From Oegoconia quadripuncta (taxonomy: Eukaryota; Arthropoda; Insecta; Lepidoptera; Autostichidae), in assembly GCA_949316235.1 (NCBI GenBank), contig OX438751.1, forward strand, positions 2,028,413 through 2,092,412: 64,000 nucleotides of DNA, read 5' to 3'. Under the pieces are notes generated by a model. It was not told the origin of the DNA and did no database searches. It worked only from the letters and a program-made list of their open reading frames with translations. The translations under genes and the position numbers were made by a program. The stretch's first letter is position 1, and every line of letters begins with the position of its first letter. Below are positions 1 to 64,000 of the stretch, in pieces.

Positions 1-1632
1 ACGAACCTAGGTGTCGCTCTAGCGTCTAAGTACGTAACGATCAGCCATACACCATTATGTATTTCTTTCTAAATTATTATTTAGATGTTGAAAACGACTT
101 AAGTAAAAGCAGAGCTGTCTTTCAACCTAAACAACTTCAAACTGCAAGCATTTATTTCAACATAAGATACCATGATATCATTCGTTGTATCTCAATTTAG
201 CTGTCAGTCACTTTATCCAAGCTACTATCGTTCCGGAAAGGGAAATCATCTGTGGGTTGAAGCGGCGCAAGAAATCCACAACAAGCTCGTGAACTGCTTG
301 ATTCCATTTTATTCCCAATTACGGATACTTTCTTGTTCTTCAAAAGTGTTCTATTACTCTCCTGTCATCATGGATTGGATTTACTCGAGAAAATATAAAA
401 CGAAACCGATTAGTATTGGTTGTACATGTGGCTGTTACAGATCATCAGATCCCTGTATCACTGCGACCGTTGCCGAATTCGCTACTCAGGTTTACCGCTG
501 TGAGAAGTTGCAGTACTTTCCTGGCAGCCATCGTTTTTATCTCATTCGGGTGAAATAAGAAACCACTCAGGTGGATATCATATTTGTGCATCAGCGGGCC
601 ACTTTCAAAAGTGACCCGTGAATGCCCTTGCAAATGCCAGCACTTAGCAGGAACTTGTTGAAGGCTTTGTTGGATTAGCTTTACAGAATGTATCAAACCT
701 TGCGTGGTCGTCCAGTATTCAAAAGGTGCTGGCTACATCGGTTCTTTAAGGTAAAACGGATTAGGTCCTTTGGGGATATCGCAGAAAGGTTTGCCGTGCC
801 TTTTGCTGTTAATGTTACAAGTTGTCTTCGATGCGTCATCATCCTCATATCAGTCACAGGACGTCCACTACTGAAGATGGACCTTCCATGGGGAACCTAT
901 GGAGAATTCCAGAACGACCAGTTGGATGCAGCCTGCATCCAGTGTCTTCGCTATCCGGGTCTGTCTGTTTGTGCGCTTACTTGTTCTAAAACTACACAAC
1001 TGATTTTTGTTACGGTTTTCATTGTCATTGCGAGAATTTATTTCGCAAGGTAGGTAGGTATAATTATGTTTATAGAAACCCGTGCGAAGATCTACTCAAT
1101 TATTTTAATGACGTATTTGTATTCTTTCAGTATGTTTCGTCTTAGATTTATTATCATTCTCACACTATCTCGCTTTGATATATGGGGACCCAGTGGTACA
1201 ACGATACGCGAAACTCACTTGTTACTATTTACGTCTGCACACGCCGTTTAGATTTCTCTGTGAGTATACTTACACACACATCAACTGGGTGCACGGAGAA
1301 AGCATAGAGGATGCCGTCTTATACCACATGGTCTAAACACAATGTACTATGGAGCGGATTGTCGCTACCGTGCGGGATGAGAGGAACGCGGCGCCCCCTG
1401 CAAGACTACCCATAACTTTGTAGCGCTATTTAGCAGCGGGCGTCTATCGTTGAAAAAGTAAAGGGCTATGCACAATGTGTCTTGAATTTATAAAATTCCT
1501 TAGACGTGAAATCTAATCCTATTGGTGGTATCTAGCATCTAAGGATGATTTGTCACAAACACATTTACAGGAAAAATTACAATCACACTAATATTACAAT
1601 GCGTAAGTTTGTGCGTGTGCATGTGTGTGTAC
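1..1632. other. Left flank: no gene recognised, dispersed repeat pieces
   Basis: About 165-300 resembles 27770-27920, and more weakly 36120-36200 (shared GGAAAGGGAAATCATCTGTG and GAAGCGGCGCAAGAAA). About 830-960 resembles a repeat piece also present at 61955-62060 (CCACT.CTGAA and a GACTGCATCCAG motif). Open frames of 80-128 codons here look random or repeat-borne. The first five helices of channel repeat I were looked for here and not found with confidence. Confidence 0.4.
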
Positions 1633-1634
1633 TA

Positions 1635-2998
1635 TATACCGGATGAGTTTTTTATAACGTAAGGAAAAAATAGGGCATATTAGGTAAGTGAAATAGAAGG
1701 TATTGGCATAGGTAGTTTTTTTTTTTTTCAAAAACGCCCGTTTCGGCCGGAGATTTATATGTGACTGGTGTGATTTATATGTGACTGGTGTGATTTATAT
1801 GTGACTGGTGTGATTTGTATGTGACTGGTGTGATTTGTATGTGACTGGTGTGATTTATATGTGACTGGTGTGATTTATATGTGACGGGTGTGATTTATAT
1901 GTGACTGGTGTGATTTATATGTGACTGGTGTGATTTATATGTGACTGGTGTGATTTGTATGTGACTGGTGTGATTTATATGTGACTGGTGTGATTTATAT
2001 GTGACTGGTGTGATTTGTATGTTACTGGTGTGATTTGTATGTGACTGGTGTGATTTATATGTGACTGGTGTGATTTATATGTGACTGGTGTGATTTATAT
2101 GTGACTGGTGTGATTTATATGTGACTGGTGTGATTTGTATGTGACTGGTGTGATTTATATGTGACTGGTGTGATTTATATGTGACTGGTGTGATTTATAT
2201 GTGACTGGTGTGATTTGTATGTGACTGGTGTGATTTGTATGTGACTGGTGTGATTTATATGTGACTGGTGTGATTTATATGTGACGGGTGTGATTTATAT
2301 GTGACTGGTGTGATTTATATGTGACTGGTGTGATTTATATGTGACTGGTGTGATTTGTATGTGACTGGTGTGATTTATATGTGACTGGTGTGATTTATAT
2401 GTGACTGGTGTGATTTGTATGTGACTGGTGTGATTTGTATGTGACTGGTGTGATTTATATGTGACTGGTGTGATTTATATGTGACTGGTGTGATTTATAT
2501 GTGACTGGTGTGATTTATATGTGACTGGTGTGATTTGTATGTGACTGGTGTGATTTATATGTGACTGGTGTGATTTATATGTGACTGGTGTGATTTGTAT
2601 GTGACTGGTGTGATTTGTATGTGACTGGTGTGATTTATATGTGACTGGTGTGATTTATATGTGACTGGTGTGATTTGTATGTGACTGGTGTGATTTGTAT
2701 GTGACTGGTGTGATTTATATGTGACTGGTGTGATTTATATGTGACTGGTGTGATTTGTATGTGACTGGTGTGATTTATATGTGACTGGTGTGATTTATAT
2801 GTGACTGGTGTGATTTATATGTGACTGGTGTGATTTATATGTGACTGGTGTGATTTATATTCCATGATGGTTTTGAAAAAAAAAATTAAACTACCTATGC
2901 CAATACCTTCTATTTCACTTACCTAATATCACAGATTACTAATAAGTTACTAACGTCTAATATGCCCTATTTTTTTCCTTACGGTAAAAAAACTCATA
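1635..2998. mobile_element. TIR element with internal minisatellite
   Basis: The left arm (1635-1719; TATACCGGATGAG...GGCATAGGTAG) is repeated in inverse at 2887-2998 (CTACCTATGCCAATACCTTC...AAACTCAT). The right arm has an extra segment of about 30 bases. Between them is little but the tandem array. The same arm occurs alone at 5449-5525, 6571-6635, 48721-48795 and 54831-54905, so it is a mobile terminal module. No coding capacity. Confidence 0.75.
1753..2860. repeat. 20-bp minisatellite, about 55 units, with 400-bp higher-order period
   Basis: Unit GTGACTGGTGTGATTTATAT or the variant with ATTTGTAT, in perfect 20-bp register from 1761. The order of the two variants, plus a rare GTGACGGGTG unit at 1881 and again at 2281, repeats after exactly 20 units: units 1-20 and 21-40 have the same variant order except a single change (GTTACT in unit 14). 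Confidence 0.97.
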
Positions 2999-3369
2999 CA
3001 GCATTTGTCACTCTTACGCCTAAAGGTTTGATGAAATTTGGTTGGTGGATTAACATATATATGTTATATGTTACATATACATATATATATGTATAGGCCA
3101 ATTTTTTTTGAACCGATTTTGACAAGGGATTCAGTTATAATGAGTATGTCACGCCCACTTCGGTGGCGTTACGAGTCTCGTCTTCGTATTTGCTCCGTGG
3201 TTGGTTGTCACAGCTTCCTTTAATTGGGCAGGATATTATGGGCCATAATTCACCACGCAGATCCCGCTTTGGCGAATTTTTGTCAGACATGGCCACAATG
3301 TTTGAAGACAATGGCTTATGACTGGCTTCAATTGACTACTACCTATTAAGCGAGCCCTCTGAAACACAG

Positions 3370-3600
3370 AAACACACATAGGAAAACGCTATTAAGAAAC
3401 TAGGCTTGTATTACGGCTTGATTGATATACATATATACTACACAAATACATTATTTTTGTAAATAAAATCATATAAATGAAAAACTCCCGTGTCCGTATT
3501 CATCCTACAAACATAATGCCCCTAGCGGAATTCGAAACAACGACCTTCTAGTGTAGCAATCAGAGTTTCCAACCACTACACTAATCAGGTAATCCACGTC
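3370..3600 (-). repeat. tRNA-like SINE copy (family C), reverse
   Basis: Contains a degraded tRNA-like promoter in reverse (GAATTCGAAACAACGACC, then ACCACTACACTAATCAGG) and the family tail with AAATGAAAAACTCCC and CATATATACTACACAAATAC. Related to copies at 5990-6280 and 60385-60640. Confidence 0.65.
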
Positions 3601-3727
3601 CACCTGCCAGACATCTAGTGGTCGCCCAATTTTGCCACTTGGCTGCGGACTTGCATTACCTCCACGTGATTAGATTGGCTGTCGCTGTGTGAGGCGTCAA
3701 TTAATTTGTATCAAACTAATTTTCCAC

Positions 3728-4035
3728 TGTCGAGCGTCGGTGGCTTAGCGGTTAAGACGCGGTCTCCCAATTTAGGAGGTCCGGGTTCGATTCCCAGCCA
3801 GGCCATGTACCAATGACTTATTAAATTTAATTTAATTACTTATGTGCAGCTACCCCCACTGCTCTTAAACTATGAAGGAACACATCATGTGGAAACCTGC
3901 ATGCTTGAGAAATAAAAATTCTAATACATGTGTAGTCTCCAACCTGCATTGGGCTGGCGGGGTGGACTACGGCCCATACTCTTACATTACACGAGAGCTA
4001 TGTGCCTGCAGTGGAATGTTTACGGGCTGAGATGA
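3728..4035 (+). repeat. tRNA-like SINE (family D) with short AATTT stretch
   Basis: Starts GTCGGTGGCTTAGCGGTTAA and contains GGTTCGATTCCC, like a tRNA with A and B boxes, then ATGTACCAATGACTTATTAA and a three-unit AATTT run, then CCTGCATTGGGCTGG and GAATGTTTACGGGCTGAGAT. A second copy (42455-43125) has the AATTT run expanded. Not a functional tRNA gene because it is dispersed and ends in SINE body. Confidence 0.75.
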
Positions 4036-4789
4036 TGATGATATTTTCCAGTTGCGATGACCGAAAAAAATCTGAAGGGTAGCGTTGTTGGCACTACACT
4101 CAAGTTCTGCTACATATTTTATGTGCTCCGAGTGTCTTGCGCGGTTATCTTTCTTGAAATGCAACGGGTATGTATTAGAGCTATAATTGACTGCAAGTAA
4201 CACGTGATAGTCCAGTAAAATACTTAATTTTTGTGTTGTAACTTCCTATAATCTTAATTCTTGATTCTTTGTAGAACCTACCCAATATAATAGAATAAAA
4301 AGGTTTCCAACCATACTGTAACTTGCTTTAGGTATAGTATAGGTATTTAGTTATAAAACCTACTATAAGTACCTAAATTTACAACTGTGAACTTCATTGC
4401 ATTGTGGAAGATGATGTCCTAAAACAATTTTCTAAAAATTTTATTACATTTTATTGAGTCGTGACATTGGCCCTCGTTGAAATCTTTTATGAATATAAAG
4501 AAGTTATTAATCGATATTTTTTAAATTAGTTACAGGAGTTTTAAGTATACATATTCTTCGACGCAATGAAATTCACTTTGGTAATTTTTATCTAATAATC
4601 TATGTTTTATTAGTAAATACCTCTACTATATCTAAATCAAGCTAATGATTTGTTGGAAATCTTGTTGATTCTATCACTGACAGGTACCTACTCTTTCCAT
4701 GTGCAAAAAATTGGGAACGGAAGATTATAGGAAGTTAATATCGTTCGCTTACTGGACTATAACGAGGGCCAACACTGACATTAGATAGA
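4036..4789. other. No gene or repeat recognised
   Basis: AT-rich, with short open frames only. I see no splice-flanked coding block resembling the channel and no clear repeat. Confidence 0.4.
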
Positions 4790-4793
4790 TTAA

Positions 4794-5180
4794 GGTCTTA
4801 GCATACGTGACGGGTAATTTCTCGGACGGAACGGAGACGGGATGTCAAAAAAAACGAAATAGGAACGGGACGATTTTTTTGACATCGTTGCATTTAAAAA
4901 CATAGCAATAAAATACACGTGGCGAGAAACACGGGCGGAACGGGACGGCAATAGAAAAAACATCGTTATGGCATCTTCTTCATCTAATGCTACGGCAACC
5001 ATTGCTAGTTCTTCAAAAGTAAAATGGAACATTTTGTGCTGAAATATGGTTGCAGCACTAGCACAACTATCGTTGAACACCGTCACTGTACGTATGTTTT
5101 AAAACCACTTTCACGTTAGGAACTATACACGTCCCGTCTCCGTTCCGTCCGAGAAATTACCCGTCACGTATGCTAAGACC
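4794..5180. mobile_element. TTAA-flanked MITE with 48-bp perfect inverted repeats
   Basis: Positions 4794-4841 (GGTCTTAGCATACGTGACGG...) are perfectly inverted at 5133-5180, and TTAA flanks both ends (4790-4793 and 5181-5184). TTAA target duplications are typical of piggyBac-type elements, though the tip is not the usual CCC. Length 387 bp, no transposase. Confidence 0.9.
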
Positions 5181-5187
5181 TTAACCG

Positions 5188-5346
5188 TCTTATTCATAAA
5201 AATTTACAAACGCTTTATAAACCTGTTTTAGTTATAATGTGTTTTGTCTTTGTCGTTCACAAGGAAATGTTATAATGAAAGAAAGTGACAAAACATACTT
5301 TAACTAAAACAGGCTTATAAAGCGTTTGTAAATTTTTATGAATAAG
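5188..5346. mobile_element. Foldback MITE next to the TTAA element
   Basis: CTTATTCATAAAAATTTACA and AAACGCTTTATAAACCTG on the left are inverted on the right (ACAGGCTTATAAAGCGTTTG and TAAATTTTTATGAATAAG). About 70-bp arms around a short loop. It starts only a few bases after the preceding MITE. Confidence 0.85.
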
Positions 5347-5448
5347 AGGGTAAGAGTTATTCAATATTGCGAGCATTATTGCGTCACGTGTTACTGGAGT
5401 CCACATTTGCTTAACCTATAATTAGAATTTTATTCCTAAACATTGTGT

Positions 5449-5675
5449 ATATACCGGATGAGTTTTTTTATCGTAAGGAAAAAATTGGGGCATATTAGGT
5501 AAGTGAAATAGAAGTTATAGTTAAATAGGGAGTTAAATTTTTTTTTCCCGAATTTGATATGCGACTGGCGAGATGGTGTTGCGGGTGTCCATGGGCGGCG
5601 GTGATTGCTTTCCATCAGGTGACCCGCATGCTCGTTTGCCGCCCTCTCATATAAAAAAAAAAGAAAAAAGAGATT
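5449..5675 (+). repeat. TIR module copy followed by LINE 3' tail
   Basis: 5449-5525 is the arm shared with 1635-1719. 5573-5675 reads GGGTGTCCATGGGCGGCGGT...CCCGCATGCTCG and ends in an A run; the same tail is at 53215-53310 and 63835-63940 and in reverse at 34427-34600 and 48168. It is the 3' end of a LINE. Confidence 0.75.
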
Positions 5676-5775
5676 AATAACTCAACTCTCTCTCTAGAGT
5701 TACTCTGAGTTATTATATTTATTAATTTATTTGGAACTCATATTTTCTCAAAGTTTTCTTAATTTATTGAATTTA

Positions 5776-5968
5776 ATTTTTTTTTATGCACAACTGATTG
5801 GTACTTGACCACAATCACACCTGATGTTAAGTGAAGATGACGTCGAAGGTGGAAGCGTACTGACCCGGAAACCCCAACACATTTGGGGGACTTGCTATCT
5901 TATCTCCGACAACCGGAACACAACAATGCTATTAACATTGCTGCTTGGCGGCAGATTAATGATGTATT
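5776..5968 (+). repeat. SINE family A copy
   Basis: Shares TGATGTTAAGTGAAGATGA, GTACTGACCCGGAAACCCCA, ACAACCGGAACACAACAATG and CTTGGCGGCAGATT with many other copies in the window, for example 24851-25167 and 54920-55170. Confidence 0.85.
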
Positions 5969-5989
5969 CATGTGGAATAGGCTACAAAC

Positions 5990-6560
5990 GTATATATATA
6001 TATATCCTTAAAATATATCCTTGGACATATATCGAGACAGCGCCATCTAGTGACACACTAAGCAACTAGGCTTGTGTTGTGGATACCAGATGGTTGATAC
6101 ACTACACAAATACATTTTTTTTTTGTAAATAAATACATATATAAATGAAAAACATCCATAACTCGGGTACACATGTCCGTATTCGTCATACAAACATATG
6201 CCCCTAGCGGGATTCGAACCCGCGACCTTTTGGTATAGCAGCAGAGTTTCTAACCACTACACCAAACAGGTCGTCAAACGTGACTATAAAGTGACACAAT
6301 TAACGTTTTATTCGATGATGGTATAAAAAAAGAAATTAACCTACTATGCCATCTCTGCGAATCTCGCTAGGGGCATAATATGTTTTTGTGATAAATACGG
6401 ACACGTGTACCTGAGTTATGGATGTTTTCATTTATAATAAGTATTTATTTACAAAAAAAATATGTATGAAGTATATCAACCATCCGGTATCCACAACACA
6501 AGCCTATAGTTGCTTACTGTGGAACTAGATGGCGCTGTGTGTATGTCTAAGGATATTTAT
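5990..6560. repeat. Two opposed tRNA-like SINE (family C) copies
   Basis: 5990-6280 is a reverse copy ending in CCCCTAGCGGGATTCGAACC and ACTACACCAAACAGGTCGTC. 6345-6560 is a partial forward copy (CGCTAGGGGCATAATATG ... GGAACTAGATGGCGCTGTGT). Together they form an imperfect inverted repeat. Confidence 0.75.
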
Positions 6561-6570
6561 TATTATTATT

Positions 6571-6635
6571 ATGCCAATACCTTCTATTTCACTTACCTAA
6601 TATGCCCTATTTTTTCCTTACGTTAAAAAGACTCA
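6571..6635 (-). repeat. TIR module copy abutting exon 1 acceptor
   Basis: ATGCCAATACCTTCTATTTC then CTAATATGCCCTATTTTTTC CTTACG is the same terminal module as 2887-2998. Its pyrimidine-rich end lies a few bases upstream of the exon 1 acceptor. Confidence 0.75.
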
Positions 6636-6650
6636 GACATTCTCAGACAG

Positions 6651-6834
6651 TTCAATATTGCCCCCAGTTCTCTATGAAACTCGAGGCTATCGATGATGAA
6701 CCTTCACTCGACTACAAAGGCGCAAGGAGATACGGGAAAGCTCAAGTCCCAGACCATGAGAAGCTGGACGACAGCAAAACTAGCCAATTCATCGTGTCGG
6801 CATATATCATCAATGAAATGTTTTTGCCTATAGG
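6651..6834 (+). CDS. Exon 1 (in window): repeat I turret, pore helix and start of filter
   Basis: The frame is open and ends in SAYIINEMFLPIG, which aligns without gaps to the CNG pore helix and filter SLYWSTLTLTTIG. The donor is read as TAGG|GTACAG (phase 2) because only this phase fits exon 2; the product then reads PIG-SS-VPPDDD, colinear with the CNG TIG-ET-PPPVRD stretch. A second GT at 6851 gives the wrong phase. The start is uncertain: the AG at 6649-6650 is taken, but AGs near 6636, 6646 and 6666 are alternatives. The acceptor lies just after a dispersed TIR module (about 6571-6635). No S5-bearing exon was found upstream. Confidence 0.68.
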
Positions 6835-6850
6835 GTACAGTTCTCGAGGC

Positions 6851-7712
6851 GTAAGCTCAGCTTTGCATTTGTGTGAGTGACGTCAAGCTGCTAGCGGTAC
6901 AAGAGGTGAAGTGCGGCATGTGCGCGGCAGGGAAGCGACGCGCAGCGGACACGCCGCGCCTCAGGCCGCGTTTAAACAATGCGCGGGACGCGCTGCGCCA
7001 CAAGCCGTATCTCTATCTGTGTGCACTCACAAATGCAAAGCTGATCTTACGCCTCGAGAACTGCATACCAACGAACACATCACATAGATACCTATCAAGC
7101 CTTAAAACTTTCATTTTAGTTTCCATTAAAAAAGTGGCCGTTTTTATCAATGAATAAATAAATTAATATTTGGGGCACTTATACCAATTGTCTAGTTCCA
7201 AACTAAGCAAAGCTTGTACCATGGATACTAGATAACGAACCTCACCTTCCACCTTCGACCTCATCTTCACTTAACATCAGGTGTGATTGAGGTCCAGTAC
7301 CAACCCGTTGTGCATAAAAAAACATACATAAATATTTATATAAACATCCATGACTCGGGAATAAATGTTCGTATTCACCGTACAAACATTTACTCCTCGC
7401 GGGATTCGAACCCGCAACCGTTGGTTTCGCTGACAGGGTCACTATCCACTACACCAATTGGTCATCAATAATTTGAAATTCTCGAAAATAACCGGAATTA
7501 AAGCTATTTATATGTATTATTTATTTTTGGGCTTTAGCTTTTAGGCTTTTCGGGTGAGGCCAGAGCGATTTTTTAAAATTTATTCTGTATTTAAATAGAA
7601 ATCTTAATTCATCCAATAAGGCCTCTACTGGACGGAATAAACCCTCTTAATTCTGTATATAACCCGATTTCCAGCCCCTCCCCCGTCATGATATCGTTAG
7701 TCGCGCGCGACG
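6851..7712. other. Intron segment: GC-rich patch and SINE pieces
   Basis: 6890-7010 is unusually GC-rich (GCGCGGCAGGGAAGCGACGC) and has no recognised product. 7238-7315 is a reverse SINE A end and 7395-7465 a reverse tRNA-like box (GGGATTCGAACCCGCAACCG). The remainder shows nothing recognisable. Confidence 0.45.
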
Positions 7713-7860
7713 CAGGGTCCCGATTCTCGCGCGCTCGACATTTCACTGTCAATAGACATTAGTATGTCTACCTCTTTCACACTTATAAAGGTGTGTAAAA
7801 GCGACAGATCTATGGATGTCTATCGACTGTGAAATGTTGAATGCACGAGAATCAGGGTCC
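7713..7860. mobile_element. Foldback MITE with possible 7-8 bp target duplication
   Basis: GATTCTCGCGCGCTCGACAT and TTCACTGTCAATAGACAT on the left are inverted on the right (ATGTCTATCGACTGTGAAAT and GTTGAATGCACGAGAATC). CAGGGTCC occurs directly at both edges (7713-7720, 7853-7860), like an 8-bp hAT-type duplication. Confidence 0.7.
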
Positions 7861-8037
7861 AGGAGTGAGACCCACACTCACGCTAAATATCTTTTTAACC
7901 TTAAGTAATTTCGCGGTTATGATTTAGATAGAATGTCAAGGAAACTTCACCAAGTAGAATCTATAGTTTCATTTCAAAATTGAGATCGCATAATCTCGCT
8001 ACCGACCTTTTGGGCAAGAAAGGTTCTCGAGAGCGAC

Positions 8038-8219
8038 TGTTTAGGTAAAACTGCGGCTTATTATTATTTTGTTATTTTTTTGTGCAACTAGATGGCGCCA
8101 CATGTATTTTAGAACGCGCTATCGACTTGTTCCTTCGAGTTCATAACCCTAGCGATAGAATCTTATTAGTTAGTTCATTAAAGCAGTGATATGTGTAAGT
8201 ACAGTCTTTTAATTCTCCA
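8038..8219 (+). repeat. 5' LTR of BEL/Pao retrotransposon
   Basis: Starts TGTTTAGG and ends TTCTCCA, 182 bp. I can find no difference from the 3' LTR. GCGAC precedes it (8033-8037) and follows the 3' LTR (14002-14006), a 5-bp target duplication. A likely primer-binding site starts TGGTCCTTCGTGAGTCGG at 8223. Confidence 0.95.
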
Positions 8220-8502
8220 TAGTGGTCCTTCGTGAGTCGGATTGAAGTTAGTGCAGTGCTAGTTAAATGTTAAAGTGCAATTTGGATTATAACGTGTATG
8301 TAAAGTGGTAAGAACTTTGAATTATAACTTTGAATCAAGGATTTGTATTCTGTGGACTTGTAAAATTTGTCGAAATTTATTCTTCTAGAAGAAAGTGGAC
8401 TCTATAAGTAGTGTTATTATACAGGGTGGAAAAATTCATTAAGTGATAATTTAGTTAAACCTTCTATACAATTTAATACTATTACATATTTGAACTGGAA
8501 TT

Positions 8503-11500
8503 ATGGCAGAAGCTATGGATACGTCGATTACAAGTCTGCAAAATATTTCATCTAAAATATTAAAATTATTGGTAAACACAAAGAAGTGTGCTAAAACAAA
8601 AATTACTAGAGGATATTTAGAAACAAGACAGGAAACTTTGAGTGGTTACTGGAGTGATTATACAATACAATATGGAAGTTTTGTAGCAAAGTTTAAAGTG
8701 GAGGAATTGGAATCAAGAACATTTAATTTACAAAAAAATTACGATGAGACTGAAGAAGCTTATATGGATCTTAAAACATTATTAAAAGATTCTTTATTCG
8801 AAATACAGAGAACCGATATATTCCCCACTACTAGTAAGGCTAATATGGATACTACCGAGATTATTAAACTAAGGCCGAAACTTCCACCAATACCGATACC
8901 TAAGTTCTCGGGTGACTACAAGGACTGGATGAGCTTCAGAGATTTATTTACTACTCTCATACATCACGAGAATAGCCTCACTAAAGTTGAAAAACATCAC
9001 TATTTGAGGTCTAGCCTGTCTGGTGAAGCAGAACAGCTGTTGAAACATTTCGCATTAACAGAAGCGAACTATACTGAAGCATGGAAGACACTCGAAGATA
9101 GATATGACAATAAGCGAATTATTTTGAACCACATACTCAATCGTTTACTAAATCAGAGAAAGATATCAACAGAGTCAGCACGTAGTATTAGAGACTTGTT
9201 GGATACTACTAAAGAATGTCTAAGCTCTCTTACCAATCTGCAAATAGATACCTCTACATGGGATGCGATTGTGGTACATATTGTGGTTTCAAAGTTGGAT
9301 ATGGAATCGCATAAACTTTGGGAGCAATCACTTGGGTCTTCAACAGCTATTCCTACCTTTTCTCAGTTAACCTCTTACCTGGAAAGCAGATTCAGATCCT
9401 TAGAAATGATTAATACAACGTTAATTAAAGATACACAAAAAAGAGACAACTACAATACGTCACAAATTAAACAAAAATCGGCTACTGTTAAGGCATTTGT
9501 AGCTGAAATTGATAGCACTTGCACATACTGTTCACAAACCCATTATATATGCCACTGTAAAGATTTTGCTGCATTGAACGTCCAGGAGCGTCAAGACTTT
9601 GTCAAGAATAACAGCATTTGTTTTAACTGTCTTGTCAAGGGTCACTCAGTAAGTCATTGTCGTCAAGGCACAACATGTAGAAAGTGTGGTAGACGCCATC
9701 ATACTTTACTACACTCCACAACTCTTACCAAGACAGTTCTCGCCCTTGAGGCTCAGCCTGAAGGTGACATGCCTGAAGAAGAGGCTTCTTGTAATATGAG
9801 CATGAAAATAGAAAAGAGAAATGAACAAGTCATTCTTGCTACCGCTCAAATTATGGCTCAATCTAAAAATGGCACTGCTGCCGTCCTCAGAGCTTTAGTG
9901 GATCCTGGATCTCAGGCTTCGTTTATAACGGAAGCCGCTGCACAACTACTCAGTCTTGATCGCACTTCTGTAAATGGCAAAATTACAGGAATCTCTAACA
10001 CATCAGTGGTAACCACAAAATCTATGGTAAATTTGAAATTTCACTCCACTCGACAGTCTTCACCACAATTTGAACTCAACGCTTATGTACTAAGGAAACT
10101 AACCTCTTTGCTACCTTCACAAGAGTTTCCTTTAGGTGCCTGGCCTTTAAATAAGAATATAATTCTGGCTGATCCAGAATTTCACAAGCCAGGGTCTATA
10201 GATATTTTACTTGGAGCTGACGTGCATGCCCAAATAATACTTGAAGGATTACACAGACACGAATCTTTGGTTGCCATCAACTCGAGGCTTGGCTGGTTGA
10301 TATCTGGAAGGATAACACAACCTGATTCTCAATTTAGACACAATTTAATTGTTACACATATTAAACTGGAAACAGACCAATTGCTTCGACAGTTTTGGGA
10401 AATTGAAGAATACTTGCCTCACATAAAGCCAATTACAAATTTAGAGAGAAAATGTGAAGAGCATTACAGAAACACTCACACTCGAAACAGTGATGGGCGA
10501 TATATTGTGAAGTTACCTTTTAAGGATGATCCCGTAGTGAAACTTGGAGACTCCCGAACTCTGGCGGTTAGTCGCTTGCTACAGATGGAGAAACGTTTCC
10601 TATATAAACCCGAGTTCCAGGAAGAGTACTGTAAATTTCTGGGGCAGTACGCATCACAGGGTCATATGGAAAAAATATCTGAAAAAGAGGAAAATATTAC
10701 AGAGGAAAAAGGAAGATATTACTTACCTCACCACGCTGTCGTCAGGCCCACAAGCATAAGTACTAAACTAAGAGTAGTCTTCGATGCCAGTGCTAAACCT
10801 GTACATGGAAATTCCTTAAATGATGAGCTGATGATAGGTTCATCACTGCAACAAGACATGAGAAAATTAATTACGCGATGGAGACAACACAAGTTTTGTT
10901 TAGTTGCTGACATAAAAAATATGTACCGTCAGATACTTATCTCGAAAGATGACTGTGATTATCAGCGAATCATTTGGCGTGAAACACCTCATCTGCCTCT
11001 CGAAGAATACAGGCTACTTACAGTCACTTATGGCACATCAAGTGCACCATTTTTAGCCATCAGAACATTGCACCAGCTCGCCGAAGACGAATGTACAGAC
11101 TTTCCTAAGGAGACGGAAATCCTGAAAAATGATCTTTACATGGATGACGTGATGACAGGCGCTTCAACGGAAACAGAGGCCATGTTACTACAGAAAGGTT
11201 TAACGGAGCTATTAGCTCGTGGTGGTTTTCCCTTACATAAGTGGGCATCAAATAGTGAAACAGTGCTTCATCAAATTCCTGACGACGATAAGGAATCACA
11301 GAATGTTGTGAATATAAAGGTTATGGACACTATGAAAACATTAGGTATAACGTGGAATTCACAAACAGATACTTTTGAGTTGAGTATTAATTTAGAATGT
11401 AAGACTGATGATGCTATCACTAAAAGAGCAGTATTAGCTGCTATTGCTAAGACATTCGACCCTCTTGGTTGGCTAACACCTACTATAATTGTTCTCAAAA

Positions 11501-12945
11501 TATTTATGCAAAAGTTGTGGTTAGCCGGCCTAGGGTGGGATGACGAACTACCTGTTGAACTTAAGACTGAATGGATCACTTACCTTAATAATTATGTTAA
11601 TATGAATGTCATACAATTTCCGCGATGGCTTGGTGTTTCTAATACAACAACGAAGGTCGAACTCCACGGCTTTAGTGATGCATCTTGCAAGGCGTATGCT
11701 GCTGTAGTATACCTGAGAGTTTGGGATAACAACCAAGTTCATGTTCATTTGGTCATGGCAAGGTCAAAGGTTGCTCCTGTAAAACAAGTAACATTGCCAC
11801 GACTCGAACTCTGCGGTGCAGTTTTGTTAAGCAAGATGTTGAATGACTTGAAAGCGATATTTAAAATAGATAATGAATGTGTATACGCTTGGACTGATTC
11901 CACCATAGTCCTGGCTTGGTTGCGAAAATCACCTATTACATGGGCCACGTTTGTTGCTAATCGCACTTCTGAAATCTTGACCGTCACGAATAGTAGTCAG
12001 TGGCACCATGTTCAGTCATCGAATAATCCGGCTGACTCAGCATCGAGAGGCGTCTCTCCTACTGAACTGCAAGAGTCACAACTGTGGTGGGACGGTCCAG
12101 CCTTCTTGAGTGAACCTAAAGAAGTACATTGTTTTGAACCGATTATACCCGAAACGGTTTTGGAGATTAAATCTAAAATTCACACACATGTAAGCACGAG
12201 AAATAACGATGAAATATCTACATATTTGAATAAGTTTTCTAGCATTCTAAAACTAATTCGGGTAACAGCATATTGTGTAAGATTTGTAGCGAAGTGTAAA
12301 GATAGAATTACGGACCAACACAACATTAAGGTAACACCTTCTTATTTGACCTCTGCTGAATTGAAAAATGCTTTGAACATTTGTATTCGTCTGTCACAAT
12401 CCTTAAGCTTCGAAGGGGAAATTGCTTTACTTTCTCAAGGTAAGGTTGTCCCAAAAAGTAGTAAAACGCATTCCTTGAGTCCATATATAGATAAGGACAA
12501 AATAGTTCGAGTTGGTGGGCGACTTGTTAATTCTGAGATGTCAAACTATGCTAAGTCACCGATTTTGCTGATGAATGATTGCCCTCTTGCTAAATTAATA
12601 GTTACTGATGCTCATCGTAAGACCTTGCACGGCGGTCACCAACTCACTCTCAATTATGTTCGTCAAAATTATTGGATTGTGCGTGCAAAAAATGTAGTGA
12701 AAACCGTAATCGGAAAATGTATTTCATGTTTCAAACAACGCGCCTCTCCTGTTACTCCATTTATGGGTAACCTGCCTGAATACAGAGTTAAGCCAAGTCG
12801 TCCATTTCGTACTAGCGGTGTAGACTTTGCTGGACCATTCACTTTAAAGCTGTATTCTGGTAGATGCAATAGAACATGTAAGGCTTATGTTTGTTTATTT
12901 GTATGCACTGTAACAAAGGCCATGGCATTTGGAATTAGTAAGTGA
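8503..12945 (+). CDS. BEL/Pao gag-pol polyprotein, up to a frameshift
   Basis: 1,480 codons. In order: a gag-type region about residues 125-310; zinc knuckles about 370-405 (CFNCLVKGHSVSHC, CRKCGRRHH); aspartic protease near 464 (ALVDPGSQASFI); reverse transcriptase about 740-950 with VVFDAS and catalytic YMDD near 879; RNase H near 1055 (GFSDAS) and 1128 (WTDST); integrase zinc-binding H2C2 about 1368-1416 and the first catalytic Asp near 1440. The frame ends early, within the integrase core, where the reading continues in another frame (see 12929). The protease motif has Pro where Ser or Thr is usual after the catalytic Asp. Start chosen as the first Met after a leader of about 280 bases. 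Confidence 0.93.
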   Translation: MAEAMDTSITSLQNISSKILKLLVNTKKCAKTKITRGYLETRQETLSGYWSDYTIQYGSFVAKFKVEELESRTFNLQKNYDETEEAYMDLKTLLKDSLFEIQRTDIFPTTSKANMDTTEIIKLRPKLPPIPIPKFSGDYKDWMSFRDLFTTLIHHENSLTKVEKHHYLRSSLSGEAEQLLKHFALTEANYTEAWKTLEDRYDNKRIILNHILNRLLNQRKISTESARSIRDLLDTTKECLSSLTNLQIDTSTWDAIVVHIVVSKLDMESHKLWEQSLGSSTAIPTFSQLTSYLESRFRSLEMINTTLIKDTQKRDNYNTSQIKQKSATVKAFVAEIDSTCTYCSQTHYICHCKDFAALNVQERQDFVKNNSICFNCLVKGHSVSHCRQGTTCRKCGRRHHTLLHSTTLTKTVLALEAQPEGDMPEEEASCNMSMKIEKRNEQVILATAQIMAQSKNGTAAVLRALVDPGSQASFITEAAAQLLSLDRTSVNGKITGISNTSVVTTKSMVNLKFHSTRQSSPQFELNAYVLRKLTSLLPSQEFPLGAWPLNKNIILADPEFHKPGSIDILLGADVHAQIILEGLHRHESLVAINSRLGWLISGRITQPDSQFRHNLIVTHIKLETDQLLRQFWEIEEYLPHIKPITNLERKCEEHYRNTHTRNSDGRYIVKLPFKDDPVVKLGDSRTLAVSRLLQMEKRFLYKPEFQEEYCKFLGQYASQGHMEKISEKEENITEEKGRYYLPHHAVVRPTSISTKLRVVFDASAKPVHGNSLNDELMIGSSLQQDMRKLITRWRQHKFCLVADIKNMYRQILISKDDCDYQRIIWRETPHLPLEEYRLLTVTYGTSSAPFLAIRTLHQLAEDECTDFPKETEILKNDLYMDDVMTGASTETEAMLLQKGLTELLARGGFPLHKWASNSETVLHQIPDDDKESQNVVNIKVMDTMKTLGITWNSQTDTFELSINLECKTDDAITKRAVLAAIAKTFDPLGWLTPTIIVLKIFMQKLWLAGLGWDDELPVELKTEWITYLNNYVNMNVIQFPRWLGVSNTTTKVELHGFSDASCKAYAAVVYLRVWDNNQVHVHLVMARSKVAPVKQVTLPRLELCGAVLLSKMLNDLKAIFKIDNECVYAWTDSTIVLAWLRKSPITWATFVANRTSEILTVTNSSQWHHVQSSNNPADSASRGVSPTELQESQLWWDGPAFLSEPKEVHCFEPIIPETVLEIKSKIHTHVSTRNNDEISTYLNKFSSILKLIRVTAYCVRFVAKCKDRITDQHNIKVTPSYLTSAELKNALNICIRLSQSLSFEGEIALLSQGKVVPKSSKTHSLSPYIDKDKIVRVGGRLVNSEMSNYAKSPILLMNDCPLAKLIVTDAHRKTLHGGHQLTLNYVRQNYWIVRAKNVVKTVIGKCISCFKQRASPVTPFMGNLPEYRVKPSRPFRTSGVDFAGPFTLKLYSGRCNRTCKAYVCLFVCTVTKAMAFGISK

Positions 12946-13723
12946 TTTATCTTCTTCCGCCTTTTTGGCCGCATTTAAAAGATTCACTGCCCGCCGTGGT
13001 CACTGTGCAGAAATATGGAGCGACTGTGGTACCAATTTTGTGGGTGCTTCACGAGAATTAGATTTGACTTTTAAAAATCGCAAATCTCAGACTATCGCTG
13101 AAATAGCCGAACTTATTTCAAATGATCACACTAACTGGCATTTTATTCCTCCAGGCGCTCCCCACTTCGGTGGACTTTGGGAATCTGGAGTAAAATCTGT
13201 AAAGGGTCATCTCAAACGAGTGATAGGACAGACATTACTCACATTCGAAGAATTTTGCACTCTGTTGACTCAAGTTGAAGCCTGTGTTAATTCACGGCCA
13301 CTTACCTTAATCAGTTCATCTCCAGATGAACTACCTTTGACTCCCGGACATTTTCTTATAGGAGAACCCCCTATCACTGTTCCTGAAAATGATTTAGTCG
13401 ATGTTAAACTCAGTCCTTTAGATCGTTGGCATATTGTCCAACGACTCGTACAGTCCCTCTGGCGACGATGGCAAATGGAATATTTAACTAATTTGCAACA
13501 CCGATACAAATGGTCCAAACATCAACCTGATATTCAATTGGGAACTGTAGTACTTGTAAAGGATGATCGATTGCCGCCTGGCAAGTGGCTTTTGGGAAGA
13601 GTAATTGATAGACATCCGGGTTCAGACGGTATAACCAGAGTTGTCACTTTACAATATAAGAATAATGTTTTTAAGAGACCTGTGGCAAAATTGTGCCCTC
13701 TGCCTCTGGATGCTTCTTGTTGA
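12929..13723 (+). pseudogene. BEL/Pao integrase C-terminal part, shifted frame
   Basis: Continues the pol frame after a one-base shift close to 12,925-12,945, so the visible ATG is probably not a real start. WSDCGTNFVGA carries the second catalytic Asp and HFGGLWESGVKSVKGHLKR the Glu. The end has the C-terminal BEL domain (VLVKDDRLPPGKWLLGRV). Otherwise uninterrupted, so the break is single and recent. Confidence 0.92.
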
Positions 13724-13819
13724 TTCTTTATTTGCTGATTTTGTGTTTTGTTTCCTCTTGTATAGTTACTTTATCTTATATTTAGGTTAAAGGACCAATA
13801 TAGTCCTTGCGCCGCGGGA

Positions 13820-14001
13820 TGTTTAGGTAAAACTGCGGCTTATTATTATTTTGTTATTTTTTTGTGCAACTAGATGGCGCCACATGTATTTTAGAACGCG
13901 CTATCGACTTGTTCCTTCGAGTTCATAACCCTAGCGATAGAATCTTATTAGTTAGTTCATTAAAGCAGTGATATGTGTAAGTACAGTCTTTTAATTCTCC
14001 A
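13820..14001 (+). repeat. 3' LTR of BEL/Pao retrotransposon
   Basis: 182 bp, TGTTTAGG to TTCTCCA, indistinguishable by eye from 8038-8219, followed by the target duplication GCGAC at 14002-14006. Confidence 0.95.
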
Positions 14002-14006
14002 GCGAC

Positions 14007-14872
14007 CATAACTATATTGTTCGCCAACGCCCTTCGAGGTGGACTGATGAATAAGACTATGCCATAAGAATAATAAATAATACACGTTAATAAGTGAATC
14101 TCTTTTTATGCATGCATAGGCCGCCGTTATAAACACTTACTTCCCCTCTAGCCTCCAACGCCCCGCTGTCGCCCTGCAGACCGTTAGGGCTGTCATTTCA
14201 ATGTTATCGTGTTAAAACAGAAGTGGGACTCCCCTCCCTGTCGGAAGAGATACCCACTAGAACCTCGCGGCGACTTATAGCAACCTTACCCTATTACAGC
14301 GTGTGTTTTTTTATATGAATGAGTATAGAAGTACCTATATGTTTATTTACTTACTGTAAAATCATACTTTATTCCTATTTAAAAGTGTCTAAAGTCTATT
14401 ATTCATCATTCAATTTAATGCGGAATTGCACAGAAATAGATCACCATTTTTAATCGACTTCTCGCAATCTGTCAGCAGCAACGTGTGCGGTGTGAACGCG
14501 ACACGAAGCGACGCAAGCCCTCACTGAAGGTTATATGCTAAGCGTGAGCCAGGCAGTACGCAGTTATCACCATATCCTCAATGACCATATCTCTGCTCTA
14601 ATACACTATGCCCATAGCTGGGGGGGCCTGGTGACCTGTAATTCTGGTTCTTCCTTTTCATGCACCAGTCTTCCCACAAATGAGTTCTATGTATTACCTA
14701 GTCCTAAAATCACTTTGTAAAGCGTCATTTGTGGTAAGAACCAATATACAAATTATTATTATTATTATTATTATCGTGACGTTGCTATACTCTTATTATT
14801 TATTATTCTTCTGAATACGCGCAACTATTGCAACATTGTTGTGCATAAAAAAAATCATTTTGGGTTCCGAGG
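14007..14872. other. Intron segment, nothing recognised
   Basis: No coding block with splice signals and no clear repeat except an (ATT)n run near 14755-14775. A 61-codon open frame at 14535 has no recognisable content. Confidence 0.4.
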
Positions 14873-15057
14873 GCGGAGTGTGAGTTTTGTTTCGAGTTAA
14901 CTTTACTACCGCGTTCACGTTTACGTGACGATTTGTATGGAGAAATGTGCAGCGCCTCTAGCGGATAGTTTGCAAAACGATTTTTTTTCGTAGGAACTTT
15001 TTTCGTAAACGCGAACGCGATGGTAAAGTTAAAAACGAGACAAAACTCACACTTCGC
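14873..15057. mobile_element. Foldback MITE (copy 1)
   Basis: GTGTGAGTTTTGTTTCGAG plus AACTTTACTACCGCGTTCAC on the left are inverted on the right (GTAAACGCGAACGCGATGGT, ACGAGACAAAACTCACAC). The centre contains GTGCAGCGCCTCTAGCGGAT. A second copy with the same centre is at 53759-53945. Confidence 0.85.
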
Positions 15058-15084
15058 ACACAGGAGCGTTTAAGGTGGCAGTCC

Positions 15085-15300
15085 TAAAAGGAGACCTATG
15101 CTCTGCAGTGGAAGCGCTCAACCGTAACCCTCAACTATTTGAGGGCTGGCTATCTTATCTCTCACAGCCGGAACACAACAATGCTATCAACATTGCTGTT
15201 TGGTGGTAGACTTAGATATTATGATGGTAGCTGCCCAGATAGACATTAGAATTGCCCTACCACTAAAACATATACCCCGCTGGGAATCGAATCCGCATTT
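15085..15300 (+). repeat. SINE family A copy next to exon 2
   Basis: Contains GGCTGGCTATCTTATCTCTC, GGAACACAACAATGCTATCA and the 3' tRNA-like part CCCCGCTGGGAATCGAATCC. Ends about 20 bases before the exon 2 acceptor. Confidence 0.8.
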
Positions 15301-15320
15301 CATTACTGATATGATTTTAG

Positions 15321-15495
15321 ATCATCTGTGCCCCCTGATGACGATATTGAACGGTTGGCATGCCTGTTTGTAATACTGCTGGGTTGTCTGGTGATGACGG
15401 GGGCTGCTGTCGCTTCCCTGGCGCTGGTGATCAGCCTCTACATGAGACCTGAAGAAGAGTTTCGCTCCAGATTTCGCCTGATCATGGATGAAATG
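15321..15495 (+). CDS. Exon 2: repeat I filter exit, S6 and start of C-linker
   Basis: Acceptor GATTTTAG and donor ATG|GTAATA; the exon starts with one base completing a split Gly codon and ends in phase 0. The 58 following codons include VPPDDDIERLACLFVILLG, a hydrophobic S6 and a basic exit FRSRFRLIMDEM that matches the start of a C-linker. The preceding intron (6835-15320) is about 8.5 kb and contains the BEL/Pao element. A SINE ends about 20 bases before the acceptor. Confidence 0.9.
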
Positions 15496-15635
15496 GTAAT
15501 ATAGTACATATCAATTACTCCTTTCACTGTGGCGAGCAGGTGTTTATTCTGTGCTACCTGTTTAAAACTCTTGGTCCTACTCTTTACTATGTATGAGCCA
15601 CGAGTACAACAAGGATGACATTATATTTTTTTCCT

Positions 15636-16360
15636 GTCAAAATCAAAATTTAATTCGTACGATAAAAATTATCGTATCGTATTACTTATATATTTATTTC
15701 GTACGATAAAAATTATCACTTGAAAACGTCACATTTGTTATATTATTATTAAAGTTTTTGACATTATTGCTCATTCACAAAGCTGATTCCCCAGAGAAGA
15801 ACGAGCAAGACACTCAAGGGTTGCTCTTTTAAATAAGTTTGGGTTACAATTATTATATTGTATAATTAGACTGAGCATCGCCGAGCGGTCTATGTCCATG
15901 CTTGCTTATCATCCAGATAGTTAGAAATTTTATGATAGCCTTTGGTAAATAATGTCTGTTTTATGATGGTTTTGAATTTATTTAAAGGTAAATTTTGAAT
16001 GTCCACTGGAACCTTATTATAAAAGCGTATACATTGCCCCTTAAATTGCTTAGTGACTGTGTAAACGGCTGACATGAACAGCAAGTTTATTTTTATATCT
16101 GGTATTAACATTATGTATATCACTATTTTTCTTAAGCGATTCTAGATTTTTTCTTACATTAAGTTTTCGTAAACATATTGCGATGCTAATGTTAATATAT
16201 TATTTTTTTTAAATTTATTCCTAAGAGACACTCTGGGGTCCAGTTTGTAAATCGCGCAAACCGCTCGTTTTTTTTTATGATTGACTGGATTCACATTTGA
16301 CCACAATCTCACCTGATGTAAAGTGACGATGTGGTCGAAGATGAAGCACGCGAACAAAAC
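15636..16360 (-). pseudogene. LINE 3' fragments, antisense
   Basis: Translated on the - strand, 15890-16123 gives KQFKGQCIRFYNKVPVDIQN and ISNYLDDKQAWT, the C-terminal end of a non-LTR reverse transcriptase family also seen at 28652-29366, 51370-51885 and 56540-57192. 16200-16260 gives SLRNKFKKNNILTLASQYVY. 16265-16360 is a different reverse LINE tail inserted next to it. Confidence 0.8.
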
Positions 16361-16441
16361 AACAAAACAAAACAAAAACTTTCTGCAAAACAAAACAAAA
16401 ACTCGTTTCTGTCAAAAAGTAATCACTCTTTTTGTTTGTAG

Positions 16442-16606
16442 AAAGCTACAAATGTAACTCCAGAATTGCAAGAGAAGGTGGAAACCTTCTACAGGATGTA
16501 CTGGCACAAACAGAAGGCTGTCTCTGTCACACAGCTGCTGCCGATATTTCCACATACTATTCCTTGTTCAATTTACACGGATATATATTTTGAGGCTCAG
16601 CAGAAG
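16442..16606 (+). CDS. Exon 3: repeat I C-linker
   Basis: Fifty-five codons, phase 0 at both ends (TTTGTAG| and CAGAAG|GTAGGA). VTPELQEKVETFYRMYWHKQ is a typical C-linker helix pair, comparable to the segment after S6 in CNG channels. The C-linker couples the cNMP-binding fold to the gate in this superfamily. It joins directly to exon 2 and exon 4 with family-like spacing. Confidence 0.9.
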
Positions 16607-17086
16607 GTAGGAAGCTACTAAAAATTGTTGTCCTTCTGTCATGTGTGGTTAAATATATGTTAGTATGAACAGGGGCCATAGCGAAAGAGATAATTGTGAA
16701 GCAGACACAAACCCCAATTCTATCAGAAACATATGACCATAATTTTTTGTAAAATGATGTCCAAAATTTGAAGATCACGTGTACTCCGCCTTGATCGCCC
16801 AGCTGATTGACAACTCAGCTGGTAGCCTAGGGTCGCCAATTCTGTGATTTTTTAAGCTACTTTCGCCCTGATTATGTATTTCATATTTTAAGGGAATTAT
16901 ATTGTGCTTCTTAGGAATTGCTGCTTTTCTATGGATGACCCCTGTTTACACTTCTTCTTGTTTTCGATTCGAGGCAAGTTTCAAATTTTATTGGACCAAA
17001 GCCTGTTCACGCTAACATAAATGGTATTATGTAATTTCTGGATTTTCCAAGTGAACTTGCGTAAATCAGTGTCTTCTCGTCATCAG

Positions 17087-17233
17087 AGCCCGATCCTCCG
17101 AGATCTTTCATATCAATTCCTGTGGGAGGTGGCAAAGAGGATGGAAACTATTCATTTTATCCCTGGTGACTCTATCATTAAGCGAGGATCCATAAAGTCC
17201 GCTATTATTTATATAGCCTATGGTGATATTGAG
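17087..17233 (+). CDS. Exon 4: repeat I end of C-linker and start of cNMP-binding fold
   Basis: Forty-nine codons, phase 0, acceptor CGTCATCAG| and strong donor GAG|GTGAGT. SPILRDLSYQFLWEVAKRM is the last linker helix; HFIPGDSIIKRGSIKSAIIY is the first part of the beta-roll with the conserved P-G-D turn, followed by AYGDIE in place of the usual E/K-G-x-V/I-E. The intron at its start sits where exon 27 starts in repeat III. Confidence 0.9.
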
Positions 17234-18166
17234 GTGAGTCAGTTTGTCATGTTAATTTTTTTTAATATCATGATATGACATCATCACACAAACGAGCAAG
17301 CAGATTATCTGGTTGAAAGTAATAACAACTGCCCATGACATTTATAACCTTTCAGAATTAGGTAGATATCGACCTCAAATGCAGAGGTTTCAGATGCGTA
17401 ATCTCTAACCTTGAGGAGTAAATGATTTTAATAACATCAATGATGAAGAGAGAAAAAGAAGAAAGAATCATTCTGACTTCTGAAATAAAGGTTGCCTTAG
17501 TTTAGGAGTCAGGGCTGCTGCTGACACAGACCAGCCACCCCCTGCTGATCTGTTACATGCTATAGAAGCAAAATCTTTTATTTGACACATGTCAAGTAAA
17601 AGATTTTATTTTATATTATTGTTTATTTATTCCTAACATAATAATTAACATATTTTGGAAAGCAGACATAAACTATACATATTATATATTGGTGCTATGG
17701 CACCTGCTATTGATCATTGTTGAGCAGGTAAAAACGTATGCAGCTTTACGGCCTCTTACTAGGAAGATATAGACTTCTTTTGTAAATTAATGGCCGCCTA
17801 CTTAGCAGCCAGAAGCTGTAGCCATAGGCCACTGCCTTCAATTGAAATCGACTGTACCGACGGTTAAGTGCAGCAGTGCCTTTGAAGCAAGAAAGCACGC
17901 TTATGAAAATGCCACTTGTGGTCATCTAACGACGAGCTGGTTGGACCAAAAGTTGTGTTCACTTTACTCACGAGAGAGAGCAATAAAATCACAAACTAAA
18001 AATTACCTATTCTTTCAAATTAACAACGTCAGTTGTGGCAATCGTTGAAACTGGCGAGATGGGTTTAAGTTCACTGTACACTGTAAGGTCTGCTGTGAAA
18101 AGAAAAGCTTCAGCGACTTTAGATAATCCAAGAAAGGTACAAGCATTTTATTATTATCCATCACAG
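17234..18166. other. Intron segment, nothing firmly recognised
   Basis: Intron between exons 4 and 5. Open frames at 17842 and 18035 have no family resemblance; the second merely runs into exon 5 in frame. About 17620-17830 looks like a decayed repeat. Confidence 0.4.
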
Positions 18167-18394
18167 ATGCTGACTGCGGAAGACGACGACACACCAATAC
18201 TGCGCATGACGCGAGGGTCCATGCTCAGTCCGTGTGGCGGGTGCCCGTCCATGGCATGCGGGAAGGCATTCGTCGATATCAGGGCCGCCACCTTTTGCAC
18301 TGCACACATACTGAATGCTGCAGACCTGTGGAGGGTAGCTCAGAAGTACGGGCGTCACAACGGCCAGACCTTTATTATCGTTTCTTCGTTTGAA
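18167..18394 (+). CDS. Exon 5: repeat I cNMP-binding fold, degenerate binding cassette
   Basis: Starts after TCCATCACAG in phase 0 and continues GDIE|MLTAEDDDTPILRM, matching the beta-roll in family spacing. Where the phosphate-binding cassette (FGE...RRTA) is expected it reads LSPCGGCPSMACGKAFVDIR, so the conserved Glu and Arg are absent. FCTAHILNAADLWRVAQKYG is the expected following strand and C helix. The 3' end is placed at TTTGAA|GTTAGT (phase 0); an earlier GT near 18380 is also in phase, so the last few codons are uncertain. Confidence 0.83.
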
Positions 18395-18719
18395 GTTAGT
18401 GCTTCTGTATTTATAGATTATTTTAGGATTTCCTAAAATAGAGCTTATTTACGAAAGCGGGACTCAAAATTCTAAGTCATTCTTTCATAAGATGATGAGA
18501 AGTGTGACTGCAGTACCGTACTACGCAATCTATGGCGCACTTGTTGTCGAGCCCTACCTCTCCAGTTTCTTGCATAGAGAAGGACCTTTTTGAAGCAAAC
18601 CAAAGAGCCATCGACGTTGCTACTTTTTAGCCCAAACTACTTTAGGTTATTATAATTTTTTCCATTGACTTGAAAAGAAATAGAATAAGATCCGAGCTAA
18701 ATTTGAATTTATTTTCCAG

Positions 18720-18775
18720 GAACATTTTGAAAAAGTGAAGAGGCATTACAAAGGGCGAACTCCACTAGATGTCAA
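18720..18775 (+). CDS. Exon 6: short exon after repeat I cNMP fold
   Basis: Fifty-six bases between ATTTTCCAG| and GTCAA|GTAAGT, phase 0 in and phase 2 out. Encodes EHFEKVKRHYKGRTPLDV, basic and helical. Both splice signals are strong and the phases fit the exons on each side. No domain of its own. Confidence 0.75.
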
Positions 18776-19441
18776 GTAAGTATTTCGTTAGTTAAATTCA
18801 TGGATCGAGCTCACTCCCTAAATCAGCCTTAGATCCATGTTGTCCATGCATCAACTAGCAGCAGCGGCCTAGCATGCCTCTTAGTCTCTGTAATGACCAG
18901 AACGATCTCGCTTCCTCGCATAGCAATTTTATATCTCGTGCAGTCGTGGAGATGCTAATGGGAATCCCAGAACCTTTGATTCAGGAGGAATTTACCTAAA
19001 GCACACGCTGTTCTTTGATTCTTTCACGCGATGTCTTGCTTCCCGATAATTTTATTCCGCGGAGACTCCATGACCCATGGCCAAAGGGCATATCGTCCTC
19101 TCACTGGTTGAGGGTATAGGGGTATAGGCTATAATTCCCCAAATAAGCCCATTGCGGTTTGGTGGGTTTCTCTAACCACCTGCAGTCAGTCACCTTCATT
19201 TGAAAATAACCAGGACCATCTATTAACGTGTCTTGCAAATCACGGAAACATACATAACAAACCACCCCACTCATCTACTGAGTTAGATAATCGAAAACGA
19301 ATAACAAATATGACTGCACCACAAGTTCTTCAAATGTTTAGCTACTATAATGAAACTGACACACAGCTGTACAGAGGATGGCTATGGCTTCCGCAGTCAT
19401 GAAGTTTAAGACACCGGACCATTAAATTTACCTGTAAACAG
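18776..19441 (+). repeat. Intron with degraded SINE family E copy
   Basis: 19060-19330 is a decayed member of a family also at 26270-26520, 29375-29625, 37205-37560 and 59380-59650 (shared pieces: CATTTGAAAATAACC, TTAACGTGTC, GAAAACGAATAACAAATATG). Confidence 0.6.
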
Positions 19442-19574
19442 ATTCAAGAGCAATATCGTGCTGTTCAAACGTAATTTGATGGCACTGAAGGAAGCCGCCG
19501 ACGAGAACGGTCAGCTGCTTCTGGCCAACACTGATTTCTTCTTAGAGATTGCTGGATCTTACATCATGAGGAAC
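19442..19574 (+). CDS. Exon 7: linker between repeat I and repeat II
   Basis: Acceptor TGTAAACAG|, donor AGGAAC|GTTAGT, one base plus 44 codons, phase 0 out. FKSNIVLFKRNLMALKEAAD continues a charged helix and then an acidic-hydrophobic stretch ending SYIMRN. It lies between the cNMP fold of repeat I and S1 of repeat II. The intron that follows contains the antisense LINE at 19622-22590. Confidence 0.78.
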
Positions 19575-19882
19575 GTTAGTTAAAACTTCAGCAGTTTCAG
19601 CATTTATTTTATAATCCGAATCTGCATTATAATCAAAATCAAAATCAAAATCAAAATCAAAAATGTTTTATTCAATGTAGGATACAAAAATATCACTTAT
19701 TGAAAGTCAACATGCTATTTTTCTTTTTTTAACTACATCGCTTCACAAGGTGTTATGGTTAGGGAGAAGAAGCGACAAGAAACTCCGCAACAACACATCT
19801 TTTCAACTAGTCTCCATCCTTACAACAATACTACATCTTATATTACATATTACAAAACAATAGCAATTAACATAACAACCAG

Positions 19883-20470
19883 CTAACACCAGACATCCTT
19901 ATCGCCTAAATAATCATCTATCCTGTAATAACCCTTCTTACACAGAGTTTCTTTAATGTGGCGTTTAAATTTCTGCTCTGTTAAACTCAATACATGTTCT
20001 GGTATTTTATTGTAAAAGCGTATGCTGTGTCCCACAAAGGATGTGCTAACCTTGCTAAGTCTAAATTGTGGAATTTCAATTTTATTTTTGTTTCTAGTAT
20101 TCAAATTATGATTATCAGAATGTTTGCGAAATAGGCATATATTTTTGCGTACATACATTATACTGTCATATATATACTGGGATGCAACAGTTAAAATACT
20201 TATTTCTTTAAACAGATCTCTTAGAGAATCACGGCAGCTTAATTTATATATTGCTCTGATTGCTCTTTTTTGTAGAACAAATATTGTTTGAATATCTGCA
20301 CCTCTACCCCACAGTAGTATACCATAAGACATAATGCTATGAAAGTAGCTAAAATAAACGAGCCTCGCTGTTTTAATGTCAGTAAGTTGTCTAATCTTAC
20401 GAACAGCATAAGCAGCTGAACTGAGCCTGCTCAATATGCGACCCCCACTGTAGTGTGGAGTCCAAAGTGA
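19883..20470 (-). pseudogene. LINE reverse transcriptase C-terminal part, shifted frame
   Basis: Continues the preceding frame after a small deletion. SRLSSAAYAVRKIRQLTD, YFSYFHSIMSYGILLWG, IFVLQKRAIRAIYKL and SIRFYNKIPEHVL are typical of the thumb and C-terminal end of this LINE family. Ends YLGDKDVWC and stop, followed by the 3' UTR. Confidence 0.88.
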
Positions 20471-22583
20471 TGCCAAGAAAAACAGTGTTCTCAACAAATT
20501 CCAATGGTTCACTATTCAACTTTAGGTTGTTTTCCCCCTGCCTTACATTAGGTAAGGAAAACTTAATACATTTGGTTTTCTTAGCATTTAGAACTAAATT
20601 ATTCACAGTAAACCAGTTCGAAACCTGTGAAAGAGTATCGTTTACATCGTCAATATCATTCGACCCTCTCTTTATTTTGAATATAAATGAAGTGTCATCA
20701 GCAAACAACACAATATCAACCAGGTTCCGAACTAAATAAGGCAAGTCATTAATATAAACTAAAAACATAAATGGACCTAGAATTGATCCTTGAGGCACTC
20801 CCATTTTCACAAAGGATCCTGAAGATTTTTCCAGATTTACTTGAACTTTTTGAATTCTATTTTCTAAATAAGAAGTTAATAAGTCGAGGGCTTTGCCGTG
20901 CACCCCATAATGTTCTAATTTAAATAAAAGCGTTTTGTGATCCACACAATCGAATGCTTTTGAAAGATCGCAAAACACACCGATTGCATCGCTGCGATCT
21001 TCCCAGGCATTATAAATATTTTTAATTAGAGCTACACCGGCATCCGTTGTCGAGCGACCGTTAGTGAAGCCAAACTGTTTATCATGTAGTAGTCCATTTG
21101 TATTGAAATGACACAATATTTGACCCAGAATAAGTTTCTCAAAAATTTTACTAAGTACAGGTAGAATGGAGATGGGCCTGTAATTATTGAGATCGTTTTT
21201 ACATCCTGATTTAAAAAGAGGTACAACCTTACTATGTTTCATCAGTTCAGGAAAGACACCCTGATCAATACTCGCATTGAAAATGAAGGCTAAGTAAGGA
21301 GCGATCGTAGTGACAATATGACTCAACAGCTGTACCGACATGCCCCAGACATCTTCAGCTTTTTTTAACTTTAGCGTTTTGAAAGCCTTTATAACTTCGA
21401 GAGGGTCAACATACCTAAATTTAAGAATAGTGTGGCATTTTTTTACATTAGCTACCATCAATGATTTAGCACGAATTGGTGATGAATCTAGTATTTCAGT
21501 AGTTTTGACTGGAATATTTACAAAAAAATTTTCAAAATGCTGAGCTACTTCTATATCGCGATTGATAATTCTATTATCAATTTTAATTGAATATCCATTG
21601 TCACGTTCTTTAACACATGACGTTTCCCTATTTATAACCTTCCAGACTGCTTTAATCTTATTATCAGCAATATTTACAATATTACTAATGTATCTGGACT
21701 TAGCAGTAATACAAACTTTTTTAAATATTTTTGAATAACTTTTAACAAATTCGCAGAACTCTAGGTCATCCTGCCTAATTGTCCTATCTTCATAGAGCTG
21801 AAACAACTTATCTCTACTTATTCGAATACCTTTCGTGGCCCAGTTACTGAATTTAAATTTATTGGTATTGTTAACTTTTTTAATTTGAAAGATCTGTTCA
21901 AACTCTTTATTCAAAACATTGAAGAAATCTGTATAAAATTTATCACAGTCAATTGTTTCAGACGAAGGTAAAGGTAATTTATTTAGCAAAACTTCTTTAT
22001 ACATTTCTACTTTTTCTGCAGGTATAGGTCTAGTAATGAATTCTACTGTGGGATTGGATAACTTAATTAACGGAAAAGCAACAAGTTGCCCACAGTGATC
22101 AGACCTTAAACAGTTTAGTATAGACTGATCAATGAAATTACAGTTACAGAAAAAGTTATCTATGCAAGTGGCTGTAGATTCAGTGATTCTAGTAGGCTCT
22201 AGGAATACGTTGTTTAAATTAAAAGACTTAAATAAACTTATTATTCGAGTAGTTAACGACTTCTGCTCCAGCAAATCTACATTAAAATCACCACAGACTA
22301 TAACTGACTTTGTCCCTCTAGTTACTAGTTTTAGCACATCTTCCATGACCGACTCAAACAAATTAAAATTGTAAACATAAGGAGGTCTGTAGACGCAAAT
22401 AACAATGTAGTTCTCCAACTCCACAGATGAAAGTTCAATAGTACATTCATTCGAAAGTGCAACAACATCTTTGCGTTCCTTCGCTTTTAAATTATTTTTA
22501 ATTAAAATTAAAGAACCTCCATGTGTCTTAAACTGTCGATGGAATGAACTAATACAATAATAATTGTCATTTGAAATAATCAT
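20397..22583 (-). pseudogene. LINE endonuclease (partial) and reverse transcriptase
   Basis: 728 codons. Residues 1-170 are the C-terminal part of an exonuclease-endonuclease-phosphatase domain (VICVYRPP, VCGDFNVDLLE, SDHCG). Reverse transcriptase motifs follow: NYRPISILPVLSKIFEKLI, GVFCDLSKAFDCVDH, VPQGSILGPFMFLVYINDLP and the catalytic FADDTSF. The frame breaks at about 20,400-20,510, where the C-terminal part continues in another frame. The first Met is internal to the original protein because the element is 5'-truncated. Clade not assigned; the motif set fits the Jockey/CR1 side of LINEs. Confidence 0.92.
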
Positions 22584-22590
22584 TTCGGTT

Positions 22591-23385
22591 TGTTTTTAGC
22601 TTTTAATTTAAGTATCTATTATGTATTAGCATGTGGTTTATGACATATGAAAAATATCTTCATTTCATCGAAGCATTCCCCGATGACCTTGTAAATAGGC
22701 TTGAGGTATGGAGATTTCAGTAAAAAGATAGATTGGCCTTTCTTGTGGTAATATCCAGTACGGGAATAAATTCGAAAGACTCACGTCACCTGCATGATTT
22801 TTGGCTGTTGGTCTCGTTATGCGGTGCAATGCTTTGAGCACTTTGAACCTACTCACGGCATCAGAATATTAAGAACATCCTTTTAGCATTATGATCACAC
22901 TTCTTTAGTTCTCAATTAAACACCTTTGTATAAGTCATAAACAAGTCAAGACTGTCGAAAGGGGACTCAAAAAATTTATTTTCGCGCCTCAATTTAGCTA
23001 CACTTTCATCATCATCAACGTCCTTACCGTTGGGGCGCAGCTGCCTTTCGTGCTCCCAAGCGGGCCTCATATGATTGATAAATATGCGAATTGATAGATT
23101 CGTGTCAGATTAGTGGCTAACAGTTAGTGTTTTAATTTCAAAATAAACGGAACCGACTATTTAACGGAACTTAAGGAAACATTGGTATTGAAATATCACT
23201 AGTGGTCATGCATCCAAGGGTTGACCATGACCATTGCTTATCTTCTTTAACCCTTTAATATTCCGACTCGGTCCCTTCCTCTTCGGTGCCTTTGGGATGG
23301 CACTGGCCTGAGGTAGATGAAACAAACAGTTGAGCTATGTTAGTCTTTGATAATACCATGTAATTTTTATATCCGTTCATTCCAG
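22591..23385 (+). repeat. Intron with SINE family E fragments
   Basis: About 22990-23300 contains pieces of the family E repeat (TCCTTACCGTTGGGGCGCAG, CGGAACCGACTATTTAACGG, AAATATCACTAGTGGTCATG). Nothing else recognised. Confidence 0.6.
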
Positions 23386-23523
23386 AGAGCTGACTCTTCG
23401 TTAAAAGACGAGGCTGACGAGATTTGCCTCCGGCCGACGTTCCCCTGCATTCTGCAACCGGAATCTTCGTTCTTGTTCGCTTGGCACCTGCTTGTCTCCA
23501 TCCTTATTCTCGTTGTGACCATT
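23386..23523 (+). CDS. Exon 8: repeat II S1
   Basis: Forty-six codons, phase 0 at both ends (CATTCCAG| and ACCATT|GTGAGC). A polar lead-in ends CILQPES and is followed by FLFAWHLLVSILILVVTI, a clear membrane helix placed as S1. The next exon supplies S2 in frame. Confidence 0.85.
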
Positions 23524-24162
23524 GTGAGCTTTTGTATTATTCTACTTGTTGCTGCTCAGTTTGATACTTGAAAAAAAAATGGCGCTAAAAATTTTTATTA
23601 TATCCTCAAATTAGCCATTGCATGATACGTTTTTCATATTCTGCAGTCCAGTATTTCTTTATTCTCGTCTAAGAAAATCGTTGCGGTCCTTATCGCACCA
23701 ACAACCTAAGAGAAGTCCACTGTTTGAAATAAGCCTCTCCCATGGGGCAATTTACATAAAAAAATAATTTTCCCATAATGACTGATTTTCTAAAAGACCT
23801 AGTTTTTTGATGTCGGGAATAAGACTGTCAAATAAATGTACAATCAGTAACTTTATTTGAAAACGTTAGATAGTCCCAGAAAGCGCAGAATTTGCAGAAG
23901 GCGTCGATAGGGGGAAGCATTAAAGTAAAGTCACGGTTCGATACGATATGAGGTCGTATAGATCTCACCTCCATTGTCATAGGTTGAGAGTGGGTGGGGG
24001 TGGGTGCGAGGAAAGGGGCGCATAGTACATGAAGAAACAGGAATGGGCAAGTTTAGTTAATTGTAGAGTCACACTTTTTTTACAGGATATTGTCTCAAAA
24101 ACGAATTTGGAAATACTGTATTTAGAAAACAAATACCTATTGAAATCTTTTTTCTTCCACAG

Positions 24163-24292
24163 ACTCATCCGTACTACATGATATACATGAGCAATATTCC
24201 CTTAGAGTTCAGGTTCTTTGACTACGTGGTCACAGGAGTGTATGCCTTGGACCTGTTCGTCCATCTGTCCACTGGGGCCAACGTTGAAGAAG
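24163..24292 (+). CDS. Exon 9: repeat II S1-S2 loop and S2
   Basis: Acceptor TTCTTCCACAG|, donor GAAG|GTAACA, phase 0 in and 1 out. FFDYVVTGVYALDLFVHLST matches the superfamily S2 pattern (LDY..D..Y..D...R..T), including the Asp of the 'LDIF' motif. His replaces the usual basic residue after it. Confidence 0.9.
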
Positions 24293-24850
24293 GTAACAGA
24301 CATAGTGGTTCTTCAGATTTTTGGAGCACGTTGGTTAAAAATTTTGTAGTTTCTTGAAAGATCGATGAGTCGTCGTGGATATCTATTAGGGCAACGACGT
24401 TCCATATTTAGAACCGTTTCCCATCTAAATATTTGGCTGGCACTCGCTTAAACCTTTCTTTCCTGATCGGACTGACTGATCGGATACGTGTTTGACCACA
24501 ATCTCACTAAGAGGCTAATGTATCCTTTTCGGTTACTTTACTGGGCCCGCGTGGTTTTTTATGGCATATGTTTCTCCCAGTGAGAGAAAGCTGTGCCCCA
24601 CTAGTGGGAAGAAGTAAGGCTGTTGATGATGATGATTCTTTTTGACTACGGGAAGACAAAAAGGACAACATGACTGTCCAGTCATCTTGCTTTGAAGTTA
24701 ATTCTTAGAAAATAGCATCCTCATAGGTTTTAGAGATAATTTATGTAGATATTTCAGGTTATTCTAAACGAAGTAACAGGACAAAAATCGTGAAAACTAT
24801 TTAAAAACCGTATTTATTTTCGCGAGCTGGGCGATGCGAGTTCTTACTTA

Positions 24851-25167
24851 GTTTTTTGTATGCACAACGGGTTGGTGCTTGACCTCAATCACACCTGATG
24901 TTAAGTGAAGATTAGGATGAGGTGAAAGCGTACTGACCCGGTAACCCCAACACAATTGGAGGACTGGCTATCTTATCTCTGACAACCGGAACACAACAAT
25001 GCTATTAACCTTGCTGCTTGGCGGCAGATTTAGATAAGATGGTGGTAGCTAGCTAGGCGGACACTTAAAATGCCCTACCACCAACCAAACTGAGTACTTA
25101 AACATGTACAATAGATGTTTAATTGTAAGCCCAATGTTGTTTACATTGAGCCACGGAGGCGGTTAAG
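24851..25167 (+). repeat. SINE family A, near full length
   Basis: Begins TATGCACAACGGGTTGGTGC, continues through TTAAGTGAAGATTAGG, GGAACACAACAATGCTATTA and GCGGCAGATTTAGATAAGAT, and ends in the tRNA-like CCCAATGTTGTTTACATTG AGCCACGGAGGCGG. One of the best copies in the window. Confidence 0.88.
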
Positions 25168-25883
25168 ACTTTTTGTAGATATTTGTTTTGATGATGATGT
25201 AGTCATTCTTTCCGGGTTTTTTTATCAAGTTATAGGTTATTTTTGCTAGTGACCACTGCCCGTATCGCCCAAATCCCCCGCGCCAGCGTTGAGCTCTAGA
25301 CTGAACGCATCGCTCCAGTCGCTGGCACAGCTCCGTACATAGGTTTTGATGTATGGATACGGTTGAATGAGCGAACACATTTAAACAACACGGTCCAGTG
25401 ACGCCATTCGCTGCCAATAGTAGTTCAGAAGACTGCCCGGCGTTCTACGGCTATCTGGTAATAAGCCCACACAACTTCCGAGTTTTTAAGCGTTTTTTCA
25501 CTTTTATTGCGGGCACGGGCTACTCATAGCAGCTTTCTGCTACTACCACGTTCACTGGATCTAGGCATGGTGTATACGAAAGCAGGGGGCCGAGCTTCAC
25601 TCGATTTCCCTCCCTGTAACGATGGAAGTATTGGAAACACTCCCATTTGCCTAGGGGGGAAGTGAGACTGCATACACATCCTATTTCTTGGGTCTCAGGT
25701 AGCAATAGAGTTACGTAGGGCACCATCTACCCTCAGTAGGCGCCGTGCCGAGTACCACTGTTGATCCTAGCTTATAGGTCTTACAGTGGGAAGAGTATGA
25801 AGGTGGGCGTCAGTAACTGGATCAATGTAAATCTGCCTTAACAATAGATACTGATTTTTAAATTGTTCATTATGTATATACAG
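25168..25883. other. Intron segment with a dispersed repeat
   Basis: 25500-25750 shares GTAGCAATAGAGTTACGTAG GGCACC-like sequence with 27990-28070. The open frame on the - strand at 25163-25417 is not recognised. Confidence 0.4.
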
Positions 25884-26029
25884 GAGTACCAATAACGTTC
25901 GCGCGAACCTCGTCCCAGCAGGCCAGGCAGCGTGCCTTCGTGCTTGACGTGCTGGGGACTGTGCCCATGTTCGAGTTCATTGGCGACGGCCGATATGCTG
26001 GAATCAACAAACTGCTGAGGCTGCCGAAG
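25884..26029 (+). CDS. Exon 10: repeat II S2-S3 linker, S3 and start of S4
   Basis: Acceptor TATACAG|, donor CCGAAG|GTACAG, two bases plus 48 codons. RQRAFVLDVLGTVPMFEF fits S3 (F.LD.LS.IP...), then GINKLLRLPK begins S4 with K-x-x-x-R-x-x-K charges. The exon keeps the open frame past the donor for a short way, but the next exon joins it exactly in phase 0. Confidence 0.9.
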
Positions 26030-26269
26030 GTACAGAATGCTACCTTTGCCCGTTCTTTTTATTTCCTCTCTCTGCTCTCATCGACTGACGTGGCTGGCTG
26101 TATATTGAAATGTGTTAATCTAATTTTATAATTTAACTCCTTAAATAATATTTTGATTCCATCAATAATGTGACGCATGTAGCTCAATTAAATAAATGAT
26201 TATTTACTTCCTAGCTTCCAAATCTGAAGGTTAATTTGTGTCCACCACCGTCTCTCTGTTACACGTTGT

Positions 26270-26520
26270 CAACGACCACTGTCAACGATTCACTCACCTC
26301 TGCAATAATATAGGTCACTGATTTGGCTTAATGACTGCCTTTAATTGGAAAACAACCGGAACCGACTATTTAACGTGCCGAAGCTCGGAAACATTCGTAT
26401 TAAAATACCTCTAGTGGTCACCCATTCAAGAACTGACCTCACCAAACACTATTAGCTTCGCAAATAGAAAACGAATAGCGATTACGACTGCACTACAAAT
26501 GGGCCAACAGATTCAACCAA
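26270..26520 (+). repeat. SINE family E copy
   Basis: Contains CCACTGTCAACGATTC, TTAATGACTGCCTTTAATTG, ACCGACTATTTAACGTGCCG, TAAAATACCTCTAGTGGTCA and AACGAATAGCGATTACGACT, shared with 29375-29625 and 37205-37560. Confidence 0.75.
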
Positions 26521-27213
26521 TAGTAGGGGCGCAACTGTAAATGTTGATCAACATTAGGACTTCAAATACGGCTAAAGTTACACCTCGCCTTCCGGTAGAT
26601 GGAGTTGACCGATTTTACATCGCGCTTTAATTTCGTTCTCTAAATTTACTTTATGGCCGTGAGATAAATATTGTATTATGTCGATCGCAGTAATCCAGAC
26701 ATATCTAAAAATCGAAAGCCTACTTAGTCAATTCCAACGAACGGATGTGTCCTCACTGCTCCACGGCCTAGCGCCCCATCACGCTCGTCCGCACACCATT
26801 GATTCTGAGACCTGAACCGCCCTTGCCATTCAGTAGAGTCATTCGCTGGCTTCAGCGGCTGACTGAATCCCGCAAACCGAGGGCGGATTGGGGATCCCTT
26901 TCCTACCAGTGTAATTAAATGGCATTCTAAAGAGCGTATGCAGTTCCTAGAAACAGACCATCGTCTAGAGAGTAGGCTGCCCAACTCCGAACTGTATTGT
27001 ATCGAATTGTCGAGGAGTTGCCTACTATACGAATCTTCGACGAAAGGAATTACCACTGTTTGGAGCGGAACCGACCTTTGGATTTTGGGCCGTCTCCTCA
27101 GACAAGTACTTGTAACAGGCTAAGTAAGCTTAAGCCAAGCTGGGTAATCATCTCTGAATCAGCGAGAAACCTCATCTTCAAATTGTTCTAATCCAAGGTT
27201 GTGGATTTGGCAG
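26521..27213. other. Intron segment, unrecognised open frame
   Basis: A 110-codon - strand frame at 26724-27056 is the only long one; I recognise no family in it and its wording (cysteine-poor, serine and arginine rich) gives no function. Probably repeat-derived. Confidence 0.35.
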
Positions 27214-27350
27214 GTATTTCGGGTGCTCAAGTTAATGGAAGAGATGTGCGTGTACCACAGCAATGTGCTGCGATTTCTGTCCTACACACTGCTGATGCTG
27301 ATTGCTTGCTACCTTGTCGCATCCTTACAGCAGGGCTACATGTGCTTGAA
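27214..27350 (+). CDS. Exon 11: repeat II end of S4, S4-S5 linker and S5
   Basis: Acceptor TTTGGCAG|, donor TTGAA|GTTAGT, phase 0 in and 2 out. VFRVLKLMEEM continues S4, then NVLRFLSYTLLMLIACYLVA is a membrane helix placed as S5. S4 in this repeat has about five positive charges over exons 10-11. An AG at 27196-27197 is in another frame and was not used. Confidence 0.88.
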
Positions 27351-27769
27351 GTTAGTCACATTTTCTCCTCGCCAACTTATAATACTAGTGCAGACCGAGT
27401 ATAAGGATTAATAGCATGAGCAATTTACATACAAAAGAATAATCTGCATTTAGGCTTTGACGTACCGACAACGACGGACTTCCGTTGTGTTGTAAAATGC
27501 CGCCTTATCACAAAATCGATTACATCTGTGTGTTACCACATACATACATACACACATAGTCACGACCATTATCCCAAATGGGGTGGTCAGACAATACGGC
27601 CCTTACTCGCAGTCGTGTTCTGCTATTGCCCCGCTTACTGTAACAGTTCGTGACGAAAGTAGTAGGCCGAGCTTCACTATATGTATACATCTCCTTTCGC
27701 TAAAGCGTTGGCATTAGTGCCGTTTTGCATTTCATTAGCAAACATCAAACTTAAACGTAAGATACATGA

Positions 27770-28070
27770 TATCGTTTGTTGAATGTCAATTTAAATGTAT
27801 TGGAAATAAAAATAGGGCTAAGCAGTCTTAGTCTAGAAGTTTTCGGTCAGTCAGTATGTCCAAGCTACCACCGCTTCGGAAAGGGAAATCATCTGTGGAA
27901 AAAGAAGCGGCGCAAGAAACCCACAGGATCATTTTCTTAGCTACACTCTCATTTGCTGCGGGGGCAAGTGAGAAACTTTTTTTCCTACTTACATACCCTA
28001 TTCCTTTCTTCAACGAGTCAGGGTTCAAAGGTAGGAATAGAGTCGCGTAGGGCACCGTTTACCTTCAGTT
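27770..28070 (+). repeat. Dispersed repeat related to window start
   Basis: TACATGATATCGTTTGTTGA and CGGAAAGGGAAATCATCTGT recur at 165-300; GAAGCGGCGCAAGAAACCCA likewise. The second half (28030-28070) recurs near 25715. Confidence 0.6.
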
Positions 28071-28650
28071 GGCGCTGTCGTTGATCCTAGCTTTTACGAG
28101 TTACACTGGGAAGGGTGTGGAAGCGGGATTGTCACTTCAATTTACCAACCGCTGGGCTATGTTGGTGCCTTTCGTTCTTCTACGGTGTGACCTCTTAGTG
28201 AAATGCCGACGTCTCCAAAGCTCGTTGCGTGACCATAGTGTTATAGTCATCACACGTCTTACAGGTCCCACTGTTGGAGCAGTTGTCTCTTACTGGGAGA
28301 GGGTACGAGCCATAGTCCACCACGCAGGCTCAGTCCGGATTGGTGGATTTGTGTTAGACTGGCCACTACTTGGCGCTGTCGTTGATCCTAGCTTTTAAGA
28401 GTTATCCTGGGAGGGGTGTGGAGGCGGGATTGTCACTTCAATTAACCAACCGCTTGGCTATGTTGGTGCCTTTCGTTCTTCTACGGTGCGATCTCTTAGC
28501 GAAATGCCGACGTCTCCATAGCTCGACGTTGCGTGACCATAATGTTATGGTCATCACTGTAACTGTAACAGCCCTACACGTCCCACTGTTGGAGTAGTTG
28601 TGTCTCACTGGGAGAGGGTATGAGCCATAGTCCACCACGCAGGCTCAGTG
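28071..28650 (+). repeat. Tandem duplication of about 300 bp
   Basis: 28071-28371 and 28372-28650 match over their length (GGCGCTGTCGTTGATCCTAG, GGAGGGGTGTGGAGGCGGGA-like, TTGGTGCCTTTCGTTCTTCT). Each copy contains the start of the family E repeat (CACTGTTGGAG, ACTGGGAGAGGGTA, CCATAGTCCACCACGCAGGC). Confidence 0.9.
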
Positions 28651-28651
28651 A

Positions 28652-29366
28652 AAGTCAAAAATACTATATTTTGTAGGTACACAGAGTACACTTAAAATAG
28701 TCAATTTTACATTTTTTAAGCTACTGCTTGTTCAAAATGCTATTTTCCCCTGAGAAGAACAAGCAAGAAACTCGAAGGGTTGCTCTTTTAAAATCAGGCT
28801 TTGATTTTACATAAAGGTTTTTATATTACAAAAAGGTTTTTATATTTTATTATTAATTGTGAAATAGCCTGGCATGCGAACAATCTGATTATGTCCAGGG
28901 ATGATTATCATCTAAATAGTCTGATATTTTATAATATGCTTTGTTAATAAGTTTCTGTTTTATAGTATCTTTAAATTTATTGAGAGGAAGATTTTGTATA
29001 TCAACTGGAACCTTATTGAAAAAGCGTATACATAGCCCTTTGAATGAATTACTGACTTTGCGTAGGCGACTTATGTGACCTGCAAGTTTATCTTTATTTC
29101 TTGTATTGACGTCATGTTTATCACTATTTTTCCTAAAAGATGCTATATTTTTTTGACGTGCATTAGATTTTCAAAAATGTACTGTGACGAAAAGGTTAGA
29201 ATGTTATACACTTTAAACCTATCTCTAAGTGACACTACAGGTCTCAATTGATAAATTGCGCGAACGGCTCGTTTTTGTAAAACAAATATTGTATTTATAT
29301 CCGCGGTATTTCCCCACAGCAAGATATCGTAAGACATCAAGCTGTGAAAATAACTACTGTCAGGAC
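28652..29366 (-). pseudogene. LINE 3' fragment, antisense
   Basis: The - strand gives SYDILLWGNTADINTIFVLQ, KRAVRAIYQL and LTFSSQYIFENLMHVKK, then FYNK-type C-terminal coding and a 3' UTR with GAGAAGAACAAGCAAGAAAC (+). 5'-truncated within the reverse transcriptase. Confidence 0.88.
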
Positions 29367-29374
29367 AGTACAGT

Positions 29375-29625
29375 CCTGGATGGTGTTAGACTAGTGGCCA
29401 CCTGACAGTCGGTGTTTTTAAGTAGCTCCTGGTATGCCACCGACTTGGTTTAACGACTGCCTTCAATGGAAAAAGGCGTGACCGACTATTTAACGTGTCC
29501 TCCTAAGAACGAATACTCTCGTATTAAAATCCAAGGACTGACTAACCGCATCAGACATTACTTAAATTCGCTAATAGAAAAGAAATAGCAAATGCGACTA
29601 CGCCACGAATGTTTGACTGTAAAGA
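29375..29625 (+). repeat. SINE family E copy before exon 12
   Basis: Contains GGTGTTAGACTAGTGGCCAC, TGACAGTCGGTGTTTTTAAG, TAACGACTGCCTTCAATGG and GACCGACTATTTAACGTG. Ends about 30 bases before the exon 12 acceptor region. Confidence 0.8.
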
Positions 29626-29656
29626 ATGAGTCTTAATTAATTTTTGAATCACCCAG

Positions 29657-29784
29657 GTACGGCTACTGTAGTGTGGGGAATATAACTACCGCCCCGCACT
29701 GGGAACTAATGCCTCGCACAGACGTCATCGACGCACAGATGATCTTTGGACTGTACTGGGCCATCTCTTTCATCACGTTTACAA
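29657..29784 (+). CDS. Exon 12: repeat II turret and pore helix
   Basis: Acceptor TCACCCAG|, donor ACAA|GTAAGG, phase 2 in and 1 out. A turret containing YGYCSVGNIT (possible N-glycosylation NIT) leads to IFGLYWAISFITFT, aligning to the CNG pore helix SLYWSTLTLTTI. The filter is finished by exon 13. A SINE copy ends about 35 bases upstream. Confidence 0.88.
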
Positions 29785-30507
29785 GTAAGGCGACCACACC
29801 TTCCCATTCAAGATTTGTTTATTTATAAATTATGTTTGATTATTACTATAGTGTTACAAATTGTATTTAATTTATCATATGTCACACTTAGTTATATATA
29901 TGTCGTAGATGGGTTCGGGGGGTGGGCGTTGTTAGCGACCGGGTACGGTGCCAGTCGCGTGGTAAGGGTGGCTCGGGCAATGGCGATATTATTGCAAGCT
30001 ATTATAGGCGAATATACAACGTATTCACATTCGATTATGATCATGAAACCTGAGATGCTGACTGTTGAAGAGTAAACATTTGCACGCCCCTCATGCCATA
30101 CAACTTGGCCCCCGCGTGAAGTCTGTGGAATTCAACCGGACCTGGTATTCAATTCCTCCTTGCTCAAATCCCATGATCAACTTCTTATTAGCTAACGACC
30201 CACCGGATTCTTCCACGCGTCGGTGATAGTAGGTAATCAAATCACTCACAGTCGTAGATGTGTTCAGTGGAGCTCCGAATCCTTAGAAGGCTGGTAGTAA
30301 AGTCCTTGTCATTTTCGATGTGCGGACCTTATATTAACGTCGCCACCGCGCCATTTCCGGCGACACCAGCGCCACCAGGTTTACCTCCCATTAACCGCGT
30401 ATTATGATAGTCAGTTGACCGCTCGAACAATGAATTCTATCGCTAATTTATCGCTATCTTATCATATAGTTTAATATTTTATCAAGTGTTTTTATTATAC
30501 TGTGCAG
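29785..30507. other. Intron segment, nothing recognised
   Basis: Intron between exons 12 and 13. An open frame at 29746-30075 starts in exon 12 in the wrong frame. 30080-30420 is relatively GC-rich and unassigned. Confidence 0.4.
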
Positions 30508-30646
30508 ATCACAAGACGTCCTCATGGCAGACGAACAGCTGGATGAATCTGCTCTACAATACAATCATGTTTGAGTGCTGCATGATTCTGTATATATTTA
30601 TGGAGGCGGTCTACTCCGCCACCATCATGGTCACTACTGCTCTGAA
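30508..30646 (+). CDS. Exon 13: repeat II filter remainder and S6
   Basis: Acceptor TACTGTGCAG|, donor CTGAA|GTAAGT, phase 1 in and 2 out. The join gives SFITFT-NHKTSSW: where family members have TTIGE or TTVGYGD, this repeat has no glycine at all. NTIMFECCMILYIFMEAVYS follows as S6, in family spacing. Loss of the filter glycines makes normal K+ selectivity by this repeat unlikely. Confidence 0.88.
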
Positions 30647-30799
30647 GTAAGTTCACAGCAAACAAAATATCTAATGGGTGCTAACATAGAGCAATAAAGA
30701 TTGGCTAGACTAACCTTTCATAGTCTTTATGATAATCAGACCTATTTATATAGACATACCAACCAATCTTGAACTTTCTTATATTGTTATAGTCATCAC

Positions 30800-31690
30800 T
30801 GTAATCATCATCAACAGCCTTACACGTCTCACTGTTGGGGCACAGCCTCCTCTCACTGGGAATGGGTCATTGTCCACCACCAGGCCCAGTGCGGATTGTT
30901 ATCAGACTAGCGGCTACCTGAGGAGGAGTGTTGGATAGGATCTTAACCGATTTCGGTGAAAATATATAGTTTTTTTTATTATAGACTGGTTAAGTTTATC
31001 ACAATCTCAATCTCATCTAATGAGGTCAAAGATGATGCACGCGATCTCATTAAAAGCCTGTGTATGCTTTTGAAGATCCCAATTCCATGAGAATCCCAAT
31101 TTGTAATGGTATATATATTATATAGGTATTCTTCGACAGAAGCGCCGCCAGACAATTATATACAGCGGGTGAAAATTACAGAAATCCCCATAAGAACTCG
31201 ACTGCCGATTTAGTCTGGAAAAATATATAAATATTTCGGACACTTACACCAATCATCTAGTCCCAAACTAAGCAAAGCTTGTACGATAAACATACATAAA
31301 TAAATATTTATATAAACATCCATGACTCAAGATTAATGGTTCGTATTCATGACACAAATAACCCCTCACGGGATTCGAACACACAACTGTTGGTTTCGCT
31401 GACAGGGTCACTATCCACTACACCAAACCTTATTGGCAGACAGGTAAAGTCTTTATTTGTTTCCACAGTTACACAAATCCACGCTTGCTTTTGGATTTTG
31501 GACTGGAAATGTGTCTGATCGCAATCTTACCTGATGGAAAGTGACGATGAGGTCGAAAAGAAGCACGCCATCTCAGTAAAAGCTTATGCGTGCTCTTGAA
31601 GATCCTAAGATCACTATTCCACGAGGAGGAAATACCGATATTCTGCGACAGTAACGCCGCCAGGAAATATTTTACGGGAGACAAGGGCAG
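30800..31690. repeat. Intron packed with SINE and LINE-tail pieces
   Basis: 30805-30925 is the start of family E (CTTACACGTCTCACTGTTGG). 30975-31145 and 31480-31690 are reverse LINE tails (CAATCTTACCTGATGGAAAG, GCTCTTGAAGATCC). 31340-31430 is a reverse tRNA-like piece (GGTTTCGCTGACAGGGTCAC). Confidence 0.65.
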
Positions 31691-31764
31691 TCTAACCTCA
31701 TTAGAAGTAGGCGACAGTCAGTTTAGTCACACCTTTATAGTGGGATTTCATTGTCTATTTCTAG

Positions 31765-31882
31765 GGACAACTACACTTCCTGCATCGACAACGTCAAGCA
31801 TTTCCTGATCAGGAATAAAGTGGACCCAATCCTTCAAAGCCGGTTCATCACCTATCTGCAGTTATGCTGGCATACAGATAAG
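31765..31882 (+). CDS. Exon 14: repeat II C-linker, first part
   Basis: Acceptor TATTTCTAG|, donor GATAAG|GTACTT, one base plus 39 codons, phase 0 out. DNVKHFLIRNKVDPILQSRF fits C-linker helices (I..Y...R.....L..R...Y..Y.W), ending LQLCWHTDK. Confidence 0.88.
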
Positions 31883-31964
31883 GTACTTAAGTAACGTGTT
31901 TCTTTCTTCTTATCATTGGCATTCGCGTTATTGAAGCCACAAATTCGTTTGACTTCTTAAAATT

Positions 31965-32096
31965 TTGATATCTAAAGCAGCGCCCTTAAAATCTAAATAA
32001 AATATCAGATTATTTAGATGATAAACATTCATGGACATGAACAGCCCGTTCGCGTAACCAGACTATTTCACAATTAATAAGGAAATATTAGGTCCT
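31965..32096 (+). repeat. LINE 3' end fragment
   Basis: TATCAGATTATTTAGATGAT AAACATTCATGGACATG encodes the C-terminal end seen at 56935-56965, followed by the 3' UTR CTATTTCACAATTAATAA. It is interrupted at 32097 by the next element. Confidence 0.8.
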
Positions 32097-32640
32097 TACC
32101 TATGAAATTGGCGTTTTGTATGAAGAATTTCATTAAGACTGTTTTCTCCATACAAACATTTTTGTTTTTTTTTCTGAATTACTTTTTTTCTCAATCACAA
32201 GAAGTTATTAAAAAAACACCAAAATGCACTGCTACCTGCTGAAGATCAATACAACGAGCTATTGTTTCCTATAATTTTTCTTTGACTTTTACTTATTCTG
32301 ATTGGTGTATTTTTAACTGCTATCAAGAAAAACAGCGTAGGTACTACAAATGCCATCGAAGGTTGGCATCACAGACTGAATGTAAGAATTCCAAAAAAGC
32401 CAACTTTGCATTTATTTTTGAGTTTACTGAAGAAGGAGGCAGCGTTTTATGACGCGAGGTTAAAGCGTATGCAATTACATTGTTCAATAAAAAAACGTCG
32501 TCCAAGTGACGTCCAAAAAGATGAAGAAATTGGACGAATTATATCGGATTGCACAACTAATAAAATTTCCGCGATAGAATATTTGAAGCGGTTGTGTATT
32601 TTAGATTAATTCATTCTTTTGTGTCTAAATTAAATAAATA
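32097..32640 (+). pseudogene. MULE-type transposase remnant behind a MITE-like TIR
   Basis: 32097-32185 is the same terminal sequence as the MITEs at 37775 and 40931 (ATTAGGTCCTTACCTATGAA). It is followed by coding sequence about 32350-32609 reading TTNAIEGWHHRLN, then FLSLLKKEAAFYDARLKRMQ and ISAIEYLKRLCILD with a stop. N-A-x-E-G-W-H-x-x-L-N fits the C-terminal part of MULE transposases. The catalytic core is absent and no 3' TIR is seen. Confidence 0.65.
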
Positions 32641-32764
32641 AAAATGTTTTTCTTGTAACTGTTTTTCTTATTAACAGTATTCCGGCGAAATGAGAATCCG
32701 TCCTTTTGGGAATCCGACCAAGTGGGAATAAATGTATTTTATATAATTAGAATCGGATTATTCC

Positions 32765-32830
32765 ATTCCAATTTTTTTTTTTTTTTTTTTTTTATATGAG
32801 AGGGCGGCAAACGAGCATGCGGGTCCAATA
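32765..32830 (-). repeat. LINE 3' tail, reverse
   Basis: A T-run then ATATGAGAGGGCGGCAAACG AGCATGCGGGT, the reverse of the tail at 5600-5660. Confidence 0.8.
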
Positions 32831-32906
32831 ATTTGAAGTTGTTGTTGTTGAAATAGTTAGAAGTTTCCATAAGCCGTGCAGTTAATCGATTTTTTGTTTC
32901 ACTTAG

Positions 32907-33020
32907 GCGTACGCCATGACTCAGAAGCGTTCTATATTCTACGATCTGCCGCCTCATGTGTACGAGGACATAGTCGCAAGGCAGCGATGCAAATATCTTC
33001 TCTGTGTACCATTTATGCAG
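32907..33020 (+). CDS. Exon 15: repeat II C-linker, second part
   Basis: Thirty-eight codons, phase 0 at both ends (TTTCACTTAG| and ATGCAG|GTTGGT). FYDLPPHVYEDIVARQRCKY is the classical LP..L...I......, and the exon ends LLCVPFMQ, matching the VPLFQ that precedes the cNMP fold in the family. Confidence 0.9.
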
Positions 33021-33990
33021 GTTGGTAAATAATTGGTAGTAAATAATGTAACTTTTTTAACCCATCTCAAGACGAAAGCAATCAGGTAAGTCATAGGCAC
33101 AGAAATTGGGCGCGATTGTAAGGGCTGGTGTTGCCATATGCGTTTTTCTGCGTAGAAAAGTGGTACTAGGACTAAATAAAACCGGCCAAGTGTGTATCGG
33201 GCCACGTGCTTTGTAGGGTTGCATACTTTCCCTCAATAGGTATGCGTACTTAAAGAGCGCTGTTTGTTGTTTGACAAATAATTTTCAACGAAAAGTATGT
33301 TTTTCGAGTATACCTCATTAACTTGTAAAACCTTCTTACCTATAATAGTTTTTCTTTTCAACATCATCTTCTTGCTCTAGGCCCAATTTATTTGGGGTCG
33401 ACGCAGTACGTCTTTTTCAGCCGTTTCCTCATCATTCACGCCGCTGTCGTTCATATCATCCCTCACGCAATCCATCCATATTTTCCGTGCTCTTCCTCTT
33501 CTGTTCCTACCATCGACATCCATACTTGACGACCGATTGGTGTAGTGGATAGTCACCCTGTCAGCGAAACCAACGGTTGCGGTTCCAATCCCGCTAGGGG
33601 TAGATGTTTGTATGATGAATACGAACATTTATTCCCGAGTCATGAATGTTTAGATCAATATTTGTGTATGTTCATCCGTTATCATGGTCCAATGGATCGG
33701 AGCCATTACATTACGACAGGTCTTATGATAGGTAGTAGTAGAACTTCTAGCAGCTAGCATCCGCCAGCTAACTAACCTCTAACACAATCAGATTTAAACT
33801 AGCTACCACCATCTTATCTAAATCTGCCGCCAAACAGCAATGTTAATAGCGTGTTCCGGTTGTCAGAGATAAGATAGCCAGCCCCTCAAATAAGATGGGG
33901 TTTCCGGGTCAGTACGCTACCACCTTCGGCCTCATCTTCACTTAACATCAGGTGTGATTGAGGTCAAGTGCTAACCCGTTGTGGATAAAG
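33021..33990. repeat. Intron with RTE-like LINE fragment and SINEs
   Basis: 33377-33520 on the - strand reads GRNRRGRARKIWMDCVRDDM, typical of the C-terminal end of an RTE-like LINE protein. 33530-33660 is a forward tRNA-like SINE piece (CGAAACCAACGGTTGCGGTT). 33745-33988 is a reverse SINE A that ends against exon 16. Confidence 0.75.
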
Positions 33991-34011
33991 AAACCTCTTT
34001 ACATGCCACAG

Positions 34012-34143
34012 TACCTCCACAAGGAAGACCTAAAGAAGGCGTCGTCCAAAGCCGCCTTGTTCTACACGTCCCCCAATGAGATCCTGCTCAACACCGGTGA
34101 CGTTAGCAACGAGATCTTCATTATCAAGAGGGGCATATGCGAG
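34012..34143 (+). CDS. Exon 16: repeat II start of cNMP-binding fold
   Basis: Placed after TTTACATGCCACAG| because VPFMQ|YLHKEDLKKASSKA is then colinear with VPLFQNADPNFLTALLTKL of the family. A second in-phase acceptor at 33989-33990 would add seven codons and lies at the very edge of an inserted SINE (33745-33988). SPNEILLNTGDVSNEIFIIK and RGICE are the beta-roll with the usual N/G-D-V and I-K-R-G signature. Strong donor GAG|GTGAGA. Confidence 0.87.
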
Positions 34144-34680
34144 GTGAGAAAGAGTGATGCAGCTGGGAGCTTAACTTATAAGAACAAGCTTAATTATTGT
34201 ATTTTTTTTTTTGTTAAGAATACCGACAGAATAAAACACTTTTAGCTTTGACGGATCATGTAGTTAAGCATCAAAGTAAAATTGGGATAGAGCTCAATTG
34301 AGGACATCTTTTACTAGCCTTTTAAATGGTATGGTTCTAAAGTCAAATATGTCTATAGGGGAGTCACCAGTTGAGGACACCTCATTATAAAATATACACA
34401 TCCTAACCATGGGATTATAATATTGTCTTTTTTTTTTTTTATATGAGAGGGCGGCAAACGAGCATGCGGGTCACCTGATGGAAAGTAATCACCGCCGCCC
34501 ATGGGCACCCGCAACACCAAAAGTGTCACAGATGCGTTGCCGGCCTTTGAGGAAGGTGTAGGCTCGTTTCTTGAAGGTTCCAATGTCGTACGCGTTGTTT
34601 TTATCTCTTTTTATGTTTTTAGTGTCTGTTGTTTTTATAGGCATTTAATAAAAATGTACAATCAATACCTGTAACTTCAG
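34144..34680 (-). repeat. Intron with reverse LINE 3' tail
   Basis: 34427-34600 reads ATATGAGAGGGCGGCAAACG, CACCGCCGCCCATGGGCACC and GTTGCCGGCCTTTGAGGAAG, the same 3' part as 48168 onwards. Confidence 0.8.
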
Positions 34681-34995
34681 TTCGCATTAATATGTAAATA
34701 CGAAAGGAACTCTGTCTATTTGTCACCATTTCGCCATCAACATACCGGTTGTCAACATACCGAACATCCGCACTAAGCGCTTTGCTTCATCATTTATAAT
34801 GCGGACTGCTAAGGTATGGAACTCACTGCCCGCGTCGGTTTTTCCCGACACTTACAACCTTGGGATCTTCAAGTCTAGAGTGAACAGGCATTTACTGGGT
34901 GCGCGTGATACATCTTCGACCACATCGTCACTTTCCATCAGGTGAGATTGTAGTCAAACGCGAAACCAGTTTTTAAATAAGAAAAAAAAAAGAGA
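34680..34995 (+). pseudogene. LINE C-terminal fragment and 3' tail
   Basis: 34795-34915 encodes MRTAKVWNSLPASVFPDTYN then LGIFKSRVNRHLLG, the typical last residues of a CR1-type reverse transcriptase protein. The tail CATCGTCACTTTCCATCAGG TGAGATTG ends in an A run. A similar fragment is at 63480-63690. Confidence 0.85.
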
Positions 34996-35755
34996 GGTTG
35001 TCTTTGAGTTGGAGAAGGACCTAGGCTACTTTCATCCTGAGAATAGTCCGTGATGAAGCGAACTCGCGGGTGGAAAGCGACCTGAAGACCACTCATTCTT
35101 GCAGTCTTCGTCCAAAACGTCCTTGAAATTCGTAGTACGTAGTTCTTGAAACTCCCAATCAAAGTAGTGTTGGAATGGCCGCTTAGAGGTACCTGGTTTG
35201 CCTGTACTCTAATTACGACATGTGCGCCTTCTCAATTCAACTGGTGAGACCCGCTTGTGGGAGGCCAGTTGAACCGATTCGCTATCGTAAAAATCGAAAC
35301 AAAACAGCACTGGATACCTTAAACTTTCGAAGGACCATAAAATGTACAAGCCAGTTAGCTTTGTACACTTATTCGTAGTTAGATGAGTTGTGGAGAGATG
35401 AGAGAAAGATGGAAGGTTGTATGGAAGTTTAATGGTAGTTATAGTTAAGTTTACGTGACAAAATAAATGGGCGAATCTCTCTCTATGTGTATCGCTCGAT
35501 AGTAGAATATGTTCTCTCGTAATATAATTAAAATAATGCACATTTATAATTGATCGCGCACGGCCCAAAGTAGGTCAACACGTGCGTAAAAACACCATGT
35601 ACAGTCGTCGGACTGTACACTAGTATCTATAGTACAAGCCTTGTTTAGTTTGGGTCTAGATGATTGATGTAAGTGTCCGAAATATATTTTATTTATTATT
35701 ATAATACAGTTTGCATAAGTACGTAATTCAACCTGCATATTGGTGTGCATAATTA
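34996..35755. other. Intron segment, nothing recognised
   Basis: No channel-like coding block and no repeat I can match. - strand frames of 119 and 68 codons are not recognisable. Confidence 0.4.
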
Positions 35756-36200
35756 TTTATATTTACAGTAAATTAATAAATTAATAAATAAATATCGTTT
35801 TGACATTCACACAGCGCCATCTAGTTCCACAGTAAGCTTGTGTTGTGGATACCAGATGGTTGACATACTACATAAATACATTTTTTTTGTAAATAAATAC
35901 TTATATAAATAAAATCATCCATAACTCGGGTACACATGTCCGTATTCATCACACACACATATGCCCCTAGCGTGATTCGAACTCGAAATCTTTTGGTTTA
36001 GTGGTCAGATTTGCTAACCACTACATTAAACAGGTACCAAACAGTACATTCTTATTAATCTAAATATTCCATATTACCATAATAGCTTTTCTGGAGTAAA
36101 TTCATTTCATTAGTTTGTCTGTCAGTCCGTCCAAACTTTGGAAACCACCGTTTAATTGGAACCCGTCTGTGGGAAAAGAAGCAGCTCAAGACAACCCGTT
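35756..36200 (-). repeat. tRNA-like SINE (family C), reverse, then dispersed repeat
   Basis: 35800-36035 includes ACAGCGCCATCTAGTTCCAC, GTTGTGGATACCAGATGGTT, and the reverse box CCCCTAGCGTGATTCGAACT. 36110-36200 resembles 200-290. Confidence 0.75.
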
Positions 36201-36445
36201 CACTTATTTTTAATAAACACAGTATTTTTTAAATTGAAGGCAATAAACTCAAACTAAGAAGGATTAAAATTTTTTGTTGTCTATTGTTATTTTATTTTTT
36301 TAACAAGCTGTTGACCGCGACTTTGTTCTCGTGGAAAAATAAAATTTCTAAATCGTCGTTTTGTACTGTACTGTAATGTTAATTTATATATAAGTTGTAT
36401 CATGTTAGTTTGTGTGTCGTTTATTGGGTCAAATCAAATTTTTCT

Positions 36446-36595
36446 ATTCTACTCTACTCTACTCTACTCTACTCTACTCTACTCTACTCTACTCTACTCT
36501 ACTCTACTCTACTCTACTCTACTCTACTCTACTCTACTCTACTCTACTCTACTCTACTCTACTCTACTCTACTCTACTCTACTCTACTCTACTCT
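36446..36595. repeat. (ACTCT)n microsatellite, about 30 units
   Basis: Uninterrupted ACTCT pentamers. All three forward frames stay open (Tyr-Ser-Thr-Leu-Leu repeats), which creates artefactual open frames of 76-113 codons. Confidence 0.98.
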
Positions 36596-36848
36596 TATTA
36601 TGCCCCACACCGCATGGCGACCCTGCCAGTGATGCCTTCAGGCAGCGCTGTGCATTATTAAACAATAAAATGAGCGAACTGAAAAATAAAATATACTTAT
36701 ATTTTTACGGACCTTTAAATAAAGTGGAAACAGTCAAACTTTCGCATTTATAATGTTAATTTGAGATGACTTGCAAGTTAGGCTTCCGAATAAAAATGGA
36801 AATCTTGGCCCAAATGCTTGAAGTAAACATAAAATGCAATGTTTTCAG

Positions 36849-36927
36849 ATATTTGACCCAGATAAAAAGGTAGCGATCAACACAATATACAAGAAAGGGT
36901 TCTTCGGTGATCTAGAGTGCTTATTGC
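36849..36927 (+). CDS. Exon 17: repeat II cNMP fold, binding cassette
   Basis: Acceptor TGTTTTCAG|, donor TTGC|GTAAGT, 26 codons plus one base. VAINTIYKKGFFGDLECLL corresponds to the G.YFGE..LL cassette, with Asp replacing the Glu that normally contacts the ribose. Its first junction (after G-I-C-E) sits where the exon 4/5 junction sits in repeat I. Confidence 0.88.
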
Positions 36928-36977
36928 GTAAGTAATTATTTGTACCTATTGCTTGTATATGTGGCTGTTGCAGGTCT

Positions 36978-37735
36978 GTTTTTTTTATGCACAACGGCTT
37001 AGCACTTGACCTCAATCACACCTGATGTTAAGTGAAGATGAGGCCGAAGGTGGTAGCGTACTGACCCGGAAACCCACCAAACAGAGTACCTAAACATGTT
37101 CCCCGCTGAGGATCGAACCCGCGACCTCCGAAACGTAAACCCAATGTGGTTCACATTGAGCCACGGTGGAAGTGTCGCCAAATTGATCAAGTAAAGTTTT
37201 CTTAGAGTTATTACACGTCTTTACTGTTGGGGTCAGCTTCCCCTCACTGGGAGAGGTTACGGCCCATAATCTACCACGCGGGCCCAGTGCGGGTTGATGT
37301 ATTTGTGTTTTCACAGTCAGTATTTTAAGCCGCTTCTGTGGAACTTGGCTTAACGACTGCCTTTAATTAACACGTTAATTGCCGCGACGCAGACACAATT
37401 GAAAATCAATTGTTTTCCGGTCACCGGTGACCGGCGTGGCGCTCAAAGGCTTATAAACAACCGTGACCGACTATTTAACGTGCCCCAAGTACCCTACGTA
37501 TTAAAATGCCAGTAGGTGGTGACCCACCCATCCAAGGACTGACCACGCCAAACATTTTTTTTTTATGCACAACGGGTTGGTACTTGACCTCAATCACACC
37601 TGATGTTAAGTGAAGATGTTGTAGTTGGTAGCGAAGTTGGTAGCGTACTGACCCGGAAACCCCATCTTATTTGGGGGACTGGCTATCTTATCTCTGACAA
37701 CCGGAACACAACAATGCATTGCATGCATGCAACAA
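36978..37735 (+). repeat. Two SINE A copies with a family E copy between
   Basis: 36978-37176: CACCTGATGTTAAGTGAAGA to the tRNA-like end TTCACATTGAGCCACGG. 37205-37560: family E (CACGTCTTTACTGTTGGGGT, CACGCGGGCCCAGTGCGGGT), itself interrupted at 37370-37450 by unrelated sequence. 37556-37735: second SINE A. Confidence 0.8.
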
Positions 37736-37774
37736 CAACACAACATTAAACGAATGCGACTTCCAATCCAATAA

Positions 37775-38611
37775 TATTAGGTCCTTACCTATGAAATTGG
37801 CGTTTTGTATGAAGAATTTCATTAAGACTGTTTTCTCCATACAAACATTTTTGATTTAATTTTTTTGGGAACGGCAAATCCAAATTTAACTAAACTTTGT
37901 GTGTATTATCGGATAACGTTAAGTTAAGTATAGGCAGTGTTAATTTTTAAAAGTAACCGCTTTATAAAAGTTTCTGCGAATCTAAGAAATGATTATGGGA
38001 AGCACATGAAAAGAGCTCTGTTTAATTTTTTATTATTATGTGATTTAGCCCAGAAATTAATAGTACATTATTGCAATTGCCATTTCCGCCGAGGCATGCT
38101 TTTCTCAAAAGAATGCAGGGAAATAATGAATATTTAAATAACAAATCAAGACGAATTTTCAGCTTTTCTATTTATCATCTCTGCCGAAAGGCAAACGCAT
38201 TTACGCATACAGCCACGTGAACGAATTTGTACTAAGCAAAGAGATTTTGGTATGCCAAGAAGAAGAAGAAGCTAAAAGAGATCCAATCAAAGATATACTT
38301 ATTATAACCCCAGCACGCCGTTTCATACAACATTGCTGGAGCGTTGTAATGTTCCAAATTCAAAAAACGCTCCTGCAATGGATTTATTTTTCGCTGTCCA
38401 TAAATTAGATACATCGCGTGTTCTTTTTTCGAAAGTAATGACAATATTTCCATGCATGTTTGAGAAAAAAATATTTCATGTGAAACCTTGAAATATTATT
38501 CCATTTTCCAAATAAAAAACAAATTTGGATATAGCTTTGAAAATCGCAGGAATTGGTACATACGATTAACGAAGAAAAAAATAACTCTAATTTCATAGGT
38601 AAAGACCCAAT
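37775..38611. mobile_element. MITE, longer copy (family of 40931 and 32097)
   Basis: Begins ATTAGGTCCTTACCTATGAA and ends inverted, TTTCATAGGTAAAGACCCAAT. 837 bp. Shares sub-terminal GAAGAATTTCATTAAGACTG and AAATCCAAATTTAACTAAAC with the other copies. No intact transposase frame. Confidence 0.85.
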
Positions 38612-38619
38612 ATTATAAA

Positions 38620-38830
38620 TGAGATAGTGTTTGTATTATGTGTGTGTGTATGTATGGTTGTTACCGTTAGACGCTGGGCAAATTTAAATGAAATTTGGTT
38701 TGTAGACAGATTACGACCTACATTAACATATAGGGAAATTTTTTGCTGAACCGATTTTGTGGCAGCGAAGTAGCGGGCAACAGCATATCATAAATCACGA
38801 AGCCAACGCCGCAAAGTTTGACAATCATGA
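38620..38830 (+). repeat. Lepidopteran dispersed repeat (type A of two)
   Basis: AAATGAAATTTGGTTTGTAG, ATTAACATATAGGGAAATTT and GCAGCGAAGTAGCGGGCAAC fit a repeat common in moth and butterfly genomes; a better copy is at 40545-40765. Confidence 0.55.
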
Positions 38831-38849
38831 TAAATCTTTACACTTGCAG

Positions 38850-38980
38850 GCTTCCCTTCCTACTACACAGTTCGTGCCGTCACTCATGTGCAGGTCTTCT
38901 CGATATCCAGGAAATATCTGCCAAATGTTAATGAGATACCGCGGTTCATGGACGCTATCGCTTATGCCAAGGAACAGCCG
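38850..38980 (+). CDS. Exon 18: repeat II cNMP fold, last strands and C helix
   Basis: Acceptor CACTTGCAG|, donor CAGCCG|GTACGA, phase 1 in and 0 out. SYYTVRAVTHVQVFSISRKY aligns to the RRTA.VRS....D.F.LS strand region; the binding Arg position is Tyr here. FMDAIAYAKEQP is the following helix. A MITE (37775-38611) ends about 240 bases upstream. Confidence 0.88.
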
Positions 38981-39715
38981 GTACGATTCTGATAAAATAC
39001 TACATTACGAGAGGGAGGCCGATTTGTTCTCCTGTCAAAAAAGTTCGTATATCTGTAGAGATATACGAATGTAAGGAAATACAATTTATAATGAACCTCA
39101 TAACACCAACACCAACATAAACAACAAGTAGTAATTATAGCTAAAAAAGATGTACTACAGATTATAAATAAGAGCGCACAATAACGCGTTGCGGCGTGCA
39201 CAAATGGGGTAGCACTCAGCGCATGCTGCGACGGATCACAGCGCTGGTTTTCAGTGCTCCCAAATGCCCAGTGACGCAGGGACGGCGTATCGTAGCGTCG
39301 TATCTGCTCTCAAAGTTTGTATCATTTATTTTATTAAAATTTTATTCATTAATAAATGGCGGTGGATATTTGTTTGTTTCCATCTAATCTCAAATGAGAT
39401 TATCTCCACAGTACCTCACCTCTCTATTCTATATCCGTATTTTGTCGAAATACGGGACAAATACGGGACGGGATGGTCAATTTTTTTTTTGACAGTCCCA
39501 TTTGTACGGGACGTATGGCAACCCTACCTATAAGTGTAAATGGACAATGAACACAATGAAATTGGAACTGAAAGTAAACGGTACCGCAAAGTCCTTAATA
39601 GTGTTGTTAGAGAAAAGCACAGTGGTTGGTCTGTGGAGAAAAGCATATATAGTTTGTTGCCTCACCTCAGACCGTAGAAGGATGAATTTACATTTACTTA
39701 TATCTTTACATTTAG
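38981..39715. other. Intron segment, nothing recognised
   Basis: Open frames of 63-105 codons overlap but none resembles a known family or the channel. Confidence 0.4.
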
Positions 39716-39873
39716 GAATTTCACCGGATCCAGCTACGTAGAGAACCGTTCATATCCTACGAGCCTCCGCCTCCACCTTCAAACAGGGCTAAGTTCCCAC
39801 TACCCAGGAAGTTCGAGTCGGATTCTGCCTTCATGTATCCATTCGCACGGCTTGGATTCCTTTCAATCCTCAG
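39716..39873 (+). CDS. Exon 19: linker between repeat II and repeat III
   Basis: Acceptor TACATTTAG|, donor CTCAG|GTATCC, phase 0 in and 2 out, 52 codons plus two bases. Polar and proline-rich: ISYEPPPPPSNRAKFPLPRK, then SAFMYPFARLGFLSILR. Likely a cytosolic linker; no domain recognised. The junction with exon 20 is in frame. Confidence 0.83.
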
Positions 39874-40544
39874 GTATCCTCATTAAACTCAGTATCCTTT
39901 AATTTTCCTATTAATCAAATAGAAAACGTAGAAAAATGGTTCTAAACGTGAGCCTTGAGTGACACCGACAATATTTCAACGGATCACAGACATAGTTTCC
40001 TCATAATTATACTCACAAAACTACTAGGCCCTGACGATGACTTTATCAGCATATATCGGAGTAGGTAGACAGAATTCCTACAAGCGAAATTCAGTCGTAT
40101 CTATTATGTGGTAAAGATTAGAGTTAATTAAAACCTTTGTGCGACGTTCTTTTTAAATTACCAAGCCCAATCTATTGGAGTAGTTACAACGAATTATATA
40201 AGTAATTAAGGAGTTGCACTATCGACCTCCTGGCTCCATTATCACATCAGCTCCAAGACACCAAGTTATAGTGTTGTCATATATACTTAATTTATGTATG
40301 TTATGTAGTCAATAATTATTATTATACACGGCTATGTCACATGGAGGGAAAGTATCTTAAATATGTAGAGAATTTTTTTCCTGAAAGAAGACTTCATACA
40401 AAACAATTTAAACTGCATTCGGTATTTTTGAACGATCGCCAGTCTGAACCGGGAATCGAACCCGCCCAATGGTAAAAAAAAAACACCCGTTTATTTTACG
40501 ATACCGAGCAAAAGGCTCTTTCGTAAAGACTACTTTTTGCATCT

Positions 40545-40765
40545 AACTAATATTATAAATGTGACAGTTTGAATGTTTGTTTGTTTGTTGCTCAATCACG
40601 GTGAAACGGATGAACAGATTTGGATGAAATTTGGTATATAAGTAGAAAATACCCTCGATTAAGACATAGGATAGTTTATATCCCGATAAAGGGTGTAATT
40701 CCCGCGGGATAAACAAATTTCCGCGATAAAGTTATTCGACGCAGGCGAAGCCGCGGGCGGAAGCA
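40545..40765 (+). repeat. Lepidopteran dispersed repeat, better copy
   Basis: GTGAAACGGATGAACAGATT, TGGATGAAATTTGGTATATA, and the end GACGCAGGCGAAGCCGCGGG CGGAAGC. Related to 38620-38830. Confidence 0.65.
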
Positions 40766-40930
40766 TGTCTTAAATAAGAATAAATCTTCGATGCTGACTG
40801 AGCCATAATCCCAGCGATACTGTTAATTTCCACGACGAATGAAACAAGTTTCACAAGTATTGAAACAAGTTTCGTGAAATTAATTTCATCATGCATGACA
40901 CTAATTTCGTAATGTAAATTCGGCTTTAGT

Positions 40931-41358
40931 ATTAGGTCCTTACCTATGAAATTGGCGTTTTTGTATGAAGAATTTCATTAAGACTGATTTCTCCATACAA
41001 ACATTTTTGTTATTTTTTTTGGGAACGTCAAATCCAAATTTAGCTAAACTTTGTGTGTATTATCGGATAACATTAAGTTAAGTATAGGCAGCGTTAATTT
41101 TTAAAAGTAACCACTTTATAAAAGCAACAGCGAATCTAAGAAATGATTATGGGACGCACATGAAAAGAGCTCTGTTCAAATTTTTTTTATTATGTGATTT
41201 AGCCCAGAAACTAAAAAATATTTCATGTGAAACCTTGAAACAATAGTCCATTTTCCAAATAAAAAACAAATTTGGATATAGCTTTGAAATCGCAGGAATT
41301 GAGTATACATATGATTAACGAAGAAAAAAAACTCCAATTTCATAGGTAAAGACCCAAT
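40931..41358. mobile_element. MITE, short copy of the 37775 family
   Basis: ATTAGGTCCTTACCTATGAA to TTTCATAGGTAAAGACCCAAT, 428 bp. Nearly identical to the ends of 37775-38611, with about 400 bp of the interior missing. Confidence 0.9.
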
Positions 41359-41361
41359 ATA

Positions 41362-41455
41362 TCTACCATTTGGTATCCATAATACAATCCTAGCTGCTTA
41401 GTGTGGAACTAGATGGCGCTGTGTGTATGTTCGAGGATATTTATTATTACTTTAC
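41362..41455 (+). repeat. SINE family C 3' end, abutting exon 20
   Basis: TTTGGTATCCATAATACAAT, GGAACTAGATGGCGCTGTGT and GAGGATATTTATTATTAC match the end of 60385-60640. The exon 20 acceptor is about 12 bases further on. Confidence 0.8.
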
Positions 41456-41467
41456 GCAATCCTTCAG

Positions 41468-41650
41468 GTACATCTTCCCCCGGTTCACAATTCGGCCCGA
41501 CGGAAAGTACATCACGAGATATGAGTGGTTGCGTGCTCTATGCGCGCTCACCTCCACCCTCATATTCCCCAGCTACATGTACATGGTACTGGAGTACCCA
41601 TGGCTGTATGAATTGCTAGTGGTCCTGGATTTCACTGCCTATTGTGATAT
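41468..41650 (+). CDS. Exon 20: repeat III S1 and S2
   Basis: Acceptor AATCCTTCAG|, donor GATAT|GTAAGG, phase 2 in and out. FTIRPDGKYITRYEWLRALC resembles the lead-in to S1 in HCN/KCNH/CNG channels (I.P.......W). Two hydrophobic stretches follow, ALTSTLIFPSYMYMV and YELLVVLDFTAYCD, the second carrying the S2 LD motif. The acceptor is embedded in the tail of a SINE (about 41362-41455). Confidence 0.9.
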
Positions 41651-41691
41651 GTAAGGGATTTGTTTTGTAATTATTGTAAAATGGTAATCGA

Positions 41692-42250
41692 ATCAAATCA
41701 AAATATTTTATTTCATAGGATAAAATTATCACTTGAAAACGTCACTATTAATATTACATTTAAATTTTAAATTTACTGCTCATCCACAAAGCTGACTCCC
41801 CAGAGAAGAACGAGCAAGAAACTCTAGGGTTGCTCTTTTAAACAGATTATAGGTTGCGGGTTGATAATTATATGAATAATAAGACAGCTATATCCATGCT
41901 TGCTTATCATTCAAATAGTTTTATAGTAGCCTTTTGTTAATAATTTCTGTTTTATGATTGCTTAAAAAACACACAAGTGTTTTAATGTCACAATGAAAAG
42001 GACTGATCGTGCCATGATGATGATGATGTCGCTAATTCAGTAGATCAAAAGATTCGAGAGTATATTGATATCGAATTGTAGTGAATTTAAAGGCAAATTT
42101 TGAATGTCTACTGGAACCTTATTATAAAAGCGTATACATTGCCCTTTGAAGGATTTACTAACTTTGTGAAGTCGGCTAACATAAACAGATAACAGGTTCT
42201 TATTCCTTATATTAATATTATGCCTAATTGTGTAAGTAACTGCATCCCTA
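41692..42250 (-). pseudogene. LINE 3' fragment, antisense, interrupted
   Basis: GAGAAGAACGAGCAAGAAAC and AAAGCGTATACATTGCCC are the 3' UTR and the FYNK-coding part of the family at 15636 and 28652. About 41960-42085 is unrelated sequence inserted in the middle. Confidence 0.8.
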
Positions 42251-42454
42251 TTTAATACCGCACAACCTGCCTATTTTAAATGTACTATCCTTATACCTAA
42301 AGGTGGCCTGGAAGAGATCGCTTTTAGTGATAATGTCGCCAAATTGTAATATCTGTTCTTACCACTTTTCACTTCTTGCTCATCTTCACTTAACATCAGG
42401 TGTGACTGAGGTCAAGTTTTAATATGTTGTGCATAAAAATAAATAAAAACTAGG

Positions 42455-43125
42455 AGCGTCGACGGCTCAGCAGTTAAGACGCGATCTCCCAATTTGGGAG
42501 GTCCGGGTTCGATTCCCAAGTGGGCCATGTACCAATGAGTTTTTTAATTTAATTTAATTTAATTTAATTTAATTTAATTTAATTTAATTTAATTTAATTT
42601 AATTTAATTTAATTTAATTTAATTTAATTTAATTTAATTTAATTTAATTTAATTTAATTTAATTTAATTTAATTTAATTTAATTTAATTTAATTTAATTT
42701 AATTTAATTTAATTTAATTTAATTTAATTTAATTTAATTTAATTTAATTTAATTTAATTTAATTTAATTTAATTTAATTTAATTTAATTTAATTTAATTT
42801 AATTTAATTTAATTTAATTTAATTTAATTTAATTTAATTTAATTTAATTTAATTTAATTTAATTTAATTTAATTTAATTTAATTTAATTTAATTTAATTT
42901 AATTTAATTTAATTTAATTTAATTTAATTTAATTTAATTGGATTTATCCGACTGCTCCTAAACGGTGAAATGAGAAAACATCCAATCATCGTTTGGAAAC
43001 CTGCATGCCGGAGAAGTCCCCCAACCCGCATTGGGCCAGCGTGGTGGACTACGGCCCATACTCCCTCATATACGAGGGAAGGCCTACATCCCTGCATTGG
43101 GATGTTTACGGGCTCATGATGATGA
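42455..43125 (+). repeat. tRNA-like SINE (family D) with expanded internal microsatellite
   Basis: 5' part GACGGCTCAGCAGTTAAGAC, GGTTCGATTCCCAAGTGGGC; 3' part GGAAACCTGCATGCCGGAGA, CATTGGGCCAGCGTGGTGGA, GGATGTTTACGGGCTCATGA. The (AATTT)n array sits exactly where copy 3728-4035 has only three units. Confidence 0.88.
42546..42939. repeat. (AATTT)n microsatellite, about 79 units
   Basis: Uninterrupted AATTT pentamers of about 394 bp inside the SINE. No variant units seen. Confidence 0.98.
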
Positions 43126-43154
43126 AAGACAAATTTGAATTAGACGGTAGTCAG

Positions 43155-43348
43155 ATACTTAATATTTCTTGACGTGTATGGCTACGACAGAATACAGCGC
43201 ATGCTGGTGGGTTACTTCAACGAAGCCGGAATCCTCGTATATCATCCTGCGAGCACAGCAGCTCACTATATCAAGGGAGCCTTCCTGATTGACTTGCTGG
43301 GCGCTTTACCAACTGAATATCTTCAGTCGGTACGAGAGAAAAATTCAG
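43155..43348 (+). CDS. Exon 21: repeat III S2 end, S2-S3 linker and S3
   Basis: Acceptor GTAGTCAG|, donor TTCAG|GTAAGG, phase 2 in and 1 out. YLIFLDVYGYDRIQRMLVGY completes S2; the linker reads GILVYHPASTAAHYIKGAF, matching G.L..dp..ia..Y; LIDLLGALPTEYL fits S3. The following intron (43349-47693) is almost filled by a 4-kb TIR transposon. Confidence 0.92.
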
Positions 43349-44304
43349 GTAAGGACCTCTTTTATGATGCAGCTACGTTTAAAAAACTTCGCTTAAAAAA
43401 CCTTTGCAAAGAGCATATTATAAATACATTCAAAAGAAATGAAAATGAGAAAGAAGCTTTTATTAAAAAATCTGAATTATAATTTTTTGTATCTAGTTCC
43501 ACACTAAGCAACTATAGGCTTGTGTTGCGGATACCAGATGGTTGATATCGCACGTTTAATAATAAAGCGAAATAAGTCAAAATATACTATTTTTAGGAAT
43601 TCACTGTTAAAGTTTTGAGTCTCCATGTAGCTGCATAATTTTGACGATTTTCACGTGTTTTGTCGTTATCTTTGTTTTTTTTTTGGTTTTAATCTTAAGT
43701 GGGACGTATAACAAATTTAATTCCATTGAAAATTTATAAAAATATCTGTAAATAAATTTAAAAAATCTTTTTTCTTCTAAAAGTTTTTACTTATCCCTGT
43801 TTATTACAAAAATAAATGCTAAATATTTGAAATCTTTTTAAACTAATACAAATTAATTCAGTTTAGTATTTATGAATAATAACATATGTTGGGTCCTTTA
43901 GTATTTAGTACACTTTATAGGTAAAATTGTAATAAAAATATCAAAATGTTTCGCAATGAACCCTTGTATTTTATAAATATAAAACAATATGGACAATAAA
44001 GTTTTATCAAAACAGCTTTTATTCATCAGTCTGAACGTTAGCTTACAATAGTAAAAAATAAAAATACTAACTTCTGTCTGGCATTACAATTTGTACTTGT
44101 TAATAAGTTTCGTAAACAACAATAATAATCAACTTAATATTAATCAGTCTATATAAGGTTTTATATCTTACTTGCACTTGGTAACTATAATTAGTAATTA
44201 AATATCAGTAACCAACAAATCAGTCTTGAGATTCTAATAGTAAAAAACAGTCTCATTTAAGTTCTGACTAAAAATAATACTCATTATAATGCATCTTGTT
44301 GTTG

Positions 44305-44540
44305 GTAGGTGGTAGGACATTTTAAATAGCCGCCTGGCTAGCTACCACCATCTCATCTAAATCTGCCGCCAAGCAACAATGTTAATAGCATTGTTGTGTT
44401 CCGGTTGTCAGAGATAAGATAGCCAGTCCCCCATATGTGTTGGGGTTTCCGGGTCAGTACGCTTCCACCTTCGACCTCATCTTCACTTAACATCAGGTGT
44501 GATTGAGGTCAAATACCAAGTCGTTGTGCATAAAAAAAAT
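44305..44540 (-). repeat. SINE family A, reverse, inside the 4-kb transposon
   Basis: AGCTACCACCATCTCATCTA, ATAGCATTGTTGTGTTCCGG, TTCCGGGTCAGTACGCTTCC and CACTTAACATCAGGTGTGAT in reverse order to the + copies. Confidence 0.88.
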
Positions 44541-44942
44541 CTACTCTGTAGATATTTTACAGTTAAGTTAATAAAAAATTTATAAAAAGTTAAAAAATTG
44601 AGTTATAAAAACTGGCGTAATAAGATGGAATACGACCTTTCCTGATTAACTCTTTCAAGTCCTTCTTTTTATTAGAGCTTAATTCCTGCTTTTATGTATG
44701 CTTTGTTCCTGCTTATTTCTATAGCGGCCTTCATCTTTCTGCGTTTATTCCACACATTTTCTTCCTTGTAGTTTTTCTCCTGATAAGAAGTCCTGAAGTA
44801 AAAAGTGAACAGATTTTCTTTTGTTACCTTCAACACTTTTATGTCATTCCAGTTGACATTTTGGCCGCTTTCATCCGCACCAAAATTAAAGCCCTATTCC
44901 TCTTGCAATAGTTTCCAATCCAGAAAACTTCCAAACGTTAGC

Positions 44943-45240
44943 TCATGGACATTGGAGGATTACTTTATTTCGAATTTGATACGTACGATTTACCGCTGTT
45001 ACGCAAACATTTGGCTTTAATTTAGCAGTGTCTCTCAGACGTTTACGGCTTTTCCGTACCTTTGTAGTTGAGGCTTTAGAGTCACAGGAATTCGATGATA
45101 ATGAATCGGAAGACTGAACGGAAAAGTTTCTTGGCTTCTTTTTGTTCAAATAATTAATTGTATGCACATAATTGGGATCAGCATCGCTTAAATCTACGTC
45201 GCTCTCGTCAATATATACAGGTGAAATCGAATAAATTAGA
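44943..45240 (-). pseudogene. Transposon-encoded basic region with D-A-D-P-N-Y motif
   Basis: The - strand reads PVYIDESDVDLSDADPNYVH, then a serine-rich stretch and KVRKSRKRLRDTAKLKPNV. The acidic D-x-D-P-N-Y plus R-K-R-x-R-x-x-x-K arrangement resembles the N-terminal part of proteins encoded by certain insect TIR transposons. The frame stops soon after, so the remainder of the protein is missing. Family not named. Confidence 0.5.
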
Positions 45241-45339
45241 TTTGTATTACATTTTCTAAATGCCGATTAATCAGGGATTGCATTCTGAAATATATGTGAA
45301 AGTAAACAAGTAAATTATAAATTGTACATGAAATAGTCC

Positions 45340-45405
45340 GCTGTAATTACCAGTTTTTGTTCAGGAGGTGGAATATTCTCAATAGAACTTGTTACAGCCT
45401 GAAAA
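45340..45405 (-). pseudogene. Transposon exon-like module, copy 1
   Basis: - strand reads AVTSSIENIPPPEQKL between an AG and a GT (CTG|GTAATT). It closely parallels the end of the next block (IENAPPFEQQL), so the module appears duplicated. Confidence 0.5.
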
Positions 45406-45569
45406 ATATAATAAGGTAAGAATTTGCTTTGAAGTTGTAAGTAACTTTGTAGTTGTAGTAGTTATTTACCTAGCTGTAAAATAAGTAGTAGTAGTAAATA
45501 GTTGTTGTTTATGTATGTGTTTGAGTTGAATTATATGATTCTAATTAATTTTGGTAGATAACAAGAGTT

Positions 45570-45850
45570 TGTTGTAATGACCAGTTGCTGTTCAAATGGT
45601 GGAGCATTCTCAATAAAATCATTAATGTAATTTTTATTAGGAGGATTGGTTTTCTTTTGGAGATCTTGGTCGGACTCGTCAAAATTTTCAGAAGAAGAAT
45701 CAGAATAAGGAATTGAAAAATTTAGAGGAGTTCTTTCTCTTGACTCATCGTTAACTTTTCGTATCTCGTTTTTATTAGTATCCACAGAAAAAAGTCCGAT
45801 CCAAGTTCCGATACCTTCTTTATCTATGTATGCAGATTTGTCACCATTCT
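45570..45850 (-). pseudogene. Transposon exon-like module, copy 2
   Basis: - strand reads NGDKSAYIDKEGIGTWIGLF, then PYSDSSSENFDESDQDLQKK and NDFIENAPPFEQQL before CTG|GTCATT. Acidic and serine-rich; an AG sits at its start (TTTCAG). No known domain. Confidence 0.5.
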
Positions 45851-46123
45851 GAAAGTAACAGGTGAGTACAATAAAAAATTGATAGTTTAAATACAATAAT
45901 AAGTAATTAGGTACCTATAACTATTAACAGATACTAACTGTGGTTATTTTCCAGAAGAAGCGCGGAGGAGTATCTTCTATTTTTTTTTATGGTTAACTGG
46001 ATACGCGTTTGACCACAATCTCACCTGATGGGAAGTGACGATGTGGCCGAAGGAAGCACGTGATCTCAGTAGATGCCTATTCACCCTGCTCTTGAAGATG
46101 CCAAGGTTGTAGGATTCAGGATA

Positions 46124-46350
46124 TCATTCTAGGATATCATTATCATCATCAGATACTTCGTTGTTAAGTGGCTTAGATAAATTTTGTTTGGACTTATATA
46201 AGTCAGTCGATTCATCAGAATCAGGGGATTGGCCTTTGTGGTGTTCCTTGTCCTGATCCGATTTACCGTTGAAGGACGAGTTTGAATACGATGTTCCAGC
46301 TGAAGATGAGCAAGGTAACGAATTTATTACCTGCTGTTTCATAATGGTTC
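46124..46350 (-). pseudogene. Transposon exon-like module, acidic
   Basis: - strand reads SSAGTSYSNSSFNGKSDQDK and GQSPDSDESTDLYKSKQNLS and ends DDDNDILE with a stop. Composition like the other blocks of this element. Confidence 0.4.
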
Positions 46351-46694
46351 CGTAAACCCTAAAATAACATGAAATCACTATGAAGTTCCATATAATAATT
46401 TAGCTACTACTTTCCAGCTATTAAGTATAATAAAAGTTTTCTAATATACCCACCACTTTTACTTTACCCCCCACTTTTTCAACGGGGTCGGATATTCGTC
46501 GTGTTTCTATACCCTTAGATGATGACGACGAAGATGAGCTACGTGAAGACCTTCCACGTTTTAGATTATCTGCTGTTTCATAATCGTTCCGTAAACTCTA
46601 GATTAACATTAAATCACTATGAAATTCAATATAATAAATAATTAGCTACTACTTTCCAGCTAAGCTATGCTAAACTGGAAAGTAGTAGCTAAAA

Positions 46695-46842
46695 CTTTTT
46701 CTAATCTGAAATATAAATCTAATTCTTTATCCACCTCTTTTTCAATGGGATCGGAATTTCGTCGTATTTCTTTACATTCGTCATCACTGCGACCCAGTGC
46801 CACAAGATTGTGGCACCTTTGCTTCCTCGCAGACTCCGTCAT
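46695..46842 (-). pseudogene. Probable first coding block of the transposon
   Basis: - strand starts MTESARKQRCHNLVALGRSD and continues through an acidic-basic helix KEVDKELDLYFRLEK. It is the 5'-most block and about 700 bp inside the right TIR, which suits a start. Not recognised as a known domain. Confidence 0.45.
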
Positions 46843-47693
46843 TTTGAGTCCGATCTCACAATACCTAGCTATAATTTTAAGAGATAGGTATTCAGATTAT
46901 TATTATTGATATCGAAATAAATAAAACAAAGTTTTAATAATAGACTGAAATAATTTTTACAATAATTTTATACATTCGGATCGTTTAAATAATGAACAGA
47001 AATAAACAGAAATGTTATATAAATATGTATATTTTTTTTATAATAAAGTGTCGTAACACAAATTGTTCCCCAAACTTAAGTAGAAATTTAGAAGTAAACC
47101 GCAATAATACACAAATTTCGTATAAAAATCAAAAATGATTTGAAATTAAACTGAAATAAGTCCAAACAATACATGGCGAATTGGGTCTTTGTTTTCAAGT
47201 AAAGTGAAATCAAACTGAAAAAGTCTGTTTAAGACAAAATAATACTAAAATATTCTTACCTGCGTTTGTACCTACACAGAATTATTTCGTCTCACTACTC
47301 TATTATTATAACAAATTAACGTCCACCTCACATTGTGGTCGGGGCGGCACTAAATATTTCACTATCGCACAAAGCACTTTGACGCGCGCTTTTGTGTAAG
47401 AGAGACGGGTGATCCAACAAATCCGACATTTTGCTATAGTTTGCGTAGCGATTGATTGCACACATTCTTCGTGTTCAGTTAGTCCGTTTTATTACAAAAA
47501 GTTCAATTCTTAAAATTTTGACTTATTTCGCTTTATTATTAAACGTGCGATATATACATAAATACAACAACTCAATCAATTATTATTTGTAATGTATGTG
47601 TGTTCGCTAAATGGATCAAATAAAGTTTTTTATTCTTATCCTTATCTTTTCTGAATGACTACATCGAATGAACTGGAATTTATATTCTTACAG

Positions 47694-47826
47694 CTGAAGG
47701 TTCATACGCAGTTGTGAGTGGAACGAGGCAGTATCTGATGCTGAATCGTTTGCTCCAGCTGTACCGTGTGCCTGGGGCTATGGACATCCTCTCCAACTAC
47801 ACCTCGAGAGAGGATATCATACTGGT
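47694..47826 (+). CDS. Exon 22: repeat III S4
   Basis: Acceptor ATTCTTACAG|, donor CTGGT|GTTAGT, chosen because exon 23 needs phase 2. RQYLMLNRLLQLYRVPGAMD is S4 but with only two or three well-spaced arginines, fewer than repeats II and IV. The frame stays open past the donor to 47968, which is intron read-through. Confidence 0.87.
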
Positions 47827-48167
47827 GTTAGTACCTATCTCTTCTGTAATCGCCATCCTCGTCTGTCTGTTTCTTAGTTTCATTGTTCTAAACTACGCAT
47901 TGGAAATTAATATGATTTTCACTCTCATTATCAGTGAATCTTTAATTGTATTGTCAACAGCTTTATAATATTATATTATCATACTTAAACTGTACTATTC
48001 GGGAAGCCAGAAATAGTTATCCACAGAATTTTAAACAGAAAATAACAATAAATGGTCCTTTTTTTTATTTAAAACGTTTTACATGAATATACTAATCCCG
48101 CCAGTCGTAGATCAATCTCCGGCCGACGCGTACGTCGATGATGATTTTGAAAACAAAAGAACTACAT

Positions 48168-48720
48168 TTTTTTTATATGAGAGGGCGGCAAACGAGCATG
48201 CGGGTCACCAAAAGGGTCACAGATGCGTTGCCGGCCTTTGCGGAAGGTGTAGGTTCGTTTCTTGAAGGTTCCAATGTCGTACTCGTTCGGGAATACCGTT
48301 GCCGGAAGTCCGTTCCACAGGGTGGGTGTACGTGGTAAGAAGTTTCTTGAGAAACGTACAGTGGTAGACTTCCACTCATCCAGGTGATGTGGATGGAAAT
48401 TTAATTTCCGGCGAGAAGTGTATCGGTTAAATTGAGCAGCGGGTATTAGCTCGAACAGTTCTTCAGAACACTCCCCATGAAATATGCGCTAGAGAATGCA
48501 GAGGGACGCGACGCCACGCCTCTTCGCAACGCCAGGGGATCCAGTCGGTAAATGAGACTCTCTTGGCCGACAATTCGGACTGCGCGACGTTGAACGCGGT
48601 CAAAAGGAAGAAGCTGGTACTGAGGTGCCCCAGGCCATAGGTGAGAACAATACTCCACGTGCGGCCGAACTTGCGCCTTATAAAGTTGGAGGCGGTGAGC
48701 CGGCGTGAAGTAACGAACTA
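48168..48720 (-). pseudogene. CR1-type LINE 3' fragment, antisense
   Basis: The - strand at 48446-48658 gives MEYCSHLWPGAPQYQLLPFD, RVQRRAVRIVG and LDPLALRRGVAS, typical of the end of a CR1-like reverse transcriptase. The 3' part ends in the tail ATATGAGAGGGCGGCAAACG on +. 5'-truncated within the thumb. Confidence 0.9.
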
Positions 48721-48795
48721 CTTATGCCAATAACTTCCATTTCACCTTACTACTTACCTAATATTTTTTTCCTTACGGTAAAAAACTCATCCGGT
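48721..48795 (-). repeat. TIR module copy
   Basis: ATGCCAATAACTTCCATTTC and TTTTTCCTTACGGTAAAAAA CTCATCCGGTATA: the right arm of the 1635-2998 element, complete to its tip. Confidence 0.85.
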
Positions 48796-49134
48796 ATAAA
48801 ATACATAAAAATATATTATTCTGCCGATTGTACATGTAAAATAATTTTCAAATCATCTGGAGAACTAGATGTGGCAATGCAGGATAAAGTGCGTAATGGC
48901 GGAAATATTACGTCCCCAATGACGACGGGCACCATTTAATGGTGACGCTGGATATTTGTTTTCGCATCTGCCACACTAATAAAGTCTTGCACTGACGGCC
49001 CCACCAGTTGCGGACATTTTTTACTACTTGCCCTAAATGTGGCAAAGAAATGGTCACACTCAGAGGTGGCCAGTTGTACAACCACCATATAATATTTGTG
49101 GTATAATTTCTTATAATCTTAAAGTTCCTGACCT

Positions 49135-49236
49135 GTAGTAGTTAAAAAAAGAAAAATTGCATGTTGACTTTCAATAAGTGATATTTTTGTATCCTACATT
49201 GAATAAAATATTTTTGATTTTGATTTTGATTTTGAA
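49135..49236 (+). repeat. 100-bp 3'-end copy of the 20-kb LINE
   Basis: GCATGTTGACTTTCAATAAG TGATATTTTTGTATCCTACA to a TTTTGA-type tail is the complement of 19630-19735. A severely 5'-truncated copy with the same hexamer tail. Confidence 0.9.
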
Positions 49237-49447
49237 GGATAGAGTACCCTTCAGTAAAATAATGAAAATGTTTTCCGACCATTCTGTAGTTTGCTTTAGG
49301 TATAGTATAGCTGTACCGTATAGGTTGAAAGAGAAAATAAAAACACTCTGGAAATTAGTAAGATCACTATAATGATTATAATTGCGTAAATTAAATGCAG
49401 AGCTCTTGTTTTGGTGTACGTTGAACAGTCAGTATGCAATGGCAGAC

Positions 49448-49733
49448 AATGGTGTTGATTCAGATTTACACCAACTAAACTAAAACCAGTTTTAATGTAA
49501 TAGTGTCTCTTTCTCCCTGGAACAGTACGATGCAACGGCACCACTCCAAAACTAGTTTTAGTTTAGTTGGTGTACATCCGAATCGACACCAATGGTGTTG
49601 ATTCGGATTTACACCAACTAAACTAAAACCAGTTTTAAAGTAGTAGTGTCTCTTTCTCCCTGGAACAGTACGATGCGACGGCACCACTCCAAAACTGGTT
49701 TTAGTTTAGTTGGTGTACATCCGAATCGACACC
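49448..49733. mobile_element. Two tandem copies of a 142-bp foldback MITE
   Basis: Each unit runs TGGTGTTGATTCGGATTTAC to its inverse ACATCCGAATCGACACCA with ACCAACTAAACTAAAACCAG arms of about 45 bp and a shared centre GTGTCTCTTTCTCCCTGGAA. The copies (49448-49590 and 49591-49733) abut. Confidence 0.92.
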
Positions 49734-50003
49734 AGTGTATAGCGTGTGTACCTACCGGCCAATAGCAGACTCATACGTCATGCGTGAGGATGTGTGAATG
49801 TGTGAGTGCCCAATAGGGGAGGGGCGAGGGGACCTGTACAGTATTATATGCATGTGTATGTGCAGTAAAGTTGTCTGTCGAATTTAGTAGTAGTGGTTCT
49901 TACCACTTCTTCTTAGCGAGTCGATAGCAAGAATACCTATCATAGATGATTACCACTATTGATGATGAAATGCTTGTAGTTTTATCAATTTTCTTTTTCG
50001 CAG

Positions 50004-50164
50004 AATAAAAGCCATCCCCCTGTTTATGGTGTTAATTAACGTGCTGACTTCACTATTGATCTTCTATTCTGTCGAGATACATGAACCGGTTGGGAATGTG
50101 CCCTGGCAAATTATACCACATAACGATCCAGGTGGATCCTGGCTACATTTATTTCAAAATGCAT
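50004..50164 (+). CDS. Exon 23: repeat III S5 and turret
   Basis: Acceptor CTTTTTCGCAG|, strong donor GCAT|GTAAGT, phase 2 in and 1 out. IPLFMVLINVLTSLLIFYSV is S5, followed by a long turret with HNDPGGSWLHLFQNA. The phase-1 intron just after G-S-W-L matches the exon 31/32 junction after S-S-W-L in repeat IV. Confidence 0.9.
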
Positions 50165-50384
50165 GTAAGTTTGATTTTTTTGATATTTCCCCTTGTGCAG
50201 ATTGTTTCTAATCCCAACAAATATGGCAACTAATAATAAATGCGATAGTCTAGCTAATAATAGATGCGATTCACTGCATTTATAACCGCCTCCGTGGCTA
50301 AAATTTTTTAGCTTAAACGATTATAATGAAGTTATCCACGCTAACGCAGTCGGTGGCCAACAGCAACGCAAAAATAGGGGTGTT

Positions 50385-50490
50385 ATAATTTTGAATCCTT
50401 GTTAAGTGTAGTGGATAGAAAGCCTGACTGCTATACCAAAAGGTCACGGGTTCGAATCCCGCTAGGGGCATGTTTGTATGATGAATACGG
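50385..50490 (+). repeat. tRNA-like SINE (family C) 5' part
   Basis: TAGTGGATAGAAAGCCTGAC, CAAAAGGTCACGGGTTCGAA and TCCCGCTAGGGGCATG. tRNA-like boxes but SINE body; not a tRNA gene. Confidence 0.75.
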
Positions 50491-51369
50491 AGTATAGAAC
50501 AATTGTGGTTACATTTAGCGATTAAACATAATCCAGGTAAACGGCGAATTAATAGCGATTAAAGTTAAACGTTTCAGTGGGCCGACTGCAGTGGCGTACC
50601 TAGGGTTACAAAATAGATGTGGCAATGCAGGATACAGAGCGTAATGGCGGAAATATTCCCAAGGTCCCCAATGATGACGGCGCCATTAGTGGCGACGCTG
50701 GAAATTTGTTTTCACACGCTAATAAAGTCTTACACAGTTGGCAACATTTTTTCCTATCTATCCTAAATATGGCAAACAAATGGTCACAACCATAGATGGC
50801 CAGTGGTACCACCACCACCATGTAATATTTCTGGTGTAACTTCCTCTAATCTTGAAGTTCCTGTTTGAAAGTGTAGCAAGCAAGTTTCGGTTACATAAAA
50901 ATATATTATTGCAGGATAAAGTGCGTAATGGCGAAAATATGCGACGCTGGATATTTGTTTTCGTATCTGCCAAACTAAGACAGCCCCGTCAGTTGGGGAC
51001 ATTTTTTCCTACTTGCCCTAAATGTGGCAAACAAATGGTCACATTCATGGATGGATAGTGGTACCACCACCACCATGTAATATTTGTGGGGTAACTTCCT
51101 CTAATATTGAAGTTCCCTGATTTTTTGTAGCAAGCAAGTTTCGGTATTTATAACTTTCCAAGTTGTCTTTACTAAGTTCGCGCTATTCTTTATTTTATTA
51201 TTTATAAAATACATAATAGTAGCAACAAGCCCGACAATGTTTTTGTGGTTTTTACACAGCTAGGGAAATTTGATAGATAACTAAGCAAGACGTTTCAGTT
51301 TGACAATTGCGAATATTTAAATCAAAGTTTTCCTATACCTACTTTTTGTATAGTTAATCATCCTGATCG

Positions 51370-51885
51370 AGTATTAATAAGGCAAGCCGGGCTTTGGGCT
51401 TATATGAAGGTACTGCCACTGTACTCCTGTAGGTCGTATATTCGATGCCGTGAAATGAATAATGTCAATACAAAGAGCAAAAATCAATTAGCTGTACCTT
51501 TTAGTAGACTTAGTAAAGTTAGTAAGTCATTCAGAGGTCAATGTGTGCGCTTCTACAACAAGGTTCCCATGGATATACGGAAACTTCCGCTTAATAAATT
51601 TAAACTTATTATAAAACAAAAATTTTGTAAAAAGGGATATTACAAAATTTCAGACCACATTAATGATAGTAATCCATGGGAATAAACGGCTGCTCTACAC
51701 GATGTATAAAAATTGTTGTAACCTTTCTTGATTGTAAATGATTGATTGAAAAGAGACAAACCCTCTGAGTTTCTCGCTAGCTCTTCTCAGTAGTGGTCGC
51801 GTTCCGAGCTAGTGGTAATTTAAAAAACAAATGACGTTCATAAGTGCATATTGTATTGCCTACATGAATAAATGATTTTCATTTT
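51370..51885 (+). pseudogene. LINE 3' fragment, sense
   Basis: 51460-51685 encodes FSRLSKVSKSFRGQCVRFYN, KVPMDIRKLPLNKFKLIIKQ and YYKISDHINDSNPWE with a stop; the 3' UTR follows (GAGTTTCTCGCTAGCTCTTC). Confidence 0.88.
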
Positions 51886-52112
51886 TCATATCTCTCTCTT
51901 CTATTTAAGAGCTGTGCTCTTGTCGGTGGAGTCCTTTCCACACTTCTCTACATTCCGCCTTTTCTTTGATTTTTTTATGCACAACGGGTTTGCACTTGAC
52001 CTCAATCACACCTGATGTTAAGTGAAGATGAGGCCGAAGGTGGAAGCGTGCCTACATGAATAAATGATTTTCATTTCATTTCATTTCGTTTCATTATTCT
52101 TTATCTCCCCAG

Positions 52113-52259
52113 TCCGATTCAACATGACTGAAACTCCTACCAATCTCCTCCTCACGGTTTACTTCTGGGTGGTGTATGAGACCACGACAACTGGGTACAA
52201 CACGTTCAGGGGCAGCAACTTGAATATTGTGATGGTACTCTTCTTAGGAATGGCTGCCG
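52113..52259 (+). CDS. Exon 24: repeat III pore helix, filter and start of S6
   Basis: Acceptor TTATCTCCCCAG|, donor GCCG|GTAAGT, phase 1 in and out. TVYFWVVYETTTTGYNTFRG aligns to the pore helix and filter; TTTGYN keeps the GY of K+ channels but has Asn for the second Gly. A possible glycosylation site NMT precedes it. NIVMVLFLGMAA starts S6. Confidence 0.92.
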
Positions 52260-52289
52260 GTAAGTTACTCCTTTTTTTGCAACAAAACC

Positions 52290-52515
52290 TTCTTTTCAAT
52301 TTTAAAGATATAAAACAGAAACTTATTAAGAAAGCATATTATTAAAATATTAACCAGCCCGTTTGCATAGCTAGGCTATTTCACAATTAATAATGAAATA
52401 TTATATATAATATAAAATAATAATTTTGTAATATAAAAACCTTTTTTTAAAAGAGCGACCTCTCGAGTTTCTTGCTTGTTCTTCTCAGGGGAAAATTGCC
52501 GTTTGACCAAGCGGT
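52290..52515 (+). pseudogene. LINE 3' fragment, sense, right after exon 24
   Basis: 52295-52345 encodes the last residues (FNFKDIKQKLIKKAYY), then AACCAGCCCGTTTGCATAGC and TTCTTGCTTGTTCTTCTCAG of the 3' UTR. Starts about 30 bases after the exon 24 donor. Confidence 0.85.
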
Positions 52516-52524
52516 AATAAGTAC

Positions 52525-52833
52525 TAATACAAGTCTTGAGGCTGTATCACCCGAGATGCGTCTTAAGAAGTTGACGCTATCTCAAGCTCCGTGCTAATTT
52601 ATAAACCAATCTTGAGGTCTACTCAACTGAGATCACTTCTCAAGTAGTTGCCTCACCGGTGAATGAATGATAGTCTTCAGTTTCGTTTATTAATACGCGC
52701 ACCTCTCAAGTGAGTACTGCTTGAGTATGCACATGCTTTTCAAGTCTCAAGTTAGGTTTATTAATCAACACGTTTACTTGAGACCGGTCACAAGACTGTT
52801 CTCAATCTTGAGAATGGTTTATTAATACGGGCC
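52525..52833 (-). mobile_element. MITE, reverse copy of an inverted pair
   Basis: CAAGTCTTGAGGCTGTATCA to TCTTGAGAATGGTTTATTAA TACGGGC. The complement of 55472-55774. Confidence 0.88.
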
Positions 52834-53049
52834 TGAATAATGTAACTTGATTACGTAACTTACCTACAGAGAAGAACAAAATACGAGAGTCCCGAGGTGC
52901 GCTCGGATACGTACACATAACCTTTATCCAGAGGTATTGCGTTCGGATAGGAATTAAATACTGAATATGAAATTTACTTAAATTTATGGTAAACACCGGA
53001 CACAGTCATATTGCCTAAACTCTGGAATTCTATGGGGGAGGCCTATATT

Positions 53050-53310
53050 CAGTAGTGGACATCTTGTGGCTGATATGATGATGATGACACAACAGAACGA
53101 CCACCCTGTGGAACGGACTTCCTGCAGCGGTATTCCCGAACTAGTACGACATTGTAACCTTCAAGAAACGAGCCTACATCTTCCTCAAAGGCCGGCAACG
53201 CATCTGTGACCCTTTTGGTGTTGCGGGTGGGTGTCCATGGACGGCGGTGATTGCTTTCCATCAGGTGACCCGCATGCGGGTTTGCCGCCCTCTCATATAA
53301 AAAAAAAACG
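53050..53310 (+). repeat. LINE 3' tail, sense
   Basis: CACCCTGTGGAACGGACTTC to GGCAACGCATCTGTGACCCT and the tail GCGGCGGTGATTGCTTTCCA-like end with A run; same family as 48168-48720 in the other orientation. Confidence 0.85.
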
Positions 53311-53544
53311 GAAGTGCGTCAAATATGTTATATTTCTTGTACTTAGTTAGGTTACGAGGGCAATACATCCTGCGCCAATTCCATTCAGTGGGAGCCTTCC
53401 TCCTGCACCCGTACACTGCGCTGACAGTGGGCTTTCGTGGGCACGAACATTAACGCGTAATCTAGTCCATTATTAATTCCAAATGAAAAGTATACAATTA
53501 TTTTAAAGAGTTTTAATAACGGTGGGTACTTATGTCACCTCCAG

Positions 53545-53686
53545 GCGCCATGATGACCACCTACTTCGCTGTACGCATCATCAGTATCCGCGCCAACGTC
53601 AACAAAATGTTAGCCTCATACCAGGAGCACATGAAGGACATTAACATATTCATGAAGAAGGAGAAGCTTTCTCCGGAACTGCAAGG
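53545..53686 (+). CDS. Exon 25: repeat III S6 end and C-linker start
   Basis: Acceptor TCACCTCCAG|, donor CAAGG|GTGAGA, phase 1 in and 2 out. MMTTYFAVRIISIRANVNKM ends S6 and runs into the C-linker; FMKKEKLSPELQ matches V..ELQ.rv in repeat I exon 3 (TPELQ). This exon lies between two inverted copies of one MITE (52525-52833 and 55472-55774). Confidence 0.92.
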
Positions 53687-53758
53687 GTGAGAAATTTATC
53701 AATACTGGTATTGTGTGGGTTGATAGGTTTGTTAATACTTATGTTGCTGTGAATATCA

Positions 53759-53945
53759 GAGGGCGAAGTATAAGTTTTCCTTAACTTTACGACCGCGTTC
53801 ACGTTTACGTGAAGATTGGTATGGAGAAATGTGCAGCGCCTCTAGCGGATAGTTTGCAAATCGATTTTTTTCATAGGGACTTTTTTCGTAGACGCAAACG
53901 CGATGGTAAAGTTAAAAACGAGACAAAACTTACACTTCGCACACA
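53759..53945. mobile_element. Foldback MITE (copy 2)
   Basis: GGGCGAAGTATAAGTTTTCC and GTTCACGTTTACGTGAAGAT to AAAACTTACACTTCGCACAC; centre GTGCAGCGCCTCTAGCGGAT as in 14873-15057. Begins about 70 bases after exon 25. Confidence 0.85.
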
Positions 53946-54825
53946 GAAATGCTGTGTATCCGAATTCGAAAGTGAATGACCGCTTTTTCAGGGGCGAAGA
54001 TAGATCTTACCACTTGGTTAATCTTCGATAAAAGGAGTTTATTACTTTTAATTATGTCGAAGATGTCAATAGATAAATACATCATTTTATTTACCCCTCT
54101 GCGTTCACAGACATACACTCACAAATAAAAAAATAAAAAATTTAAACACAAATAAAAATAAGGAAACTGAAAATGCAAACAGACAGTGTGTGCCGCAGTA
54201 GCACAAATGGGTAACTCACATCACTCAAAGAGCGATACACAAACAAACAGACAAACAAATACACATCATTGCACAACACAAAATAAAATACAGTTTCAGA
54301 AAAGTGGTAAGAATAATGTACAATTTGGCGACCTTATCACTAAAATATTGAAATAGGTAGGTTGTGCGGTATTAAATAGGGATGCAGATACAAGCTACAT
54401 GAATAAATTTCATATATTTACATACACACACATACATAGATCAATAGACACATATACCTACTTAAACATAACATCTATAAAATAACAACAAAATACAAAC
54501 GTAAATATATAGGTGTACTAAATAAATATTTATTGATATATAAAATAATAATAATAAGCGACAACAGGGTTGTGCTAAGGTATAGAGAGAAGATAAGAAA
54601 AGAGCACAGATTAAAACACCAGGAAATGCTCTTTGACGGCGATTTTGAAAGCATTCAAAGTTTGAGCTCGTCTGATACACTTGTAACTGCCAGTATTTTT
54701 CCAGATTTTAAAAATGTTTAAAAGTAGAGTTTTTTAGGATTAAGTAGAGCTTCGTTGCGAACCAAATATGTGCAAGGGCAAAGAAAAACTTACAAGCGAT
54801 ACCCATAACTCTAAAAAAATAGTGA
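53946..54825. other. Intron segment, nothing recognised
   Basis: AT-rich with many ACACA and TACATA runs. No channel-like block. Confidence 0.4.
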
Positions 54826-54830
54826 AACAC

Positions 54831-55170
54831 TATACCGGATTAGTTTTTTTCCGTAAGGAAAAAAATAGGGCATATTAGGTAAGTGAAATCGAAGTTATTG
54901 GCATATAGCCGGTTATTATCTAAATTGAAGGTGGAAGCGTACTGACCCGGAAACCCCAACACATTTGGAGGACTGGCTATCTTATCTCTGACAACCGGAA
55001 CACAACAATGCTATTAACATTGCTGCTTGGCGGCAGATTTAGATAAGATGGTGGTAGCTAGCCAGGCGGACATTTAAAATGCCCTACCACCAACCAAACC
55101 GAGTACTTAAACATGTACCCCGCTGGGGATCGAATCCGCGATGTTTCAGAGCAAGGTGTATCTGACCGTC
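54831..55170 (+). repeat. TIR module followed by SINE family A
   Basis: 54831-54905 is the left arm (TATACCGGATTAGTTTTTTT...GGCATA). 54920-55170 is a SINE A with GTACTGACCCGGAAACCCCA and the tRNA-like end CCCCGCTGGGGATCGAATCC. Confidence 0.85.
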
Positions 55171-55301
55171 AGGTGGATTTAAAAATTATCAATTCAATGT
55201 AGGCTCCTCTAGTATGAGCAGGCTGTGCCTTTGCACTGAGGTCGTAAGTCTGTTGGTGTACATTGAATAAAATAGTACTAAATCTGAGTCGATTTGTTTA
55301 G

Positions 55302-55437
55302 CGAAGTGACTGCGTATTACCAATACAACTGGGACAAGACAGGCGGGACCGACTACCGGGACGTCCTCAAGCTGTGCGACCAAATCACCCTGCGTACGGA
55401 CGCAATCCTACATCTCTACGGGAACACATTTGCTAAG
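55302..55437 (+). CDS. Exon 26: repeat III C-linker, second part
   Basis: Acceptor GATTTGTTTAG|, donor GCTAAG|GTGACT, phase 2 in and 0 out. AYYQYNWDKTGGTDYRDVLK followed by CDQITLRTDAILHLYGNTFA fits the family pattern Y..Y.W.....D....L..LP..LR..I..HL. The frame is open beyond the donor into a MITE copy. Confidence 0.92.
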
Positions 55438-55471
55438 GTGACTTTGACAGGCGGTAATTTAGTTCGATTTG

Positions 55472-55774
55472 GGCCCGTATTAATAAACCATTTTCAAGAT
55501 TGAGAAGAGTTTCGTAATCGGTTTCAAGTAAACGTGTTGATTAATAAAGCACGTGCATACTCAAGCAGTACTCACTTGAGAGGTATTGATACATCATTCT
55601 CAAGGCTATCATTCATTCGCCGCTGAGCCGAATACTTGAGAAGTGATCTCAGCTGAGTAGACCTCAAGATTGGTTTATAAATTAGCACGGAGCTTGCGAT
55701 AGCGTCAACTTCTTAAGACGCATCTCCGGTGATACAGCCTCAAGATCTGTATTGAGATTGGTTTATTAATACGC
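55472..55774 (+). mobile_element. MITE, forward copy of an inverted pair
   Basis: GGCCCGTATTAATAAACCAT to GAGATTGGTTTATTAATACG. Terminal TATTAATAAACCA is inverted at the other end. Complement copy at 52525-52833. Confidence 0.88.
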
Positions 55775-56215
55775 CTTAGTCTCCACGCGTTGGTGGTAAT
55801 TCAGAGCTGAAACCTTAGAAGAAAATTATTTTGAATTGTGAAGTAATTAATCATGATTAACGTACTTATTTAAACAAATTAAAGAGCTTTGATAACTTCT
55901 GAAAAAATTTCTTTCTATCGATAAACGGCGAACAGTGATTTCTAGATAAAGTTTTCAATTTAGGAGCATGTGTCCTTTTTTCGCAGATATTTCTTTATTA
56001 AACAAAGTACAAGATAGTTGTTGGGTATATCTTAAGGAGTCCTAAGAGGTTGCGTAAATTATAGCTACACATAAATAAATTGGGCTTTAATTTTTTGTTA
56101 TTTTCATGGATTTATACCGATTCTTGCGACGCTCTCGTGATTATAATTTGAAGTATGTGCCAATGGAGCATCAAATGTAAAATGTTCTCAAACAACCTAT
56201 TAAATTTTCTTCTTT
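55775..56215. other. Intron segment, nothing recognised
   Basis: No repeat or coding block that I can match. Confidence 0.4.
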
Positions 56216-56218
56216 CAC

Positions 56219-56520
56219 ATTTTTTTTATACATAACGAGTGTACGTTCACCTCAATCACACCTGATGTTAAGGGAAGATGAGGCGGTGGGTGGAAGCGGG
56301 CTCACCCGGAACCCCAATCTTATTGTTTTGAGGTACTGTCTCCATCTTATCTATAACAACCGGAACAATGCTGTTAACATTACTGCTTGGCAGCAGACTT
56401 ATATGAGATGGTGGTAGCAAGCCAGGCGGACATTTAATAACCAACCAAACCGAGTACTAAATATTTACCCCGCTGGGAATCGAACCCGTGACCTCCGATT
56501 CGTAAGCTCTATTTTGTTCG
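56219..56520 (+). repeat. SINE family A copy
   Basis: ATCACACCTGATGTTAAGGG to CCCCGCTGGGAATCGAACCC, slightly diverged. Confidence 0.85.
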
Positions 56521-56539
56521 GACGGACGTAAATACTGCT

Positions 56540-57192
56540 AGATTAGTATATTTTAGTCATTTCCATAGCCTGATCTTACGGTATCTTGCTGTGGGGAAAT
56601 GCCGCGGATATAAATACAATCTTTGTTTTACAAAAACGAGCCGTTCGCGCAATTTATCAATTAAAACCTGCAGACAGATTTAACGAGTATAATATTCTAA
56701 CCTTTTCGTCACAGTACATTTTTGAAAATCTAATATATGTCAAAAAAAAAAATATAGCATCATTTAGGAAAAATAGTGTTAAACATGATGGCAATGCAAG
56801 AAATAAAGATAAACTTGCAGGTCACATAAGTCGCCTCCGCAAAGTCTGTAATTCATTCAAAGGGTTATGTATACGCTTTTTCAATAAGGTTCCTGTGTAT
56901 ATACAAAATCTTCCTTTCAATTATAAAATATCAGATTATTTAGATGATAAACATTCATGGACATAACCAGCCCGTTCGCATAACCAGGCTATTTCACAAT
57001 TAATAATGAAATATTATAAAATAATAATTAATAATTTTGTAACATAAAAGCCTTTTTTTAAAAGAGCAACCTCTCTAGTTTCTTGCTTGTTCTTCTCAGG
57101 GGAAAATTGCCTTTTGAACAAGCAGTAGCTTTAAAAATGTAAATCTGACTATTTTAAATGTAGTGTACCTACAATATAAAGCATTTTTGATT
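56540..57192 (+). pseudogene. LINE 3' fragment, sense
   Basis: 56586-56966 encodes LWGNAADINTIFVLQKRAVR, LTFSSQYIFENLIYVKKK, NSFKGLCIRFFNKVPVYIQN and YLDDKHSWT with a stop; the 3' UTR follows (AGCAACCTCTCTAGTTTCTT). Ends about 55 bases before exon 27. Confidence 0.92.
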
Positions 57193-57247
57193 TGATTTGT
57201 TTAAATTTCAACCACGGAGACAGTTGAAAAGATATTCTTTCCTACAG

Positions 57248-57447
57248 TGTCCCATATTGCACCATTGTGATTTATCCCTTCTGCGTGTGATGGGACGTTC
57301 CGTGCGCAGCGTGTACTTCCTCTGTGACACGTGCATTATCCAGAAGGATGACGTCATTCCTGAAATGTACTTCGTGGACTACGGCAACGTTGACGTCAGG
57401 GAGAGCAAGGATATATATAATACTATCGCAAAGTTACCTAGGGGCAG
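57248..57447 (+). CDS. Exon 27: repeat III cNMP-binding fold, first part
   Basis: Acceptor TTTCCTACAG|, donor GGCAG|GTAAAT, 66 codons plus two bases. CPILHHCDLSLLRVM matches VPLF...D...L; IIQKDDVIPEMYFVDYGNVD is the beta-roll (I...GD...EMYFI..G.V). KLPRG starts the cassette, finished in exon 28. The acceptor lies where exon 4 begins in repeat I. Confidence 0.92.
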
Positions 57448-57489
57448 GTAAATCGATACTTGACTCTAACAAAAATTTGCACTTTAAAG

Positions 57490-57765
57490 CTTAAAGAGAG
57501 CTTAAATCTCTATTATACGCCGCACAACACTGACGTTATCTTCGGTCGTTGCCGTAGAAGGCCTTCCCTCACGCAGATCATCGGTGAGATTAGTGCGACC
57601 ACGTTTAAACTCATTAAACCAGTTGTAAACAATGACACGAGAAGGGGCTTCATCGTGAAAGGCCAATCGAAGTCTATCATAACTTTCTTCTTGACTTAAA
57701 TGACATCGAAAGTCATAAAAAATCATTGCACGAAAATTTTCTCGCGTTCAATTCATGCTGACGTG
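57490..57765 (-). pseudogene. mariner transposase N-terminal fragment
   Basis: - strand reads MIFYDFRCHLSQEESYDRLR, then PSRVIVYNWFNEFKRGRTNL and LREGRPSTATTEDNVSVVRR. This is the paired helix-turn-helix DNA-binding part of mariner transposases, with the GRP linker. The catalytic domain is absent; no TIRs recognised. Confidence 0.88.
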
Positions 57766-57892
57766 ACACAGACAATTTTAAATTTGCAGCCAAATCGTAA
57801 AATAAATGATAAATGATTTAATACATACACAGTAATATTGGCAAAGAGATCCATTTTCAAAATGGTGTCGCCCTCGTACCACCAGCAAATAT

Positions 57893-58150
57893 TTATTTTT
57901 ATGCACATTGGGTTAGCACTTGACCTCAATCACACGAGGCCGAAGATGGTAGCGTAGTGACCCGGAAACCCCATCTTATTTGGGGAACTGGCTATCTTAT
58001 CTCTGACAACCGAAATACAACAATGCTATTAACATTGCTGTTTCGCAGCACATAGATGGTGGTCGTTATCCAGGCGGACATTTAAAATGCCCTACCACCA
58101 ACCAAACCGAGTACTAAATATGTACCCCGCTGGGGATCGAACCCTTAAAA
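57893..58150 (+). repeat. SINE family A copy
   Basis: TTAGCACTTGACCTCAATCA, CATCTTATTTGGGGAACTGG and the end CCCCGCTGGGGATCGAACCC. Ends about 50 bases before exon 28. Confidence 0.85.
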
Positions 58151-58201
58151 TTGCAATTAAGAGTCATTCGTATATTAAAGTTGATGCTTCCTTCTGTGCA
58201 G

Positions 58202-58367
58202 CGTTTTTGGTAATATGGAAAATGTCCCCGAGAGCCGCTCCCCCAACGCACTTGTCGCCACCAGCAACGTCCACCTTCTCCAAATCAACACACAGCTATT
58301 TTACAGCATCATCCTCGACTTCCCCACGGTTGGAGTGCTTCTGAAAAAATATAGACGTAAACGGGAG
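58202..58367 (+). CDS. Exon 28: repeat III cNMP fold, cassette and C helix
   Basis: Acceptor CCTTCTGTGCAG|, donor CGGGAG|GTTTGT, phase 2 in and 0 out. The join reads LPRGSVFGNMENVPESRSPN: the family FGE is FGN and the R-R-T-A is not present. ATSNVHLLQINTQLFYSII continues the fold; a basic end KKYRRKRE leads to the linker. Confidence 0.9.
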
Positions 58368-58478
58368 GTTTGTGACAGCTTCCTTAGATCAAGAAGTTTT
58401 ATTAGAGGTTTTTTCCTATAAATTGGCAAAGCCGGTACTATGGATGCTACATGAATAACATTGCGTTAATTTTTCCAG

Positions 58479-58816
58479 AACTACATAATGGGCAGAATTG
58501 GTGATGGATCCTCAGGGATGATGAAGGATTCGAAAGAGAGGCATCTAAGTTCTCCTCTGATAAGTATGAAACATGACGGATTAGTGAATTACTTCTCCGC
58601 TAACAACCGAATGGTTCAGTTCTACCTGATCTTCATCTCCCTCGTCTGCGTGTACGCAGATATCTACAACGCTGCCTTCAAAGACAATGGCACTATATTG
58701 ATCGTGTGTCTATATGTTTTGGACATCGCGTTCTTTCTTAAAATAGTGCTGAACTATATAGTGCCTTATGTCGTTCATGAAGACACGAGGAATATATTAA
58801 TGGATAGCAGGCAGAA
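58479..58816 (+). CDS. Exon 29: linker, repeat IV S1 and S2
   Basis: Longest exon seen, 112 codons plus two bases, acceptor AATTTTTCCAG|, donor CAGAA|GTGAGT. A polar linker with SSGMMKDSKERHLSS is followed by RMVQFYLIFISLVCVYADIY (S1) and LIVCLYVLDIAFFLKIVLNY (S2 with the LD motif). The intron before it is only 111 bases, the shortest here. Confidence 0.92.
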
Positions 58817-58862
58817 GTGAGTACAACGATTTCTTGACTTAATATTAGTTTTGGATATAGAG

Positions 58863-59260
58863 TAGGGATGTTAAACGGTAAAATTACCCCGGTAAAAATA
58901 CGGTAAGTAAAAACGATATCTTGCGTAAAATACGGTATTTGCATTAAGATTTCATGCCATAATTTTCACAAACAAGGTAGTTTTTGGAATAAACATTATG
59001 ATTACTCATGCGCGTGTAGTCTGCCGGGCAAAACCAAGTCAACTAATCGCCGGTTGCTCAGTTGTCAACCAACAGCGGAATGGCAAGAGTGCATATGCCG
59101 CACACATGATTTTGCAACTATACGCGCAGTGGATTTAAAACAAATTAAATTTTAAAACGTCATTAGTCGGTAATTTTACCGTAATTTATATAAATGACTG
59201 TAAAATACCAGTATTTTACAAGAGTTTTCAGTAAAATTACGCAATTTTGCATTACTAATA
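58863..59260. mobile_element. Possible TIR element with GGTAAAATTACC motifs
   Basis: Left TAGGGATGTTAAACGGTAAA, right TAAAATTACGCAATTTTGCA TTACTA; the ends are only loosely inverted. Tracts of CGGTAA/TTACCG recur inside. No coding capacity. Confidence 0.35.
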
Positions 59261-59379
59261 CGGAATCGATCCCCAGTGAGGTACGTCAATCATGTACTCG
59301 ATAGGCAGATCGATAGTCATGCTGGTAGGCAAGACATTTTTAAATATTGCTATTCATTTTCCATTAACGAAGATAAGCA

Positions 59380-59650
59380 ATGTCTAGCGCGGTCAGTCCT
59401 TGGATGGGTGACCACTAGTGGCATTTTAATATGAGTATTTCCGTGCTTTAGAAATCCCGATAAATAGCCGATCCCGGTTGTTTTAAATTGAAGGCAGTCA
59501 TTAAACCAAGATGGGGGCCAACAGAGGCGGTTAAAATATACTGACTAGGTTGCCACTAGTTCGGTGTAGTGTTATTCCTCTATGCCACTAGTCTGACAGA
59601 AACCCGCCAATCGGCACTAGGCCCACGTTGTGGATTACGGCATGCCCTTT
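59380..59650 (-). repeat. SINE family E, reverse
   Basis: GCGGTCAGTCCTTGGATGGG, TGACCACTAGTGGCATTTTA and AATTGAAGGCAGTCATTAAA in reverse order to 37205-37560. Confidence 0.8.
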
Positions 59651-59929
59651 CTCAGTAAGAGGAGGCTGTGTCCCAACTCAGTAGGGACATGTAAGGCTTT
59701 GATGGTGATTCAAGCCTTATGTGCCCATTGCAGGGGCAGGGCCTCTTTCCCACTGAGATCTTTCGAGAATGAAGAAGGCATAGATAGACGTCTTAATACA
59801 AACCACAAGATAACCACCGCCAAACATCGGCCTTCTCTAAAGGTCGACATGTAGATCATGTATAGACTGATCAATGATAGCCCAGGTAGGAATTTTACTT
59901 CAAAGAAACATTAATTTGAAGTCAGACAC

Positions 59930-60290
59930 TGACGTAATTGACGTCACTAAGTGACGTCTGACGTTTCCTGATATAATGTCAAAATGGCACGGGCATTCAT
60001 AGACGTTACAAAGACCAATTAATTGTAACTCAAAACTTTTCCTTCGACTTAATTGAAATCAAATTGTGACGTCTTGGGATGACGAAATATAAACCAATTC
60101 ATGACCCTTGATTGAACATTTTGCTACGTCAAGAAGATTTATTTAAGACTAAAGTCAGACTTATTTATGACCAGCAACGTCTAAGTGACGTATTTTTAAA
60201 GACCTTATTGTAGACGTCGTTGACAAGTAGCGTCATGGGTCTGCAACGTCCTATACGTGAAAATGACGTCTTAGGTCTTAGGCTATAGTT
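59930..60290. other. ACGTC-rich stretch of unknown nature
   Basis: About fourteen GACGT/ACGTC words in 360 bp (for example TTGACGTCACTAAGTGACGT and GTAGACGTCGTTGAC), including one palindromic TGACGTCA. Could be a MITE body; ends were not recognised. Confidence 0.4.
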
Positions 60291-60384
60291 TGACTCGACT
60301 GGGTCTAGTGGCTGAATCTAGCAAGTGTACGTAGTATATAGTAGTACGTAGTCAATATCTTGAACTTTATCCAATACTTATTAA

Positions 60385-60640
60385 GACGACCTGTTTGGTT
60401 AAAAATACTGGCTGCTATACCAAAAGGTCGCGGGTTCGAATCCCGCTAGGGGCATATGTTTGTATGATGAATACAGACATGTGTTCCCGACTTAATGATG
60501 GTTTTCATTTATGTATTTATTTACAAAACAAAAATGTATTTGTGTAGTTTATCAGCCATCTGGTATCCATAATACAAGCCTAGTTGCTTAGTTCGGAACT
60601 AGATGGCGCTGTGTGTTTCTGCAAAGATATTTATTTATTT
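60385..60640 (+). repeat. tRNA-like SINE (family C), near full length
   Basis: Starts CTGTTTGG, contains the box GGTCGCGGGTTCGAATCCCG, GGGGCATATGTTTGTATGAT, and ends GGAACTAGATGGCGCTGTGT plus a TTATTATT tail. Dispersed copies rule out a tRNA gene. Confidence 0.85.
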
Positions 60641-60701
60641 ATTATTATTTACTTATATTTTATATAAGATGTGTATGTATGTTACAATTAAATGATTACA
60701 G

Positions 60702-60834
60702 GTATATTAAAGAAGAATTCAAGTATGATATAGTGTCATGTCTCCCAATAGAGTTGCTCTGCTTAACGAAAAAAACGACTGAAGAGAAATGGCGTCTTTT
60801 CGCTATGCTCAGGCTTAATAGATTTTGCAGAATT
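60702..60834 (+). CDS. Exon 30: repeat IV S2-S3 linker, S3 and S4
   Basis: Acceptor AATGATTACAG|, donor AGAATT|GTAAGT, phase 2 in and 0 out. EEFKYDIVSCLPIELLCL is S3 (F..D.vS.lP.ell); WRLFAMLRLNRFCRI is S4 with R-x-x-R spacing. A tRNA-like SINE (60385-60640) ends about 60 bases before the acceptor. Confidence 0.92.
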
Positions 60835-60944
60835 GTAAGTAATTGTCACCGTGAAAGTCATCAGCATAGTCGAGCTGATTAGCAAGTTAAAGTGTCAGCG
60901 GACAGGGCACATAACTCGTAGGACTGATGGCCCATAAAAGTTTC

Positions 60945-61500
60945 TAGGAGACCATGCACCGGCGAGCAGTCGCCTTGTCCTGTAGTCTCACTATAATGAC
61001 ACGGTATAGAAGCTTTACGTCGTGATAGCTTCTATTTCGAGTCGCTATAGATAAACCACGAAACTTGCTAACCCTGTTGGTAAATGTCGCGAGGAGTCGC
61101 GATGGACAGGCGGTTCCTACACGTCTTCCTCTTCCTTTCCAACCATCAACATCCATATTCATCACTCTCTTAATAACGTGCGTTTCATCCTCATAACATG
61201 CCCATACCAAGCTAAACGGTTTCCTTTGAACTTTCCTGTCACGGATGCCACTTTTAAACTTTTCATGGGAGTAAATTGTATTATTATTGACGAAATAAAA
61301 TTAGTTAATGACAAAATGTTTAAAATTCGATTGATACAATGGCTTCAGGCAAGGTGTTTCTATGATGTCAAGGAATATTTAAATTATCAGAATGCTATGC
61401 AAAGTGTCACAAATCATATTTTGCACATCTGCATGCAGATTGAATACATGATTCCTAAATTTCTTAGCAGACCTTGTAAACTGTATTCTGACAAATAAAT
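60945..61500. pseudogene. Two LINE fragments, opposed
   Basis: 60950-61210 on the - strand reads YEDETHVIKRVMNMDVDGWK, an RTE-like C-terminal end as at 33377. 61240-61498 on + encodes FKIRLIQWLQARCFYDVKEY, resembling the last helix of Jockey-type LINE proteins, and stops before a TTTCTTTC run. Confidence 0.65.
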
Positions 61501-61737
61501 AATTTCTTTCTTTCTTTTTGTCTTTCTTATATTGATTCGTTGGACACAAAAATCAATTCATCAGACACATGCACACACACGATGACTGCAACCCACATAA
61601 TATCACTCGTAATCGCGGCGCTAGATTGGGCTAACATTAACTTAATATTAATTATGCCCATTTACAAATCAAAACGTCAATACTTTTGTTTGAACACTCG
61701 ATCTTACGAGGCTTAAATATTGAGTGTTATGTTCCAG

Positions 61738-61918
61738 GCGACGATATACATGTCCCTAAAACGACACCAGGAGAGACTCTCCATCAACCTAGTATTCACC
61801 ACTGTGGTGAGCGTCTCCATCTGGTTTTCGTTGTTCATGCACGTCGTCTCCTGCATTTGGTATGCCATCGCTGCTCGCGAGGACGAGGATAGCCCCAAGT
61901 CCTCTTGGTTATATACTG
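61738..61918 (+). CDS. Exon 31: repeat IV S4-S5 linker, S5 and turret
   Basis: Acceptor ATGTTCCAG|, donor TACTG|GTATGT, phase 0 in and 1 out. TIYMSLKRHQERLSINLVF is the linker; SIWFSLFMHVVSCIWYAIAA is S5 with the H..aC.wY.I signature seen in HCN/KCNH/CNG channels. The turret contains DEDSPKSSWLYT. Confidence 0.94.
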
Positions 61919-62685
61919 GTATGTGCTTTATTATTGTTAAATAATTAAATCCTCATCATATCAGCCACCTCCACTGCTGAACATAGGCCTCCCCCAGAGA
62001 TTTCCAGAGTAACTGGTTGGAAGCGGACTGCATCCAGCGATTTCCCGCGACCTTCATCAGGTCGCAAATTTTGTACAAACCAATATGTGACTACCTATCA
62101 GCCCTCAAGAATATACATAAATACGAACCAGCTAACCAGCTTTTTTTGTGGAGCAGTGATCAATATGTATCCCAAACAACCGAATAATCGATATTTTTCA
62201 CGTGGTGCAACTTAATGTGGAGTTGGAGACAGTTCGCAATGACGCTGACGTAAGCATTTGAAGTTCGGATGGCGGAAGACATATCGAAATGCTAGAGACC
62301 CGAGATTGTAAAAAGGGAGCAAAGTAATATTTTACGGTTAAGATGTATTTTCATCCTTTATGTAACAATCTACTTTTTTTCTGGGAACACGATCACTAAT
62401 AAAATTATATCGTCCAGGTAGACTTAGTGTTAAAAGCTAAATATCTTCGAAACGGCTTAAACGACTTCCATCAAATATAGCTAAGACCTTATCTCTTGGT
62501 TTAATCTTAAATATTTATAAAAAAATTGAAAATTTAGAAAACCCTCGAAAGACTATGATAACATCGAAATCACCAAAAAACTGTGTTAAGAGCTCAAATC
62601 TTCGATACGGCTTACCTAAATGATCATCAAACATGACTGGAAACTGTCCCTTCATTTAGACAAAAGCTGGACACGCACCCACACA
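61919..62685. other. Intron segment with one dispersed repeat piece
   Basis: 61955-62060 (CACCTCCACTGCTGAACATA GGCCTCCCCC, GGACTGCATCCAGCGATTTC) is a repeat also seen near 830-960. The rest is not recognised. Confidence 0.5.
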
Positions 62686-62689
62686 CACA

Positions 62690-62728
62690 AACATACGCAC
62701 ACACTCGCACACACACGCACACACACAG

Positions 62729-62820
<92 letters not shown>

Positions 62821-62945
62821 GCGCGCACACACACACACACGCACGCACACAAGCACACGCACGCACGCACACACACACACACACGCACACAAGCACACGC
62901 ACGCACGCACGCACGCAGCCACACACACGCGCACACACACACAAG
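62690..62945. repeat. (AC)n compound microsatellite
   Basis: A long pure AC block with interspersed GCAC and CGCGCG. All long open frames over it (Thr-His or Cys-Val) are artefacts. Confidence 0.98.
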
Positions 62946-63318
62946 AGGGCGCTTCAGTGGTCAAGAAAGAACGTTAAAAAATAATACAAACAAATGTACC
63001 TTCATCATCTCAGCCTGTAGACATCCCGCTACAGGGATATCGGCCTTCCCTCGTATAATAGTCCACAACGCTGGCCCAATGCGGGTTGGGGACTTCTCAT
63101 TTCCTTCACCATTTATGAGCAGTCGGATGTAAGAAATGTACCTTAATTCCGACATAATTTAGTGTTTTTCATTCTACATCAACCTGTTCCGTCTGAATCG
63201 GCACTGCACCCAACGTCATGAAACACATGGTACCCGTCGTTTTTTTTCGGGTGTTACTTATAAAGTGTAGGTAACACCAAATCATTAAGTAGGTACAATT
63301 AATATTTCTTATTTCCAG

Positions 63319-63428
63319 ACGACGGCGAGCCCTTCTGTAACAGCTCGTATATTTGCGCAATGTACTTTACAATGACCACCTTTACGCACAAGGGTGTCGG
63401 CGACATCCTACCGAGGAAACAGAAGGAG
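63319..63428 (+). CDS. Exon 32: repeat IV pore helix and filter
   Basis: Acceptor CTTATTTCCAG|, donor AAGGAG|GTGAGA, phase 1 in and 0 out. SSYICAMYFTMTTFTHKGVG then DILPRKQKE: the filter reads T-H-K-G-V-G-D, closest of the four to the K+ channel T-x-G-Y-G-D. NSS in the turret could be glycosylated. The gene must continue beyond this window with S6, C-linker and cNMP fold. Confidence 0.93.
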
Positions 63429-63479
63429 GTGAGATGGTCTTTGGTTTAAAAGGAAACGGTAGTAACAAATTTTCATACA

Positions 63480-63690
63480 AGTTCGACTCTCCATTCAATA
63501 GCCAATGCATGGAACTCCCTTCTGGCGTCAGTCTTTCCTGAATCCTACAACCTTGGGGTCTTCAATAGCAGAGTGAGTAGGCATTTACTGGGATCGCATG
63601 CTTCATCTTCGACCACATCGTCACTTTCCATCAGATGAGATTGTGGTCAAACGGGAATCCAGTCAATCATAAAAGAAAGCTATTAATCAA
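63480..63690 (+). pseudogene. LINE C-terminal fragment and tail, sense
   Basis: CATTCAATAGCCAATGCATG to CACATCGTCACTTTCCATCA: related to 34795-34995 (WNSLP..VFP.SYN.G.F coding and the same tail). Starts about 50 bases after exon 32. Confidence 0.75.
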
Positions 63691-63789
63691 CCACATGTGA
63701 AAAAATTTACAATATTTTACCCACCTGATGAGAGAATACACGAAATGGATTTCAGCTATTTTTGTAATGTAAAAAATGTAAAAAAGAAA

Positions 63790-63940
63790 CGAGCCTACAC
63801 CTCCCTCAAAGGCCGGCAACGCATCTGTGATCCTTTTGGTGTTGCGGGTGTCCATGGGCGGCGGTGATTGCTTTCCATCAGGTGACCCGCATGCTCGTTT
63901 GCCGCCCTCCCATATAAAAAAAAAAAAAAAAAAAAAAATG
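63790..63940 (+). repeat. LINE 3' tail, sense
   Basis: CAAAGGCCGGCAACGCATCT, GTCCATGGGCGGCGGTGATT, ATGCTCGTTTGCCGCCCTCC and a long A run. Confidence 0.88.
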
Positions 63941-64000
63941 AGCTTTTGTGCCAAATAATGCTTCAAGGGAAAAAATTACCACAGAATTAATATAGTACTA

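Follow-up and report, generated by a model that had tools for sequence, protein, structure and literature searches.

A probable insect branch of four-repeat CNBD channels with non-canonical pore filters

Here, we analyzed a stretch of 64,000 nucleotides from Oegoconia quadripuncta (hereafter the window), and our results support the view that it holds most of one gene coding for four CNG/HCN-like repeats in a single reading frame. The encoded chain would fold as a pseudo-tetrameric cation channel, likely without the K+ selectivity that known CNGK channels show (probability of this reading about 0.7), each repeat presumably forming one quarter of one pore. The gene and its relatives are best read as an insect branch of four-repeat CNBD channels. 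The four-repeat CNBD plan is already known from CNGK, and what appears to be new is an insect branch with non-canonical filters.

Gene model

Splice modelling on the + strand between positions 1131 and 63428 rebuilt 34 exons (Table 1) with GT-AG at every intron, matching phases at all 33 junctions and 1684 codons without a stop. Phase match is weak evidence by itself because exon ends were picked partly for phase, and the main weight of this predicted model is on collinear homology: in a tblastn search with one Galleria mellonella protein (P0001), all 34 exons were matched in collinear order, and the window protein was 59% identical to it over 1683 residues. E-values were below 2e-5 for 31 of the 34 exons, the others being the repeat I pore (0.001), repeat I alphaC1 (0.002) and the second CNBD exon of repeat II (0.47). 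The open frame at the S2-S3 exon of repeat III matched hERG (E=0.002) and HCN1 (0.006), and a sequence search of PDB with the preliminary splice model found EAG1 (E=2.6e-24). Profile searches, which the sequence-only reading of this DNA had suggested as a check, returned Pfam Ion_trans in repeat IV (E=7.9e-15) and cNMP_binding in repeats II and III.

That reading had counted 32 exons and 31 phase-matched junctions between 6651 and 63428, and the same numbers are obtained when counting begins at the repeat I pore exon. Its repeat order (I to the CNBD, II and III complete, IV stopping after the pore) agrees with both the splice model and the P0001 search, and its end at 63428 was recovered. Its start lies 17 bases upstream of the in-phase acceptor at 6668, and the gene reaches further than proposed, with two more upstream exons for S3-S4 (1131-1259) and S5 (4052-4167) of repeat I. 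Within the window, repeat I is thus covered from S3 to the CNBD and repeat IV up to the pore, where the window ends; in complete relatives, inspected by eye, repeat I starts with S1-S2 and repeat IV continues into S6, C-linker and CNBD.

Table 1. Exons of the four-repeat channel gene in the window
Feature	Position	Strand	Evidence
Repeat I S3-S4	1131..1259	+	tblastn P0001 E=1.4e-5; splice model
Repeat I S5	4052..4167	+	tblastn E=2.4e-7; splice model
Repeat I turret + pore; filter LPIG-SS, intron within filter	6668..6834	+	tblastn E=0.001; weak donor score -0.2
Repeat I S6 + C-linker start	15321..15495	+	tblastn E=1.3e-20
Repeat I C-linker	16442..16606	+	tblastn E=2.7e-18
Repeat I CNBD part 1	17087..17233	+	tblastn E=1.3e-15
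Repeat I CNBD part 2, without FGE motif	18167..18394	+	tblastn E=1.3e-20; Pfam cNMP_binding E=0.013 (below cut-off)
Repeat I CNBD end (alphaC)	18720..18775	+	tblastn E=0.002
Linker I-II	19442..19574	+	tblastn E=9e-12
Repeat II S1	23386..23523	+	tblastn E=4e-12
Repeat II S1 end + S2	24163..24292	+	tblastn E=2e-16
Repeat II S3-S4	25884..26029	+	tblastn E=3e-17
Repeat II S5	27214..27350	+	tblastn E=3e-16
Repeat II turret + pore helix	29657..29784	+	tblastn E=1e-7
Repeat II filter end + S6; filter TFT-NHK, no glycine	30508..30646	+	tblastn E=4e-9
Repeat II C-linker part 1	31765..31882	+	tblastn E=5e-12
Repeat II C-linker part 2	32907..33020	+	tblastn E=8e-11
Repeat II CNBD part 1	34012..34143	+	tblastn E=2e-13; Pfam cNMP_binding E=4.4e-12 (repeat, preliminary model)
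Repeat II CNBD part 2 (FGD)	36849..36927	+	tblastn E=0.47, weak by itself; consistent with phase and protein context
Repeat II CNBD part 3	38850..38980	+	tblastn E=4e-12
Linker II-III	39716..39873	+	tblastn E=4e-15
Repeat III S1-S2	41468..41650	+	tblastn E=2e-19
Repeat III S2-S3	43191..43348	+	tblastn E=1e-17; weak acceptor 0.3
Repeat III S4	47694..47826	+	tblastn E=1e-10; weak donor 0.1
Repeat III S5 + turret	50004..50164	+	tblastn E=3e-15
Repeat III pore + S6; filter TTTTGYN	52113..52259	+	tblastn E=2e-15
Repeat III S6 end + C-linker start	53545..53686	+	tblastn E=8e-15
Repeat III C-linker	55302..55437	+	tblastn E=3e-17
Repeat III CNBD part 1	57248..57447	+	tblastn E=1e-17; Pfam E=8.2e-8 (repeat, preliminary model)
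Repeat III CNBD part 2 (FGN, conserved Arg)	58202..58367	+	tblastn E=9e-31, match joint with next exon
Linker III-IV + repeat IV S1-S2	58479..58816	+	tblastn E=9e-31, one match with preceding exon
Repeat IV S3-S4	60702..60834	+	tblastn E=7e-9
Repeat IV S5	61738..61918	+	tblastn E=3e-14
Repeat IV pore; filter THKGVGD	63319..63428	+	tblastn E=4e-9

Several other candidates were considered. The exon calls at 860-1049, 41296-41345 and 54448-54659 were dropped after comparison with relatives or a better frame, which showed instead the two upstream exons and those at 39716-39873, 32907-33020 and 55302-55437. The acceptors at 6631 (repeat I pore) and 43155 (repeat III S2-S3) were replaced by 6668 and 43191, respectively, and a repeat II S6 candidate at 29923 by the exon at 30508-30646. 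Frames at 8494-13723 and 20397-22595 were rejected as channel parts, being retroelements. The similarity of repeat IV to Pfam SpoIISA_toxin (E=4.5e-4, below cut-off) was taken as a chance resemblance of membrane segments, NCBIfam profiles gave just stray CNBD-type matches below cut-off, and a search of the window for tRNA genes with bacterial settings found none.

Relatives in Lepidoptera and beetles

Protein searches identified 43 lepidopteran family members and seven distant beetle-type members, three of which came from named scarab beetles; the beetle-type proteins were found in both searches. A protein search at the strict cut-off of 1e-100 returned 8 proteins, none of them named CNGK. Identity between the window and the beetle-type proteins was 22-23%, and the earlier description of the channel as very diverged was right. 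The accompanying suggestion that it might be lineage-specific needs refinement: the four-repeat plan is specific neither to the window nor to Lepidoptera, as beetle-type relatives share it. Where 24 membrane segments were expected, a crude hydropathy scan detected 19 in P0001 and 22 in P0049; the segments of the repeats were assigned through alignment and models.

Unbroken relatives were 1.7-2.8 thousand residues long, and four beetle-type frames of 1878-2015 residues lay within contigs of 6582-7678 bases. Because each frame leaves merely 534-2041 bases for anything else, these contigs appear to be transcript-sized, and they join the unbroken lepidopteran orthologues in bearing out the claim of four repeats in one frame. 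Separate adjoining genes, one per repeat, that splice in phase by chance would be compatible with the large introns and their transposon insertions, and with several database models that are partial or split (P0034, P0035 and P0038). However, the exons that link the repeats (I-II, II-III and III-IV) show conservation and keep the reading frame, relatives of this length are unbroken, and the beetle-type group has contigs that appear transcript-sized; we consider this explanation extremely improbable.

Of 402 positions conserved in the other rows, the window departed at 28 (7.0%), a share exceeded by just one of the 23 rows, and it has changes of its own in filters II and IV, which might point to a pseudogene in the O. 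quadripuncta genome. On the other hand, its 34 exons contain no stop or broken splice site, and the annotated relative P0017 departed even more (45 of 404 positions, 11.1%), so that a pseudogene appears very unlikely. Our literature search found no paper describing an insect CNGK and, in the literature searched, no mention of the Galleria locus name LOC113513870; the words 'insect' and 'arthropod' are absent from PMC7576140 as far as its main text goes.

Pore filters

Filters were counted in the window, in 25-26 of the 43 lepidopteran proteins and in the 7 beetle-type proteins. Each filter of the window is different: LPIG-SS in repeat I (one residue shorter than EAG1), TFTNHK in II, TTTTGYN in III and THKGVGD in IV. 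The pattern Tx[VI]G[YF]G occurred in no row of any repeat, whether in the window, Lepidoptera (n = 25, 26, 26 and 26) or the beetle-type proteins (n = 7 each). These odd filters recurred between moths and butterflies, with IPIG in 22 of 25 lepidopteran repeats I (similar to LPIG of the window), T[FV]T.H in 24/26 repeats II, TGY in 25/26 repeats III and GVGD in 19/26 repeats IV. G[YF]G was confined to repeat III (GYG in 6 of 26 Lepidoptera; 1 of 7 beetle-type) and absent from the window, and GxG was present in 22 of 26 lepidopteran repeats IV; thus, a K+-like filter partly persists. GxG was observed in filter I of 0/25 lepidopteran and 1/7 beetle-type proteins, and in filter II of 2/26 and 1/7.

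Since the filter is unlike in each repeat, the four-fold coordination of K+ by TVGYG-type carbonyls would be broken, and the pore therefore likely discriminates weakly between cations or is tuned to a different ion. As no repeat has the usual K+ filter sequence, ion passage likely differs from that of the sea-urchin and fish counterparts. Degenerate filters, with GxG missing from I and II in nearly all rows, would also fit a protein whose central pore is non-conducting, the chain instead sensing voltage or nucleotides, or conducting protons through its voltage sensors. A precedent is the zebrafish HCN-like HCNL1, for which parts of PMC11700363 place voltage sensing, gating and permeation inside the voltage sensor. 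However, pore helices and filters stay alike across lepidopteran families, unlike free decay, and the S4 segments have few Arg/Lys (about two to five each in the rows viewed, by eye), and we regard a non-conducting pore as unlikely.

Nucleotide-binding domains and structure models

Nav, Cav and NALCN channels are not known to have a CNBD after each S6. In contrast, Pfam detected CNBD stretches in all four proteins scanned here, with 3 in each of two lepidopteran and 4 in each of two beetle-type proteins. The nucleotide sites are likely mostly degenerate. In repeat III, where a nucleotide site is a criterion for CNGK, the window and all 7 beetle-type proteins have the phosphate-cassette Arg and carry Asn at the Glu position. 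Among the 26 Lepidoptera, 25 have this Arg, and the Glu position is occupied by Asn in 22 and by Asp in 4.

For lepidopteran proteins, AlphaFold models of repeats I-II and of II-III, which cover two to three repeats and never four, matched CNG, HCN and KCNH structures with a Foldseek probability of 1.00; their mean pLDDT was moderate (64.5 and 70.9), and the two best matches had target TM-scores of 0.61 and 0.53.

Repeat phylogeny and comparison with known channels

A tree with the repeats of the window, of 5 lepidopteran and of 4 beetle-type proteins recovered each repeat as one clade over Lepidoptera and beetle-type proteins (support 100/99 for I, 99/98 for II, 100/98 for III and 100/99 for IV), so that the four-repeat plan predates their split. 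A single clade of all four repeats versus single-repeat channels was neither shown nor rejected by the tree (p-AU 0.293). A phase-0 intron was located at the same aligned place in repeats I and III, and a different one was common to I and II.

CNGK/tetraKCNG channels of sea urchin, zebrafish, Ciona, cnidarians and choanoflagellates are described, in passages of PMC4749565, PMC7576140 and PMC8835908, as one chain with four S1-S6 and C-linker/CNBD repeats, which the insect proteins resemble. A canonical GYG or GFG filter is given there as a CNGK feature (eLife 2015, PMC4749565) and the repeats are termed nearly identical in part of a 2018 review (PMC6259924), whereas the insect repeats all lack Tx[VI]G[YF]G in the rows counted and are, like their filters, strongly dissimilar to one another. 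An ordinary CNGK orthologue that still conducts K+ despite its odd filter letters would have the same four-repeat plan, and the best 40-row tree joined I with III and II with IV, the pairing reported for CNGK in a section of PMC7576140. However, support for I+III was just 61/5, the alternative pairings were unrejected (p-AU 0.466 and 0.234), and the filter feature is the one missing here; an ordinary orthologue thus seems improbable. The likeness to CNGK is drawn from published descriptions, and descent from CNGK may be viewed as a possibility.

KCNH (EAG, hERG), HCN and CNG channels share the order S1-S6, C-linker and CNBD with the insect chain, as well as sequence and fold matches in PDB, but have one repeat per chain according to parts of PMC7576140, versus four units in one frame here. 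Four mutually unlike repeats in one chain are described for Nav, Cav and NALCN in part of PMC6259924, a plan that the insect chain shares.

Proposed channel and significance

In the proposed pseudo-tetrameric cation channel, a single chain would fold into a whole channel whose asymmetric pore is built from four unlike repeats. Gating would proceed via the C-linkers, and nucleotide control may be gone altogether or be confined to repeat III, where the phosphate-site Arg is retained and Asn/Asp stands for Glu. A role in sperm might be guessed from the CNGK precedent; the terms searched for were absent from the main texts of papers on Galleria sperm morphs, the comparative Lepidoptera sperm proteome and Pieris sperm. 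More tentatively, and with somewhat less than even odds in our view, insects may have kept an ancient four-repeat CNBD channel in which the K+ filter was given up and every repeat evolved a filter of its own. Such a single-chain channel would be the CNG-type counterpart of the Nav/Cav plan, with an asymmetric pore for a non-K+ ion under the control of at most one working nucleotide site.

If insects do have such a branch, in which four unlike filters are each conserved and non-canonical, nature would have supplied a set of concatenated channel mutants. With it, one could test what number of canonical filters is required in a K+ channel, and whether the CNG superfamily became asymmetric in the way that Nav/Cav did. 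If the channel is expressed in sperm, it would also have a bearing on the control of insect sperm.

Gene model and gene integrity

Three-frame reading of the plus strand gave channel-like exon cores, which were linked via splice-site and phase scores; relatives later served to correct this early exon model. The final model comprises 34 exons (1131-63428, plus strand) and 1684 codons without a stop; all introns are GT-AG and 33 of 33 junctions are phase-matched. From the repeat I pore exon onward it holds 32 exons, which is the number that the sequence-only reading had counted. Because exon ends were picked partly for phase, phase match alone is weak evidence. Collinear homology argues strongly for the exon chain: the Galleria mellonella protein P0001 matches all 34 window exons in order, with E < 2e-5 for 31 of them (weakest 0.47).

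Of 402 positions that are otherwise at least 95% conserved, 28 (7.0%) differ in the window; this share is within the range of the 22 comparison Lepidoptera (0.3%-11.1%) and the second highest value of the 23. Repetitive elements in the introns are listed in the table. In the BEL/Pao-type element, Peptidase_A17, DUF1759, Integrase_H2C2 and DUF5641 scored above cut-off and RVT_1 below it, and the coding sequence is split over two overlapping frames (8494-12945 and 12914-13723). The direct repeats at 8038-8219 and 13820-14001 show no difference over 182 nt, pointing to a recent insertion. The non-LTR-type element has an RVT_1 match and, just under cut-off, endonuclease matches; its frames at 20397-22595 and 19883-20515 overlap.

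Repetitive elements within introns of the channel gene
Feature	Position	Strand	Location or composition
BEL/Pao-type retrotransposon	8038-14001		intron between repeat I pore and S6 exons
Non-LTR-type retroelement	19883-22595	minus	intron between repeats I and II
Tandem array	1752-2860		~55 copies of a 20-mer
Tandem array	36443-36595		TCTAC x31
Tandem array	42543-42939		TTTAA x79
Tandem array	62671-62943		AC-type repeats

Relatives in Lepidoptera and beetle-type proteins

A protein search with the early exon model (E up to 1e-10) returned 44 proteins: P0044 and 43 that we take to be lepidopteran from their species names. Every close relative retrieved is from a moth or butterfly, which makes a lepidopteran the likely source of the window. 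The final model is 59% identical to P0001 (2080 aa) over 1683 residues, and 47.5-59.8% identical to 30 lepidopteran proteins with an alignment span of at least 1300 residues. Eight proteins were found with P0044 as query, namely itself, six similar ones (one from Popillia japonica and two from Onthophagus taurus) and one butterfly protein. P0044 and the six are called beetle-type here, a label only, with three of the seven from identified beetles; their identity to the window is 22-23%, and P0044, P0045 and P0048 apparently begin after S1-S2. The four from neither Popillia nor Onthophagus have frames of 1878-2015 residues, and their longest contigs (6582-7678 bases) leave 534-2041 bases to be shared by introns and ends; such little non-coding room would fit spliced mRNA.

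Two long relatives in Cydia amplana (P0028 and P0033), on contigs of unequal length, possibly represent a duplicated locus in that moth. The repeat I S3-S4 exon, present in the window and Galleria, is skipped in database models P0006, P0008, P0010, P0011 and P0015, probably as annotation gaps.

Four-repeat architecture and predicted fold

Sequences and alignments show four repeats in complete relatives, each running from S1-S6 through the C-linker to the CNBD. Searched against solved structures, the translation of the early model (1616 aa) hit KCNH, CNG, SthK, HCN and plant K+ channels, with EAG1 at the top (E = 2.6e-24). In Pfam, the CNBDs of repeats II and III and an Ion_trans match in repeat IV passed the cut-off; the repeat I CNBD reached only E = 0.013. 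Three CNBD stretches were found in Galleria, three in Danaus and four in each of two beetle-type proteins. Of the 24 membrane segments expected, a crude hydropathy scan recovered 19 in Galleria and 22 in P0049; in the window protein, which is incomplete, it recovered 14. Two AlphaFold models, one of an Ostrinia protein spanning repeats I and II with the beginning of III (pLDDT 64.5, pTM 0.52) and one of a Mythimna protein with repeats II-III (70.9, 0.63), both matched CNG, HCN and KCNH structures in Foldseek at probability 1.00, the best rows having E values of 3.3e-17 and 4.6e-15 and target-normalised TM-scores of 0.61 and 0.53, respectively.

Selectivity filters

Filters were compared among the window, 26 of the 43 lepidopteran proteins (repeat I readable in 25) and all seven beetle-type proteins; the other 17 Lepidoptera are mostly shorter or partial models, but at least P0033 is long. 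The K+ signature Tx[VI]G[YF]G occurred in none of these rows in any repeat, whereas CNGK channels are reported to carry canonical GYG or GFG (eLife 2015, PMC4749565). This absence counts against a plain CNGK channel, and K+ conduction despite the odd filters is one rival reading.

Repeat I reads LPIGSS in the window, which has a residue fewer here than EAG1 when aligned in the structure search, and IPIG in 22 of 25 Lepidoptera (IPIGPS in 15). Repeat II (window TFTNHK) shows T[FV]T.H in 24 of 26 and lacks GxG in 24 of 26. In repeat III (TTTTGYN), 25 of 26 have TGY; the next residue is N in 12 and G in six. Repeat IV (THKGVGD) has GVGD in 19 of 26 and GxG in 22. Rows P0017 and P0018 at repeat I and P0019 at repeat IV appear misaligned. 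None of the seven beetle-type rows carries the lepidopteran patterns; GxG is found there in P0048 (I, II and III) and P0050 (III) and, by count, in no repeat IV.

The odd filters are conserved from one lepidopteran family to another, which argues against free decay; a silent, non-conducting pore is a second rival, and proton conduction via the voltage sensors a third. We favour a single-chain cation channel with an asymmetric pore, at a probability of about 0.7, a figure held down by the hydropathy result and the modest TM-scores.

Age and origin of the repeats

A tree of 48 repeats was built from the window, five Lepidoptera, four of the seven beetle-type proteins and eight single-repeat references; window repeat IV covers 48% of columns, and AKT1 carries a long-branch flag. 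Sequences of both groups came together by repeat number, with one clade each for I, II, III and IV (support 100/99, 99/98, 100/98 and 100/99, respectively), so the four-repeat plan is older than the split of the lepidopteran and beetle-type lineages. Grouping all four repeats as one clade against the single-repeat channels was not rejected (p-AU 0.293). The best tree without references paired I+III against II+IV, as reported for CNGK (PMC7576140), with support of only 61/5; the alternatives were not rejected (p-AU 0.466 and 0.234).

Window repeats I and III share a phase-0 intron at one aligned place, preceding SPILRD and CPILHH, and another phase-0 intron lies at a common aligned place in the CNBDs of repeats I and II. 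Both shared positions might go back to internal duplication of a gene that already had introns.

Nucleotide sites and relation to known channels

The phosphate-cassette Arg of repeat III is present in the window, 25 of 26 Lepidoptera and all seven beetle-type proteins, and the Glu position of FGE is Asn or Asp in 34 of 34 rows. By eye, lepidopteran repeat II has an aromatic residue at the CNG-channel Arg position and no Glu after FG, FGE occurs in repeat IV of four lepidopteran rows (P0006, P0007, P0008 and P0015), and the motif is lost from the lepidopteran repeat I CNBD. In beetle-type repeat I a near-canonical GE is kept in six of seven (P0050 has GD instead), and the basic position is occupied by Arg in three rows, by Lys in three and by Pro in one; thus the repeats that retain nucleotide sites may differ between lineages. 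For sea urchin CNGK, function is reported to depend on the third CNBD only; the zebrafish channel is reportedly gated by pH and not by nucleotides (PMC4749565). Together with the site residues of each repeat, these reports make repeat III the best candidate for any nucleotide control still left.

No description of an insect four-repeat CNBD channel was found in the literature searched. The GenBank-derived name of the Danaus relative, tetrameric potassium-selective CNG channel, indicates that kinship to CNGK-type channels had already been noted by annotation. What is new here is the breadth across Lepidoptera and beetle-type proteins, together with the finding that their repeats follow a common order and that the K+ signature has been lost.
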